Shown: one piece after another, positions 1-43,621 of the stretch
How positions within the stretch are numbered: the stretch's first letter is position 1
How the letters are laid out: each line of letters starts with the position of its first letter
Source: a virus
Virus record (IMG/VR): IMGVR_UViG_3300049432_000131
Location: 1-43,621 of that record
Length of the DNA: 43,621 nucleotides
Strand: one strand, 5' to 3'
Made by a program: the position numbers and the translations under genes
Notes under the pieces: model-generated
The model's database searches: none
The model's input: the letters and a program-made list of their open reading frames with translations, nothing else
What the model was told of the DNA's origin: nothing

Positions 1-54
1 TGGCCAATTGTTCCGCCGCTGCCACAAAAGACCAAGAAACGCAAACGACTATGA
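1..54 (+). CDS. C-terminal end of small upstream protein (partial; same gene as 43341-43523)
   Basis: These 18 codons (WPIVPPLP...KRKRL, stop) are the 3' end of the 60-residue gene seen complete at 43341-43523. The stop TGA overlaps the terminase small subunit ATG. This copy has CAA (Gln) where the other has CCA (Pro), the only mismatch in the 152-bp terminal overlap. Confidence 0.75.
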   Translation, partial: WPIVPPLPQKTKKRKRL

Positions 55-152
55 CCAAGACTAAACAACTTTCAACGATCCTCAACGAGGATCCCTACGA
101 AAAGCTCGACGAGGATCACCGGATGGCGGTCGATATGCGCCTGGAGAACTAC
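1..152. repeat. Terminal overlap, left copy (circular closure)
   Basis: Bases 1-152 equal 43470-43621 except at base 26 (A here, C at 43495). The overlap runs through coding sequence without any boundary feature. It therefore looks like an assembly overlap of a circular or circularly permuted genome rather than a functional terminal repeat. Unit length is about 43,469 bp. Confidence 0.85.
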
Positions 153-530
153 TCCTACGCCGACATCGCCGTTCCCACCAAGGTCAAGGAGCAGACGGTG
201 CGGACATGGTTCATGCGGGGAGGAATCTGCTACGAGGCGTACCAGCAGCGGCGCCGAGAGCGCATGGCCGAACGCAAAGAGCGGTTCACCGAGATCGAGA
301 CGCAGCTTCACGAGATGGCGGCCGACGCGATCCTCACCCTGAAGCGACAGCTCAAGAAGGGGAGCGAGACCGCGGCCATCCGCGTCCTAGAGCTGGCCGG
401 TTTCAGTCCCATCCACAAGGTTCAGGACGTCCCACCCGAGGAGTCGGAGGAACTCAAGCTCCTGCGGGAGATCGTCGATAGGAATGAAAGATCTAGTAAA
501 ACTATTCAAGATAAACAAGAAGCCAATTGA
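51..530 (+). CDS. terS: Terminase small subunit (probable)
   Basis: A 159-residue protein with an N-terminal helix-turn-helix-like stretch (about residues 25-65, SYADIAVPTKVKEQTVRTW), followed by charged, probably coiled helices (65-125) and an acidic tail. The layout matches small terminase subunits, which bind phage DNA at pac/cos and start packaging. The main support is position: the large terminase overlaps its 3' end by 47 nt in another frame. The ATG overlaps the stop of the preceding 60-residue gene, so it is translationally coupled and belongs to the transcript that starts before 42425. Sequence identity to a named TerS family is not claimed. Confidence 0.75.
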   Translation: MTKTKQLSTILNEDPYEKLDEDHRMAVDMRLENYSYADIAVPTKVKEQTVRTWFMRGGICYEAYQQRRRERMAERKERFTEIETQLHEMAADAILTLKRQLKKGSETAAIRVLELAGFSPIHKVQDVPPEESEELKLLREIVDRNERSSKTIQDKQEAN

Positions 531-1854
531 CTTGTCGCCCAACCAGCAAATCCTCTTTGACCTGATCCTCTATCAGCAGGCCCGTCGTTCCCAGATCATC
601 ATGCCGACCCAGTACGGTAAGTCCCTGACCGTTGCTATCGCCGTGCTTCTGCGTGCGATCACCAAGGGCGAGCGCTTCACCATCCTGGCACCGAGCGAGG
701 CCAAAGCCAACATCATCATGGGTTATCTGATCGACCATCTCTTTGACTCCCACATCTTCCTCGATGCGCTTGAACTGGACGCCAACACCAAGCTGGACAA
801 GCTGCGACGCGAACGCTCCCGAGACAACCTGACCTTCAAGGGGGGAGGCGGGGTCAAGACGCTGACCCTCAACGCCCGGGAAAAGCGGCGCTCGCTTGAG
901 GCGGCAATGGGATTTGGGGGCAATCGGATCATCCTCGACGAGAGTAGTCTGATCGACGATCCGCTCTATGCCACGGTCAAGCGTATGGTCGGCGGCTACC
1001 GCTATGAGGACACGTTTCTTCTGGAGATCGGCAACCCCTTCTACCGCAACCACTTCCACCGAACCTGGAACTCAAGCCGCTACTTCAAGCTCTTTGTGGA
1101 CTACCACATCGCTCTGCAGGAGGGTCGCTACTCTCCCGAGTTCATCGAGGAGATGCGGGAAGAGGCCTTCTTTGACGTCTTCTACGAGTGCGCGTTCCCG
1201 GATGAGGAGACCATCGATGATCGCGGCTATCGCCAGCTCCTGACCACGGAGCAGATCAAGGCCGCGTTCGTAGACAAGCTGCCTCCACTGGGAGAGGAAC
1301 AACTCAAGCTAGGTGAGGACGTCGGCGCCGGGGGAGACTCCAACGTCTACTGTCTCAGGACGCCCAAGGTGGCCTGGATCGAATCGTCAAACCGCTCCAA
1401 CGACACCATGACCAACGTCACCGAGACAGTCCGCATCATTGGCGATCACACGCTCACCAAACCCGATGGCACGACCTACAGACGCCTCAAGCCGGAGGAC
1501 ATCTTCATCGACGACATAGGGGTGGGTCGGGGTGTTTCAGACCGCCTCAAGGAGCAAGGCTACGCCGTCAATGGGGTGACGGTTGGGGAGAAGCCGGTCG
1601 ACGAGACCAAGTACAAGAACATCAAGGCAGAGGCCTTCTGGAATGCCCGGATGTGGGTGCTTGGTGGTGGGAAGCTCCTGAGGGATGATCGCTTCTATCA
1701 GCTCTCGCAGATCAAGTACAAGGTCTCAACCGACAAGGTTCTGCAGATCGAGCCCAAAGAGGATCTCAAGAGCCGCACGGGCAAGTCCCCCGACTTTGCC
1801 GAGGCGTTCATGCTGACGTTCACGGCTCCCCCGCCCAAGCTCGACATCCTCTGA
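484..1854 (+). CDS. terL: Terminase large subunit
   Basis: A 456-residue DNA packaging motor that pumps DNA into proheads using ATP and cuts concatemers with its C-terminal nuclease. The Walker A-like loop is PTQYGKS (residues 41-47) and Walker B is IILDES (149-154). Likely RNase H-fold nuclease acidic residues are GEDVGAGGDSN (about 278-287), FIDDIG (341-346) and PDFAEAF near residue 440. Length is normal for the family. The start overlaps terS by 47 nt, a common coupling. The codons after the start are AT-rich compared with the rest of the gene. Confidence 0.95.
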   Translation: MKDLVKLFKINKKPIDLSPNQQILFDLILYQQARRSQIIMPTQYGKSLTVAIAVLLRAITKGERFTILAPSEAKANIIMGYLIDHLFDSHIFLDALELDANTKLDKLRRERSRDNLTFKGGGGVKTLTLNAREKRRSLEAAMGFGGNRIILDESSLIDDPLYATVKRMVGGYRYEDTFLLEIGNPFYRNHFHRTWNSSRYFKLFVDYHIALQEGRYSPEFIEEMREEAFFDVFYECAFPDEETIDDRGYRQLLTTEQIKAAFVDKLPPLGEEQLKLGEDVGAGGDSNVYCLRTPKVAWIESSNRSNDTMTNVTETVRIIGDHTLTKPDGTTYRRLKPEDIFIDDIGVGRGVSDRLKEQGYAVNGVTVGEKPVDETKYKNIKAEAFWNARMWVLGGGKLLRDDRFYQLSQIKYKVSTDKVLQIEPKEDLKSRTGKSPDFAEAFMLTFTAPPPKLDIL

Positions 1855-1980
1855 CCTGTTCCACCAAGACACGGCATGGCAATACATTTACCCGTCTAGA
1901 CATCCTACAGATTGTGGTGTACGCTCCGATCATGAAGCGGGGGGAGCCCTCCCCTCGAAGCGCGAAAGGACGGTACCGCC
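1855..1980. other. Intergenic gap with a GC hairpin
   Basis: No coding frame is convincing here. A compact hairpin, GGGGA-GCCC-TCCCC, lies at 1941-1954, about 27 nt before the next start. It has no T-run, so it is not a clear terminator. Confidence 0.4.
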
Positions 1981-2190
1981 GTGTTCTTCAGCGATCTGAT
2001 CCCGTGGACCTCCTACGACGACTGGCTGCTCGCCACGATGGCCCGGAATGGCAGGCCGACGACCGAGATCGCCTTCACGCTCGGCCGCAGTGTTGCCGCC
2101 GTCTATAGCAGGGCGTCGCTGCTTCGTGTCAGTCTGCTGCCGCCCGACCGCCCGTCTTTCTCGTATCCGCCTACAGTCGGGTTGTTCTAA
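1981..2190 (+). CDS. Small SANT/Myb-like helix-turn-helix protein
   Basis: A 69-residue protein starting at GTG. An AAAGGA ribosome site lies about 11 nt upstream. The core W..YDDWLLATMARNGRPTTEIAFTLGRSVAAVYSRA resembles the three-helix SANT/Myb or GcrA-like fold: tryptophan first, then I-A-LGRS..AV..RA on the recognition helix. A DNA-binding role is likely; the target is unknown. It is inserted between terminase and portal. The next gene has its own late promoter starting 24 nt after this stop. Confidence 0.65.
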   Translation: MFFSDLIPWTSYDDWLLATMARNGRPTTEIAFTLGRSVAAVYSRASLLRVSLLPPDRPSFSYPPTVGLF

Positions 2191-2213
2191 GCGAGGTCTC
2201 TCCCCGCCCGTTA

Positions 2214-2243
2214 GATAACCGCCATGGGGCAGCTCCCTATAAT
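2214..2243 (+). promoter_or_regulatory. Late promoter for portal gene (GATAAC type)
   Basis: GATAAC (2214-2219), an 18-nt spacer, then TATAAT (2238-2243). The portal ATG is 14 nt after the -10, so the 5' leader would be about 7 nt and has no Shine-Dalgarno sequence. One of six promoters with the same unusual -35 and identical spacing. Confidence 0.75.
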
Positions 2244-2257
2244 CGGGTAGAGCCCCT

Positions 2258-4273
2258 ATGGACATTTTCAAACGCTTATTCGCCAAGGGTGCCCCCGCTG
2301 GCATCTTCTCAGTCGTCTTTCCCCAGGCGCCCGCTGGCTTGCAGAACCGCGAGTTCCTCAAGGCCTACAAGGGCTGGGTCTATGCCTGTGTGCGGGTGAT
2401 CGCCAACGACGTTGGCATGATCGAGCTCCAGCTCCAGGCCAAGACTGCCAAGGGTTGGGTCGAAGTTCAGAGGCACGAATCCCTGGACGTCATCGCGAGG
2501 ACCAACCCCTTCACCACCACGGACGGTCTCTTCAAGGGGACGTCGTCTTTCCTCGATCTGACCGGCAACGCGTTCTGGTACGTCGCCTACAACGGCCGTG
2601 GTGTGCCCGCCGAGATCTGGCAGCTTGACCCAACCAAAGTTGATGTGGTCAAAAGCGATAGCAACTTTATCCAGGAATACATCTACACCAACCCCAAGGG
2701 CGCCAAGATCCATCTCAAGCCTTGGGAGGTCATCCCCTTCCAGGAGTTCAACCCCGAAGATCCTTACAAGGGCAGAGGGCCAACCGAAGCGGCAGCGCTC
2801 TCAATCGACACCAACCAGTATGCCAAGGAGTGGAATCGCAACTTCTTCTTCAACTCGGCGATGCCCGCGATTGCCCTGACCTCGGAGCAGACGGTCACGC
2901 CAGAGCAGCGGGATCTTCTTCTGGAGAAGTGGCTTGCCCGCTTCAAGGGGGTCGCTAACGCCCATCAGCCCGTTGTGCTGGGTGGTGGCCTCAAGGTAGA
3001 GAAGATCGGCGACGGCGCCAAGGACATGGACTTTGCCAACCAGCTCACTTTCCTTCGCGACGAGATTCTTGCCACCTTCGGCGTCCCCAAGAGCGTGCTG
3101 GGTATCACCGAAGACGTGAATCGGGCCAATGCCGAGGCGTCTGAGTACGTCTTTGCTAAGCGCGTCGTCATGCCGCGCAACCGCTTCATCGCTACGACCC
3201 TCAGCGAGTTCTACCTTCCCCTCTGGGGACTCTCCCCCGCCAAGTACCGCTTCATCGCTAAGGACGTCGTGCCCCAGAACGTCGAGGCGGATCTGAAGCG
3301 CAAGCAGGTGAGCTTGGCAGGGGCGAGCTGGAGAAAGATCAACGAGATCCGGGAAGAGGAAGGTTTGCCGCCCGTCCCAGACGGCGACAAGCTCTTTATT
3401 CCGTCCACGCTGACCACCACCGACCTGACCGTCAACCCACCGGCTCCGCAACCGCTCGGTGGTCCCGGCGACAAACCCGGCGAGAAGCCTCCCAAGCCCG
3501 CGAAGGGAGTCACAAAGGGCACCGATGACGCCTCGGTCGGTCTGCGCATCACCTTCCTCCACAAGGCCATCATGGACGCGCAGAAGGACATGGAGACGAT
3601 CCTCACCACCATGGCCGCGGACGTTGCGACCAGGCTGGCGAAGGTCAAACCTCCCAAGAGCGTCAAGGCCGACGATCCCAACGCCACGTTGGTCACCGAA
3701 GCCGCACTCATCACCGCCGTCCTGGAGGGCTGGGAGGAGTACGCCGCGGTGCTTACCGCCTTCGTTGACGACACCGCCCGCCCGGTCTACGAGTTCGGCG
3801 GCACACGCTCGATCGCCCGCGCCGGTCTCTCGGTGGTCTTCGACCTGGACAACCCCCGCGCCGAGCAGTGGCTCAGAGATCGCGGCCTCCACTCCGCAAC
3901 CCAGATCAGCGACACCGTCAAAGAGGAGATCCGCGCCCGCCTCGTGCAGGGCGTCAAGGACGGCAAGGGTGCCAAAGAGATCGCCGCCGACATCGGCGAG
4001 TTCTTCGACGGCGAGAGCCAGTGGCGAGCGCTCAGGATCGCCCGGACGGAAGTGATCGAGGCCTACTCCCAAGGCTCACTCGAAGGCGCCCGTCAATCCA
4101 ACCTCACCGAGAAACGCTGGCTCACCGCTGGCGACGACCGGGTGGAGGAGGAGTGCATGCGCAACCAGTTCGCCGGGTGGATACCCCGCGAGCAAGCATT
4201 CCCCACTGGACATGTCGCCCCCGTGATTCATCCGAATGACCGCTGCGACGTCGAGTACCGCGCCGCCGCGTAA
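2258..4273 (+). CDS. Portal protein fused to a MuF-like head morphogenesis domain
   Basis: A 671-residue protein. Residues 1 to about 385 match the HK97-type portal family: N-terminal WVYACVRVIANDVG, central FLRDEILATFGVPKSVLGI, and a stem region with EASEYVF. The portal is the dodecameric ring through which DNA enters the head. A Pro/Gly/Lys linker (about 395-425) leads to a C-terminal part that resembles SPP1 gp7/MuF (about 525-671), with IRARLVQGVKDGKGAKEIAADIG, an RIARTEVIEAYSQG helix and a terminal C...H.NDRCDVEYR motif. Most phages encode these as two genes, so this is a fusion. It is expressed from its own GATAAC promoter. Confidence 0.9.
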   Translation: MDIFKRLFAKGAPAGIFSVVFPQAPAGLQNREFLKAYKGWVYACVRVIANDVGMIELQLQAKTAKGWVEVQRHESLDVIARTNPFTTTDGLFKGTSSFLDLTGNAFWYVAYNGRGVPAEIWQLDPTKVDVVKSDSNFIQEYIYTNPKGAKIHLKPWEVIPFQEFNPEDPYKGRGPTEAAALSIDTNQYAKEWNRNFFFNSAMPAIALTSEQTVTPEQRDLLLEKWLARFKGVANAHQPVVLGGGLKVEKIGDGAKDMDFANQLTFLRDEILATFGVPKSVLGITEDVNRANAEASEYVFAKRVVMPRNRFIATTLSEFYLPLWGLSPAKYRFIAKDVVPQNVEADLKRKQVSLAGASWRKINEIREEEGLPPVPDGDKLFIPSTLTTTDLTVNPPAPQPLGGPGDKPGEKPPKPAKGVTKGTDDASVGLRITFLHKAIMDAQKDMETILTTMAADVATRLAKVKPPKSVKADDPNATLVTEAALITAVLEGWEEYAAVLTAFVDDTARPVYEFGGTRSIARAGLSVVFDLDNPRAEQWLRDRGLHSATQISDTVKEEIRARLVQGVKDGKGAKEIAADIGEFFDGESQWRALRIARTEVIEAYSQGSLEGARQSNLTEKRWLTAGDDRVEEECMRNQFAGWIPREQAFPTGHVAPVIHPNDRCDVEYRAAA

Positions 4274-4275
4274 TG

Positions 4276-4305
4276 GATAACGGACTCTTTCTGCCTCCCT
4301 ACAAT
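4276..4305 (+). promoter_or_regulatory. Late promoter for prohead protease (GATAAC type)
   Basis: GATAAC (4276-4281), 18 nt, TACAAT (4300-4305). It begins 2 nt after the portal stop. The -10 box contains an in-frame ATG (4304), so that codon cannot be the translation start. Confidence 0.75.
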
Positions 4306-4321
4306 GGGGCAGAACCTACCT

Positions 4322-5185
4322 ATGGCACAAAAACTCATTCGCAAGACCTACCAGGCCGACACGAAGGCCGCGGAGGGGCAAGATCGCACCCTGATCGTCA
4401 CCATCTCCACCAGCAGCCCCGACCGTTCTCAAGACGTGGTCGTGCCGTCCGGCATGATCTCGGACAAGTACATGAAGAACCCCGTCGTTGCTGCCTTCCA
4501 CAGGTACAGCGAGCCCGCGATCGCAAAGACGTTGGAGCTTCAAGTCACCGACAACGCCGTCATCGCCAAGCTCCAGTTTCCACCCCAAGGCATCTACGAG
4601 AAGGCCGACCAACTCTACGAGCTCTACAAGGCCGGCTTCATGAACGCCTGGTCGATCGGCTTCATTCCAAAAGAGGCCGTGGATCTCGATCCTGATCGTC
4701 CCTACTCCGGTGGCCACCGCTTTGAGAAGTGGGAACTTCTCGAGTATTCGGCCGTCCTCGTCCCCGACAACCCGGAAGCGCTCACCATGCTGCGCTCCAA
4801 GGGCATCGAGGAAGAGCCATCCGACGAAGAGACGAAGGTCGTCGAAGTCGACGTCGAGGCAGACCGCGAGCAATCAGCTCAGGCAACCAAGGATCTCGAA
4901 GAAAAGGCTGCGACCGTAGGCATCGAGGTCAAGGGAGTCACGCTTGATGTCGAGGATGGAACTTACGTCCTGGACGTCGTCGTCGATGGCAAGGAACACA
5001 GCGTCACCTATCCGATTCCCGATGACGTCAAAGAGAAACTGAGAACGGGCGCTGAACATCCTGCCGCAGCCGCCGACGTTTCCAAGGCCCTCTCGGCTCT
5101 GCGTGATGCCCTGAAACCAGCCGACAAAGAGATCGGTCTGGTTCTCCGCTCGCTCAAAACCCTGCTAGATCAACCCAGTAAATGA
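4322..5185 (+). CDS. Prohead protease (HK97 gp4-like) with scaffold-like C-terminus
   Basis: A 287-residue serine protease that matures the capsid. Residues 1-150 carry the family pattern: TSSPDRSQDVVVPSG, PVVAAFH (His60) and NAWSIGFIPKE (Ser111), matching the catalytic His and Ser of the HK97 family. The C-terminal 130 residues are acidic and helical (ATKDLEEKAATV..., ALSALRDALKP) and may act as a scaffold. ATG 4322 is chosen because the upstream in-frame ATG at 4304 lies inside the -10 box. There is no ribosome site; the leader is short. Confidence 0.9.
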   Translation: MAQKLIRKTYQADTKAAEGQDRTLIVTISTSSPDRSQDVVVPSGMISDKYMKNPVVAAFHRYSEPAIAKTLELQVTDNAVIAKLQFPPQGIYEKADQLYELYKAGFMNAWSIGFIPKEAVDLDPDRPYSGGHRFEKWELLEYSAVLVPDNPEALTMLRSKGIEEEPSDEETKVVEVDVEADREQSAQATKDLEEKAATVGIEVKGVTLDVEDGTYVLDVVVDGKEHSVTYPIPDDVKEKLRTGAEHPAAAADVSKALSALRDALKPADKEIGLVLRSLKTLLDQPSK

Positions 5186-5210
5186 GAGGAGGTGAAACAC
5201 ACAGAAATAT

Positions 5211-6392
5211 ATGGATCCAAAACTACAAGAACAACTCAAACCAGTCGTAGAGGAAATAAAAACCTCTGTTACCGAGAACGTCAAAGAGCAGATGAAGGCG
5301 TCAATGCCGGCGATCACCGAAGACGTTTTCAAACGACTCGTTGACGAACTCCCCAACCGCAAAGACATCTTCGGGGGTGGCAATCACCAACCCGATGAGA
5401 AGGAAGCCCTCAAAGAGGGTAAGGAGAAGTCCGCCGAGTACATCAAGGCGGTCTTTGGCCGAGATTCCGCTCAAGTCAAGGCTCTTTCCGAGGGCACGGC
5501 GGCAGACGGTGGATACCTCGTTCCAGAAACGTTCTCCAGCGAGATCATCAGGATCGCTCCCAACTACGGGGTCGTGCGTCGCTTAGCACGCAACTACCCT
5601 GTATCAGGAGCAGGCTACAAGACCCACTTGCCGACAGTCGGCAACGTGACCGTCTCTCGTGTCAACGAGAAGGCCAAGATCCCTGCATCTCAGCCAACCA
5701 TGGGCCAGACCAACATCACGATCAAGAAGATCGCCGGTCTCGTGCCGATGTCCAACGAGCTGCTCAAGGACGCCAACACCGACACCGTCAACATCTTGAC
5801 GACCCTCTTCGCGGAGGCCCTCGCCAAGTACGAAGACGAGTGGGGCTTCCTCGGGAAAGCTGCCGGAGAAGGTATCTTCCAGAACACCAGCGTGCCAGTC
5901 GTAACCATGGGCTCCGGCCTCGACACCTACGTCGAGATCACCGAAGACCACCTGCTCGACCTCTTAGGTCAGCTCGACGAAGCAGCGTTGTCTGGAGCGA
6001 AATGGTTCATGTCCTTTAGCGTCTTCAACGCCCTCAGACGGCTCGAAGACTCCACAGGGCAAAAGCTCATCCAGAACCCAACTGCTGCTCAACCAGCAAC
6101 GATCTGGAACATCCCGATCCAGTTTGTCCGAGGCATGCCAAAGACATCTGACGGGTCACAGGCTGGAACCAAGTTCCTCGCTGTCGGAGATTTGAACTAC
6201 ATGCTCTTTGCCGACAAGAAAGAGTACGAACTCAAGATCTCTCAAGAGGCAACCATCACCGACGTCGACGGATCAACCCTGATCAACTTGTTTGAACAGG
6301 ACATGTCCGCGGTTCGCGTGATCGAACGAGTCGACATCGCTCTTGCTGAAGCAGCAAAAGCGTTCGCCGTGCTCAAGACCGCAGCGTCATAA
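5211..6392 (+). CDS. Major capsid protein (HK97 fold)
   Basis: A 393-residue protein with a helical, charged N-terminal delta-like region (1 to about 95), followed by the typical HK97 capsid entry motif GTAADGGYLVPETFSSEII (about 101-119) and a C-terminal ELKISQEATI...F.QDMSAVRVIERVD strand region. The delta region is presumably removed by the adjacent protease just before ALSEGTAADGG. AGGAGGTG lies 16 nt before the ATG, unusually far. The start sits in the repeated context ATATATG. A strong hairpin follows the stop. Confidence 0.93.
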   Translation: MDPKLQEQLKPVVEEIKTSVTENVKEQMKASMPAITEDVFKRLVDELPNRKDIFGGGNHQPDEKEALKEGKEKSAEYIKAVFGRDSAQVKALSEGTAADGGYLVPETFSSEIIRIAPNYGVVRRLARNYPVSGAGYKTHLPTVGNVTVSRVNEKAKIPASQPTMGQTNITIKKIAGLVPMSNELLKDANTDTVNILTTLFAEALAKYEDEWGFLGKAAGEGIFQNTSVPVVTMGSGLDTYVEITEDHLLDLLGQLDEAALSGAKWFMSFSVFNALRRLEDSTGQKLIQNPTAAQPATIWNIPIQFVRGMPKTSDGSQAGTKFLAVGDLNYMLFADKKEYELKISQEATITDVDGSTLINLFEQDMSAVRVIERVDIALAEAAKAFAVLKTAAS

Positions 6393-6399
6393 CGCTGAG

Positions 6400-6446
6400 G
6401 CGCTTCGCCACTACCGGGGAGGGATCTCACCGGTAGCACGAAGCGG
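6400..6446 (+). promoter_or_regulatory. Strong hairpin after the capsid gene
   Basis: CGCTTCG pairs with CGAAGCG and, inside, CTACCGG pairs with CCGGTAG, giving 14 bp around a 12-nt loop. No T-run follows. It may protect the capsid mRNA 3' end or set a processing point between the capsid gene and the next gene. That role is inferred. Confidence 0.5.
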
Positions 6447-6474
6447 GTATAACCGCCCAGGGGGAGGTGATTTT

Positions 6475-6882
6475 ATGGCAAGAGTACGATTCGTATCTCC
6501 AACATTCTATGACGGCGTGAGCTACGCCCAGAACCAGGTCGTTGACCTATCCGATGACGCCGTAAAGGCACTCGGCGACTCCGTTGAGCGTGCCGACGAT
6601 GTCAACGTTGAAGAGACAGCGGAGAAGCTGGCAGACCAGACCGCCGATCCTGATACCCGTGCCGAACTCGACGTTCATCACGAGCCAGGGGACGCACAGG
6701 ATGTCCCTGACGCGCTTCGCGACGAAGCAGCTAACCTCAAACAAGGGGAAGAGGCTGTTTCTCCATCACGAGACGCCAACGTTACCGTCGATCTCCTGAG
6801 GGTGAATCCAAAGACCGACAAGAAGTCGGTGGACAAGCCAACGGAAAACAAGATGGTTAATAGGGCACCTACCAAGAAATAG
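6475..6882 (+). CDS. Small head-associated protein, unknown
   Basis: A 135-residue protein. GGGGGAGGTG lies 5 nt before ATG 6475, which fixes the start. The N-terminus (RVRFVSPTFYDGVSYAQNQVVDLSDDAVKALGD) resembles short phage head proteins that contain a small beta-barrel with a 'G..Y..G.VVDL.D..A..L' pattern. The remainder is acidic and low-complexity, then basic. Its position directly after the capsid gene suggests a minor head or decoration role. Function is not established. Confidence 0.6.
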   Translation: MARVRFVSPTFYDGVSYAQNQVVDLSDDAVKALGDSVERADDVNVEETAEKLADQTADPDTRAELDVHHEPGDAQDVPDALRDEAANLKQGEEAVSPSRDANVTVDLLRVNPKTDKKSVDKPTENKMVNRAPTKK

Positions 6883-6911
6883 GCGGCTTCTAGCCCATCA
6901 CAAGACGCGAG

Positions 6912-6936
6912 AGCCCGCCTCTACAGGCGGGTTTCG
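6912..6936 (+). terminator. Rho-independent terminator (weak T-run)
   Basis: Hairpin CCCGCCT (6914-6920), CTAC loop, AGGCGGG (6925-6931), followed by TTT. It lies between two head genes and would lower read-through into the next gene. Confidence 0.65.
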
Positions 6937-6970
6937 TGTGAAAGGAGGTGAAACAAACCAGTAATCATAT

Positions 6971-7396
6971 ATGGCAAACGTAATATTTAATAGTTTCAAG
7001 CGCGACATCATGAATGGGTCAATCGACCTTGATACCGACACGATCAAGGTCATGTTGGTCACCAGCGCCTACACGCCCGACCAGGATGCCCACACCAAAC
7101 GCTCTGACGTCACCAACGAAGTCTCGGGCACCGGCTACACCGCCGGCGGGGCGGCGCTCGCCAACAAGGCAGTCACCGCCGACAACACCGACAACGAAGG
7201 CGTCTTCGACGCCGACGATCCGGTCTGGGCGGCGTCGACGATCACGGCGCGGGGAGCCGTGCTCTACAAGTCCAGAGGCGGACTAGCATCAGCGGACGAG
7301 CTGCTCTGTTACTTCGACTTCGGGTCGGACCAGATCAGTTCCAACGGGAACTTCACGATCCAGTGGAACAGCGAGGGAATCATCAATCACGGGTAG
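6971..7396 (+). CDS. Phage structural protein, head/decoration-like
   Basis: A 141-residue protein of a pattern common in phage head modules: FNSFKRDIMNGSIDLDTDTIKVMLVTSAYTPDQDAHTKRSDVTNEVSGTGYTAGG, then an ARGAVLYKS strand and a C-terminal NGNFTIQWNSEGI. Such proteins are small virion components of uncertain role. AAAGGAGGTG lies 19 nt before the ATG, too far for normal pairing; the start is again in the ATATATG context. Confidence 0.65.
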   Translation: MANVIFNSFKRDIMNGSIDLDTDTIKVMLVTSAYTPDQDAHTKRSDVTNEVSGTGYTAGGAALANKAVTADNTDNEGVFDADDPVWAASTITARGAVLYKSRGGLASADELLCYFDFGSDQISSNGNFTIQWNSEGIINHG

Positions 7397-7404
7397 TCCC
7401 GAGC

Positions 7405-7520
7405 GGGTGGCGTCTTCCCGTCCCTCGCTGGAGGGCGCTACCCACTGCGTATGAAGACCGTCTTCTTCCCAGTCCACGAGCTACCGACATCTCTCCTTGA
7501 GAGGGGGTCGGTCGTGGACT
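7405..7520 (+). promoter_or_regulatory. Structured leader with two hairpins before the fibre gene
   Basis: The first hairpin pairs GGGTGGCG (7405-7412) with CGCTACCC (7436-7443), with an inner CCCTC/GAGGG. The second spans 7471-7520: AGTCCACG pairs with CGTGGACT, then ACCGAC with GTCGGT, then CTCTC with GAGAG. It ends one base before the TAATG that contains the fibre start. No ribosome site is visible outside the structure, so it may control translation of the fibre. Confidence 0.6.
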
Positions 7521-7521
7521 A

Positions 7522-9714
7522 ATGGCAGCACTATTTGACAATGCCACAACCGCTCAGTTCGGAGACGGGTTAGGCTCTCAAAACAATCTTTCTTTCTCCC
7601 ATACGACTGCTGGGTCCGACCGCATTCTGCTTGTTGGGGTAGTTCACTCAGGAGCAAACTCGGTTACTATCACCAGCATTACCTATGGTGGGCAGTCCAT
7701 GACTGCTGTTCAGGCCAAGTCTGACATTACAACCTCGTTTCATCTCCAGACCTTTTACTTGGTCAATCCCCCGCTCGGGTCAAATACGCTTGCCATCAAC
7801 TTCAGCGCCAGTATTTCGCTGATCATTGCCGCAGCCGTTTCCCTAAAGGATGCCAACCAGGCAGCTCCAAACACCAGCAACGGGGGCATCGGCACCTCTC
7901 TCTCCCCCTCAACAACGCTTACTCCTGGTTCAGGCGACACCATGATGGTCGACTTTGTGGGTCTAGCAAACGCCACCTCAACCATAGCTGTGGGAGCGAA
8001 CCAGACCGAAAGGGTGAACGCACTAAACTCGGCCGTCGCTCGTCGGCTGGGAGCCAGTACAGAGCCTCTTGTCTCAGGAACCGGAACAATGAGTTGGACG
8101 ATCTCGGGATCGACAAACCGATCTTGGGGTATTCATGCGATGGCGATCGCCCCTGTTGGTGGCGGCGCAACAAACGTCACGACGACTCCAGGAGCCCAGA
8201 CCGTGACCAGCTCGCAACCCAGCCCTACGGTCTCCACCGAGCGCCAACCAACCGTCACGCCCGCCGCCCAGACGGTTACCTCCTCTCAACCGTCCCCTAC
8301 GGCCACGGGACAGCGAGCAGCGACCGTGACACCCGCCGCCCAAGATGTCACCGCTTCCCAACCCGAGGAGACCGTTGCGGTCGGCGTTACGTCCGCTCCC
8401 GGTGCGCAAGAGGCAACCGCCTCCCAACCCGCCCCCACGGTCTCGACGACCCGCAACGTGACCCAAGCGCCCGCCTCCCAAGACGTCGCGTCCTCTCAAC
8501 CTCCTCCTACGGTCTCCGCGCAGCAGCAGGCAACCATGACGCCAAGCGTCCAGACGGTGACCTCGTCGCAGCCCAGTCCCACCGTCACGGCCGGCCGCGA
8601 CGCCACCATTGCGGCTCAGCCCCAGGCCACGACGGCAGACCAGCCATCACCCACCGTCCAGGCGGATCGCAGCGCCACGGCCACTCCGGCGGCTCAGACG
8701 GTGACGTCCTCGCAGCCCGAGGAGACGGTACAGACCGAGCGCAGCACAACCGCTACCCCGAGCGTCCAGACGATAACGGGCACCCAGGAAGCGCCAAGCG
8801 TCAGCGCTCAGCGCCAGGCAACCGCTACCCCGAGCGCTCAGGAGGTGACCGCCACGCAACCGGAAGAGGCCGTGTCGATCAGCGACCAGGCAAGTCCAGC
8901 ATCCCAAGACGTGGCCAGCTCACAGCCATCTCCTTCCGTCTCGACCCAGCGTCAACCCACCGTCACGCCGTCAGAGCAGACAGCGAGCGCCTCACAACCT
9001 ACCCCCAGTGTTTCTACCGGAACCGACGCCACCGTGACCCCTGGAGCGCAGGCGGGGAGTGCCTCGCAGCCGGCACCGACCGTCAGCGCGGAACAGAACG
9101 TCACGGTGGCACCTTCCCCCCAAGTCGCCGCCACGTCTCAACCCGAGGAATCGGTGGCGACGACGCAGAACGCCGCGCCAACCCCAGGCGTCCAGACCGT
9201 CACCAGCTCGCAGCCGAGCCCAACGGTTCAAGGACAGCGCGACGCGACCCCAACGCCAGGCAGCCAGGACGGAGTAACCTCGCAGCCAGCAGCAACACCG
9301 AGCGCTCAGCGCCAGGCGACAACGACCCCAGACGCACAGGATCTCACCGCCATGGCGCCCGAGGAGACCGCCACGGGCGAAGCCGGTGCCCTCGTCACGC
9401 CGCAGGCCCAACAGGTCACCGCTTCCCAACCCGAGGAATCGGTGTCCGGGGAGGCAAGGATCAGCCCCGTTGCCCAGGTGGTGACGCCCACTCAGCCAAC
9501 GCCCATCGTCCACGCCGATGCGGTGGTAACACCGGAAGAGCAGGACCTAACGACCTCCCAGCCAGAACCCACCGTCCGCTTTGAGGCAGGGCTCTACACG
9601 CGAGGCGTCGGCCGCTTCAACCGACTGGCCAACGGCCACGGCCGCGCAGGCGGGAGCGGGACGCGAGCAGCGGCGGCGTTTGCCCGCCAGGTTCCCCGCT
9701 ACAACCGGGGATAA
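7522..9714 (+). CDS. Repeat-rich fibre/adhesin-like virion protein
   Basis: A 730-residue protein. Residues 1 to about 212 form a beta-rich globular domain (LLVGVVHSGANSVTITSITYGGQSM...GIHAMAIAPVG) of the type seen in adhesins. Residues about 215-690 hold about 20 tandem units of 22-24 residues with consensus T-x-TP-x-x-Q-x-VTSSQP-x-PTV-x-x-x-R-x-A. The last 35 residues are Arg/Gly-rich and basic. The repeat array is probably an extended shaft rich in Ser, Thr, Pro and Gln. The gene lies in the head module, before the connector genes, so a head fibre or decoration is as likely as a tail fibre. The repeats are well diverged at DNA level. Confidence 0.65.
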   Translation: MAALFDNATTAQFGDGLGSQNNLSFSHTTAGSDRILLVGVVHSGANSVTITSITYGGQSMTAVQAKSDITTSFHLQTFYLVNPPLGSNTLAINFSASISLIIAAAVSLKDANQAAPNTSNGGIGTSLSPSTTLTPGSGDTMMVDFVGLANATSTIAVGANQTERVNALNSAVARRLGASTEPLVSGTGTMSWTISGSTNRSWGIHAMAIAPVGGGATNVTTTPGAQTVTSSQPSPTVSTERQPTVTPAAQTVTSSQPSPTATGQRAATVTPAAQDVTASQPEETVAVGVTSAPGAQEATASQPAPTVSTTRNVTQAPASQDVASSQPPPTVSAQQQATMTPSVQTVTSSQPSPTVTAGRDATIAAQPQATTADQPSPTVQADRSATATPAAQTVTSSQPEETVQTERSTTATPSVQTITGTQEAPSVSAQRQATATPSAQEVTATQPEEAVSISDQASPASQDVASSQPSPSVSTQRQPTVTPSEQTASASQPTPSVSTGTDATVTPGAQAGSASQPAPTVSAEQNVTVAPSPQVAATSQPEESVATTQNAAPTPGVQTVTSSQPSPTVQGQRDATPTPGSQDGVTSQPAATPSAQRQATTTPDAQDLTAMAPEETATGEAGALVTPQAQQVTASQPEESVSGEARISPVAQVVTPTQPTPIVHADAVVTPEEQDLTTSQPEPTVRFEAGLYTRGVGRFNRLANGHGRAGGSGTRAAAAFARQVPRYNRG
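8174..9590 (+). repeat. About 20 tandem 66-72 bp coding repeats
   Basis: In-frame repeats encode the 22-24 residue unit (TPxxQxVTSSQPxPTV). Units are clearly homologous in protein but vary at third positions, and several units share longer identical stretches. This pattern suggests old expansion with selection on the protein. Confidence 0.85.
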
Positions 9715-9739
9715 CCGTGCGCGGGGACGTTCCTACAAT
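9710..9739 (+). promoter_or_regulatory. Late promoter for connector genes (GATAAC type)
   Basis: GATAAC (9710-9715) overlaps the fibre stop codon. After 18 nt comes TACAAT (9734-9739). The start codon follows 29 nt after the -10. Confidence 0.75.
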
Positions 9740-9768
9740 GGGGTAGGCGCATCCTGCGCCCGTTTCCT

Positions 9769-10302
9769 ATGCCGTACATCAGCAAGACCGACGTCAGTAA
9801 CCACCTCAACATCACCGCCCTCAGCTCCGCCGCCGAAGCCACCCTCGACGTGATCATCGCCGGTGTCGAAGCCGCCGCCGACACCTTCTGCAACCGCACC
9901 TTTGGCGCCACGGCTCTGCAGACCGAACTCTTCGACGGCAACAGCGACATCTTCTTCCCCCGCAAGATGCCGGTGAGCTCGATTACCTCGGTCAAGATCG
10001 ACGGCGACCTCGTGGCCGCTGACGACATCTACAACTACGGCCACTACATCCGGCTTGGCTACCGCGCCGCCCCCGGTAACCGCATCGTCGAGATCACGTA
10101 CACCCCCACAGAGACCCTCCCAAACGACGTCAAGCTCGCCCTCATCCAGTGGGCTGGCCAGCTCTTCAAAGCGGCCGAGGACGGCGGCAAGGTCACCGAG
10201 CGTGTCCGCGTCGGCGAGGTCGAGCTGTGGTTCAAGACCCAGGACGGGATGCCCAAATTCGTCGAGCAGGTGTTGGCGCGGTACCGCGTCTACCCGCTCT
10301 AA
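9769..10302 (+). CDS. Head-tail connector protein (gp6-like)
   Basis: A 177-residue protein. The N-terminus (YISKTDVSNHLNITALSSAAEATLDVIIAGVEAAADTFCNRTF) matches the helical phage gp6-like connector family that forms a ring under the portal. The C-terminal part has the usual V.L.LIQWAGQLFK helix. It opens a block of small head-tail joining genes in the canonical siphovirus order. Confidence 0.8.
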   Translation: MPYISKTDVSNHLNITALSSAAEATLDVIIAGVEAAADTFCNRTFGATALQTELFDGNSDIFFPRKMPVSSITSVKIDGDLVAADDIYNYGHYIRLGYRAAPGNRIVEITYTPTETLPNDVKLALIQWAGQLFKAAEDGGKVTERVRVGEVELWFKTQDGMPKFVEQVLARYRVYPL

Positions 10303-10305
10303 CCT

Positions 10306-10623
10306 ATGACACTTCCACTCATCACCGATACCGTCAGCGTCTACCGCCTGACCCGCACCGTCAACAAGGAGGCCTACGGCGCCAGTCCGGTCATCACCGG
10401 CCTCGATTGCCAGATCGTCCCCGCCGGCACCGAAGTCCTGGCCATCTACGGCGGCAACCCCAGCTACTCCCTCTTCGAGATCTACTTCGACGAGAACGTG
10501 ACCCTCAAGAACGGGGACAAGCTCGTCTCCGGTGCCACCGCCTACGTCGTGCGCGACGTGCCGATGCGGGTCGAGAACCGGCTCCTCTCCTACACCAAAG
10601 TCGTCGCGGAGGTGGTCACATGA
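10306..10623 (+). CDS. Head closure/stopper-like protein
   Basis: A 105-residue, beta-rich protein (TVSVYRLTRTVNKEAYGASPVITGLDCQIVPAG..., GDKLVSGATAYVVRDVP). Size and position between gp6-like and gp10-like genes fit the head-tail adaptor that stops DNA leakage. The stop overlaps the next ATG (ATGA). Confidence 0.65.
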   Translation: MTLPLITDTVSVYRLTRTVNKEAYGASPVITGLDCQIVPAGTEVLAIYGGNPSYSLFEIYFDENVTLKNGDKLVSGATAYVVRDVPMRVENRLLSYTKVVAEVVT

Positions 10624-11099
10624 GCTACCGCCTGACCGCCGACGTGATCGGAGCCGACGAGCTACGGCGTGCCTTCCAACAGGCGCCCAAGCTCACCCTG
10701 CGGGAGCTCTCTCGCGCAATCGGATCCACCGCGGCGTCGATCCAGGGGAAGGCCAAGCAGTACGCGCCGGTCGACCAGGGCATCCTGCGGGCGTCCATCC
10801 ACACCGAAGGACCGCACCAGCGCGGCAACGACGTCGAGGCCAAGGTGGGCACCAACGTCAAGTACGCCCCCCACCAGGAGTACGGCACCGGGATCTACGG
10901 TCCCAAGAAGCGCAAGATCGTCCCGATCAAAGGGAAGTTTCTCGTCTTCAAGGTGGGCGCAGAGACCGTCTTCGCCCGCTCGATCAAGGGCGTCCGTCCG
11001 AAGCTCTATTTCAAACGCGGTATCGACGAGAGCCAGCCCCACTTTGCGTCCTCGATGCGGGATGCACTGACGGCGATCGTGAAAGGACTCGCCGCCTGA
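10620..11099 (+). CDS. HK97 gp10-like head-tail joining / minor tail protein
   Basis: A 159-residue protein with family features: GADELRRAFQQAPKLTLRELSRAIGSTAASIQGKAKQYAPVDQGILRASI, then VGTNVKYAPHQEYGT. ATG 10620 overlaps the previous stop by 4 nt, which fixes the start. It is placed where tail-completion proteins are normally encoded. Confidence 0.8.
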   Translation: MSYRLTADVIGADELRRAFQQAPKLTLRELSRAIGSTAASIQGKAKQYAPVDQGILRASIHTEGPHQRGNDVEAKVGTNVKYAPHQEYGTGIYGPKKRKIVPIKGKFLVFKVGAETVFARSIKGVRPKLYFKRGIDESQPHFASSMRDALTAIVKGLAA

Positions 11100-11103
11100 A
11101 CCT

Positions 11104-11505
11104 ATGGGTTACGTCTCAATCGCCAATAAGCTTGTTGCCCTCCTCGAAGAGATCACCGATTTCTCCGTGGTCTACGACCACGACGTTCCCCAACTGGCAG
11201 GGTTCCCCGCCGCCACCGTCCAGGCAGCCTCCCACCAAAACACCTTCCACGACACGGCAGCCAACAGCCGCACCTACACCTTCTTGATCCGCCTCTTCTA
11301 CCGGCTCGACGTCGACCAGGACGCCGAGACGATCCTGCGCGACCTCGCCGACCAGGTGATCGCCAAGCTGGAGCAAAACGTCACCGTCGCCGGTGTCTGG
11401 GAGATCGCCCAGCCCACGAGCGGGGTGTTCGTCAAGGACAAGCGGGAAGTCGACGTCCAGATCGTCGAGCTGAGTGTGGCGATCCGCTCCCGCGTTCTGC
11501 GTTAG
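11104..11505 (+). CDS. Tail terminator-like protein
   Basis: A 133-residue protein with an N-terminal helix (IANKLVALLEEI), a central RTYTFLIRLFYRLDVDQDAETILRDLADQVIAKLEQN and C-terminal VDVQIVELSVAIRSRV. This matches phage tail terminators that cap the tube at the head-proximal end. It lies directly before the tail tube gene, as expected. Confidence 0.7.
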   Translation: MGYVSIANKLVALLEEITDFSVVYDHDVPQLAGFPAATVQAASHQNTFHDTAANSRTYTFLIRLFYRLDVDQDAETILRDLADQVIAKLEQNVTVAGVWEIAQPTSGVFVKDKREVDVQIVELSVAIRSRVLR

Positions 11506-11512
11506 GGACATG

Positions 11513-11542
11513 GATAACCGCTCTATTTGACATAACTACAAT
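11513..11542 (+). promoter_or_regulatory. Late promoter for tail genes (GATAAC type, with embedded TTGACA)
   Basis: GATAAC (11513-11518), 18 nt, TACAAT (11537-11542). The spacer also contains TTGACATAAC, the -35 text of the early promoters, but at a spacing unsuitable for this -10. The next ATG (11550) is 7 nt after the -10, so the transcript should be leaderless. Confidence 0.7.
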
Positions 11543-11549
11543 GAGGGTG

Positions 11550-11729
11550 ATGGCTACTTATCGCTACCGCTACACGGGGAAAGACCCCGTTCATATGCCG
11601 ACCATCGGCGCGTCCGTCAAGCACGGCGACGAGGTCGAGAGTGAGCACGCAATCCACCACCCCGACTTCGAGCGCGTCCAGGACGAGCCGAAAGAGGAGA
11701 AGGAGGACACGGCGAAGAAGCACCGCTAA
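11550..11729 (+). CDS. Small charged protein of the tail region
   Basis: A 59-residue protein: MATYRYRYTGKDPVHMPTIG, then a C-terminal acidic/basic tail ending KKHR. ATG 11550 is preferred because the in-frame ATG at 11541 lies inside the -10 box. Similar tiny genes lie between tail terminator and tail tube in many siphoviruses. Function is unknown. Confidence 0.6.
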   Translation: MATYRYRYTGKDPVHMPTIGASVKHGDEVESEHAIHHPDFERVQDEPKEEKEDTAKKHR

Positions 11730-11735
11730 TCGTTT

Positions 11736-12695
11736 ATGTCAGCAGGCGTTTTATCAGCAATCAGTTTTGGTCTCGAATCGACCTGGGGCACCCCCGTCGT
11801 TCCCAATAAGTCGATCGCGATTCGTCCCGGCGACGGTATCCAGACCGACACCGATCTGCAGCTCGTCTCCTCCATCAAGGCCCAGCTCGCCAGGAATGCC
11901 AGTTCCTTCAAAGGAGCCCAAACGCACGAGGGCGAATACGAGCTCGACTTCATCCCCGGCGTCGCCGGTTACCTGATCAGAAGTGCCCTCGGTTCCGTCT
12001 CCTCAGCCGCCAAGATCGCCCCCAACGCCGCCGTCTACGACCACACCTTCTCCGAAGCCGAGACCAAACCCTCCCTCACCGTTGAACAGGCGGTCGGCGA
12101 CATCGTCCGACGCTACGCCGGGGTCATCGTCAACTCCCTCAAGTTCTCCGTCTCCCCTGGGGAAGCCCTCGCCCTCACCGCGGGGATGAAGGCCAAGAGT
12201 TCGGCCTCCGCATCCAAGATCACCCCAACCTACGAAACGATCCGACCCTTCAACTTCGCCGACCTGGGCGCGGCAGGAGTGTCGATCGGCGGCCAGGCCT
12301 ACACCCCTCGCGCCCTCGAGGTGACCTACAACAACAACCACGAGCTGCTCCACACCCTCGGAAGCAACGATCCGTCCCATAACTACGCCAAGGGCTCAGA
12401 GGTGACCGGCTCGTTCGAGCTCTACCTCGACGCCACCAGCGCCGCCGAGTACGCCGACTACCTGAGCAAGACCGACAACGCCCTCGTGATCACCTTCACC
12501 GGCGATGCCATCGGCTCCAGCAGCAACTACGGTCTGCAGATCAGCATTCCCAAGGCGTCCTACAACGCCGCCACCTTCCCCGTCACCGACGAATACAACA
12601 TGCTCTCGGTCGAGTTCGACGGCATCTACGACACCGCGACCAGCAAGCTCTTGACCATCGTCTTGACCAACCTGCTCACAACCTACGCTAGCTAA
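11736..12695 (+). CDS. Major tail tube protein
   Basis: A 319-residue protein with tube-protein features: N-terminal SFGLESTWGTPVVPNKSIAIRP, central HDHTF-like strands (YDHTFSEAETKPSLTVEQ), and a C-terminal LSVEFDGIYD...SKLLTIVLTN. It follows the tail terminator and directly precedes the frameshifted tail chaperone pair. The last base is shared with the next ATG (TAATG). Confidence 0.85.
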   Translation: MSAGVLSAISFGLESTWGTPVVPNKSIAIRPGDGIQTDTDLQLVSSIKAQLARNASSFKGAQTHEGEYELDFIPGVAGYLIRSALGSVSSAAKIAPNAAVYDHTFSEAETKPSLTVEQAVGDIVRRYAGVIVNSLKFSVSPGEALALTAGMKAKSSASASKITPTYETIRPFNFADLGAAGVSIGGQAYTPRALEVTYNNNHELLHTLGSNDPSHNYAKGSEVTGSFELYLDATSAAEYADYLSKTDNALVITFTGDAIGSSSNYGLQISIPKASYNAATFPVTDEYNMLSVEFDGIYDTATSKLLTIVLTNLLTTYAS

Positions 12696-13042
12696 TGGAC
12701 AACATCACCCTCACCACGCCTAGCGGCTGGAAAGCCGTCATCAAGCCCTTCATGACGTTCGGCGACAAACGCGCCCTGGAGCGTGTCTTTGCCGAGGGGA
12801 TGACCCTCGATTCCAAGGGAGATCCCCATGCCTCAGGCAAGTCCGTCTACGACGCCCAGGACAAGGCCGTTTCGATGATGGTCAAAGAACTGGTCGCGCC
12901 CGATGGCGGTAATCCGATCGTCAACCCTGAAATGATTCTTGCCAAGATCATGGCCATGCCCGAAGAGGACGGCCGGATGATCTACGACAAGGTCAACGAG
13001 CTCACCAACCCCACGCCGCAAGGCGAAAAAAGGGGGAGCTAG
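12695..13042 (+). CDS. Tail assembly chaperone, short form
   Basis: A 115-residue protein between the tube and tape measure genes, the fixed location of the gpG-type chaperone. Pattern: MDNITLTTPSGWKAVIKPFMTFGDKRALERVF... . It ends shortly after the run GCGAAAAAAGGGGGA, which allows a -1 shift to give the long form. Confidence 0.75.
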   Translation: MDNITLTTPSGWKAVIKPFMTFGDKRALERVFAEGMTLDSKGDPHASGKSVYDAQDKAVSMMVKELVAPDGGNPIVNPEMILAKIMAMPEEDGRMIYDKVNELTNPTPQGEKRGS

Positions 13043-13257
13043 AACTCGCCCTCTTCGCCCTCTACCGCAACGGCGGCACCGTCCCCGACGAGTACCTCAC
13101 CGCCTACCTCTGCGACCAACTCAACCTCACCTACACCGACCTGATGGCCCAACCCGATTGGTGGGTCAGGCAGATGCAAACCATCCACCGCCAGAAGGCG
13201 CGTGCCCACGCCGCCGCCCAGCAGGAACAGCAGCGCAAGATCGCCAAGAAGCGCTAA
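12695..13257 (+). CDS. Tail assembly chaperone, long form by -1 frameshift
   Basis: The zero frame reads GAA AAA AGG GGG AGC TAG (13025-13042). A slip of one base back on the A6G5 run (13026-13036) continues as KGELELALFALYRNGG...DLMAQPDWWVRQMQTIHRQKARAHAAAQQ, ending TAA 13257. The extension has no start codon of its own and good coding character. This matches the gpG/gpGT arrangement, in which both products load the tape measure. The slip mechanism (ribosomal or transcriptional) cannot be told from sequence. Confidence 0.8.
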
Positions 13258-13259
13258 CA

Positions 13260-13289
13260 GATAACCGGAAGCCGCCAGATCGCTAAGAT
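13260..13289 (+). promoter_or_regulatory. Late promoter for tape measure gene (GATAAC type)
   Basis: GATAAC (13260-13265), 18 nt, TAAGAT (13284-13289). The 35-nt leader holds a small hairpin CCCGC-CTC-GCGGG. Confidence 0.7.
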
Positions 13290-13324
13290 GGGAGTGAAGG
13301 CCCGCCTCGCGGGTTCCTCCCTTT

Positions 13325-15493
13325 ATGGCAGACGAACGCACCCTAGAAGTCGTCCTCCGGGCACGAGACGAAGCATCCAAGACGATCAACCAAGTTGCCC
13401 ACGCCTCAGACGGCCTGTCGGAGTCGTTCAAACGCAACCTCAAAGAAGCCGGTCTCTTCGCCGGTGGTGTCCTCGGCTCCCTCGGTCTTCTCACCCAAGC
13501 CGCCGTCGCCAACGCCGCCTCCTACGAGCAGAACCGCATCGCCTTCGAGTCGATGCTCGGCTCGGCAGACAAGGCCCGCGTCCTCCTCAAGCAGGTCTCC
13601 GACTTCGCCCAGAAGACGCCGTTTGAGCTGCCCCAGGTCGTCCAGGGCTCACGCCAGCTCCTGGCCTACGGCATCGAAGCCAAGAACATCATCCCCACCT
13701 TCAAGATGCTGGGCGACATCTCCGCAGGCGTCGGCACCGACAAGCTCCCCCAACTGATCGTCGCCTTCGGTCAGGTCCGCGCCGCCACCAAGCTCACCGG
13801 CATGGAGCTGAGGCAGTTCTCGGAGGCGGGCGTTCCGTTACTCGACGCCCTCGTCAAGAACGCCAACAAGGCGGGCGGGATGCTCGTGACGGTCGGGGGC
13901 GGGGCAAAGAAGGCCAAGGTCGACGTCAAGGAGATGAACGACCAACTGGGGATCGCCAGGCAGAAGCTCAAGGAGGCAACGGACGCGGGGAAGGCCAAAG
14001 AGTCGACGCTGATGACGCTGCGCAACAAGATCGAGAACTACGAGGGCAAGCTCTCCTCTGCCTCCACCGCCCAGCAGACCTTCACCAAGCGGGTCAAGGT
14101 CACCAAGCAGCAGATGATGGAGATGATCTCGGAGGGGAAGGTCAGCGCCGAACAGGTGGAGCAGGCCCTCTCCGGCATGACCACCAAGGGCGGGCTCTTC
14201 TTCGAGGGGATGGAGCGACAGTCCAAGACCTTCAACGGCGTCATGTCCAACGTCCGGGACAACTTCGGCAAGTTCGTGCGGGAGATCGTCGGCATCTCCG
14301 ATCAGGGCGACATCCGCGAAGGGTCGCTCTTTGCCTCCCTCAAGGTGGGCGCAGAGGGGCTCCTCCGGGCACTGGAGGAACTGCGACCCAAGGCCACCGC
14401 CGCCGTCAACGCGTTTATTTCCAACAAGAGCGCCGTGATTGCCCTGGCAGGCGCCCTGGGCGGGATGCTCGTCTTGGCGATCGGCGCCTTCGTCGCCGCC
14501 TTCGGTCCCGCCATCGCGATCATGACCGCCGTCGCCGCAGCGGGAGCCGGCGTCGCCTATGCCCTCACCCGCATCGACGACATCGCCCGGACCCTCGTGC
14601 CCCAACTCGCCGCCGCCACCGCCGCCGTCTTCGTCCTCAACGGCGGGTTCGTCGGGCTCTTCGCGACCATCGCCGCCAACCCTCTCGGTGCCCTCGCGAT
14701 TGCCGTCCTCGCCGTCGCGTCGGGTGTGGTCTACCTGGCCACGCAGACGGATCTGCTCAAGACCAAAGAGGACTTCCTGAGACAGGCCCAGGACAACGTC
14801 AAGACCGCCCAGGATCAACTGAAGATCTCCACCGACCAACTGGCCGGGGCGCGGGAGAACCTCAAGGACGTCGAGCTGCGGCTAGAGGGCGCCAACCTGG
14901 CGATGATCCGGGCGCAGCGGAACGTGATCGACGTCCAGCGCCGCTACGGCGAGAGCTCGTTCGAGGCCAAGGAAGCACGCCACCAACTGGAGCAGGCCGA
15001 ACGGGAGGCCGAGAAGGCGATCACCGCCGGGAAAGACGCCCTCGTCCAGGCCGATACCGCCCAGCAGAACTTCATCGCCAACTCGAAGAAGCTCAAAGAG
15101 GCCGACGACAAGGTGGTGGAGACGCGCAACATCCACAAGACCTCGTGGGAGCAGATCCGCGATTCGATTGGCGGTGCCATCGGCAAGCTGATGGAGTGGA
15201 ACGACGCCGCGATGCGCTTCGGCATCGGCGTCGGTGGCCCGAGCGGGATCAAGCTCCCCAAGTTCGCCGATGGTGGCTGGGTGCCCCAGACCGGACCCGC
15301 GATCGTCCACGCCGGGGAGTTCGTGCTCTCCCGCGACATGCTGCGTGGCCGCGATCCGATCCCGTCGAACGTCGTCGAGCGCAACCAGACCAACTCGGTG
15401 CAGATCGGCCCGGTCTACGTCCGCAACGAATCCGACATCCAGAGTCTTTCCCAGCGCCTTGATTACATGCTGAGAACGTCGGGAAGCCTATGA
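13325..15493 (+). CDS. Tail tape measure protein
   Basis: A 722-residue protein. The N-terminus (LEVVLRARDEASKTINQV) and FESMLGSADKARVLLKQVSDFAQKTPFELPQVVQGSRQLLAYG are typical tape measure motifs. Hydrophobic segments lie at about 375-410 and 430-465, followed by a long coiled coil (about 480-600) and a C-terminal FADGGWVPQTGPAIVHAGEFVLSRDML motif. It sets tail length and enters the host membrane on injection. At about 0.15 nm per residue the tail would be near 110 nm (family rule, not measured). No peptidase or lysozyme domain is visible. Confidence 0.92.
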   Translation: MADERTLEVVLRARDEASKTINQVAHASDGLSESFKRNLKEAGLFAGGVLGSLGLLTQAAVANAASYEQNRIAFESMLGSADKARVLLKQVSDFAQKTPFELPQVVQGSRQLLAYGIEAKNIIPTFKMLGDISAGVGTDKLPQLIVAFGQVRAATKLTGMELRQFSEAGVPLLDALVKNANKAGGMLVTVGGGAKKAKVDVKEMNDQLGIARQKLKEATDAGKAKESTLMTLRNKIENYEGKLSSASTAQQTFTKRVKVTKQQMMEMISEGKVSAEQVEQALSGMTTKGGLFFEGMERQSKTFNGVMSNVRDNFGKFVREIVGISDQGDIREGSLFASLKVGAEGLLRALEELRPKATAAVNAFISNKSAVIALAGALGGMLVLAIGAFVAAFGPAIAIMTAVAAAGAGVAYALTRIDDIARTLVPQLAAATAAVFVLNGGFVGLFATIAANPLGALAIAVLAVASGVVYLATQTDLLKTKEDFLRQAQDNVKTAQDQLKISTDQLAGARENLKDVELRLEGANLAMIRAQRNVIDVQRRYGESSFEAKEARHQLEQAEREAEKAITAGKDALVQADTAQQNFIANSKKLKEADDKVVETRNIHKTSWEQIRDSIGGAIGKLMEWNDAAMRFGIGVGGPSGIKLPKFADGGWVPQTGPAIVHAGEFVLSRDMLRGRDPIPSNVVERNQTNSVQIGPVYVRNESDIQSLSQRLDYMLRTSGSL

Positions 15494-16320
15494 TCACGTC
15501 CATCGTTATCGGTTCGATTACCCTCTCCGGCACCGGCAGCTACGTGCTGAACGGGGTGCGTGGGCTGGAGCTGCCACCGATCCGCCTGGCCTCCTACGAC
15601 CTGGCCGGTGCGGACTTCGGGCGCTTCGTCTCCTCCTTCTTTGGCCGGCGCCGCTTCGCCCTGGAGGGCGTGGTGATCGGCGAGGACGCCACCGACTTCA
15701 TCGCCAAGCGCAACGCCCTGATCGTCGCCGTGGGTGGGAGTGGCGGCGAGCAAATCATCACGATCACGACCAGCGACGGCCGGGTGCTGCGGATCGTCGC
15801 CGCGCTGGCGATGTTCGACTTTCCGCCTCAGGCGGGCATCCCCGCCGCCGCGATGTTCCGCGCCGAATTTGAAGCAGCCGTCCCGTTTCTCGAGTCCGCC
15901 AATGCCGTCGCCTACAGCCTGACCCTGCCCACAGGCGGTGGGGGCAAGGTGCCGCCCGACACGATGCCGATGGCTCTCGCCTTTGGCCAGGGCGGTTCGG
16001 CCTTCGTCACCAACGCGGGCAACGCACCGGCCTTGCCGACCGTGCGGATCGCCGGTCCCGTGACCAACCCCGCGCTGCGCAACAACGCCACCAACCAGGA
16101 GCTTTCCTTCGACATCGTCTTGGTCACCGGGGAGTCCCTCGACGTCGACTTCCGGCAGAAGACGGTCACCGACCACTCGGGGCGCAACCGCTTCGATACG
16201 AAGGGAGGTGACTGGTGGAGCCTGGCGCCCGGTGTGTCCGAGATCCGCTTCGTGGCGGACTCGACCGACCCGGCCGCGCTTGTAACCCTGACTGTGAGGG
16301 ATACATACCTGGGCACCTAA
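15490..16320 (+). CDS. Distal tail protein (Dit-like)
   Basis: A 276-residue protein starting in the ATGA overlap with the tape measure stop. The N-terminal LELPPIRLASYDLAGADFGRFVSSFFGRRRFALEGVVIGED and the two-domain beta organisation fit Dit-type proteins, which form the hexameric hub at the tail tip. Position after the tape measure is canonical. Confidence 0.75.
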   Translation: MITSIVIGSITLSGTGSYVLNGVRGLELPPIRLASYDLAGADFGRFVSSFFGRRRFALEGVVIGEDATDFIAKRNALIVAVGGSGGEQIITITTSDGRVLRIVAALAMFDFPPQAGIPAAAMFRAEFEAAVPFLESANAVAYSLTLPTGGGGKVPPDTMPMALAFGQGGSAFVTNAGNAPALPTVRIAGPVTNPALRNNATNQELSFDIVLVTGESLDVDFRQKTVTDHSGRNRFDTKGGDWWSLAPGVSEIRFVADSTDPAALVTLTVRDTYLGT

Positions 16321-16326
16321 GCGTCT

Positions 16327-17361
16327 ATGGGGCTCTACGACTTCGTCATCGTCGACAAGGCGGGCAACAAGGTTGCCAGTCTCCAGGGGGCGCACCAGCG
16401 CTCCTACGCGACCTATCTCAACAAGACCGGGGAGGCGCGGTTTGTCCTCTCCCCGACCGATCCGGTGCTCACGGCCGACACCTTGCTCCTGGGACACAAG
16501 GAGCTCCAGGTCTGGCGGGCCAACAAACTCGTCTGGGGTGGGGAACTCGTCTACGCCCGCACCGACCTGTCCGCCGACGACGAGCGGGTTGAGGTTGCCG
16601 CCAAGGGGTATCTCGATCTTCTGGCCAAGCGCTACGTCGGCACCGCCGCGGCGCCTGTCTCCTACGAGGCCGGGGACTGGAACATCGACCAGATCGCCGC
16701 GGAACTCGTCTACCTCTACGCCGGGGACTTCGGGATCACGATCGGCGCCTACCCGGCCTCCAGTAGACCGGCCGACCGCACCAACATGCAGTACAAGAAC
16801 CTCAAGGAGATCGTCGACGAGGTGGGCAACGACCACGTCCAAAACGGCATCGACTTCGAGATCACCCCGGACAAGAAGTTCAACGTCTTCTACCCCCAGA
16901 AGGGACGCCAGCTCCCAGAGATCGTCTTCGAGTGGGGCGTTAACATCGTTTCCTGCTACGAGATCCGCGACGCCACGGAGCTGGCCAATCAGGTGATCGT
17001 GCTGGGCGCCGGGGAAGGTTCTTCGATGGTGACGGCGATGGTCGAGAACACCGCCCTGCAGGCCATCTACAAGAAGCGGCAGACGATCCTCTACCACAAG
17101 GAGATCATCGGCGTGGAGACGCTGGAGGAGCACGGCGACAAGGAACTCGCCGTGCACCAGCTCCCGCCCCAGATCATCGGCGTGACGACGAAAGGGGACC
17201 TGGCGCCGACGGTTGGCTCCTACGAGGTGGGCGATTCGGTGCGGGTGAAGATCAAGCGCGGACTGATCGACATCGACGGCTTCTACCGGATCTACGGCAT
17301 CGCCGTGCAGGTGACCGACAGCGACGAGGAGACGATCCAACTGATCTTCAATCGACAATAA
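16327..17361 (+). CDS. Tail hub / tail-associated protein
   Basis: A 344-residue protein (YDFVIVDKAGNKVASLQGAHQRSYATYLNKTGEARFVLSPTDP..., LVWGGELVYARTDLSADDERVEVAAKGYLDLLAKRYV). It resembles the central baseplate hub proteins (Tal/gp18-like) that follow Dit. No lytic domain is seen. Confidence 0.7.
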   Translation: MGLYDFVIVDKAGNKVASLQGAHQRSYATYLNKTGEARFVLSPTDPVLTADTLLLGHKELQVWRANKLVWGGELVYARTDLSADDERVEVAAKGYLDLLAKRYVGTAAAPVSYEAGDWNIDQIAAELVYLYAGDFGITIGAYPASSRPADRTNMQYKNLKEIVDEVGNDHVQNGIDFEITPDKKFNVFYPQKGRQLPEIVFEWGVNIVSCYEIRDATELANQVIVLGAGEGSSMVTAMVENTALQAIYKKRQTILYHKEIIGVETLEEHGDKELAVHQLPPQIIGVTTKGDLAPTVGSYEVGDSVRVKIKRGLIDIDGFYRIYGIAVQVTDSDEETIQLIFNRQ

Positions 17362-17363
17362 CC

Positions 17364-17813
17364 ATGGCACTACCCAACGACATACTCAGCACCATCGGCG
17401 ACCTCCGGCGGAGGTTGCGCAACCTGGAGAGCAATCCCCAGCCGCCCTCGATCACGCTCTCGGAGACGGGGACCGCGAGCTTCGACCTGGCCGCAGCCGG
17501 CGACGCCTCGCACAACGACGTCTACCTGATCACCGCCGAACTGACCGAGCTCGACGACAAGCGGCTTCTCGTCATGCCGACCTTCAGCATCTACAAGACG
17601 TCGGTCGGCGTTGCCAACCTGTGGCCCTTCGGCGCCAACTGGACGATCGCCGAACAGCGCAACCTCTTCATCACGACCTGGATGGACTGGGGGGAGACCG
17701 ACAACAACAACGCCGTCTTCAAGATCCTTCTGCAGAACAAGCACACCGCCGCGATCACCGGGCTCCTGCTCAAGATCAACTTCCGCTACCAGATGAGGGA
17801 GGCCAGCCTGTGA
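17364..17813 (+). CDS. Minor tail protein, unknown
   Basis: A 149-residue protein with an N-terminal helix (ILSTIGDLRRRLRNLESNP) and a beta-rich body (DVYLITAELTELDDKRLLVMPTFSIYK...). The short trimerising-type helix plus beta domain suggests a tail tip component. It sits between the hub and the receptor-binding gene. No firm family is recognised. Confidence 0.55.
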   Translation: MALPNDILSTIGDLRRRLRNLESNPQPPSITLSETGTASFDLAAAGDASHNDVYLITAELTELDDKRLLVMPTFSIYKTSVGVANLWPFGANWTIAEQRNLFITTWMDWGETDNNNAVFKILLQNKHTAAITGLLLKINFRYQMREASL

Positions 17814-18067
17814 GAAACAAACTCGTGATCTTCGAGGACGGCACCCGCGCCGTGGTCGAAGGCCTTTCCGTCCAGGCCGGCAGTCGGATCACCGAGGAAG
17901 TCGCCCTCGACGAGCTCGACGCGGAGGAGCTTGCCCTCGTCCACCACGAGCGCAAGGATCTGCAACTGGAGCGGGACGAGGGAGGCCGGATCGTCGGGTT
18001 GAAGAAGGGGAAGAGCCTGCTTCGTCTTGGCCAGAAAAGGGATAACCGAGGAGGGAAGCGTTCCTAG
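17810..18067 (+). CDS. Small tail-region protein
   Basis: An 85-residue protein starting at GTG 17810, in the GTGA overlap with the previous stop. GAGGGAGG lies about 9 nt upstream. The sequence (RNKLVIFEDGTRAVVEGLSVQAGSRITEEVALDELDAEELALVHHERKD...) is acidic, then basic at the end. Function is unknown; it belongs to the tail operon. Confidence 0.6.
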   Translation: MRNKLVIFEDGTRAVVEGLSVQAGSRITEEVALDELDAEELALVHHERKDLQLERDEGGRIVGLKKGKSLLRLGQKRDNRGGKRS

Positions 18068-18070
18068 AAT
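18041..18070 (+). promoter_or_regulatory. Late promoter for receptor-binding gene (GATAAC type)
   Basis: GATAAC (18041-18046), 18 nt, TAGAAT (18065-18070). ATG 18085 follows 14 nt after the -10, giving a very short leader without a ribosome site. Confidence 0.75.
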
Positions 18071-18084
18071 GGAATGACACCCCT

Positions 18085-19143
18085 ATGGCCCACAAAGTCG
18101 CAATCATCAATGGCAAAGAGCCCAACGCCGGGAACGGCGGGGTTTCCGATGCCGACCTTTCCTATATCGCTATCAACTTCTTTACGGCGGGCGTCCTCTC
18201 CTCGACCGGCTACCAGGTTCAGCAGCAGGTCACCCCCGACATGACGGTGAAGGTGAAGGCGGGCAAGGCCCTCGTCTTCAACGCCACCGGCTCCAATGCC
18301 TGGCTTACCAACCTCGACGCCGACGCGAACGTCACCATCGGTGCCAACGTCGCGGGCAATCCCCGCATCGACGCGCTCGTCATCAAGATCGACCTCTCGG
18401 CCGACCCCGACGAAAACGCGTCCAACGTCGCGACACTCGTCGCCGTCCAGGGCGCAGCGGCAGCATCCCCTTCCGCGCCCAACGACGCGGCGATCCAGAG
18501 CGCAGTCGGAGCGGGCAATGCCTTCCTCCGGTTGGGGAACGTCACCGTCGCCAATGGGGCCGTCTCGATCACCACCGCCAACATCAGCGACGCCCGGACA
18601 CGGGTGAAGGCCAAGTTCGGCGAGACGCCGCTCAAGTTCCCCGATGCCGATGGCACGACCGGCCAGGCGATCAAGACGGACGGGGCGGGGAACCTCAGCT
18701 TCGGCGACGTCTCCAGCAGTGCGTCGGCCGCCCGCGTCTACAACACCGTCAACATCTCGATCCCGCACAACACCATGACGGCGCTCACGTTTAACTCCGA
18801 ACGCTACGACACCGACACGATGCACGACCTCGTCACCAACCCCGGTCGCCTCACCTGCAAGACGGCGGGCAAGTACGAGATCGGTGCGGGCATGGTCTTG
18901 GGCGCCAGCGGGACCGGCAGGCGGTATGCCGAGCTGCGGCTCAACGGCACGACGGTCATCGACATCTTCCAGATCCCGGTCAACAGCGCCAGTGCCGGGA
19001 CCATCCTCAAGCTCAACACCCAGTACGACCTGGCCGTCAACGACTACGTCGAAGTCCGCGTCCTGCAGGACTCGGGAGGAGCCCTCAACGTCGAGGCGTC
19101 GGGCAACTACTCGCCGGAGTTCTGGATGGCCCGCGTCGGCTAA
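18085..19143 (+). CDS. Tail fibre / receptor-binding protein with C1q-like end
   Basis: A 352-residue protein. The N-terminal half (GGVSDADLSYIAINFFTAGVLSSTGYQVQQ...) resembles baseplate-attached phage fibres. The C-terminal 130 residues (YDTDTMHDLVTNPGRLTCKTAGKYEIGAGMVLGASGTGRRYAELRLNGTTV...YVEVRVLQDSGG) follow the jelly-roll pattern of C1q/TNF-like receptor-binding heads. It probably recognises the host surface. It has its own late promoter, so expression can be high. Confidence 0.75.
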   Translation: MAHKVAIINGKEPNAGNGGVSDADLSYIAINFFTAGVLSSTGYQVQQQVTPDMTVKVKAGKALVFNATGSNAWLTNLDADANVTIGANVAGNPRIDALVIKIDLSADPDENASNVATLVAVQGAAAASPSAPNDAAIQSAVGAGNAFLRLGNVTVANGAVSITTANISDARTRVKAKFGETPLKFPDADGTTGQAIKTDGAGNLSFGDVSSSASAARVYNTVNISIPHNTMTALTFNSERYDTDTMHDLVTNPGRLTCKTAGKYEIGAGMVLGASGTGRRYAELRLNGTTVIDIFQIPVNSASAGTILKLNTQYDLAVNDYVEVRVLQDSGGALNVEASGNYSPEFWMARVG

Positions 19144-19152
19144 CAGCGATAT

Positions 19153-19587
19153 ATGGATATACCACTCATCATCGGCATCATTACCTTCATTGGCTTCCTC
19201 GTCGGAGGGGTGACGTACCTGTTTATCACGGTCAAGCGCGGCGCCAGCACCGCCACGGTCGAGAGCAACGGAATCCTCCGCGACCTCATCAAGGATCAGG
19301 ATTCCAAGATCACCAAGCTCCAGGAGCAGGTGAAGCTCAGCGCCACGCTTGAAAAGATCATCGAGGATCAGAACGGCGAGATTAAAAGCCTCCGCGAGCG
19401 GATGCACGGCATGGGCAACGAGATGACCTCGATGAAGCTCCAGGTCCAGATCCTCACCGACCGCCGCGATTACCTGGAGACCCTCGTCATCAACGCCCTC
19501 AACAAGGAGTTCTCCGAAGATCCGAACATGGCCAAGGCCGTCAGCCGGCTCGTCGAGAAAGCCAAGGCACCGGTCAACAAAGGGTAA
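19153..19587 (+). CDS. Membrane-anchored coiled-coil protein
   Basis: A 144-residue protein with one N-terminal membrane segment (about 4-26, IIGIITFIGFLVGGVTYLFITV) and a long heptad-rich region (about 35-105, ILRDLIKDQDSKITKLQEQVK...). It lies just before the endolysin. A role in lysis (holin partner or spanin-like) is plausible but unproven. The start is in the ATATATG context without a ribosome site. Confidence 0.6.
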   Translation: MDIPLIIGIITFIGFLVGGVTYLFITVKRGASTATVESNGILRDLIKDQDSKITKLQEQVKLSATLEKIIEDQNGEIKSLRERMHGMGNEMTSMKLQVQILTDRRDYLETLVINALNKEFSEDPNMAKAVSRLVEKAKAPVNKG

Positions 19588-19599
19588 CTTGCACCCGTG

Positions 19600-19608
19600 T
19601 GTTATAAT
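19600..19608 (+). promoter_or_regulatory. Extended -10 promoter for endolysin
   Basis: TG-T-TATAAT (19600-19608) lies 14 nt before ATG 19623. No GATAAC or TTGACA is present at the right spacing, so this is an extended -10 promoter and would give a near-leaderless lysis transcript. Confidence 0.5.
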
Positions 19609-19622
19609 CAACCAGTCGATAT

Positions 19623-20090
19623 ATGGCGAAATACTCATTGTCCGACATCTTTCAAGGCAACTACCGCGTCTCTCAACCGTTCGGCGCGAATCCCCAGTAC
19701 TACAAGCAGTTCGGCCTCCAGGGTCACGAAGGCGTCGACTGGGCCACGCCAATAGGCGTCCAGGTTCTCTGTCCCTTCGAGCGCGGCATCGTCCTCCGCG
19801 CCTCCTCAGACCGCGTTTACGGCTACTCCATCGTCATCTGGGACCCCAAGCAGAAGTGCGCCGTCTGGTACTGCCACCTCTCCAAGATCACCGCCGGCTA
19901 CGGCTCGCAGGTGAAGCGCGGCCAGGTCGTCGGGAGGACCGGCAACAGTGGCAACTCCTCAGGCCCCCACCTCCACGTCAACTTCGTCGAGACGGATGTC
20001 TACGGCAACCGCCTCAACCGCACCAACGGCTATCAAGGATTTCGCAACATCCTGCGCGGGGACCTCGTGTCCTGGCGCTTGACTCGCTGA
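19623..20090 (+). CDS. Endolysin, M23-family peptidase
   Basis: A 155-residue LytM-type zinc metallo-endopeptidase that cuts peptidoglycan cross-bridges. Zinc and catalytic residues are visible: GHEGVDW (His35, Asp39), WYCHLS (His85) and GPHLHVN (His116, His118). There is no signal peptide or wall-binding domain, so release would need a holin. The stop overlaps the next ATG. Confidence 0.88.
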   Translation: MAKYSLSDIFQGNYRVSQPFGANPQYYKQFGLQGHEGVDWATPIGVQVLCPFERGIVLRASSDRVYGYSIVIWDPKQKCAVWYCHLSKITAGYGSQVKRGQVVGRTGNSGNSSGPHLHVNFVETDVYGNRLNRTNGYQGFRNILRGDLVSWRLTR

Positions 20091-20242
20091 TGAGTGACCG
20101 ACAAAAGTACCAGCTCAAGAAGCTTCAGCTCGAAGCGAAGGCTGCCGAGGCGTGGGACAGGTTCTCGCTGAATCTGACCAAAGCGTTTTCTATCGGCTTT
20201 GTGTTGTTCCTCCTCATGGTCTATGTGATCGGAGGCTACTAA
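20090..20242 (+). CDS. Small membrane protein, lysis cassette
   Basis: A 50-residue protein with a charged N-terminal helix and one C-terminal membrane segment (FSIGFVLFLLMVYVIGGY). It starts in the ATGA overlap with the endolysin stop. A single-span holin or antiholin is possible given its place between endolysin and the next two-span protein. Confidence 0.6.
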   Translation: MSDRQKYQLKKLQLEAKAAEAWDRFSLNLTKAFSIGFVLFLLMVYVIGGY

Positions 20243-20257
20243 GGTGGTGATCTATCT

Positions 20258-20494
20258 ATGAAGTTACCCAATCAAGACTCAGCTACGGGCCGCGCCCTCA
20301 AGACCGCCGCACAAGCCGCCATCGGCTTCGTGACCGGTCTCGCCTTCGTCGTCTGGGCAGTGCCGGGTGTGCCGGAAGCCGTCATCAACTACGTCAAAGA
20401 CAACATCGTTCAAGTCATGATCTTTGTCGGCGTCCCATCCGGGATCACCAGTTTCGTCTGGAATCTGTTCCGTAAGGACGTTCGCAACTATTAA
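20258..20494 (+). CDS. Holin candidate
   Basis: A 78-residue protein with two hydrophobic segments (about 17-38 and 47-68), short termini and a charged end (FRKDVRNY), typical of small class II holins that open the membrane for the endolysin. Start context is CTATG with a GGTGG element about 8 nt upstream. Confidence 0.65.
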   Translation: MKLPNQDSATGRALKTAAQAAIGFVTGLAFVVWAVPGVPEAVINYVKDNIVQVMIFVGVPSGITSFVWNLFRKDVRNY

Positions 20495-20502
20495 GGAGGT
20501 AT

Positions 20503-20787
20503 CTGAGCGAACGACGCCGCCACGAGTTTCCCGAGTCCGTCAAGAAGGAGGTCCGCGCCAACCAAGAGTTCCTCTGCGCCTACTGCGGCACCTCCTGCCG
20601 AGGCAAGAGCCACCACGAACCTCCCCTGGAGATCCACCATGTCGTTCCCGATTTTTTTGGTGGCGCCAACACCCCGGACAACGCGGTCGGTCTCTGCGGT
20701 CACACCAAACACCAAACGGGTTGCCATCACTGCTTCGATCGGATGTACTTTCGGGAGGGCAAGACCTTCGTCCACGCCTCGCCATGA
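20503..20787 (+). CDS. HNH endonuclease (apparent CTG start)
   Basis: The frame encodes 94 residues with a clear HNH site: CAYCGTSC (zinc Cys pair), LEIHHVVPDFFGG (His-His), N..DNAVGLCG, then C..C and H. Phage HNH proteins often help terminase at packaging sites. AAGGAGGT (20493-20500) lies 2 nt before CTG 20503. No ATG, GTG or TTG is available in frame before the motif, because an in-frame stop lies at 20473-20475. Either CTG is used or an ATG in the phage's usual TATATG context has mutated to TATCTG. Confidence 0.7.
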   Translation: MSERRRHEFPESVKKEVRANQEFLCAYCGTSCRGKSHHEPPLEIHHVVPDFFGGANTPDNAVGLCGHTKHQTGCHHCFDRMYFREGKTFVHASP

Positions 20788-20810
20788 CATGCTTGACACA
20801 TGTTTGCAGT
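20773..20810 (+). repeat. 38-bp inverted repeat, left arm
   Basis: Pairs with 21355-21392 with 34 of 38 matches. The core ACTGCAAACATGTGTCAAG (as read on the minus strand) is identical in both arms. The arm overlaps the last codons of the HNH gene. Confidence 0.8.
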
Positions 20811-20922
20811 TGAGCATGGCAGAGGCACCCTCGGACGAGTCGAATCTCGAATACCCTCCCTTTTGCGACTTCGCGGAAGTGTCTCTGAAGATACCTCGCC
20901 GCTACATGCCCGCAATCCGGCC

Positions 20923-21249
20923 TCAGCGACATCGGCCAAAATCCTCGTCATCTTGGATGGCGGATGCTAAGGCGATGGTGAGCGCCACATCCGGGGTCGT
21001 TCCCTTCACCGCGAAATACCGGTGAGCGGTCGCGAACGTCTTATCGATCAACACGAATTCGCCGGGCCCCCCGATGTGGTCGTCCTCGTTCATCTTCCAG
21101 GTCCAACCGCGGGCGGAAAGCGCGTCACCAAGCAACTGAACTGACGGCTCTTCGGCTACGATCCCTGCTTGCGCGATCAAGGAACGACACTCTCGATATT
21201 CCGGATCGGTCTCGGTGTAGATGGGCCCCTTTGGTCCCAGGATTGGCAT
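20923..21249 (-). CDS. Small phage protein, ABA-sandwich-like
   Basis: A 108-residue protein on the minus strand. GGGGAGGAG lies 3 nt before ATG 21249, supporting the start. The pattern LGDALSARGWTWKM...GEFVLIDKTFATAHRYFAVKGTTPDVALTIALASAI recalls the phage ABA-sandwich fold found in many small phage proteins of unknown role. It is the only gene inside the 38-bp inverted repeats and runs against the late operon, so it looks like acquired cargo. Confidence 0.6.
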   Translation of the reverse strand: MPILGPKGPIYTETDPEYRECRSLIAQAGIVAEEPSVQLLGDALSARGWTWKMNEDDHIGGPGEFVLIDKTFATAHRYFAVKGTTPDVALTIALASAIQDDEDFGRCR

Positions 21250-21354
21250 CGCTCCTCCCCACGTGTCTCAGCCGAGCGTGTTCTTGCTTTTTCCGCTGAA
21301 GGGCATTGTGCCGTATCCCAGCTTCTGACACGACGCCTCGCACTGCCACACCAG

Positions 21355-21392
21355 ACTGCAAACATGTGTCAAGTATGTTCTGGCGGGGCGTG
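21355..21392 (-). repeat. 38-bp inverted repeat, right arm
   Basis: Counterpart of 20773-20810 with four mismatches. The two arms enclose 544 bp with one minus-strand gene. No clear target duplication is visible outside the arms. Confidence 0.8.
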
Positions 21393-21600
21393 CTTCGTCG
21401 ACGTCATGGTTGCGGAAGGGAGAGCGGAGGAGTTGCACGTCCTCGGACTGACGCCGTCCCTGGGGTCACACAGGCGCCCCCAGAGGCCTCACATCGAGCG
21501 GATCGCGCCTTACAACCGTCAGCAGCAAAAACGCGAAAACGCCGCCTTACAGAGTCTCTACTTTGACGAGGATCTGCCAGGGATGGAAAGGGAAAGGTAG
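21364..21600 (+). CDS. Short Cys-containing ORF, doubtful
   Basis: An open frame of 78 residues (MCQVCSGGACFVDV..., ending QSLYFDEDLPGMERER) starting inside the right repeat arm. A related start (MCQACHGEAW) is readable from the left arm on the other strand, as the repeat predicts. There is no ribosome site. It may be a remnant of a duplicated gene. Confidence 0.25.
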   Translation: MCQVCSGGACFVDVMVAEGRAEELHVLGLTPSLGSHRRPQRPHIERIAPYNRQQQKRENAALQSLYFDEDLPGMERER

Positions 21601-21828
21601 TCGAGGGGGGTTACTAGTAGAAAGTCGAGGATCGCTGGATAAGGCCTATAGTGCGGACAATCATCATTATCCGCAAATGTTAAGATTTGAACGGGTTTAG
21701 AGGTTTTCTTTTTCCTGTGATAAGATGTCGGTACCCGACTCGTTGGCAAGCGCCCCCCTTGCGCCCCGAACACTCGCTCCTCCCATGCACGATTGCCACT
21801 GTCGCGATCGCCAAGGTAAGGACTCCCC
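21601..21828. other. Intergenic stretch, no clear gene
   Basis: Contains an AT-rich segment near 21655-21725 ending in TGTGATAAGAT, a possible -10 for the small membrane gene at 21829. No matching -35 is visible. Confidence 0.3.
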
Positions 21829-21975
21829 ATGCCTGCCGTCTCATCCGGCGAGATTTTCGTCGTCCTGTCCGTCGTCTTTCTTCTCTTCTTCACCGGGTTC
21901 TTCAACGCTGCGGGCCAGGATCTCTGGTCGGAGGTCAAGAAGCAAACCAAGCGGAAGCGCCGTCGTCGGCGCTAA
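21829..21975 (+). CDS. Very small membrane protein with polybasic tail
   Basis: 48 residues: one membrane segment (about 8-28, IFVVLSVVFLLFFTGFFNAAG) followed by KKQTKRKRRRRR. This is the shape of small phage membrane effectors or holin-like peptides. There is no strong ribosome site. It converges with the minus-strand operon ending at 21993. Confidence 0.45.
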   Translation: MPAVSSGEIFVVLSVVFLLFFTGFFNAAGQDLWSEVKKQTKRKRRRRR

Positions 21976-21992
21976 TCCGTTGCGTTGGAGCC

Positions 21993-22232
21993 TTACCCAA
22001 GATCGAGGAGATGCTCGACGAGCGCCATCAGCTCGGCCCGGTCGAGCGGTTCGTCGTAGTCGTAGTTGTAGACGGGCACCTGTCGCTTCGACCAGAACCG
22101 TGCCGTCGAGTCGTCTGGGGTGAGCACCAGATCCGGTTGAGGCCCGGTGACGTCGTATCCCCGCTCCGCGAGCACTTGCTCCAGGAACTCCTGCACCGAC
22201 TGCCGCGGATCGGTCACGAGGATCGTCTTCAC
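21993..22232 (-). CDS. CheY-like small protein
   Basis: 79 residues from GTG 22232, with AGAAGGA about 5 nt upstream (an upstream TTG at 22250 is the alternative). KTILVTDPRQSVQEFLEQVLAERGYDVTGPQPDLVLTPDD has the strand-helix-strand start of a receiver domain with an Asp after strand 1. The phosphorylation Asp region is short and degenerate, so it is probably not a working receiver. Third gene of a minus-strand operon after the DUF2335-like gene. Confidence 0.5.
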   Translation of the reverse strand: MKTILVTDPRQSVQEFLEQVLAERGYDVTGPQPDLVLTPDDSTARFWSKRQVPVYNYDYDEPLDRAELMALVEHLLDLG

Positions 22233-22253
22233 CGGTTCCTTCTCTGGCAATGT

Positions 22254-22862
22254 CTAAGGGGTCTTCGCTTTGTCTTCATCTTGCCTGCCGGCCATGATCT
22301 TCGCTTTCTGCACACGCTCCTCTCGCAGAACGTGGGTGCCATAGACGAAGACGCCAGCGAGCGCGACCAGGTCGATGGTGGCGAGAATGGTCCCCTCAAC
22401 TCCATGATCGTCTGCGATGAGCATGTAGGAAAAGATGAGGACGATCATGGTCACGATGAAGCCGCAGGCGAGGCCGGCAAACGAGCGGACAGTTCCCCAC
22501 TTCAGTGCGTATTTCTCAAGATAGCGTCGATGCTTCCCTTGCTCCTCGAAGTTGTCGAAGATCATCTTGGCCGAGCCAGGGACAATACGCTCGTAGGCCT
22601 CAAGCGTCTTCTCATGGGGGAGCGGGCCGATGTGGAGTTCGCGGATCTCCTCCCGAACGATCGTGATCTCTTGCCGGATTTCCTGCCGTATGAGCCGACC
22701 GATCTGCTCGCGGATGACCTGGAATTCGCCGTCGACGGGTTCCTCTTCCCGTCGCTGCTCTTCTCGCTGTTCATCCCCAGGACGCGGAAGGGGCGCAGGA
22801 AGGTCATCTCCCTGCGCCGCCTGCTTGCTTCGATCGTCTCGGTCGTTCGGGTTATCCGCCAT
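22254..22862 (-). CDS. DUF2335-like membrane protein
   Basis: 202 residues. A charged helical N-terminus (about 1-75), then GPLPHEKTLEAYERIVPGSAKMIFDNFEEQGKHRRYLEKYALKWG, which is the DUF2335 signature, then two membrane segments (about 125-150 and 155-175) and a basic tail. DUF2335 proteins occur in prophages and mobile elements; their function is unknown and an exclusion or defence role is only a guess. Middle gene of a three-gene minus operon. Confidence 0.7.
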   Translation of the reverse strand: MADNPNDRDDRSKQAAQGDDLPAPLPRPGDEQREEQRREEEPVDGEFQVIREQIGRLIRQEIRQEITIVREEIRELHIGPLPHEKTLEAYERIVPGSAKMIFDNFEEQGKHRRYLEKYALKWGTVRSFAGLACGFIVTMIVLIFSYMLIADDHGVEGTILATIDLVALAGVFVYGTHVLREERVQKAKIMAGRQDEDKAKTP

Positions 22863-22868
22863 GCGGCG

Positions 22869-23105
22869 TTACCATGCCAGCTCTAACTGCCTCGCTACAC
22901 CGATCTCCTCGCCGACCTTCTTGAAGGCACGAGCGAGATCGTCGATGACGGCGTTCCAGTCGGCAGCCAACGCGTTAGCATCGGCCAGTTCGCTGCTCGG
23001 CGACCGGTTGTACTCTGTCAAAGTGTCGCCAAAATCGAGGAGGCGGGCGGCCCCTTCGGTGAAGGACGGCGACCCAAACAAGATGCTCGAATACCTATTG
23101 CCCAT
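22869..23105 (-). CDS. Small protein, first gene of DUF2335 operon
   Basis: 78 residues from ATG 23105, with AAGGGGA upstream at good spacing. Sequence: MGNRYSSILFGSPSFTEGAARLLDFGDTLTEYN..., then ALAADWNAVIDDLARAFKKVGEEIG. No domain recognised. It is co-transcribed with the DUF2335-like gene 7 nt downstream, so they may act together. Confidence 0.55.
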   Translation of the reverse strand: MGNRYSSILFGSPSFTEGAARLLDFGDTLTEYNRSPSSELADANALAADWNAVIDDLARAFKKVGEEIGVARQLELAW

Positions 23106-23165
23106 GATGGTCCCCTTTCCAGATGGGCTTCCGCGTCCCCTCGCGGGTGGGGACGGCGGGTGCAG

Positions 23166-23205
23166 ATAGTATGTACTAGGATCGTGGCGTGTCAATCAGT
23201 GTCAA
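23166..23205 (-). promoter_or_regulatory. Promoter of DUF2335 operon with tandem -35 repeats
   Basis: Read on the minus strand: ATTGACACTG-ATTGACACGC, two direct 10-bp repeats. The second TTGACA (23190-23195) is followed after 18 nt by TACTAT (23166-23171). The duplicated -35 text could be an operator for a repressor. Confidence 0.65.
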
Positions 23206-23665
23206 TCGGTGGTAAGTCCTGGGTCCGAGGTCCGATGGAGCCTTGCATACTAAACATGCTATGCAACGCCAATATTTAATACGGGGCAGCCTGGTGAAAA
23301 AGTCGGCGTCGGGCCACTGGGATACGCCAGTGCACGGGAGGTCGCCCACGTTTGCACCACTTTGGCACCTCTTGGGGCACGCGCTGGTATCCAAGATGAC
23401 CGCCGAAGCAGTCGTTTAGGAGTTTTTCAACAGGCTGGGCTCGATTCTGAGACACGGCTAGGGCGTCTCAAAACTGCGACGCTAGGCTCTCGTCGCCGGC
23501 TTCCCCTTTGTGTGTGGTGTTGCTCGGAACTAACCGCACCGACTCCTGTTATGTCTATTTGAGAATAAATCATATTGAACGCAAATCATTCCGCAGCAGG
23601 GTCTTGAGTGTGTGCTATACTGCCCCTCGTGTACGGACACTCACCGACAGAAGGGTTGACATCCC
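23206..23665. other. Intergenic stretch with palindromes
   Basis: No convincing gene. It holds TTGCATA-N10-TATGCAA (23243-23266), the first TGAGAC-N11-GTCTCA boundary palindrome (about 23448-23470), an AT-rich patch near 23550-23590 and a TGCTATACT extended -10 near 23618-23626 that may serve the small gene at 23666. Confidence 0.45.
23448..23473. repeat. TTTTGAGAC-family boundary repeat, copy 1 (palindrome)
   Basis: GAGAC (23449-23453), 11 nt, GTCTC (23465-23469) followed by AAAA. Left arm lacks the T-run. Confidence 0.6.
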
Positions 23666-23821
23666 TTGGACGGTCCGTGCGCTCTTTTCCTCGTCCTCCT
23701 CACCGTGTTGCTCCAACCGATCTGGGAAGACTGCTGGCACATCCTTCGCCGGCGATGGCTTCGTCCGCTCGGTCGACGGTTTGCCCGTGCCTGGCACGCC
23801 TTCCTCGAAGATCCGTCGTGA
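23666..23821 (+). CDS. Small membrane protein, TTG start
   Basis: 51 residues: one membrane segment near the start (CALFLVLLTVLLQPIW), then a Trp/Arg-rich end (ILRRRWLRPLGRRFARAWHAF). An AGAAGGG element lies 11 nt upstream. An in-frame stop lies 2 codons before the TTG. Coding status is moderate. It sits between boundary repeats 1 and 2. Confidence 0.4.
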   Translation: MDGPCALFLVLLTVLLQPIWEDCWHILRRRWLRPLGRRFARAWHAFLEDPS

Positions 23822-23845
23822 TGGTGTCATTATCAGAACCCTCCC

Positions 23846-23875
23846 TTTTTGAGACGCCGCGAGGGTGTCTCAAAA
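23846..23875. repeat. TTTTGAGAC-family boundary repeat, copy 2 (best palindrome)
   Basis: TTTTTGAGAC (23846-23855), 11 nt, GTCTCAAAA (23867-23875). The T-run precedes and the A-run follows the stem on both strands, the opposite of a terminator, so a DNA-binding or recombination site is more likely. Lies between convergent genes. Confidence 0.75.
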
Positions 23876-23922
23876 CCCCTCTTCCTCGCAGATTTCGGGA
23901 CCAAATTGTGCCGGGGACTCGC

Positions 23923-24237
23923 TTAGCCACCGCCTCTGAGGGGTCCAATAAGCAAGATTCCTATCACAGCGCACGCGATTAGAATCCCAATACCAATAGC
24001 CGGTACACCCCCAAGCGCCGTGCCTATTCCGAGTAAAATGCACATACCCAAGGGAATAAGAGCGAGAAAAGCCCAGATTCGGTTTCGACCGTGTGTACGC
24101 TCCTTATCGGCGGCAACGCAACCAGTGCACCAAAATGGTGTTGCCATGTGTCTTACGCAGTATGACTTAGTGCAATTACTGCAGCGGGCGACGATAGGAA
24201 GGTCACACTGCCATGCGTCACAGGTCGACCCTGCCAT
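23923..24237 (-). CDS. Zinc-finger membrane protein (B-box-like)
   Basis: 104 residues from ATG 24237, preceded by GAGGAGAG 4 nt away. N-terminal Cys/His cluster C.....C....V..C..C...YC..H......WC..C (about 5-43) resembles a B-box or zinc ribbon. Two membrane segments follow (about 54-76 and 78-100). Function unknown; likely a membrane-bound accessory protein. Confidence 0.6.
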   Translation of the reverse strand: MAGSTCDAWQCDLPIVARCSNCTKSYCVRHMATPFWCTGCVAADKERTHGRNRIWAFLALIPLGMCILLGIGTALGGVPAIGIGILIACAVIGILLIGPLRGGG

Positions 24238-24350
24238 GACACTCTCCTCGCACTGAGTCACGTTTTTTGTAGCCTGACTGGATATAGACGATTGAAATAC
24301 TCTAGGGAGTAGGGACGATTACGTCAACCCCTCCCAAGAATCTGCAATCC

Positions 24351-24380
24351 TTTTTGAGACAGCTGAATGTCGATGCGTCT
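24351..24380 (+). repeat. TTTTGAGAC-family boundary repeat, copy 3
   Basis: TTTTTGAGACAGCTGAATG then ATGCGTCT. It shares about 20 positions with copy 5. Confidence 0.6.
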
Positions 24381-24420
24381 GGGCCTTAGTGACACCTACT
24401 GTCGAGTCTCACAAACGGCC

Positions 24421-24450
24421 TTTTTGCGACGAACGGGACGTGTCCCAAAA
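24421..24450. repeat. TTTTGAGAC-family boundary repeat, copy 4 (variant palindrome)
   Basis: TTTTTGCGAC, 11 nt, GTCCCAAAA: same spacing as copy 2, with one changed base in each arm. Confidence 0.5.
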
Positions 24451-24517
24451 TCGCCTAGAAAGTGTGTGAAAGTCAAGGTCCGGGTCGGCGGTGACGCGCA
24501 CATACACCCACGCCTCG

Positions 24518-24540
24518 TTTGAGACGCTGAATGGCTATGC
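24518..24540 (+). repeat. TTTTGAGAC-family boundary repeat, copy 5
   Basis: TTTGAGACGCTGAATGG then CTATGC, 22 nt before the Nudix start. Confidence 0.55.
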
Positions 24541-24561
24541 GAAAGCTTGTACAGTACCTTT

Positions 24562-25035
24562 ATGGTGACGATGGACAGTCGCGTTGGCGCATATGTGATC
24601 GTGATCGAGGAGAACCGTGTTCTCCTTGTTCGCTGGGTAGAGGGACCAGTCCCGGAGTGGACCATCCCTGGAGGCGGCATGGAGTTCGGCGAGACGGCAG
24701 AGGCCTGTGCTGTGCGGGAAGCCCGCGAGGAGACCGGACTTGATGTGGTGATCGATCGACTCCTCGGAGTTCACGACCGCTACATCCCCTTGGAGCAACG
24801 GTTGAGTGCCGGCGACCGTCCGTTGCATCTACACAGAGTCTTCTACCAAGGACATGTCACTGGAGGTGAGTTGATGCCCACCTCTGACTTTGGGAACGAT
24901 CGGGCAGCGTGGATCTCCCTGGCCGACATCCCAGAGATGGTACGTGAACTAGGGGTGGACGTTGCATTGGCACTGGCCGGTTGCGGACCAACCACATATG
25001 TCTCAAAAACGGTCAGGTCCTGCGATCAGGGCTAA
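24562..25035 (+). CDS. Nudix hydrolase
   Basis: 157 residues from ATG 24562 (ATG 24571 is possible). The Nudix box G-x5-E-x7-RE-U-x-EE-x-GU is complete at residues 38-60 (GGMEFGETAEACAVREAREETGL). Such enzymes hydrolyse nucleoside diphosphates linked to another moiety, such as oxidised dNTPs or NDP-sugars; the substrate is not predictable here. The last codons run through boundary repeat 6 and overlap the convergent zinc-ribbon gene. It looks like acquired cargo. Confidence 0.85.
   Translation: MVTMDSRVGAYVIVIEENRVLLVRWVEGPVPEWTIPGGGMEFGETAEACAVREAREETGLDVVIDRLLGVHDRYIPLEQRLSAGDRPLHLHRVFYQGHVTGGELMPTSDFGNDRAAWISLADIPEMVRELGVDVALALAGCGPTTYVSKTVRSCDQG
25000..25009 (-). repeat. TTTTGAGAC-family boundary repeat, copy 6
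   Basis: GTCTCAAAAA, inverted relative to copy 5, so copies 5 and 6 bracket the Nudix gene. Confidence 0.5.
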
Positions 25036-25158
25036 CTCGGAACCCCCAAACCTGTGACCATTGCTGCATACATAAACCCAATAGACGTATTCACCATCGG
25101 GACTGAGACCCCAGGTTTGATGACTCAGTACTAACTCTTTACATTTTGGACATTCCAT
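25003..25158 (-). CDS. Small zinc-ribbon protein
   Basis: 51 residues from ATG 25158 (ECPKCKELVLSHQTW...YVYWVYVCSNGHRFGG). Two pairs, C-P-K-C and C-S-N-G-H, suggest one zinc site. Its 3' end overlaps the end of the Nudix gene on the other strand. Function unknown. Confidence 0.5.
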   Translation of the reverse strand: MECPKCKELVLSHQTWGLSPDGEYVYWVYVCSNGHRFGGSELALIAGPDRF

Positions 25159-25169
25159 ATCGTTATGTT

Positions 25170-25258
25170 GTCTCAAAAACCCCCGTTTCTCAGACAACCT
25201 CCGAACGGCGTTCGGTTGCCGAGGTTTCCCCAGACCTGACCGTCTCAAAAGTCGTCTC
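25170..25258 (-). repeat. TTTTGAGAC-family boundary repeats, copies 7 and 8
   Basis: GTCTCAAAAA at 25170-25179, then GTCTCAAAA at 25242-25250 followed by two further GTCTC at 25254 and near 25270. Between them is a hairpin with CCGAAC-GGC-GTTCGG. Confidence 0.55.
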
Positions 25259-25270
25259 TAAATCTGCGTC

Positions 25271-25636
25271 TCATTTCTTGCGGCCCCTCTTAGGTTTTGG
25301 AGCGTCCTCCAGCGGCGCCTGGTACGGCGGCATCGCCTCCCCGGTCACCTGCTGCCACACTTCCCCCAGCGGGAAGATGTCGCCCTCGGGCGCAAACCCC
25401 GTGACCCCGATCTCGTCGGGGGCGATCTCCCGCTCTGGTCGAGCGTAGAAGTTCGCGACTCCGAACCTGCCAACCACCGCGGCGTAGTTATCCCGGAAGA
25501 TCGCCTCCTGACGGTCGATCATCTCGGACGGCGTCCTCCCGGCCGCGATCCCCTGCTTGACCACGTTCTTGGCCGCGTCTTCGGCCACCCAGGGCTTGGT
25601 ATAGGCATCGTCGATGGTGCGTCGTCGTTCTGGCAT
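25271..25636 (-). CDS. Unknown protein, 121 residues
   Basis: Helical N-terminal half (DDAYTKPWVAEDAAKNVVKQGIAAGRTPSEMIDRQEAIFRDNYAAVVGRFG), then a proline-rich part and basic end (KPKRGRKK). No family recognised. The ATG lies about 20 nt after a tRNA-like element in the same transcript, which also carries the 59-residue gene upstream. Confidence 0.6.
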   Translation of the reverse strand: MPERRRTIDDAYTKPWVAEDAAKNVVKQGIAAGRTPSEMIDRQEAIFRDNYAAVVGRFGVANFYARPEREIAPDEIGVTGFAPEGDIFPLGEVWQQVTGEAMPPYQAPLEDAPKPKRGRKK

Positions 25637-25656
25637 AGATCATTGAGACTACTCAG

Positions 25657-25764
25657 TGGAGCGGGCGGGGATTTGCACCCCGCATGAGTAATCATCTCAG
25701 CTACCCTAGGCGATTGATGAGATCGCATTCTGGCAGCCGGGTTTACCTATTTCCCCACCGCTCC
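25657..25764 (-). ncRNA. tRNA-Leu-like RNA element 1 (aberrant)
   Basis: Read on the minus strand: acceptor GGAGCGG...CCGCTCC with A as discriminator and no CCA. The D-arm TGGGGAAATAGGTAAACCC is canonical for class II tRNA. The T-arm is CGGGG-TGCAAAT-CCCCG. The centre is enlarged: GCTGCC pairs with GGTAGC around GCGAT-CTCATCA-ATCGC, whose 7-base loop could present CAU. Length is 108 nt against about 85 for normal tRNA-Leu. It may be a decayed tRNA or a structural RNA. It lies between two genes of one transcript. Confidence 0.5.
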
Positions 25765-25766
25765 AC

Positions 25767-25946
25767 TCAATAGTCATCTCCATACCCACTCACGCGTTCC
25801 TCGTAGTCGCTCTCCAGGTGGTCATCTACAGCCGGCTCTGGCACCTCGTAGAAATCGTGGGTAAACGCCCGCTCTAAGAGATCCTCCTCGTCGTGGGTCT
25901 CTGGACCTGGCCCTCTCTCCGGGCCGATAGATTCTCTTTCTGACAT
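25767..25946 (-). CDS. Small acidic protein
   Basis: 59 residues, strongly acidic (MSERESIGPERGPGPETHDEEDLLERAFTHDFYEVPEPAVDD...). The ATG is 12 nt after a good -10, in a near-leaderless arrangement seen for other early genes. Function unknown. Confidence 0.5.
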   Translation of the reverse strand: MSERESIGPERGPGPETHDEEDLLERAFTHDFYEVPEPAVDDHLESDYEERVSGYGDDY

Positions 25947-25958
25947 AGGAACACCAGC

Positions 25959-25988
25959 ACACTACCATTTTCATCTATATTATGTCAA
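25959..25988 (-). promoter_or_regulatory. Early promoter, minus strand
   Basis: On the minus strand TTGACA (25983-25988), 18 nt, TAGTGT (25959-25964). The text TTGACATAAtA matches the early promoter family. It drives the 59-residue gene, tRNA-like element 1 and the 121-residue gene. Confidence 0.6.
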
Positions 25989-26036
25989 CTATAAATGGTG
26001 CTGTTGTCGCACGCGACCACTGTACGTACGTTACTC

Positions 26037-26087
26037 TTAGCGAGTAGAATCGCTAAGTAGCGAAACGCTTCTGGAAACTCGCTAAAG
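26037..26087. promoter_or_regulatory. Palindromic operator before MerR-like gene
   Basis: TTAGCGA-GTAGAA-TCGCTAA (26037-26056) is a perfect 7+7 palindrome. Further copies of the half-site follow as GTAGCGA near 26057 and CTCGCTAA near 26078-26086. Position right before the gene suggests autoregulation. Confidence 0.6.
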
Positions 26088-26097
26088 GGAGGGCACC

Positions 26098-26727
26098 ATG
26101 CTCCGACCCAAAGACGTTGCCGATCAGCTCCATATCTCGGCTCCCACGCTCCGGCTCTGGAGCAATAACTTCTCCGATGTTCTCTCCCCCGCCGCCCAGA
26201 AGTCGACGACAGAAAGCGGCACCGCCGCCCAGCGCCGCTACACCGACGAGGACCTGGCCGTCTTCCGCAGGGCCAAGCAGTACCTCGACGGCGGCAAGAC
26301 CTACGAGGAGACCTTACACCTCCTCAAGGAATCCCCGCCAGAGCCAGCAGAACCGCCGCAGAGCGACGAAACCGTCCCAGAGGTGTCGTCGTCCCTCCCA
26401 GCGGTGAACTGGGACGAGCACCCGGTCTTCGTGGCTTTCCGCGAGGCCCTCGCCGCCAAGGACGAGACGATCCGGGCGAAGGATCAGGCTCTCGTCGCGA
26501 CCGAGGCCACGGTACGCTCTAAGGAGGAGACGATCACGGCGCTTCGCTCGACGATCGATCTGCAGGAGCGCCAGCTCGAGGATTTGCGGTCGCGGCCGGT
26601 TGTCACCGCTCCACCGGCTGCGGCACCGCTGCCAGCTTCCTCGTCGACTCGTTTTCGCTGGGGATTCCTGAACCGGCTCCTGGTCCTACCCGGTGACAAT
26701 CCGGCACCAGTTGACGGGAAGGGGTAG
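26098..26727 (+). CDS. MerR-like HTH protein with coiled coil
   Basis: 209 residues. N-terminal MerR-type winged helix (LRPKDVADQLHISAPTLRLWSNNFSDVLSP...RRYTDEDLAVFRRAKQYLDGGKTYEETLHLL, 1-80), a Pro/Glu linker, a helical coiled coil (about 105-165, AAKDETIRAKDQAL...) and a Pro/Ala-rich C-terminus. It may be a regulator or a partition/replication partner, as it lies directly upstream of the replication initiator. GGGAGGG lies 5 nt before the ATG. Confidence 0.7.
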   Translation: MLRPKDVADQLHISAPTLRLWSNNFSDVLSPAAQKSTTESGTAAQRRYTDEDLAVFRRAKQYLDGGKTYEETLHLLKESPPEPAEPPQSDETVPEVSSSLPAVNWDEHPVFVAFREALAAKDETIRAKDQALVATEATVRSKEETITALRSTIDLQERQLEDLRSRPVVTAPPAAAPLPASSSTRFRWGFLNRLLVLPGDNPAPVDGKG

Positions 26728-26761
26728 CGGGCAGAAGATAGGCCCAACAAAGAAAGAGCGC

Positions 26762-26856
26762 CCGATCGGTCCGTGGGGACTAACCAGACGCTACTCCCTA
26801 GCAAGATGAGCGTACCAGCCCCCTTCGGATCGGTCAAGACCGTCCCAGGGGGTTTT
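26762..26856 (+). promoter_or_regulatory. Attenuator-like leader of the replication gene
   Basis: Hairpin CCCCC (26819-26823) with GGGGG (26848-26852), inner CGGT-CAAG-ACCG, followed by TTTT. It works as a terminator on paper and also buries the only ribosome site (AGGGGG, 6 nt before GTG). An upstream segment, CCGATC..TCCG.GGGG (26762-26778), can pair with the left half of this hairpin, which would open it. This mutually exclusive folding resembles plasmid copy-control attenuators. Confidence 0.5.
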
Positions 26857-26858
26857 CT

Positions 26859-27665
26859 GTGCCTGACCAATACGACGCACTCAAGGCACTCCTCTCCGAC
26901 CGCCCCATCGCCTTCCACCCGATGCTGGCCCGTCTCTTCGGCGGGATCAACGAGGCGCTCCTGTTCCAGCAGCTCGCCTACTGGTCCGACAAGGGCTCCG
27001 ATCCCGAGTGGATCTACAAGACCCAGAAGGACTTGGAGGAGGAGACGACGCTCACGCGTACCCAGCAGGAGACCGCCCGCGCCAAGCTCCGTAAGCTGGG
27101 CGTGATCGAGGAGCAGAAGCGAGGCCTCCCCGCCAAGCTTTACTTCCGCGTCCAATGGGAGAACGTCTTCGCCCTCCTCAACAGCCAAGTCCGCGGAAAA
27201 CCCACATCCAAGGATGCAGGAAACCTGCAACCAAGGATGCGGGAACTCAGCAAACTAGATCGCGGGGAACCCGCAGACCAGCCTGCATCTATCCAGCAGC
27301 CATTAACAAAGATGACTACAGAGAGTACAGACAAAGAGGACCCGTCGAATGATTCGAATGAAAACCCGTTAGTTATGTCGAGAGAGGATGCCGAACGGAT
27401 CGCGTGGGTGATCAAAGACGTGGCCCGCGAGTTCGCCGACCAGGCGCCAGCGAAGAGTTCCGCGACCCGCGCCTGTCGGCTCTACAGCCAATCCAGACTC
27501 GACCTGGGCGAGTTCCTCGACGTGATTCAACAGGCCAGGCTGAGGACGAAGCGCTACACCGGCAGCATCAAGGCGGAACGCCTGGAGAACGGCGCCAAGC
27601 CGAAGATGGGGTACTTCTTCGGGGTGCTGGAGGATCTCGTGGCCGGGACAAATCGTGTTCGCTGA
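26859..27665 (+). CDS. Replication initiator-like winged-helix protein
   Basis: 268 residues from GTG 26859. N-terminal part (FHPMLARLFGGINEALLFQQLAYWSDKG...WIYKTQKDLEEETTLTRTQQETARAKLRKLGVIEEQKRGLPAKLYFRV) is the winged-helix pattern shared by plasmid and phage replication initiators and DnaD-like proteins. The middle is a disordered linker; residues about 170-265 form a second helical domain. It is followed by a repeat-rich block that may be the origin. No polymerase or helicase is encoded, so it would recruit host enzymes. Confidence 0.7.
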   Translation: MPDQYDALKALLSDRPIAFHPMLARLFGGINEALLFQQLAYWSDKGSDPEWIYKTQKDLEEETTLTRTQQETARAKLRKLGVIEEQKRGLPAKLYFRVQWENVFALLNSQVRGKPTSKDAGNLQPRMRELSKLDRGEPADQPASIQQPLTKMTTESTDKEDPSNDSNENPLVMSREDAERIAWVIKDVAREFADQAPAKSSATRACRLYSQSRLDLGEFLDVIQQARLRTKRYTGSIKAERLENGAKPKMGYFFGVLEDLVAGTNRVR

Positions 27666-27791
27666 CGGCCTATAGCGGGTGGAAGAAAGGGTGGAAGATA
27701 GTCTTCACCCAAACAGATCCGGCCGAGGCTAAATCCCGCGTCCGCACGCGGAAATCACGGTTCCAGGGATGACAGGGAGGAACGGCACTTC

Positions 27792-27861
27792 GTGCGGGGG
27801 GAGTGTCGGACCCCGCTTCTCTTTCGTCGCAGGCTCCTCAGGCCCGACACTCCCCCCGCAC
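27792..27861. repeat. 18-bp perfect inverted repeat
   Basis: Arm GTGCGGGGGGAGTGTCGG (27792-27809) is repeated inverted at 27844-27861 with a 34-nt loop. Confidence 0.9.
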
Positions 27862-27982
27862 TCTCCCTGCAGAGGAGCAGCGGTGCTTCGCACGCGCTGA
27901 CGAACACCTTCGTTCCTCAGGTCTTCGGGCTCCTCTTCCGGTCGGTGCTCCCCCCACTCGTTCCTCGCGGGGGGCCGAACCG

Positions 27983-28025
27983 AAATCGCGGGGCATTCCT
28001 CCCTGGCCCCCCTTCCCCGCGATTT
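27983..28025. repeat. 11-bp perfect inverted repeat
   Basis: AAATCGCGGGG and CCCCGCGATTT, with a 21-nt pyrimidine-rich loop. Confidence 0.9.
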
Positions 28026-28188
28026 GGGGAACCGGTGTGTTCCCAACCGATGCTCCTGCCTGGCTTCCTCAGTGTGTCACGCGCGGGTCTCCCCCTCCGT
28101 CAAGCCACGCTGCGCTCTGCGGGCTTGACCTCGGACCCGCGTGTGCTGCCGGAAGCCCGCTCGCAGGAGCAGAAAGGAGGTGAGAGCG

Positions 28189-28386
28189 ATGGAAGAACGA
28201 CGATTTGAGGTGATCAGCCTCTCGTGGGAACAGGCGGTAGCCGTGCTGGCGCTGATCGAAACCTACCTGGAGAAGTACGGGGAGGGGACGAGGAGGGAAA
28301 AACCGGAGCTGTTTGAGGCGCTGGTGCGGAGCCGGTTCAAGCTCAACGCCCTGGTGACTCGGAAACGATCCACGGCGGCGGTATGA
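28189..28386 (+). CDS. Small helical protein
   Basis: 65 residues. AAAGGAGGTGAG lies about 8 nt before ATG 28189, a strong site. MEERRFEVISLSWEQAVAVLALIETYLEKYGEG... is helical and basic at the end. The stop overlaps the next ATG. Function unknown. Confidence 0.6.
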   Translation: MEERRFEVISLSWEQAVAVLALIETYLEKYGEGTRREKPELFEALVRSRFKLNALVTRKRSTAAV

Positions 28387-28565
28387 AGACCTGGAAGGTG
28401 ATTCGGGTCTACAAGGTGCCAGCCAACGACAAAGTTGAAGCCTTGCGCCGCTACCATGCCCTGGAAGCGGCCGGGAGCGAAAACGCGTACTTCACCGCAG
28501 AGTTCGCGGTCGAGGACAAGCCTGTCGGTTTCTGGGCTCAGGTCTGGAAGCAGATTCTAGGTTAG
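28383..28565 (+). CDS. Small protein, unknown
   Basis: 60 residues (MKTWKVIRVYKVPANDKVEALRRYHALEAAGSENAYFTAEFAVEDKP...WKQILG), a compact strand-helix-strand pattern. Coupled to the preceding gene by ATGA overlap. Short ferredoxin-like folds of this type occur in many phages without known function. Confidence 0.55.
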   Translation: MKTWKVIRVYKVPANDKVEALRRYHALEAAGSENAYFTAEFAVEDKPVGFWAQVWKQILG

Positions 28566-28679
28566 CGATTTGAACGCTGACGCTTCCCCGGTCGGCTATA
28601 CCGGGGAAGAGCTAGGGTTCAAGACAAGTCGAAAAGGTCGAACAAGTCGAATGCTCATTGGCGCTCGCTCACGCTATGG
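28566..28679. other. Intergenic hairpin and three short direct repeats
   Basis: A 10-bp perfect hairpin CTTCCCCGGT...ACCGGGGAAG (about 28582-28609) separates convergent operons and may terminate both. It is followed by AAGTCGAA, AGGTCGAA, AAGTCGAA (about 28625-28650), three near-identical copies at 9-10 nt steps that look like small iterons. Confidence 0.5.
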
Positions 28680-28832
28680 TTAGCGCGTTCGCTCGCGCCC
28701 CCCGTTCTGGACCATAAACAGCGTGCTCATCGCGATGATGACGGCGCCGGCGGTGGCGACGTGGTCGTCGCCAAACCAGAAGAGCAAACCCCCGGCGATC
28801 AACCACGTCGTCTCGAGGAGGCGCCGCCTCAT
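28680..28832 (-). CDS. Small two-span membrane protein
   Basis: 50 residues (MRRRLLETTWLIAGGLLFWFGDDHVATAGAVIIAMSTLFMVQNGG...). Two hydrophobic segments are separated by GDDH. AGAGGAGG lies 7 nt before the ATG. The start overlaps the upstream stop by 4 nt, so it belongs to the SSB operon. Confidence 0.5.
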   Translation of the reverse strand: MRRRLLETTWLIAGGLLFWFGDDHVATAGAVIIAMSTLFMVQNGGRERTR

Positions 28833-29062
28833 GGTTTTGCCTCCTCTGACTTTACCTTAGCGGTTCTGATGGCTGCCCTCAGTTCGGCGAGGCTGCGCTC
28901 GACCTTTGCCACGGCCTTCTCGATGCTTTCGGGTTCGAGCTTGCTGTGGGCTCCCCACTCAAGCAGCTGCTTGAAGTGGAAGCGATATCCGCGCTCGAAC
29001 TGGCCCGCCTTGTCCAGCATCCGTTGTTTCCAGTACTCGACTTTGCCCTCATCTCTATCCAT
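28829..29062 (-). CDS. Small charged helical protein of the SSB operon
   Basis: 77 residues from ATG 29062; the upstream in-frame GTG lies inside the ribosome site GGGGAGGTG. Sequence: MDRDEGKVEYWKQRMLDKAGQFERGYRFHFKQLLEWGAHSK..., largely helical. It overlaps the SSB gene end by 8 nt. Function unknown. Confidence 0.55.
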   Translation of the reverse strand: MDRDEGKVEYWKQRMLDKAGQFERGYRFHFKQLLEWGAHSKLEPESIEKAVAKVERSLAELRAAIRTAKVKSEEAKP

Positions 29063-29879
29063 GGTGCTCACCTCCCCTCAGCTTAGGCGTTCTGACCGCT
29101 ACCGCGTTGACCTCCTCGTAGGTCTTTCCCCGGTATTCCCGGTTCTGCAGGTAGCCCACCACCTGGTATTGCTCTCCTCTTTTCACCAGCTCGCTCACCC
29201 GCTCGGCCATCGCCCGAAAGGCAACCACCGTGAACCAGTTGGTGATCTCCTCATCGGTTTCGCCCTCGGGTGTCTCGTGAACCGCTAAGGGAAACTTGGC
29301 AATGAGCGTTCCTCCCTTAGTGGTTCGGACGCGGGGATTGTTCCCTGCCCGGCCCACGAGCTCAACGCGTTCGCCCTTCTTTGGCTGGGGTTCCGTGTTC
29401 GTAGCGGTTTTGGTGTTCGTTCGCGCTGGGGCGGGTTCGTCTGCCGCGATGTATTCCTCAAGGGTTTCGACCGGGTGGGCGGAGACGTCGGGGAGGGATT
29501 CTTGTTTCGGCTTGGGCTGGACAAAGAGCGTGACCTCGCCCTGCTCGCCGAGGATGAGGGTCTGGAAGCTGGAGGGGCTTTCGGAGGAGAACATGACGTT
29601 TGTGCCCTGCACCTGGGGCGGGTGGTCGACGCTCATGGTGAGCCCGATGCCCTCGCCCGCGTAGCGCACGACGCCGGCCCTGGGGTAGACGTCAAGCTCG
29701 CCTTGGCTGTACTCGTGGTCGCCGCCGAGGGGAAAGCGCGTACCGAGGCCATACAGGCTGTCTAGTCGTGGACTGGGAATCGAGGCAAGGGGAACGGCGA
29801 TCTCGTCGGGATGCCAGGGATCGGGTGAAGACATATCCCTGGAGTCTTCGGCGAAGTGAAGAATTCGGTTTTCTCGCAT
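29055..29879 (-). CDS. ssb: Single-stranded DNA-binding protein with long N-terminal extension
   Basis: 274 residues. Residues about 165-270 form an SSB OB fold: ERVELVGRAGNNPRVRTTKGGTLIAKFPLAVHETPEGETDEEITNWFTVVAFRAMAERVSELVKRGEQYQVVGYLQNREYRGKTYEEVNAVAV. The N-terminal 160 residues are an extra beta-rich domain and an acidic linker not found in ordinary SSB. The acidic tip normal for SSB is missing (ends GGEHHG). The first codons (MRENRI) and promoter resemble those of the ArdC gene at 35107. Confidence 0.75.
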   Translation of the reverse strand: MRENRILHFAEDSRDMSSPDPWHPDEIAVPLASIPSPRLDSLYGLGTRFPLGGDHEYSQGELDVYPRAGVVRYAGEGIGLTMSVDHPPQVQGTNVMFSSESPSSFQTLILGEQGEVTLFVQPKPKQESLPDVSAHPVETLEEYIAADEPAPARTNTKTATNTEPQPKKGERVELVGRAGNNPRVRTTKGGTLIAKFPLAVHETPEGETDEEITNWFTVVAFRAMAERVSELVKRGEQYQVVGYLQNREYRGKTYEEVNAVAVRTPKLRGGEHHG

Positions 29880-29895
29880 ATAGTGGAGTGGATCG

Positions 29896-29925
29896 ATCGT
29901 AGCAGAGCGGGTGTATTTATGTCAA
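29896..29925 (-). promoter_or_regulatory. Early promoter of the SSB operon
   Basis: On the minus strand TTGACA (29920-29925), 18 nt, TACGAT (29896-29901). The text TTGACATAA-TACACCCG is shared with the ArdC promoter at 35064. Confidence 0.7.
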
Positions 29926-29938
29926 CAAGGAGAGAGAG

Positions 29939-30526
29939 ATGAGCGACCTAGCTAACCTCGTGCTCGTCGCACCCCTGTCCGATGAGGTGCGCCAAGAGCT
30001 GCTCGATCGCATTGGGCGTGGTCTAGACACCCCGCGCCAAGCGGAGCTCCTCCGCATCTGTTGGAAGGCGATTGGCCAGGAGTTCCAGATCAAGTACTCC
30101 TATGAGTTGCAGGCCTCCATGTTGGAGATGGCTCAGGGAAACAAAGCCGTCGACTTCAATCCGGATGAGGTTGTCAACCGCCTTCTGCGTGCTTACGCGA
30201 TCAAGCTCCAGACTGATGTCGATTCGGTCCGAGAAGAGATTCAGGACGAGCTGGGAACAGTTGTAGTTCCGACGCCCGGTAGGGAATATCGGCGCTGGAA
30301 GTGTGATTGTGGGTACGTGTTACAGGAGGGATCTCTTCTCACTGCTTGCCCGGCCTGTCAACGCGCGCTCAGCCTAAATGAACGAATGGAAACTATATTT
30401 ACAGAAAAAGCGAGAAAAATTCAACTTCCGACGAGGAAAAATATGGCAAACACGCAAGCACCTTCGCCTGTTAAAAAGTCGCCAGAGGTGAAGCGTCCGG
30501 AAGTGTTGAGGCCCGAGGATATCTGA
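29939..30526 (+). CDS. Zinc-ribbon protein upstream of transfer ATPase
   Basis: 195 residues. N-terminal helices (1-110), then a zinc ribbon W-K-C-D-C-G...T-A-C-P-A-C (about 120-142) and a basic, proline-rich tail. No named family. The stop overlaps the ATPase ATG (TGATG), so it probably works with it, perhaps as a DNA-binding or adaptor subunit. AAGGAGAGAG lies close to the ATG. Confidence 0.55.
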   Translation: MSDLANLVLVAPLSDEVRQELLDRIGRGLDTPRQAELLRICWKAIGQEFQIKYSYELQASMLEMAQGNKAVDFNPDEVVNRLLRAYAIKLQTDVDSVREEIQDELGTVVVPTPGREYRRWKCDCGYVLQEGSLLTACPACQRALSLNERMETIFTEKARKIQLPTRKNMANTQAPSPVKKSPEVKRPEVLRPEDI

Positions 30527-32640
30527 TGGGCTTGGTACTAGGCTGGGATATGTCGGATGGGTCTCAGGTAACCCTGTCCCCAGGTGCCCGCACGTTGGGC
30601 ACCTACGTTCCCGGCAGCACCGGCACGGGCAAAAGCACGCTGCTGCTGAACATGATCCTGCAGGACATGGAAGCCGGGCTGGGTGGGGCGTTCGTCGACC
30701 CGGACCATGACCTGGTCGCCGATCTCCTTCCGAGGATCCCCGCTCATCGCCGGTCTGACGTCGTGCTGCTGGACCTGGTCGATCAAGACTACGCTTTCGG
30801 GCTCAACCCTTTTCAGTGCCACGACCGGAACGACGATGCCTCCGTCGCCTACGTCCTTGATGGTGTGATGCAGGCCTTCTCGCGGCTCTGGGGAAGCTCC
30901 ATGTGGGAGACGCCCCTCCTTGCCGACTACCTGCGCAACACCGCGACGGTGATGATCCTGACCGGCCGGACGATGGTTGACCTGGCGCGGATGATCCGCC
31001 CCAAGGAGTGGAAGTTCCGCTACCAGCTGCTCTCCTCCCTGCCTACCCGCTACGGCTATCTTCGCGAGTTTTGGGAAGACCACGAGGCGATGACCAAGCC
31101 AGAAAAGGAAAAGCGCTTACAGTCGTTAGCGATTCGCGTTCGCGCCTTCACCGACAACCCGATCACCCGGAGCATCTTTTCCCAGCCGCGTTCCACCGTG
31201 GATTGGCGGGAGGTGATGGACCAGCGGGGAATCGTCCTCTTAGCGCTTGACCCCCGAACGGAATGGCTCTCCACCTTCATCGGGTCGCTGATGCTGGGCC
31301 AGCTCTACGACGCCGCCACCTCACGCGTCGATACCGACCGGCCAGACCGGACACCCTTTGCCCTGTACGTCGACGAGTACCAGAAGGTCGCCACCGCGGC
31401 GACGGCCAAGCTCCTCAAGGGCGGGCGCAAGTTCGGGATGATGCCAACGATCTCCCACCAGGTCCGCGCGGATCTTGACGACACCACCAAGGCGGCAACG
31501 CTCCAGGCGGGCAACCTGATCGTCTTTCGGGTGATCGGCGAGGATGCCACGGTCCTTTCCAAGCAGTTCAAGGTGGATCCCAAACCCCGCGAGAAGATTC
31601 TCAAGATGATCACCGAGTCTGTCTATGACGAGTGGACGGAGGAGGTCTGGGACCCGCCCTCCGCGAAGGCCGAGTGGGAGTCGTGGCAAGCCCGCGGTAG
31701 TGACGCGCATAACACGATCCATATGCTCGGGAGATCGCTAGAGTCTGAGGTTCAGAGGAAATATGTCACGCAGAACAAAGAACATTCGGTCGCCTTTGAC
31801 CCGTGGACACTAGCTCTGGCAGTGACCGAGGGGAAGGTATCCGACGAGGAACTGACGACGGCATTTCGAGTAAACGGGTATCCGCGCCGGGACGGAGGGT
31901 GGTACAAACACGAGGAAAGTACAGCGTTAGTTCGGGAGGACCGCGAGTGGCGGGTCTTCCGAGCCCGGATGAGGTGGATCAGCGCGGTCGAGAGCAGTCT
32001 TTCGTGTCCGACGTTCTTTGGTGGCGAGCCGATGCCGGTTGAGGATCACCGTCGTCTGTTGGCGGAACTGGCCCCCATTCTCGATCCCGTCCGATTCACA
32101 GTCGAGTTTCACGAGAAACGAAGCTGGCCGGGTGCTAAGACCTCCTCCCCCATGCCGAGAAAGACGATGTTCCCCGAGGCGGTGGCCTGGTATCGCCGGA
32201 CGATGACGGAGTACGTCCGGCGGGTCAGGGAGACCACGGAAGAACTCAATCGGATTCGTACTCACCACTTCCGCAAGGTTCCCCGGAAGCGCTACCTCTA
32301 CGAGCGCCCGGTCAAAGACACCGTCCGTTCGAAGGTCACCTACAGCGGGGTGGCCGAGGTCAACCAATACGAAGAGGTAGACGGCCCTCCCCGCGCCATC
32401 GTGGACGTCCAGAACGAGGTTGCCAACCTGATGGCCACGCTTGACGTGGCAACGGCCAGAGTACGCCTCACAGTCGGCGACACGTCGTCGGAGCACACGA
32501 TGCGCACGCTTCCTCCCCCGCCTCCGGTTGCACCGTGGAAGCCGGCGCCCAACCGTCAGCCCGCGCCGCCTCCGGTGACTGACGTCCAAGAAGACGCGGA
32601 CGTCTATGCTGACGAGCCGCCCATCTCCCTCCGGCGTTGA
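30526..32640 (+). CDS. VirD4/TraG/HerA-like DNA-translocating ATPase 1
   Basis: 704 residues. Walker A GSTGTGKST (30-38), FVDPDHDLVADLL (57-67), Walker B-type ALYVDEYQK (279-287), and downstream R-K-F-G-M-M-P-T-I-S-H-Q typical of coupling proteins and TraM-recognition ATPases. No membrane segment is seen, so it is a soluble member. A C-terminal extension (about 400-704) with a proline-rich end is unique to this protein. Such ATPases pump DNA to a conjugation channel or act in segregation. Paired with a second ATPase at 33635. Confidence 0.85.
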   Translation: MGLVLGWDMSDGSQVTLSPGARTLGTYVPGSTGTGKSTLLLNMILQDMEAGLGGAFVDPDHDLVADLLPRIPAHRRSDVVLLDLVDQDYAFGLNPFQCHDRNDDASVAYVLDGVMQAFSRLWGSSMWETPLLADYLRNTATVMILTGRTMVDLARMIRPKEWKFRYQLLSSLPTRYGYLREFWEDHEAMTKPEKEKRLQSLAIRVRAFTDNPITRSIFSQPRSTVDWREVMDQRGIVLLALDPRTEWLSTFIGSLMLGQLYDAATSRVDTDRPDRTPFALYVDEYQKVATAATAKLLKGGRKFGMMPTISHQVRADLDDTTKAATLQAGNLIVFRVIGEDATVLSKQFKVDPKPREKILKMITESVYDEWTEEVWDPPSAKAEWESWQARGSDAHNTIHMLGRSLESEVQRKYVTQNKEHSVAFDPWTLALAVTEGKVSDEELTTAFRVNGYPRRDGGWYKHEESTALVREDREWRVFRARMRWISAVESSLSCPTFFGGEPMPVEDHRRLLAELAPILDPVRFTVEFHEKRSWPGAKTSSPMPRKTMFPEAVAWYRRTMTEYVRRVRETTEELNRIRTHHFRKVPRKRYLYERPVKDTVRSKVTYSGVAEVNQYEEVDGPPRAIVDVQNEVANLMATLDVATARVRLTVGDTSSEHTMRTLPPPPPVAPWKPAPNRQPAPPPVTDVQEDADVYADEPPISLRR

Positions 32641-32666
32641 CAACGTTATGTCCGGTTTGCTAGGGT
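32637..32666 (+). promoter_or_regulatory. Early promoter for replication-relaxation gene
   Basis: TTGACA (32637-32642), overlapping the ATPase stop, 18 nt, TAGGGT (32661-32666). ATG 32679 follows 12 nt later. Confidence 0.6.
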
Positions 32667-32678
32667 AGAAGAAACCCT

Positions 32679-33632
32679 ATGGACATCTCCACGACCGATC
32701 CCGCCCGCGAAGCGCGTCTGGCGCGTGAGCGCGAACTCGCCAAGCAAAAGCGCGATCGTCAGCGCCAAAACCCGCTTGCCTACTCCACCGGACTCGCTAT
32801 CCTCAGCGCTGTCGGGCGCTATCACTACCTATCTATTGAACAGGTGATGCGGCTCCACGAGTGGAAGTCCGAACCCAACGTCAGCACGTGGCTCAAGCAC
32901 CTGACCGCCGGGGGTTATCTCTCCAACGAGAACTTCGTCCCTGTTGGCTCGTTTCGTCCGCCCCTCTACTGGTCGCTTCGTCAAAGGGGACGACTGGCGC
33001 TTGAGGATCAAGGGTTTCCCGTGCGCCAACGCATCCACCACGACCCCAAGCGCAAGTCGTGGTGGCTTGAGCACGTCCGCGACCTCAACGACTTCCTCAT
33101 CCAGTTTGAGCTGCTGATGCGGGTTGAGCAGGACACCCTGATCACCAGCTTCTTCCACGACCTGGAGCTTCAGCGACGGGCGGTCAAACTCACCTTCCCC
33201 GATGGCAGCGAGCACCGCTTTGTCCCCGATGCCTTTATTGCCCTGAGGCGAAATGGCATGGACGACGAGCTCTGTTTCTGCCTGGAGATGGACCGGGGAA
33301 CCGAGCGCGATGCCGGGAGACCGTGGAAGGAGAAGATCCGCGCCTACGTCGCTTTTGCCAAGGGTCCATACCAAGCACTCTTCGGGCGAGATCGTTTGAC
33401 GGTCCTCATCGCCGTCCGGTCGCATCACCAACCCGACGAGCGCCGCCTGGCCGATCTCCTCCGCTGGACGGAGGAGGAGCTGCTTGCCCTTGGTCTCAAG
33501 AGCTGGGGCAAGATGTTCTTCTTCACCACTCTCCACGCCGACGAGGTGGATCCGAAAACGTTCTTCGGCGCCGACGCCTGGATTCGCCCCTTCGAGAAGA
33601 CGCGGGCACCGCTTCTGGAGGGCGTCGCCTAA
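32679..33632 (+). CDS. Replication-relaxation family protein (Replic_Relax)
   Basis: 317 residues. Winged-helix start (TGLAILSAVGRYHYLSIEQVMRLHEWKSEPNVSTWLKHLTAGGYLS), then RHxW-type linker and a nuclease-like core RFVPDAFIAL...CFCLEMDRGTERD...WKEKIRAYVAF, the family signature with PD...E.D.GTE....K...Y. Members are found on plasmids and mobile elements and are thought to act in replication or as relaxase-like nucleases; the biochemistry is not settled. Flanked by two transfer-type ATPases. Confidence 0.8.
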   Translation: MDISTTDPAREARLARERELAKQKRDRQRQNPLAYSTGLAILSAVGRYHYLSIEQVMRLHEWKSEPNVSTWLKHLTAGGYLSNENFVPVGSFRPPLYWSLRQRGRLALEDQGFPVRQRIHHDPKRKSWWLEHVRDLNDFLIQFELLMRVEQDTLITSFFHDLELQRRAVKLTFPDGSEHRFVPDAFIALRRNGMDDELCFCLEMDRGTERDAGRPWKEKIRAYVAFAKGPYQALFGRDRLTVLIAVRSHHQPDERRLADLLRWTEEELLALGLKSWGKMFFFTTLHADEVDPKTFFGADAWIRPFEKTRAPLLEGVA

Positions 33633-33634
33633 AT

Positions 33635-35056
33635 GTGGCTCCCAAGATCGTGCTGGGCAAATACGGGCACTGGTGGCACCGCAAGGCGCTAACCCTCAGC
33701 GGCCCGTCGCTGAGAGCCCACAAGCACTGCATCGGCGTCTCCGGCCAAGGCAAGTCGTTTCTTCTGGCCAGCTACCTCGTCCAGCTCCGTGAGCAGGGCG
33801 TTGCCTTCTCCCTAATCGATCCCCACGGCGATCTCGCCAACCAGGTCTTAGCGCTTCTCAACGATCGCGGTCTCCGCGATGAGCGGTTACTTTATGTCCA
33901 CTTGGGTGATCCCAGGCGGGCGCTCCCCTTCAACTACCTCAAGCAGCCCTACCCTGACCACGACATCGCGGAGGACGTGGTGGAGGTCTGTAAGCGCGTC
34001 TGGCCGTCGCTTGCGGAGGGGGCACCGCTCTTTGAGACGCTGTGCTGGAACGGCACGATGATCCTCATCCAGAACAATCTTCCCCTCCCCGAGCTGTCCC
34101 GCGTCCTGGAGCTAAAGGACTACCGTGATCGCCTGTTAGCGAACGTGAGCGACTCACGCGTTATCGAGTTCTTCCACAACAACTTTGACCGTCTCTCGGA
34201 GAAGGACCGCTTCCAGGAGATCCAGTCAACGATCCGCCGCGTCAACATTCTGGTGCGCTCTCCTGCCCTCCGCTACACCCTCGGGCAGACGGAGAACAGG
34301 CTCAACTTCCGGCAGATCATCGACCAGGGCGTGAGCGTCATCTACAACCTCTCGGGGCTGAAGGAGGACCCGCAGGCGTTCTTAGGTGCCCTGCTGATGC
34401 GCGGCTACGAGTCGGCCGCCATGTCGCGGGCCGACATCCCGGAGGACGATCGGCGGCACCACGAGCTGGTGACCGACGAGTTCCACACCTTCAGCAGCAA
34501 GAGCGGCAAGTCGGTGGAGACGATGCTGTCCCAGACCCGCAAGATGGGGCTGTTCGCGGTCTTAGCGCATCAGAACTGGTCGCAGACCAACGACTCGATC
34601 AGGGGCGCTATCCAAAACTGCGGGGTCAAGATCGCCTTCGGGTTGGACTACGAGGATGCGGCCCTCTCCAGCCGCATCCTCGGCCGGGTGGATACCAAGA
34701 CCGTCAGCCGCCGCGACCCCGAGGGGTCGGAGAGCGAAGGGATGGCCGAGCAGTGGCAGGAGCTCGTGCAGGAGATCCAGGATCTCCCCATCGGGGAGGC
34801 CTTGGTCCGTAAGCGCATTCCCAAGCTCAAGAAGCCGTGGCGGTGGTTCATCCACCGCCCACCGAGCAAGCTCTACCGCATCGAGACGATCCACGTTCCC
34901 CGGCCGAAGACCTCACCGGAGCGTCTGGAGGAGATCAAGCAGCACTATGCCCACCTTCTGACCAGGTCGGTGGAAGACGTCAAAGCGATAATCGAAGCGC
35001 CAGTCTGGAAGCTAACAATCGATAATGAGCCGCCGCCAAGCAGTATCGACCGCTAA
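33635..35056 (+). CDS. VirD4/TraG/HerA-like DNA-translocating ATPase 2
   Basis: 473 residues from GTG 33635, 2 nt after the previous stop. Walker A GVSGQGKS (34-41), LIDPHGDLANQVL (60-72), Walker B-type LVTDEFHTF (278-286), then SQTRKMGLFAVLAHQNWSQ, typical for coupling-type ATPases. No membrane segment. It is distinct from ATPase 1 in length and sequence but has the same architecture. Together with Replic_Relax it forms a plasmid-type transfer or segregation unit. Confidence 0.85.
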   Translation: MAPKIVLGKYGHWWHRKALTLSGPSLRAHKHCIGVSGQGKSFLLASYLVQLREQGVAFSLIDPHGDLANQVLALLNDRGLRDERLLYVHLGDPRRALPFNYLKQPYPDHDIAEDVVEVCKRVWPSLAEGAPLFETLCWNGTMILIQNNLPLPELSRVLELKDYRDRLLANVSDSRVIEFFHNNFDRLSEKDRFQEIQSTIRRVNILVRSPALRYTLGQTENRLNFRQIIDQGVSVIYNLSGLKEDPQAFLGALLMRGYESAAMSRADIPEDDRRHHELVTDEFHTFSSKSGKSVETMLSQTRKMGLFAVLAHQNWSQTNDSIRGAIQNCGVKIAFGLDYEDAALSSRILGRVDTKTVSRRDPEGSESEGMAEQWQELVQEIQDLPIGEALVRKRIPKLKKPWRWFIHRPPSKLYRIETIHVPRPKTSPERLEEIKQHYAHLLTRSVEDVKAIIEAPVWKLTIDNEPPPSSIDR

Positions 35057-35063
35057 CTATTAG

Positions 35064-35093
35064 TTGACATAACTACACCCGAATCGCTAAGAT
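35064..35093 (+). promoter_or_regulatory. Early promoter of ArdC-like gene
   Basis: TTGACA (35064-35069), 18 nt, TAAGAT (35088-35093). ATG 35107 follows 13 nt later. It shares TTGACATAA-TACACCCG with the SSB promoter. Confidence 0.7.
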
Positions 35094-35106
35094 ACCCGTA
35101 ATCTAT

Positions 35107-36156
35107 ATGCGGGAAAATCGAATAGGGGAGTACAGGGACCAGGCGCTAAACCAACCGCTCGTTAGCGAAGCGTCCATTCGTCAGCCGCTAACACCCCCCG
35201 AAACCTCCTTCTACGACTGGCCGGTCGACCGGCAGGAGCGTGAAGAGCTCGCCCTCACCCGCATGCAGGAGGGCGTCGACAAGCTCCTCGAAGACCCCAA
35301 GGGCTACTTCCGCCTGATGGCCCGGTTCCCCCGCTACTCGCTCGCCAACACCTTCATGATCTTTGCCCAGTTCCCCGAGGCCTCCCTCGTCATGGGCTAC
35401 GGCGACAAGACCGGCAAGACCGGGTGGAAGTCGGTCGGCCGACACGTCCGGGAAGGCGAGACGGGTATCAGGATCTGGGCACCCAACAAATACAAGGTCA
35501 TCGATGAAGAGACGGGCGACCCCAAGGAGATCGTCCGCAACTTCCGCCTGGTGAGCGTCTTTGACGTCAGCCAGACGGAGGGAGAGCCGCTTCCTGATCC
35601 TCCGTCGATCACCGAGGACGTCACGACCGACGACGTCTCCACGGCGATCAACCTCAAGCTCTCGAGGTTTTGCATCGACAACGGTCTGATCATGTCCTCG
35701 GAGCCGATGGAAGGGCACAGGCGAGGGTCCTGGAGCCCGCAGCAACGCAAGATTGCTTTGCGTGCGTCTCCCGACGTCTCGCCGTTCTCGGTGTCCCGCA
35801 CCAAGACTTTAGTCCACGAGACCGCCCACTTCCTGGCCAACCACGACGGGACAGTAGGGAGAGAAGATGCTGAACAGGTTGCAGAGATTACGGCCTACGT
35901 GGTGATGAACAGATTTGGACACGACACCTCAGATGCGAGCTTTGGCTACGTGGCCGGCTGGGGAGGGACGGGGGAGAAGATCCACACCAAGCTCGGCGAG
36001 GTGAAGCGTCTCTCCGGGGAGATCATCGCCGCCATCGAGACCATCGGCGATCCGTACGCCGACGACTTTGGATCCTTCGACCAGGCCGATCCCTGGGCAG
36101 CGGTGCGAGACCAGATGGAGATCGAGAGACTGGCAGACAGCTACGTCAATCTTTAG
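35107..36156 (+). CDS. ArdC-type antirestriction protein
   Basis: 349 residues. N-terminal ArdC ssDNA-binding domain (about 40-145: LLEDPKGYFRLMARFPRYSLANTFMIFAQFPEAS...GWKSVGRHVREGETGIRIWAP) and a C-terminal zinc metalloprotease-like domain with HETAH (237-241) and a downstream acidic VAEITAYVV. ArdC proteins protect incoming plasmid DNA from type I restriction. Position right after the transfer module and an own early promoter fit expression on entry. Confidence 0.85.
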   Translation: MRENRIGEYRDQALNQPLVSEASIRQPLTPPETSFYDWPVDRQEREELALTRMQEGVDKLLEDPKGYFRLMARFPRYSLANTFMIFAQFPEASLVMGYGDKTGKTGWKSVGRHVREGETGIRIWAPNKYKVIDEETGDPKEIVRNFRLVSVFDVSQTEGEPLPDPPSITEDVTTDDVSTAINLKLSRFCIDNGLIMSSEPMEGHRRGSWSPQQRKIALRASPDVSPFSVSRTKTLVHETAHFLANHDGTVGREDAEQVAEITAYVVMNRFGHDTSDASFGYVAGWGGTGEKIHTKLGEVKRLSGEIIAAIETIGDPYADDFGSFDQADPWAAVRDQMEIERLADSYVNL

Positions 36157-36159
36157 GTA

Positions 36160-36188
36160 TTGACATAACTACAGATATTTGCTATAGG
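36160..36188 (+). promoter_or_regulatory. Early promoter of small RNA
   Basis: TTGACA (36160-36165), 17 nt, TATAGG (36183-36188). No start codon follows; a terminator hairpin comes instead. Confidence 0.75.
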
Positions 36189-36194
36189 TAAAGA

Positions 36195-36281
36195 GCGATA
36201 AATCTGTAGTAACGAGTTATTTCCTGGCTCTCTAGGCAACTACAGAGCCTTTCGCGGAGTCAGGAAAGAGCTCGTTTTTTT
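36195..36281 (+). ncRNA. Candidate small RNA with terminator and possible pseudoknot
   Basis: Starts about 7 nt after the -10 and ends in a seven-T run (36275-36281). Folding: AACGAG with CTCGTT, TTCCTG with CAGGAA, and inner GGCTCT with AGAGCC. The 5' segment CTGTAGT (36204-36210) is complementary to ACTACAG (36239-36245), which spans the inner loop, so a pseudoknot or an alternative antiterminator fold is possible. No open reading frame. Could be a regulatory RNA or an attenuator for the downstream genes. Confidence 0.6.
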
Positions 36282-36291
36282 GTGTTTGCAT

Positions 36292-36410
36292 GGAGCGGTG
36301 GCGGAACTGAGAACGTACGCACGCTGAAATCTGCGGTCACGTCAGGGGAATAAGGATTAGTTCAGCGTCCTCCCTGAACCGTGTGCGGGGGTCAAACCCC
36401 GCCCGCTCCA
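36292..36410 (+). ncRNA. tRNA-Leu-like RNA element 2 (aberrant)
   Basis: Acceptor GGAGCGG (36292-36298) pairs with CCGCTCC (36403-36409), A follows, CCA absent. Leu-type D-arm start TGGCGGAACTG...ACGC; T-arm-like CGGGG-GTCAAA-CCCCG has a 6-base loop. The centre is enlarged: ACGCTGAA pairs with TTCAGCGT, and a competing CACGTCAGGG/CCCTGA..CGTG stem exists. 119 nt is too long for a normal tRNA. Lies 17 nt before the next ATG. Confidence 0.5.
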
Positions 36411-36427
36411 TAGAGACACAAACACCT

Positions 36428-36670
36428 ATGTCTAAGACCTTTCACCAACGACTAGACGTCATCCTTAGATCCACCATCGATCTCGATGGAGTTCACCCCG
36501 GGCAGTACGGCATCCTCACCAAGCGCATCGAAGAAGCAGTCCTGGACCTCGTGGCCAAGGCAAAGCCCACCCACCCCGAAACACCAACTGATGCCTGGTC
36601 TACCGGGTTCATAACAGCCATCGACGACTATCACGACAATCTCATCAAAGAGATCAAAGGTAGCGGATAG
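36428..36670 (+). CDS. Small protein, unknown
   Basis: 80 residues (MSKTFHQRLDVILRSTIDLDGVHPGQYGILTKRIEEAVLDLVAKAK...). Helical; start in CCTATG context with no ribosome site. It follows the tRNA-like element, whose 3' processing would leave a short leader. Function unknown. Confidence 0.55.
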   Translation: MSKTFHQRLDVILRSTIDLDGVHPGQYGILTKRIEEAVLDLVAKAKPTHPETPTDAWSTGFITAIDDYHDNLIKEIKGSG

Positions 36671-36675
36671 CAGAC

Positions 36676-36695
36676 ACGGCAGCCGCCGTTTTCTT
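36676..36695 (+). terminator. Rho-independent terminator
   Basis: ACGGC-AGCC-GCCGT followed by TTTTCTT, just after the stop at 36670. Confidence 0.7.
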
Positions 36696-36910
36696 ATGGT
36701 CCGGAAATCTCCGGATCATGAGTTTGCGACTAAAAACGGACTGGCCGACTCGACTCAGACTCATCCAGACGGAGGGGACCCTTTGACCAGGACAAGACTC
36801 CTGGGGGAACCACCTACCGGAGGAAAGATCTAGATTGAGGGAATGCAGAGAAACACCCCCCGGAAGAATAAAACGCCGCGTCGCACAATATTTTAGCCTC
36901 ACTTTGGTAC
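36696..36910. other. Intergenic stretch
   Basis: No convincing gene. Contains a 10-bp near-perfect hairpin ATGGTCCGGA-AATC-TCCGGATCAT (about 36696-36720). The rest shows no clear signal until the promoter at 36911. Confidence 0.4.
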
Positions 36911-36939
36911 TTGACATAATGCACACTATTTACTACAAT
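36911..36939 (+). promoter_or_regulatory. Early promoter of small HTH genes
   Basis: TTGACA (36911-36916), 17 nt, TACAAT (36934-36939); ATG 36952 is 12 nt further. Confidence 0.75.
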
Positions 36940-36951
36940 AACGATGTACAC

Positions 36952-37131
36952 ATGAAGAAGGCACAACAACTGAAGAGAGACATGCGCTGGTACTACCTGA
37001 ACAAGACGCAGGGCATCACGATTGAAGCCCTGGCCTACAACTCAGGCTACCACCGGAACACCGTCTCTCGGGCAATCAACAAGATTCGCCGAACCGTGAG
37101 ACAGAAGGAGAACCATGCTGATTCAGCGTAA
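36952..37131 (+). CDS. Small helix-turn-helix protein
   Basis: 59 residues from ATG 36952, fixed by the promoter just upstream. KKAQQLKRDMRWYYLNKTQGITIEALAYNSGYHRNTVSRAINKIRRT has the order helix-turn-helix with GYHRNTVSRAI as recognition helix. Likely a small early regulator. The next gene starts inside its 3' end. Confidence 0.65.
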   Translation: MKKAQQLKRDMRWYYLNKTQGITIEALAYNSGYHRNTVSRAINKIRRTVRQKENHADSA

Positions 37132-37282
37132 GAGCAAGTACATGCTCATGGTCATCGAGCGGATCGGCCGGCTCTCAGAGATCGCCGTCGCCATGAACAG
37201 GTCGGCGCTCTGGGGCAAAGAGCAGGAGCTCGCGTTTGAGGACAACATCGAGGCAGATATTGATTACATCGACAAAAGATAA
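37115..37282 (+). CDS. Small protein overlapping HTH gene
   Basis: 55 residues (MLIQRKSKYMLMVIERIGRLSEIAVAMNRSALWGKEQELAFEDNIEADIDYIDKR). AGAAGGAG lies 4 nt before ATG 37115; overlap of 17 nt with the previous gene suggests coupling. Function unknown. Confidence 0.5.
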   Translation: MLIQRKSKYMLMVIERIGRLSEIAVAMNRSALWGKEQELAFEDNIEADIDYIDKR

Positions 37283-37310
37283 CTATGAGAACACGACTTG
37301 AAGATTGTAT

Positions 37311-37398
37311 GGAGCGGTAGCACTGACCGAGGTGAACACAAGCGGTTTCTAAATACTGGGTAGGCTCGGCACTCCCAAGAGAGAAACCGTTCGCTCCA
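37311..37398 (+). ncRNA. tRNA-like RNA element 3 (acceptor-like closing stem)
   Basis: GGAGCGG (37311-37317) pairs with TCGCTCC (37391-37397). Inside, AGCGGTTTCT (37341-37350) pairs with AGAAACCGTT (37382-37391), TGGG with CCCA, and CCGAG (37327-37331) with CTCGG (37365-37369). The last pairing interleaves with the ten-bp stem, so a pseudoknot is possible. There is no T-arm. The AGCGGTTTCT stem and the acceptor stem share base 37391. Lies 25 nt before the lysozyme-like gene start. Confidence 0.45.
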
Positions 37399-37423
37399 TA
37401 GAGTCATCAAGACTCGCAAATAT

Positions 37424-37969
37424 ATGAAAAGAAGCAGATTACATCGCCGAGAGATCGGCTCCAACCAATACCAGACGCAGGAGCGCTACTTCGGGCTCAA
37501 GTCCAAGACGCTTCGAGATGTCACCGTCTGCCTGGCCTTCATCCTCGGCATCAGCCTGGTCGGCACCGAAGCCACCGCCAACGAGCCCGTCGAGTTGATG
37601 ACGCCCCTCGCTACCCGCGCCTTTGCCATGGAGCTGACACGACCCCAGCTTCCCGTCGAGACCAAGACCGACGAGCAGCAAGAGATCGCTAACTACATCT
37701 GTGAAGTCTTTGGCAAGGACTGCGACAAGGCCTTCGCCGTCCTCTCCTGCGAGAACCCGAGCCTCAACCCCAAGGCAGTCAACACCGCGGGGAACGAACC
37801 GGCCGGAAGTCGAGACATCGGTGTGTTTCAGATCAACGAGTATTGGCAGCGCACCCAGGGCAAGTTCCTCTTCAACTGGAAAATCAACGTCGAGATCGCT
37901 CACCAGCTCTTCGAGGAGAACGGTAAGAGCTTCAAGCTCTGGACCTGTGGGAGGAAGCTGGGAGTTTGA
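37424..37969 (+). CDS. Membrane-anchored lysozyme-like (transglycosylase-fold) protein
   Basis: 181 residues. A basic N-terminus, one membrane or signal-anchor segment (about 32-52, DVTVCLAFILGISLVGTEATA), and a C-terminal lysozyme-like domain: AFAVLSCENPSLNPKAVN..., with Glu as probable catalytic residue, GVFQINEYW and AHQLFEENGKSFKLWTCG. It may cut peptidoglycan during DNA entry or serve the transfer system. It is outside the lysis cassette and in the early region. Confidence 0.7.
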   Translation: MKRSRLHRREIGSNQYQTQERYFGLKSKTLRDVTVCLAFILGISLVGTEATANEPVELMTPLATRAFAMELTRPQLPVETKTDEQQEIANYICEVFGKDCDKAFAVLSCENPSLNPKAVNTAGNEPAGSRDIGVFQINEYWQRTQGKFLFNWKINVEIAHQLFEENGKSFKLWTCGRKLGV

Positions 37970-37987
37970 AAGGAGGTGACATAAACA

Positions 37988-38674
37988 ATGAGTGACTTTT
38001 TACCAGATGGATACGAGCGGCAAGAGTCCGTAGGCAACTACATGAGCCTCGAAGAGGGGGCAAACCCGATCCGCGTTCTTTCCTCGGCCGTCGTTGGCTG
38101 GGAATGGTGGACAGCCGATCAGGAGGGCAATCGCACCCCAAACCGCGTCCGCAACCAAGCAGACGTGCCGTGGGAGTTCGTGCGGACGGCCGACAAGAAG
38201 GACAAGGCCAAGGAGTTCTGGGCGTTCGTGGTCTACAACCAGAATGCTAAGACGGTTCAGATCCTGGAGATCAAACAGCAGACGATCATGCGCCTCTTGG
38301 AGGGGCTCGTCAAAAGCCCGAAGTGGGGCAACCCTCGGGACTACGACATCGTCATCTTCAAGTCCAAGACGGGGCCAAACCCCTACGACGTCGAGTATTC
38401 GGTGATGCCGGAACCCAAGGAGCCAATCGACCCGGCAATCGTCCAGACCTACGAGAACATGGGGATTCGTCTCGAAGCTTTGTACGAAGGGGCAGATCCG
38501 TTCGAGGCAGCAGAGACCAAGCAGGAGTCCAAGGACGCGACCGTCTCAGTCGAGCGCCTGAACATGAAACCAGAGAAGCCAGCGGAGCCAGAGCAGGCAG
38601 AGGGTAATCCTGCGCCGGCGTCAGCTAGTGATCCAACCAACGCTCCGGTAGCGCCGGGGGACGTGCCTTTCTAA
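37988..38674 (+). CDS. ssDNA-binding protein with SSB-type tail (probable)
   Basis: 228 residues. Body with OB-like strands (PIRVLSSAVVGWEWW..., EFWAFVVYNQNAKTVQILEIKQQTIMRLLEGLVKSPKWGNPRDYDIVIFKSKTG) of the type seen in phage ssDNA-binding proteins, a disordered Pro/Glu/Ala linker and a final DVPF, which matches the SSB tip that recruits replication proteins. AAAGGAGGTG lies 9 nt before the ATG. It would complement the other SSB, which lacks this tip. Confidence 0.65.
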   Translation: MSDFLPDGYERQESVGNYMSLEEGANPIRVLSSAVVGWEWWTADQEGNRTPNRVRNQADVPWEFVRTADKKDKAKEFWAFVVYNQNAKTVQILEIKQQTIMRLLEGLVKSPKWGNPRDYDIVIFKSKTGPNPYDVEYSVMPEPKEPIDPAIVQTYENMGIRLEALYEGADPFEAAETKQESKDATVSVERLNMKPEKPAEPEQAEGNPAPASASDPTNAPVAPGDVPF

Positions 38675-38725
38675 GGCGCGTGGTGCGTCTTGGGCAGGGA
38701 CGCGCCACGGGCTTTAGAACCACCT

Positions 38726-39088
38726 ATGACACACCTAACCGAACACCAAGCGGCCGTCCTGGAAGCCATCAGGAAGGCGGGCAACGAGGGACTCAGCAGC
38801 AAGTCGACGTTTCGCCGAATGAGCGCCCTGCAGATCTCCGGCACCGTCCGGCAGCTGAAGCAGAAGGGCTACTTCATCACGTCCGAGCAGCGCCACGAGC
38901 CGGCGCCAATCGGCCGCTACGCCGTCTACCGGATCCAACACGTCACAGCGAAGGCAAAAGCCGCTGAGGAGGCCTCTGGTGACCCCACACGGGGCGTCCA
39001 GGGCGTCGATTGGGACTGGGACTTCTCGCAGGGTTCGGCCCGCAAGGCGCCGATCCAGAAGGGCTCCAGACAGGAGGCCTTGCTATGA
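38726..39088 (+). CDS. Winged-helix protein
   Basis: 120 residues from ATG 38726 (CCTATG context). LTEHQAAVLEAIRKAGNEGLSSKSTFRRMSALQISGTVRQLKQKGYFITSEQR...GRYAVYRI is a complete winged-helix fold; the tail is variable and basic. Probably a regulator or replication accessory. Stop overlaps the next ATG. Confidence 0.6.
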   Translation: MTHLTEHQAAVLEAIRKAGNEGLSSKSTFRRMSALQISGTVRQLKQKGYFITSEQRHEPAPIGRYAVYRIQHVTAKAKAAEEASGDPTRGVQGVDWDWDFSQGSARKAPIQKGSRQEALL

Positions 39089-39393
39089 CGTCCAAGACCG
39101 AACTCCTGGCAGAGCTGCGGGTCGCCTATATGAGCGCGGCAACCGACGAGGAGCGCCAAGGGATCATGGAGGAGGCCGAGAAGGTCAAGAAGCGCCTTTG
39201 GTGCGAGCAGTGCGACGAGGTGACGCCGAGCGAGGAGCACTTCCCCTTCTGCTCAGGCGAGTGCCACGAGGCCTGGGCGGCAGCCCACTACGGCAAAGCC
39301 AAGAGTGTTCAGCGTCGGCGCAGCGTCGAGGAGTGCCAGGCCAGGATTCAGGAGATCATCAGCGAGAAGAGATCGCAGGTTCGTGCAGGGTGA
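39085..39393 (+). CDS. Zinc-finger small protein
   Basis: 102 residues. Helical start, then W-C-E-Q-C...F-C-S-G-E-C-H (about 38-58) that could hold one zinc, then basic helices. ACAGGAGG lies 8 nt before the ATG; ATGA overlap with the previous gene. Function unknown. Confidence 0.55.
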   Translation: MTSKTELLAELRVAYMSAATDEERQGIMEEAEKVKKRLWCEQCDEVTPSEEHFPFCSGECHEAWAAAHYGKAKSVQRRRSVEECQARIQEIISEKRSQVRAG

Positions 39394-39562
39394 GTTGGTT
39401 GGAGTCCCCGTTTCGCCTAAGAGAGAAGTGGCAGCGGGAAACGACCAGACGAGCTCACTCCACACGAGACAGCGATTGCCGGGGTCCGGAGATTACCGGG
39501 TGGGAGCTCCTTCGGGGACTCCTTGCGCTTAGCCTGCGGCAATCGCGCTCGACATAAGGAGA
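39394..39562. other. Intergenic structured stretch
   Basis: A perfect 10-bp stem GCGATTGCCG (39472-39481) with CGGCAATCGC (39537-39546) closes a 55-nt loop that has smaller stems. It ends shortly before the nuclease gene. Could be an RNA element; no promoter is visible. Confidence 0.45.
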
Positions 39563-39910
39563 ATGAAAAGTAGTCATCTTGAAAAGTATTTTGCAAGTCT
39601 TTGGGAAAGGTTCGGCGGTAAGGATGTTCCGGTAACTGAACACAGGTTCCACCCTCCGAGGCTCTTTCGGTTCGACTTCGCATGGCCCGACAAGAAGGCG
39701 GCGGTCGAGATCGAGGGAGGGCTCTACGGGAAGGGACGTCATACCACCGTCGGTGGATTCAACAAGGATTGCGAGAAGTACAACCTGGCCGTCCTTGATG
39801 GCTGGAGGGTGCTTCGGTTCACCGAGAAGATGCTCACCAGCGACCCACTTGCGTGTGTTCAGGACGTCAGGGAACTGGTTGGTCAAGATATCTGGGAGGG
39901 CGGGGAATGA
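39563..39910 (+). CDS. PD-(D/E)XK-type endonuclease (DUF559/Vsr-like)
   Basis: 115 residues. FRFDFAWPDKKAAVEIEGG shows the D...E-x-E core, followed by RHTTVGGF..D..KYN and GWRVLRFTEKML, the family order of small DUF559/Vsr-like nucleases. Possible roles are DNA processing in replication or recombination. TAAGGAG lies 5 nt before ATG 39563. Confidence 0.7.
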   Translation: MKSSHLEKYFASLWERFGGKDVPVTEHRFHPPRLFRFDFAWPDKKAAVEIEGGLYGKGRHTTVGGFNKDCEKYNLAVLDGWRVLRFTEKMLTSDPLACVQDVRELVGQDIWEGGE

Positions 39911-40092
39911 TCCGCCTTCTTCAGCTCACGTTCTTCGTGGTGGTTTGGACGTTGGGCTTTGCCGCCATCTCGATTGGCACGGTGCTCTTTGTCTTTGGGC
40001 TCCACATCGTCGGGGGAATCACCGTCCTTACCGGATTCTTACTTCTTTTGGGGATCAACAGTCTTGTCGAGGAGGACCATGAGGCGGCTTGA
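39907..40092 (+). CDS. Small two-span membrane protein
   Basis: 61 residues (IRLLQLTFFVVVWTLGFAAISIGTVLFVFGLHIVGGITVLTGFLLLLGI...), two hydrophobic segments and an acidic end. ATG overlaps the nuclease stop. Function unknown. Confidence 0.5.
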   Translation: MIRLLQLTFFVVVWTLGFAAISIGTVLFVFGLHIVGGITVLTGFLLLLGINSLVEEDHEAA

Positions 40093-40243
40093 AGAACATT
40101 TTGAAATCGACGGCAACAAGATACGGTGCCGGGTCTGTTACACGAGGACGACCTTCATCACCGAAGACGACAAGACGCGGGAAGAGCAGGAGTGGATCTT
40201 CAAGCGCCAGCACCGCCACGACAAGGTGAGGAGGGTCAACTGA
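40079..40243 (+). CDS. Small zinc-finger-like protein
   Basis: 54 residues (MRRLEEHFEIDGNKIRCRVCYTRTTF...QHRHDKVRRVN) with C-R-V-C and H-R-H as a likely single zinc site. GAGGAGG lies 3 nt before the ATG; overlaps the previous gene by 14 nt. Confidence 0.5.
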   Translation: MRRLEEHFEIDGNKIRCRVCYTRTTFITEDDKTREEQEWIFKRQHRHDKVRRVN

Positions 40244-40250
40244 CCGATAT

Positions 40251-40457
40251 ATGAGACGAAAGACGCTTATCAGAGAACGGTTCAAGAGCCCGCTACACAC
40301 CATCAACGGGTGTATCTCGCTTCAGGTTGGCGATCGAGTTGTCGCCTCGGTTGAGAAATCAGGAAGGTGGGAGTGGGACGAGTATGAGCTGTTCGAGGTC
40401 AACGAGGGCGGCAAGCATGGTATCGGCGGCATCTTCTACGGAAGGAGGGCAGACTGA
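40251..40457 (+). CDS. Small protein, unknown
   Basis: 68 residues (MRRKTLIRERFKSPLHTINGCISLQVGDRVVASVEKSGRWEWDEYELFEVNEGG...), mostly beta. Start in GATATATG context. No domain recognised. Confidence 0.5.
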   Translation: MRRKTLIRERFKSPLHTINGCISLQVGDRVVASVEKSGRWEWDEYELFEVNEGGKHGIGGIFYGRRAD

Positions 40458-40472
40458 TACACAAAGATCTAG

Positions 40473-40501
40473 TTGACATAATAACAAGCGGTTGCTATAG
40501 T
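40473..40501 (+). promoter_or_regulatory. Early promoter
   Basis: TTGACA (40473-40478), 17 nt, TATAGT (40496-40501). The leader has a strong AAAGGAGGTG before ATG 40536. Confidence 0.8.
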
Positions 40502-40535
40502 GAAGTTACACCAAACGAAAGGAGGTGAAACAAAC

Positions 40536-40769
40536 ATGATATTCGCAATCGCAAACAGAGAAGTACGAGAAACCAGTAAAGGATTCAGGTTGTTCGACAC
40601 CTGCGACAGTCGCAGAGGGACAGCGATCTCTCCAGTCTTCAAGACGATGGAAGCGCTTTGCATCTGGGCAGCGACCAATGCAACGTTCTGGGCAGGGAGA
40701 AAAATCTCCGCCGCTGAATGGATGGAAAAACTGACAGGTGAAGTACCTCCAACAATGAGGATCGTTTGA
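40536..40769 (+). CDS. Small early protein, unknown
   Basis: 77 residues from ATG 40536, 8 nt after AAAGGAGGTG. MIFAIANREVRETSKGFRLFDTCDSRRGTAISPVFKTMEALCIWAATNATFW... No family recognised. First gene of an operon with the next three. Confidence 0.6.
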   Translation: MIFAIANREVRETSKGFRLFDTCDSRRGTAISPVFKTMEALCIWAATNATFWAGRKISAAEWMEKLTGEVPPTMRIV

Positions 40770-40821
40770 GCCTTGCTCACTGCTTCGTCCCCGCAAGGCG
40801 ACGAGGCAGAGAGGAACGCTT

Positions 40822-40962
40822 ATGAAAAACAAAGCCGCACAATCACTCGGAAAACTCGGCGGTCAAAAGACCGCTGCTTTACATGGAAGAGAGCATTTCA
40901 GAAAGATTGCCAAGGGTTGGCCCAAGGGCAAGAAGCGGAAGAAGGCGAGCCGACTGATATGA
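40822..40962 (+). CDS. Very small basic protein
   Basis: 46 residues (MKNKAAQSLGKLGGQKTAAL...WPKGKKRKKASRLI). LGKLGGQKTA followed by a lysine-rich tail resembles short basic proteins found on plasmids. The stop overlaps the next ATG (ATGA), which supports both frames. Lower GC than the genome. Confidence 0.55.
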   Translation: MKNKAAQSLGKLGGQKTAALHGREHFRKIAKGWPKGKKRKKASRLI

Positions 40963-41363
40963 AAACAGTATCACTAGAACTATCAAAACAACTGAAAGAA
41001 GCGGGGTGTCCGCAAGAGACTCATTTTGTATGGAATATCTTTGAAGATCATACGCTAGAGGGTGGACACTCTGAGGAGGAAAGAGCAAGCCTTGTTACTC
41101 ATGAATATGCAAGCAAAAAGCCTGTCTGGAAGTACTCAGATGATTTCCATGCCTCTCCTACAGCAGATGAGATATTAGATCAGTTGCCTATCAAGATTGA
41201 GGTTGAAAATACTTATTGGGAACTAACAATAGAACATCATTTCTCAGGCGTATGGGGACTAAGATATGGATTTGAAGTAGCTGTAACAGGATTGAGTAAT
41301 GGATCTCTAGCCGATGCAGCAGCCCTCATGTGGCTATTTTTGAAGAAAGAGGGTCTGCTATGA
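40959..41363 (+). CDS. AT-rich acquired gene, unknown
   Basis: 134 residues (MKTVSLELSKQLKEAGCPQETHFVWNIFEDHTLEGG..., PTADEILDQLPIKIEVENTYWELTIEH..., SLADAAALMWLFLKKEGLL). This 'KQLKEAG.PQ ... PTADEILD.LP ... LADA.A.M...L...GL' pattern is widespread on mobile elements, without known function. Base and codon use (AGA, ATA, TTA, TAT) is far more AT-rich than neighbours, a sign of recent transfer. Confidence 0.7.
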   Translation: MKTVSLELSKQLKEAGCPQETHFVWNIFEDHTLEGGHSEEERASLVTHEYASKKPVWKYSDDFHASPTADEILDQLPIKIEVENTYWELTIEHHFSGVWGLRYGFEVAVTGLSNGSLADAAALMWLFLKKEGLL

Positions 41364-41800
41364 GCAAGTGGCTCCTCTTCCTCATCCCATTCCTCTTCGT
41401 GACCCTGGCAATGTCCCTGTGGCTTGGCGCCGAGAACCTCTACCTGCGCAGCCAGCTCAAGCCCAAGATCGAGCGCACCGTGGCCAAGGTGCAGGGCAAA
41501 CCAACACCCACCCCGGCAACGCCCAAGCCCGATCCCGTGGGAGAGGCGACCCAGTCAGCAGTCCTCGCCTACATCCGGCAGACCTTTCCGGGGGACGAGC
41601 TTGCCAAGGCCCTTGCCGCCATCAGGAAGGAATCAAAGTTCAACTGTGCCTACGTCGGACCCAACGGGGAGACCGGACTCTTCGGGATCACGGCGAGGAA
41701 CCAGTGGAGGTTCGAGGGTGAGGACATGACCGACTGCTACAAGAACATCGACGTGGGCAAGCAGCTCGTGCAGGAGCTGGGATGGGGGGCATTCAAGTAG
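41360..41800 (+). CDS. Second membrane-anchored lysozyme-like protein
   Basis: 146 residues from ATG 41360, in the ATGA overlap with the AT-rich gene. N-terminal signal anchor (about 4-24, WLLFLIPFLFVTLAMSLWLGA), a Thr/Pro linker and a lysozyme-like domain AIRKESKFNCAYVGPNGETGLFGITARNQWRFEGEDMTDCYKNIDVGKQLV with Glu in RKESKFN as the probable catalytic residue. Same layout as the protein at 37424. Confidence 0.65.
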   Translation: MSKWLLFLIPFLFVTLAMSLWLGAENLYLRSQLKPKIERTVAKVQGKPTPTPATPKPDPVGEATQSAVLAYIRQTFPGDELAKALAAIRKESKFNCAYVGPNGETGLFGITARNQWRFEGEDMTDCYKNIDVGKQLVQELGWGAFK

Positions 41801-42067
41801 GGGTATGAGGATGGTCTGAGCCCGGAAAACTGGTCCACCTCGGGGGTGAGCATGAACGCATCTGACCTCCCCCCGTTTTGGTCCACCCGAAGGGTTAGCC
41901 TGGGGGCTCCGGTTGCCTGGCGCCCCAGGCTTCTGGCACTTGCTGTCCGAGCGCCCGCACGGCGCCCTCGTCCAACGGACGCCGGAGGCGGTTGCGACGG
42001 ACTGGGACCGCGGCGTAGAGGCCGCGGACTAACGCTGGAAGTGGACCAGGAAACGGGTGCGGACCAC
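41801..42067. other. Non-coding palindrome-rich stretch
   Basis: Open frames here look like shadows. Seen: TGGTCCAC at 41831 and 41879 and inverted at 42041-42048, a GCCTGGGG/CCCCAGGC stem (41898-41930), and CCGCGGC-GTAGAG-GCCGCGG (42008-42027). This could be a regulatory, transfer or packaging site. Confidence 0.45.
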
Positions 42068-42286
42068 CTAGCGCGGAGGGTACGGGGGGTCAATGCCGTC
42101 ATCGTAGCGCCCCGCGTCACAAAGAGGGCACGCCATAAAGTTGCCAGAGTTCTGAATATAGGCCCAAATCATGTGATGCAAGTCATTGTGGTACGGCGCC
42201 CTAATGGCAGGAGGTTGGTCAGTGATTACTTCAGCGCGACTGTAGATCTCCATTTTCAGATGCTCAGGACTGCCGTAGGAAACCAT
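42068..42286 (-). CDS. Small Cys-containing protein, minus strand
   Basis: 72 residues (MVSYGSPEHLKMEIYSRAEVITDQPPAIRAPYHNDLHHMIWAYIQNSGNFMACPLCDAG...). GAGGAG lies 6 nt before the ATG and a minus-strand promoter is readable upstream. C-P-L-C plus H-H might bind metal. The overlapping plus-strand frame is less plausible. Confidence 0.5.
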   Translation of the reverse strand: MVSYGSPEHLKMEIYSRAEVITDQPPAIRAPYHNDLHHMIWAYIQNSGNFMACPLCDAGRYDDGIDPPYPPR

Positions 42287-42347
42287 CGCCTACTCCTCGT
42301 TTCAGCATCAAGACAGCACAACCGGACGATCCGTGTCGTTCTTACTC

Positions 42348-42375
42348 CTCATACCACATTTGTGCGCCTTGTCAA
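42348..42375 (-). promoter_or_regulatory. Minus-strand promoter
   Basis: On the minus strand TTGACA (42370-42375), 16 nt, TATGAG (42348-42353). Divergent from the regulator promoter 12 nt away. Confidence 0.5.
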
Positions 42376-42386
42376 ACTGTCGCCAG

Positions 42387-42416
42387 TTGACTCGACATAA
42401 CTATTTCTGCTATGTT
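42387..42416 (+). promoter_or_regulatory. Promoter of late regulator/terminase transcript
   Basis: TTGACT (42387-42392), 18 nt, TATGTT (42411-42416). ATG 42425 is 8 nt later, so the transcript should be leaderless. The spacer again contains CGACATAAC. Confidence 0.65.
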
Positions 42417-42424
42417 CAAAACGT

Positions 42425-42751
42425 ATGCCCGTCCAACCCATAGCATCAGGCGGCACCCGCAAAATCAAGGTGGATAACGTCTCCTGGGAGGCGCTGTGTG
42501 CCCTTGACGCCGAACCCGCCGATCCCACTCTCTTTCTTGAGCGCCAGGTTGCCGGTGAGATCGAAGCCGACCACCTCCTCTCCCTCCTCACACCGCCCCA
42601 ACAGGAAGTCGCCAGGCTCTTGGCCCAGGGCTACCAACCCATAGAGATCGCCAGAATCCGGGGCGTCAAACGTCTCCAGATCTGCCGCATGCGGAAACGG
42701 ATCAAGGAACGATTAGCACCCTACTACCGTCCGTCGATCCGTAAGGTATGA
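42425..42751 (+). CDS. Sigma-region-4-like regulator (late gene activator candidate)
   Basis: 108 residues. Residues about 50-100 (LLSLLTPPQQEVARLLAQGYQPIEIARIRGVKRLQICRMRKRIKERLAPYY) follow the region 4 / ArpU-type helix-turn-helix pattern. A full sigma factor would need region 2, which is absent. Phage proteins of this kind activate late transcription. It is the first gene of the transcript that enters the terminase genes, placed just before six GATAAC promoters. Partnership with them is inferred. Confidence 0.65.
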   Translation: MPVQPIASGGTRKIKVDNVSWEALCALDAEPADPTLFLERQVAGEIEADHLLSLLTPPQQEVARLLAQGYQPIEIARIRGVKRLQICRMRKRIKERLAPYYRPSIRKV

Positions 42752-42969
42752 GCCCGAGAACCTATCCCCAGACGAGCAAGAGCGCAGCCCTGCTGTTCTT
42801 CCTCCTGCACCCGGGGATCAACAGCCGGCGCATCCTGGAGACCTGGACCGAGCATCCGGTTCTGAGCGACTACCAGCAGCCTGACGAGAAGACGCTGGTG
42901 GTCTGGGTCGAAGAGTTCGTTGCCTTCCGCAACGGGTTTCTCTATCGGGGCAGCTATAGAAAGATATGA
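42748..42969 (+). CDS. Small protein of regulator operon
   Basis: 73 residues (MSPRTYPQTSKSAALLFFLLHPGINSRRILETWTEHPVLSDYQQPDEKTLVVWVEEFVAFRNG...). ATGA overlaps at both ends tie it to neighbours. Helical; function unknown. Confidence 0.6.
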   Translation: MSPRTYPQTSKSAALLFFLLHPGINSRRILETWTEHPVLSDYQQPDEKTLVVWVEEFVAFRNGFLYRGSYRKI

Positions 42970-43124
42970 AAAGTCTATTTTACATAACATCCCTCGTGTG
43001 GGCCGTTGCCCTGGCCCTTGCCATATTGGCTCAAGATGAACTCTTGATGACCCGAGCACTAATCGCCAACATCGGCTTCCTCATTCTGGGCAAGGTGCAG
43101 GAACTACTCGATCGCGAGGCGTGA
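42966..43124 (+). CDS. Small two-span membrane protein
   Basis: 52 residues (SLFYITSLVWAVALALAILAQDELLMTRALIANIGFLILGKVQELLDREA), two hydrophobic segments. Start overlaps the previous stop. Function unknown. Confidence 0.5.
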   Translation: MKSLFYITSLVWAVALALAILAQDELLMTRALIANIGFLILGKVQELLDREA

Positions 43125-43139
43125 AAAGTCCGTGAAAAC

Positions 43140-43187
43140 ACACTCCCCCGGTCCCCCACCGAGGCTAGAAGACGGTAGGGGAGGGGG
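43140..43187 (+). promoter_or_regulatory. GC-rich hairpin before small gene
   Basis: CCCCCGGT..CCCCCACCG can pair with CGGTAGGGGAGGGGG. It covers the purine-rich ribosome site of the gene at 43198, so it could limit translation. Confidence 0.4.
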
Positions 43188-43197
43188 CAAATTAGCT

Positions 43198-43344
43198 ATG
43201 ACGAAGAATCGGAGACCACAAACCATGAGGGAAGAAGCTCAGGATTTTGAGGAAGCTTTGAATGAGTTCTTTCTCCAGATCTGCTACGCCCTGCGAATCA
43301 ACAAGATGGTCGAACTGCTTATACGATTACTCAGACGACTATGA
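43198..43344 (+). CDS. Small helical protein
   Basis: 48 residues from ATG 43198 (MTKNRRPQTMREEAQDFEEALNEFFLQICYALRINKMVELLIRLLRRL); a GTG at 43132 would lengthen it by 22 residues. Stop overlaps the next ATG. Function unknown. Confidence 0.45.
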   Translation: MTKNRRPQTMREEAQDFEEALNEFFLQICYALRINKMVELLIRLLRRL

Positions 43345-43523
43345 AGAAATGCAACTGCAAACCAGGACGAGAGGGAACGCTTACGACCTACCACGACTGC
43401 GGGCCGCGAGAGGATTTACTGTCTCTGTTGGGGATCGGCGAGAAGGTGCCAGGGTCGGCAGTGGTTGTCTGGCCAATTGTTCCGCCGCTGCCACCAAAGA
43501 CCAAGAAACGCAAACGACTATGA
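43341..43523 (+). CDS. Small Cys-rich/Pro-rich protein upstream of terminase
   Basis: 60 residues (MKKCNCKPGREGTLTTYHDCGPREDLLSLLGIGEKVPG..., ending PPKTKKRKRL). C.C, H.C may hold a metal. Its stop overlaps the terminase small subunit ATG, so terminase is translated from this transcript. Confidence 0.55.
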   Translation: MKKCNCKPGREGTLTTYHDCGPREDLLSLLGIGEKVPGSAVVVWPIVPPLPPKTKKRKRL

Positions 43524-43621
43524 CCAAGACTAAACAACTTTCAACGATCCTCAACGAGGATCCCTACGAAAAGCTCGACGAGGATCACCGGATGGCGGTC
43601 GATATGCGCCTGGAGAACTAC
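43470..43621. repeat. Terminal overlap, right copy (circular closure)
   Basis: Matches 1-152 with one difference (C at 43495). Confidence 0.85.
43520..43621 (+). CDS. terS: Terminase small subunit, N-terminal part (partial, second copy)
   Basis: First 34 codons of the gene complete at 51-530; cut by the window end because of the circular overlap. Confidence 0.75.
   Translation, partial: MTKTKQLSTILNEDPYEKLDEDHRMAVDMRLENY

Follow-up and report, generated by a model that had tools for sequence, protein, structure and literature searches.

The late genes of the phage analysed here, by kinship a virus of the ultra-small Patescibacteria, and of its relatives are preceded by promoters with a private -35 tag, which is very probably read by a small viral DNA-binding protein whose reading surface differs where the tag differs. 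According to the model that we consider likely, host sigma would read the -10 box of these promoters, with the product of gene 64, together with that of gene 65, reading the -35 box, probably in the place of sigma region 4. The stretch of DNA studied (the window, 43,621 nucleotides) is the whole of its source record in IMG/VR (IMGVR_UViG_3300049432_000131) and looks like a complete phage record, its first 152 bases being repeated at the end.

Six Late Promoters with a GATAAC -35 Box

The pattern GATAAC-N18-TANRAT occurs exactly six times in the window, always on the + strand, and was absent from 100 dinucleotide shuffles of the window (mean 0.00):

2214..2243, + strand: late promoter 1, GATAACCG, -10 TATAAT; before the portal gene (2258-4273)
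4276..4305, + strand: late promoter 2, GATAACGG, -10 TACAAT; before the maturation protease gene (4322-5185)
9710..9739, + strand: late promoter 3, GATAACCG, -10 TACAAT; before the head-tail adaptor gene (9769-10302)
11513..11542, + strand: late promoter 4, GATAACCG, -10 TACAAT; before a 59-aa tail gene (11550-11729)
13260..13289, + strand: late promoter 5, GATAACCG, -10 TAAGAT; before the tape measure gene (13325-15493)
18041..18070, + strand: late promoter 6, GATAACCG, -10 TAGAAT; before a virion structural gene (18085-19143)

These positions and the 18-nt spacing agree with an earlier note made on this DNA, as does the common -35 reading that it gave for five of the six sites (GATAACCG). 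When spacings from 10 to 26 were scanned on both strands, N18 on the + strand was the only one to give GATAAC/TANNAT pairs, and none of the nine remaining GATAAC copies in the window has a matching -10. Among the 6-mer/spacing pairs upstream of the window's 56 TANNAT, GATAAC at N18 ranked first and TTGACA at N18 (three cases) second, once shifted copies of the GATAAC motif had been set aside. An exact GATAACCG-N16-TANAATGGG scan of IMG/VR returned seven stretches, one of them the same phage (L103) and the others single matches on unrelated contigs, treated as chance.

The sites had also been placed directly before structural genes, which is true of all six, with the qualification that promoter 6 lies within the 3' end of gene 22, whose stop codon is part of the promoter -10, and that the site at 9710 overlaps the final bases of the gene upstream. 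Start codons lie 7-35 nt after the -10, and leaders would thus measure about 0-30 nt, given a transcription start ~7 nt after the -10. At promoter 4 the start codon of the 59-aa tail gene, after which a minor tail gene (11736-12695) comes second, is close to the predicted transcription start. Two of the late-gene leaders contain short GC-rich inverted repeats, GGCGCA/TGCGCC in 9740-9768 and CCCGC/GCGGG in 13290-13324. Some genes of the window have a strong AGGAGGTGA Shine-Dalgarno sequence (5184-5223, 6940-6979, 37968-38007 and 40517-40556), in two cases ~20 nt before a ATATATGG start, which is more distant than usual; the late-promoter genes are devoid of strong Shine-Dalgarno sequences of this type. 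The window also encodes, at 7522-9714, a 730-aa tail-associated protein in which an imperfect 72-nt (24-aa) repeat, rich in T, A, Q, P and S, occurs at least nine times.

The rest of the window genome carries eight TTGACA-type promoters, between 23166 and 40501, several of which read TTGACATAA-N17/18 and have a -10 of the same kind as the late sites:

29896..29925, - strand: host-type promoter, TTGACATAA, N18, TACGAT; before gene 45 (SSB-like)
35064..35093, + strand: host-type promoter, TTGACATAA, N18, TAAGAT; before gene 50 (not late)
36911..36939, + strand: host-type promoter, TTGACATAA, N17, TACAAT
40473..40501, + strand: host-type promoter, TTGACATAA, N17, TATAGT; upstream of the cluster ending in genes 64 and 65

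Since TTGACA stands at the N18 register in non-late promoters, GATAAC occupies exactly the TTGACA register. The earlier view that the -10 stays sigma-70-like while the -35 departs from TTGACA is therefore supported, the non-late promoters of the same phage having kept TTGACA.

A Late-Promoter Class Common to Related Phages

Relatives were collected by a portal alignment search of IMG/VR (identities from 49% downward, 36-49% for the motif-bearing ones); a tape-measure search gave distant domain matches only. An unbiased hexamer count upstream of TANNAT in these phages revealed a TGTATAA-type element, at N18 as in the window, the full pattern being T[GA]TATAA[GC]-N18-TANAAT. Counted over all loci, the gene strand has 51 copies of T[GA]TATAA-N18-TANNAT, compared with 0-5 at each other spacing and 0-3 on the opposite strand. 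An open reading frame starts at most 45 nt downstream in 61 of the 62 unique sites, whose information content reads W4-T(G/A)TATAA(G/C) followed by TANAAT; the third base ahead of the -10 is a C, and a purine stands 7 nt past the -10. The late sites are co-oriented in the six larger contigs (7, 7, 8, 9, 3 and 6 sites), and the class is limited to late genes in ~18 related phages. The commonest distance between the -10 and the start codon is 6 nt, at which the ATG coincides with the predicted transcription start and the mRNA would be leaderless, implying that many late mRNAs of Patescibacteria phages would lack a leader (sites in L032, L025, L028, L034 and others).

The six window sites are one diverged version of this class. 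Comparison with related phages, which the earlier note had proposed, uncovered promoters of the same register in which the TGTATAA type stands in for GATAAC. With respect to the family element, GATAAC retains the ATAA core and the register, but has lost the upstream T(G/A) and the A/T tract and gained CG downstream. In what we regard as the best explanation, and a likely one overall, the -35 of the window lineage would have diverged from the family TGTATAAG to GATAACCG.

Genes 64 and 65 Are the Candidate Readers of the -35 Box

When each window protein was compared with 14 groups of related contigs, the structural genes proved to be shared, and the only non-structural genes found to be widely conserved were the following two, present in 11 (gene 64) and 12 (gene 65) of the 14 groups:

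42425..42751, + strand: gene 64, 108 aa, stand-alone helix-turn-helix of the sigma region 4/GerE type; proposed -35 reader
42748..42969, + strand: gene 65, 73 aa, overlapping gene 64; proposed partner protein

The groups without gene 64 consist of contigs truncated upstream of the portal gene, or of a clade with a strongly diverged domain that is still recognisable through its fusion to the gene 65 domain. The two genes are adjacent in relatives and lie upstream of the terminase genes; in the window (42425-42969), terS comes next across the circle at 51-530, and the pair is also upstream of the terminase-portal region in L025, L027 and L028. In G395, G396 and the L034/L036/L039/L042 clade, gene 65 and the gene 64 domain form one fused protein.

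The earlier note had attributed the replaced -35 recognition to a phage-coded activator or an altered sigma. The comparison supports a phage-coded factor and speaks against an altered full sigma. Sigma region 2 (PF04542) was found neither in the window nor in six relatives, in a search with one Pfam model that can miss diverged sigma factors and that was positive in 11 of 14 control genomes, and a stand-alone region-4-like protein acting with host sigma is accordingly the likely alternative to a full sigma. With TIGR02937 and the PHROG sigma factors, the match of gene 64 is confined to their region-4 part and falls below the cut-offs; its matches to GerE/LuxR helix-turn-helix domains are weak as well. 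For nine of ten members of its family the best Pfam family is GerE, and by sequence the best solved-structure matches are LuxR-type response regulators. In the model of the fused family the helix-turn-helix is confident (pLDDT 90-97) and resembles both solved sigma region 4 domains, SigD4 among them (TM-score 0.89 on the target), and LuxR domains, with Foldseek E-values all >0.05. Window gene 64 modelled alone (moderate, pLDDT 72) likewise gives fold matches that mix LuxR and sigma region 4.

The domain thus fits GerE/LuxR no worse than sigma region 4, and gene 64 may be an ordinary LuxR/GerE-type activator that binds at or near the -35 and recruits polymerase, sigma region 4 keeping its place. 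Its slot upstream of terS is moreover that of RinA/Ltr, possibly activators of this sort (PMC13123087). We regard this reading as a serious one, although on the doubtful side. Sigma region 4 domains can likewise be superimposed closely on the fused-family model, no TTGACA-like sequence is left at the late sites, and what is conserved is a single, asymmetric, non-palindromic 7-8-mer in the exact TTGACA register. The 62 sites of the relatives disclosed no conserved second half-site to the -35 element, that is, nothing of the two-half-site operator of a LuxR/GerE dimer. That the site is one asymmetric element standing precisely in the -35 register suggests that gene 64 takes the place of sigma region 4.

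The family proved difficult to extend. Window gene 64 alone as query found no relative and added no further GATAAC-type phages; a scan with the A-tract clade recovered only its four known members; and the fused gene 64-65 protein had no Tblastn match among 50,697 phage records. The alignment of gene 65 by itself is too diverse for scanning. In 380 Patescibacteria genomes there was one strong gene 64 relative, located in the prophage-bearing metagenome-assembled genome (MAG) described below, and the other matches look like LuxR or longer regulators.

The Recognition Helix and the -35 Box Change Together

In phages with TGTATAA sites the recognition helix of the gene 64 protein is QAxHQI, almost invariantly Q-A/S-x-H-Q-I, the MAG relative having N for H. 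In the window the helix is LQICRM and the -35 is GATAACCG. In the L034/L036/L039/L042 clade the helix is SKIYKI, and the 12 late promoters carry, in place of the TGTATAA element, an invariant A7 at -22 to -16 from the -10; CC(A/G) again precedes the -10, and most starts are leaderless. The helix positions compared are presumably those contacting the -35, by mapping onto sigma-70 region 4.2 (TRERIRQIE). Two independent matched changes, in two diverged lineages, are strong circumstantial evidence, short of proof, in favour of gene 64 as the -35 reader.

Altogether, the late promoters would be used by host RNA polymerase, with host sigma region 2 reading the unchanged -10 (TANNAT). The gene 64 protein with its gene 65 partner would read the late -35 instead, probably from the position otherwise taken by sigma region 4, and the two products would then activate the scattered late promoters; in the window lineage, the recognition helix would have diverged along with the -35. 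The motif with its register and conservation, its confinement to late genes of phages, and the conserved and partly fused genes 64 and 65 are observed directly; the binding of the gene 64 protein to the -35, its replacement of sigma region 4 and the timing of these events are what we infer from the sequences. A bolder version, the chances of which we see as evenly balanced, is that a detachable sigma region 4 and its partner swap into the host holoenzyme, with a specificity that has evolved at least twice (towards GATAACCG and the A7 tract).

A Probable Patescibacteria Host

Among genomes, the portal family found its best match on a contig of a Patescibacteria MAG (0.9 Mb). On another contig of this MAG (C8), a prophage from the same phage family is represented by its tail end, which is joined to chromosomal genes including gatCAB. 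The prophage end comprises tape measure, Dit-like, fibre, endolysin and integrase-like genes, named from a reading of translated starts and from matches to related phages, and a tRNA-Asp lies ~0.9 kb beyond the integrase-like gene. By kinship, the host of the window phage is assigned to Patescibacteria. No integrase was noticed in the window.

TTGACA-N17/18-TANNAT occurs 30 times in the MAG, against 3 for the reversed control, and TRTATAA-N18-TANNAT four times, all on the portal contig or the prophage end. The late -35 is therefore a phage property and the host uses TTGACA. This bears on the idea that a host alternative sigma reads the -35 and is exploited by the phage, genes 64 and 65 having some other role. 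Host RNA polymerase would be needed in any case, and no phage RNA polymerase was noticed in the families searched, but the restriction of all family-motif matches in the MAG to phage contigs means that no host regulon uses the late motif, and the motif varies between phage lineages together with gene 64; we consider this idea improbable.

Slightly less probable still is that another phage protein reads the -35. Gene 1 (terminase small subunit) has a sigma-region-4-like helix-turn-helix, matching Sigma70_r4_2 at 1e-6, and is conserved in 11 of 14 groups, but it sits in the small-terminase slot directly before the large terminase gene; for the helix-turn-helix genes 3, 39, 52 and 56, the motif-bearing phages contain no relative. 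That the repeated element is some other regulatory or packaging signal before late genes is very hard to reconcile with its fixed N18 distance to a TANAAT -10 and with the purine-rich position 7 nt downstream, where the start codon often lies.

Several other features of the window were recorded. Positions 30526-36156 encode two TraG/VirB4-like ATPases along with a Replic_Relax protein and an antirestriction-like protein, which suggest a plasmid-like module; of the relatives compared, G001 (L114-L116) alone has them too. An inverted repeat with 50-nt arms (20773-20822 and 21343-21392, 82% complementary) flanks a small reverse-strand gene after the lysis region. Two small lysozyme-like proteins are encoded at 37424-37969 and 41360-41800, the first resembling one in L131.

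Comparison with Known Systems

In the middle promoters of phage T4, the MotA box replaces the -35 and host sigma region 2 keeps the -10 (PMC6755090). The window family shares the replacement of the -35 by a phage element with retention of the -10, and where T4 needs two phage proteins, MotA and AsiA, it has two conserved neighbouring genes. However, the MotA and AsiA families were absent from the Pfam and PHROG matches of gene 64 and from the Pfam matches of gene 65, so that homology is not apparent in family searches. Furthermore, the MotA box is centred at -30 and serves middle genes, whereas the window-family element lies in the -35 register and serves late genes, and its proposed DNA reader is itself sigma-region-4-like. 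The best reading is that the window-phage system would be functionally like MotA/AsiA without being homologous to it.

Genes 64 and 65 resemble RinA/ArpU/Ltr, late regulators known from staphylococcal and related phages, in lying at the end of the early genes, upstream of terS (PMC13123087), yet an NCBIfam scan of gene 64 gave no match to the RinA/ArpU models up to E 1. RinA/Ltr promoters give one late transcript, and the sequence through which Phi13 Ltr works, from -107 to -42, lies upstream of the core promoter (PMC13123087). In the window the element replaces the -35 and is carried by at least six separate late promoters.

A third group of systems involves sigma-like proteins, some of them split, that direct phage or special promoters. 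These include PBSX Xpf, SPO1 gp33/gp34 and Bacillus subtilis SigO/RsoA, in which an own region-2 part is used or both boxes are changed. The window family differs from these descriptions in keeping a host-type -10, with no region 2 found.

A phage factor that replaces -35 recognition is already known in kind. The stand-alone sigma4-like reader with a fused partner, the co-varying elements and the Patescibacteria setting appear new relative to the libraries searched. In the literature searched, neither promoters nor late-gene regulators had been described for phages of Patescibacteria.

Significance

The late promoters of Patescibacteria phages and their candidate regulator can be read from sequence: the site is precise, one conserved gene pair is the candidate, and matched protein/DNA variants form a natural series. 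The system would be a compact counterpart to T4 sigma appropriation, and one in which the co-evolution of a DNA-reading helix with scattered promoters can be tested directly. The motif can also be used to find and orient Patescibacteria phages and to assign their hosts. If the proposed mechanism is true, a phage would alter promoter specificity by evolving only a small protein and its late -35 boxes.

Follow-up and report, generated by a model that had tools for sequence, protein, structure and literature searches.

A putatively mobile module joining a Replic_Relax protein to two DNA motors in tailed phages, a plasmid and integrated elements

The window analysed here is the whole of a 43,621-nucleotide viral record and carries the genes of a siphovirus, with portal, major capsid, tail tube, tape measure and Dit confirmed. 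A terminal repeat of 152 bases (positions 1-152 and 43470-43621), whose copies differ by one mismatch, makes the genome map circular. Four genes lie consecutively on the plus strand at 30526-36156, where an earlier note on this DNA had described them: ATPase A (30526-32640; 704 residues), a soluble motor of the VirD4/HerA superfamily; a Replic_Relax protein (PF13814; 32679-33632; 317 residues); ATPase B (33635-35056; 473 residues), a TrwB/HerA-like motor; and an ArdC-type antirestriction protein (35107-36156; PF08401, 1.9e-5 in a Pfam scan). The long open reading frame of ATPase B opens at 33323, and its most likely start is the GTG at 33635, directly past the Replic_Relax stop. The start of ATPase A is overlapped by a 195-residue protein that may contain a zinc ribbon (29939-30526, plus strand; 0.0087, below the family cut-off), and an SSB is encoded divergently from the block on the minus strand (29055-29879; PF00436, 8.5e-16). 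Further upstream on the plus strand lie an O-like/DnaD-like replication initiator (26859-27665; phrog_9773, 4.3e-38) and, before it, a MerR-type regulator (26098-26727) with a MerR-type counterpart in the podovirus described below. The initiator and this SSB bear out the earlier note; the second SSB that it counted (37988-38674, plus strand) has a weak PHROG match only (0.00078) and is 46% identical to its copy in a sister phage.

No integrase was found among the 66 distinct open reading frames of the window by Pfam, as the earlier note had said, and no VirB4 or other type IV pore family was found in the same 66. Partition genes of the ParA, ParM and TubZ families were found neither by Pfam nor among the PHROG matches listed (25 of 40 families). 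The virion genes agree with the proposal that this is a phage-plasmid; the window yielded no partition gene or integrase, no extrachromosomal lysogen was seen, and a circular map by itself does not demonstrate one. No oriT could be named, a repeat scan returning only weak pairs near the block, and a search of 400 Chloroflexota genomes with the major capsid protein, run without a positive control, gave no match.

ATPase A has a Walker A motif, GSTGTGKS, at residue 30; it has no Pfam match but does match PHROG 5156 (6.5e-20). ATPase B carries the TraG/TrwB-type motor domain expected of a coupling protein, with matches to PF12696 (TraG-D_C, 1.2e-6) and PF10412 that both exceed the Pfam cut-offs, and its predicted structure resembles TrwB (Z 26.7 across 375 residues) as well as DndH-C (Z 28.1) and the HerA-NurA and HerA defence complexes (Z 18-22). 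Canonical type IV coupling proteins are membrane anchored. In the copies of A and B from the window and from genomes G001 and G005, no 19-residue stretch exceeds 1.6 on the Kyte-Doolittle scale. Since neither a membrane anchor nor a type IV pore was found, A and B are not coupling proteins of the canonical kind.

With 1.2e-14 and 55 bits, well over the cut-off of 25.3, the Replic_Relax protein falls in PF13814, a family that one survey reports as MobC in CONJscan and as sitting beside VirD4 in streptococcal mobilisable elements (PMC5357655); homology to PF13814/TraX-type relaxases, taken with that equation, points to a MOBC-like nickase. In the predicted structure, residues 31-114 align with winged helices of the MarR type at a Z of about 12, giving the N-terminal winged helix of a MOBC relaxase, and the remaining PD-(D/E)XK-like half weakly resembles FokI (3.9e-4) and PaqCI (2.1e-3), at a TM score of about 0.2; a second structure aligner covered the winged helix only. 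If that weak resemblance holds, the arrangement would correspond to the layout of TraX, a winged helix with a restriction-endonuclease-like part, as given in a review (PMC12857230). All 12 of the relatives aligned share D184, E203, D205, E209 and K219; the acidic PD-(D/E)XK-type motif is intact, with D184, E203, D205 and K219 as the putative active site. Against PDB sequences the protein returned only chance-level winged helices, and tblastn found no match to it in plasmids or in phages.

The same three genes, A, Replic_Relax and B, occur in the same order in two other circular phage genomes, and the order is therefore not due to chance. One of these is a sister siphovirus whose major capsid protein is 80% identical to that of the window while its ATPase B is only 38% identical; the other is a podovirus with unrelated virion genes, whose ATPase B is 80% identical to that of the sister siphovirus. 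Shared descent alone is ruled out for the module in the three phages, because the two siphoviruses are so close in capsid and so distant in B, and B is so close across the two morphologies. Three of the four relatives found through the capsid are fragments of 4-15 kb that did not yield the block, and they were omitted from all counts.

Outside phages, a circular Chloroflexota plasmid contig of 54,020 bases carries initiator, SSB (minus strand), A, Replic_Relax, B and ArdC in the order of the window, with the SSB in the same position and on the same strand and an initiator 32% identical to that of the window over 82 residues. The initiator precedes the block in all three phages and in this plasmid. 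The triad also lies in two Streptomyces elements integrated at tRNA-Pro and bounded by 44-base att repeats of that gene, 17,071 and 23,569 bases apart. In 33 of their open reading frames 25 Pfam families were recognised, including integrase, ParA, SSB, HerA/TrwB and Replic_Relax; no virion or VirB4 family is among the 25, and no match to the phage-type initiator was found in either element. These occurrences, in plasmid and integrated elements alike, give the earlier note's view of a plasmid-type module inside a tailed phage more support than the sequence alone could offer. Partial forms exist as well. A second Chloroflexota genome has Replic_Relax, B and SSB, and no ATPase A was found in the gap at that locus, which counts against A being obligatory; on a contig of another genome (C242 of G009), ArdC, Replic_Relax and B adjoin the contig end, and no A was found in the 12 kb read. 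At other sites in two actinobacterial genomes (G011 and G013), PF13814 lies within a few kb of one HerA/TrwB-like ATPase, a single motor in contrast to the A-B pair. Present as it is in phages with unrelated virions, a plasmid and integrated islands, the module is mobile.

Phylogeny places the A genes in one clade (100/98) and all B genes in another (100/99), each spanning phages, plasmid and islands. The two proteins are 24.5-25% identical (2.3e-25), and with that identity and separate clades a recent duplication is ruled out; A and B appear to be paralogous, anciently distinct motors. ATPase A of the window groups with that of the Chloroflexota plasmid (99/95). A single clade of phage A genes is moderately rejected (p-AU 0.016), and one of phage B genes is not rejected (p-AU 0.077). 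The SPO1 ATPase, on an end branch of 2.7, joins that of phage G outside both clades.

The earlier note had called two such ATPases in a complete siphovirus unusual, and would have dropped its reading had the block been common in lytic siphoviruses with a known packaging or replication role, which is the case only in part. A search of 50,697 phage records did not turn up the two-ATPase block, A and B matching phage G only and Replic_Relax matching none, and blastn of the block against phages gave no match; what does occur, in lytic SPO1-type phages, is a distant pair of one VirD4-like ATPase adjoining a PF13814 protein (gp27.4-gp27.3). In phage G (gp155, gp156, gp146) a VirD4-like ATPase lies about 5 kb from a PF13814 protein. 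The likeness of these phages to the module is that neighbourhood; the proteins are very distant, SPO1 has one ATPase, and there is no annotated SSB-ArdC frame. In plasmids, tblastn with A and B gave, among the matches listed, motor-domain matches only, at 22-30% identity and at most 75% query coverage. Direct peptide-pattern searches of IMG/VR with B and Replic_Relax singly, and of genome contigs with B, returned no relatives, and a two-sequence profile of B recovered relatives where these had failed. We found no description of the triad in print. CloDF13 and the streptococcal PF13814-VirD4 elements pair a MOBC-type relaxase with a coupling-type ATPase of their own and encode no pore (PMC11389934, PMC12857230, PMC5357655), a likeness to the present module, which differs in having two ATPases, both soluble, rather than one, in adding SSB and ArdC, and in being carried by tailed phages. 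The reported gene content of the Bacillus siphoviruses Novomoskovsk and Bolokhovo includes Replic_Relax and FtsK/SpoIIIE proteins (PMC9658697); they too are siphoviruses with Replic_Relax, and the ATPase family, as named in that paper, sets them apart.

We tentatively read the block, at a little under an even chance, as a mobile plasmid-type, CloDF13-like nick-and-translocate module serving mobilisation and/or strand-displacement replication of a circular genome, in which a MOBC-like nicking enzyme works with two hexameric-type motors. Replic_Relax would use its winged helix to bind the circular genome at a site in cis and would nick one strand; A and B would load beside the nick and power strand separation and movement, the SSB would cover the strand, and SSB and ArdC may act as paired functions shielding DNA newly arrived in a cell. 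The likeliest use would be mobilisation of the circular form through another element's pore, in the manner of CloDF13, whose MOBC relaxase and coupling protein form the MobB-MobC pair, and strand-displacement replication may be part of the same act. If the module mobilises the circular form, the phages would gain a second route of spread besides the virion.

A somewhat improbable alternative that we take seriously is replication alone: Replic_Relax would start rolling-circle (late, concatemer-making) replication with A and B as helicases or translocases, and there would be no transfer between cells. The place of the block, which comes after the initiator in the plasmid and in three phages, the PHROGs label 'replication initiation by nicking' for such proteins, and the want of pore and anchor all speak for it, as do the distant homologues in lytic SPO1 and phage G (gp156/gp146); the SPO1 pair counts against a purely transfer role, because SPO1 is lytic and mobilisation is implausible there. 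However, the Streptomyces elements integrate and carry the triad without a match to a phage-type initiator, an O-like initiator is already present in the phages, and ArdC and SSB are what DNA entering a new cell would need. It is unlikely that A and/or B form HerA-type rings that, with the PD-(D/E)XK protein, resect the ends of DNA or degrade competing DNA. The modelled likeness of B to DndH-C and the HerA complexes and the intact Replic_Relax active site favour this, but the partner carries a winged helix for DNA binding and is a member of Replic_Relax rather than NurA, DUF4297 or SIR2, and every triad found here lay in a phage, on a circular plasmid or at an integrated or unplaced genomic locus, accompanied by SSB and often by ArdC. 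Streptomyces plasmids achieve conjugation-like transfer with a single translocase. That A, Replic_Relax and B form a complete pore-independent DNA export machine common to phages, plasmids and islands is quite unlikely; if true, some tailed-phage genomes would have a conjugation-like route of travel in addition to the virion. FtsK-like segregation or resolution of an extrachromosomal prophage by the ATPases, with Replic_Relax as an accessory DNA-binding protein, builds on the segregation role suggested by the earlier note. This reading, which resembles a proposal made in PMC9658697 for Bacillus phages that carry Replic_Relax and FtsK and is in keeping with the ParA that accompanies the module in Streptomyces, is very unlikely given that the window yielded no partition gene and that the nuclease motif is conserved in all 12 relatives.

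The comparison documents a single DNA-processing module that passes among integrative elements, a plasmid and phages of siphovirus and podovirus morphology, with a host range covering at least Chloroflexota and actinobacterial hosts. The Streptomyces elements, at 17-24 kb and in culturable hosts, make either mobilisation or replication testable without the uncultured phage. Should the module mobilise DNA, a virus would cross the line usually drawn between transduction and conjugation; should it replicate DNA, a function would be suggested for the PF13814-ATPase pairs of lytic phages such as SPO1. The findings suggest that viruses and plasmids trade a DNA-transfer or replication kit.

The two ends of the 43,621-base IMG/VR virus record carry a 152-base repeat with one mismatch, so its map closes to a circle, and its virion genes (portal, capsid protease, major capsid of the Phage_capsid family, tail tube, tape measure and Dit) mark it as a siphovirus. 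Bounded by a replication initiator on one side and a lysozyme-like gene on the other lie an SSB gene (29055-29879, minus strand), a gene for a 195-aa protein and, all on the plus strand, ATPase A (30526-32640), the Replic_Relax protein (32679-33632), ATPase B (33635-35056, GTG start) and the antirestriction protein ArdC (35107-36156). Pfam and PHROGs bear out the earlier note's account of a Replic_Relax protein between two VirD4/TraG/HerA-like ATPases, followed by ArdC, in a siphovirus. Pfam found neither an integrase nor a partition ATPase in the 66 distinct window ORFs, and no integrase is among 25 of the 40 PHROGs families listed (47 window ORFs). Two structured leaders (36285-36418 and 37300-37405) have an identical closing helix (ATGGAGCGG.../...CGCTCCATAGAG); the former (z -2.35) has a tRNA-like fold whose variable arm is long, and the latter (z -4.61) is very stable. 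ORF starts at 36430 and 37424 lie shortly downstream of the ends of the first and second leader, respectively. Neither leader was matched by ARAGORN (default settings) or Rfam, and the exact motifs were not found in G001 or G005, two further phage records with the module.

ATPase B matches TraG-D_C and TrwB in Pfam. Structural alignment of its model (pLDDT 80.7) gave Z-scores of 28.1 with DndH-C, 26.7 with TrwB (375 residues), 26.0 with VirB4 and 22.7 with HerA. ATPase A is related but more divergent, at 25% identity to B. A Kyte-Doolittle scan found no membrane segment in A or B of the window, G001 or G005. The protein between them matches PF13814 (1.2e-14, Pfam), which CONJscan assigns to the MobC relaxase class and which adjoins VirD4 in two streptococcal mobilisable elements (PMC5357655). 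Residues D184, E203, D205, E209 and K219 are identical in 12/12 aligned relatives, taking in the window's phage group, the plasmid described below, actinobacteria, SPO1 and phage G. In the AlphaFold2 model (pLDDT 85.5) a winged helix precedes a second part, for which FokI, PaqCI, BstEII and MunI are among the best PDB neighbours, at low TM-scores; MOBC relaxases are described as kin of PD-(D/E)XK enzymes, TraX having an N-terminal winged helix (PMC12857230). Together, the family match, invariant residues, model and MOBC descriptions make it very probable that the window encodes an active MOBC-type nicking enzyme, with the nicking itself a prediction.

The earlier note had proposed searching for the A-Replic_Relax-B block elsewhere, and it was recovered in G001, G005, a Chloroflexota plasmid and Streptomyces elements. 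G001 (IMGVR_UViG_3300042995_000011; 44,725 bases, 127-base exact end repeat) is a sister siphovirus whose large terminase and major capsid are 75% and 80% identical to those of the window; its A, Replic_Relax and B are 31%, 30% and 37-38% identical, with order and strand as in the window and ArdC further on. G005 (IMGVR_UViG_3300006917_000008; 45,162 bases, 123-base exact end repeat) has portal, capsid and internal virion protein families, and we read it as a podovirus-like phage of a different type; no similarity to the window virion genes was found in it (threshold E 1e-4 with a score over 60 bits). Two cell-wall-lysis-type genes, an initiator, A, Replic_Relax, B and ArdC are common to G005 and the window, and B of G005 and B of G001 share 80% identity. 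Nearly the same B in phages with unrelated virions, and a B only 38% identical between phages with 80% identical capsids, mean that the module is exchanged.

The circular contig G009:C27 of a Chloroflexota genome (SCTZ01000221.1, MAG FW602_bin.16; 54,020 bases, 100-base exact end repeat) has the initiator, SSB (minus strand), A, Replic_Relax, B and ArdC in window order, spanning the contig junction, with ArdC on the opposite strand. It also carries type I restriction, IS21-type, kinase and tyrosine-recombinase genes, as well as Mrr, bacterial HORMA and NACHT domains. Of its ORFs, 51 reach 110 aa, and 48 of these were scanned; the 25 Pfam families (of 75) and 25 PHROG families (of 46) listed for them include no virion family. 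We call it a plasmid, a label of our own. Its A is 43% identical to that of the window, above any phage A. In G224:C50, from a second Chloroflexota genome, SSB, Replic_Relax and B are present, and the interval from SSB to Replic_Relax yielded no A.

In integrated elements of Streptomyces cirratus (contig 230,174-247,288) and S. nymphaeiformis (contig 464,089-487,701) the triad is flanked by a tRNA-Pro gene, adjoined by a tyrosine integrase, and by a 44-base copy of the tRNA-Pro 3' end, the two being 17,071 and 23,569 bases apart, respectively. Pfam assigned 25 families to 33 of their ORFs. Integrase, ParA, SSB, HerA/TrwB and Replic_Relax are represented, whereas virion, terminase and VirB4 families are not; the ORFs also include an Eco57I-type methylase and an XhoI-type gene. 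Further carriers of the triad are S. tailanensis, Streptomyces sp. ISL-43, Pseudonocardia eucalypti and one actinobacterial MAG.

A B-profile search of GTDB contigs returned 505 relatives, and among the 80 loci kept, A, Replic_Relax and B occur in order in six (blastp). Another is G009:C27, where A lies at the opposite end of the contig. Most of the remaining 73 consist of a lone motor gene, and a few have a weak match to Replic_Relax close by. A B orthologue was present in 1/199 Streptomyces genomes, the query genome itself, and B-type matches at E <= 1e-70 in 2/400 Chloroflexota genomes (G009 and G224). Such a rare and patchy distribution is as would be expected of a mobile module. The phylogeny of both ATPases, likewise suggested earlier, separated A and B into two groups in a 35-row motor-domain tree (support 100/98 and 100/99), each spanning phages, plasmid and islands. 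Window A pairs with plasmid A (99/95); forcing the three phage A genes together was rejected (p-AU 0.016), and the same constraint on the three phage B genes was not rejected (p-AU 0.077). SPO1 gp27.4 and phage G gp156 fall outside both clades on long branches.

A VirD4-like ATPase and a PF13814 protein also occur as a pair in lytic Bacillus phages, as in SPO1 (gp27.4-gp27.3, positions 5770-9307 of locus L105) and phage G (gp146, gp155, gp156); counting the two of phage G itself, 20 phage records matched gp146. A similar ATPase occurs in the Geobacillus and Bacillus phages TP-84, GBK2, D6E and vB_BpsM-61, where the nearest 8 kb or so carry no annotated PF13814 product. For two Bacillus siphoviruses with Replic_Relax and FtsK-type genes, a lost plasmid state has been suggested (PMC9658697). 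Searches of the largely non-subscription literature on Replic_Relax/PF13814, MOBC/TraX, phage relaxases, phage-plasmids, HerA/VirD4 and SPO1 gp27.3/gp27.4 found no description of the triad.

That the lytic SPO1 group has a distant ATPase and Replic_Relax pair points to replication, in that group at least; that the window module serves replication only is somewhat less likely than the mobilisation reading given below. The nearest understood arrangement is that of mobilisable elements such as CloDF13, which have a MOBC relaxase and their own coupling protein (PMC11389934; PMC12857230). Judged by its genes alone the window resembles such an element, with nickase, motors, strand binding and antirestriction. 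Its ATPases depart from a canonical coupling protein on two counts: they have no membrane anchor, and no pore was found in cis. We tentatively prefer, at somewhat under even chances, that the module may serve mobilisation with associated replication.
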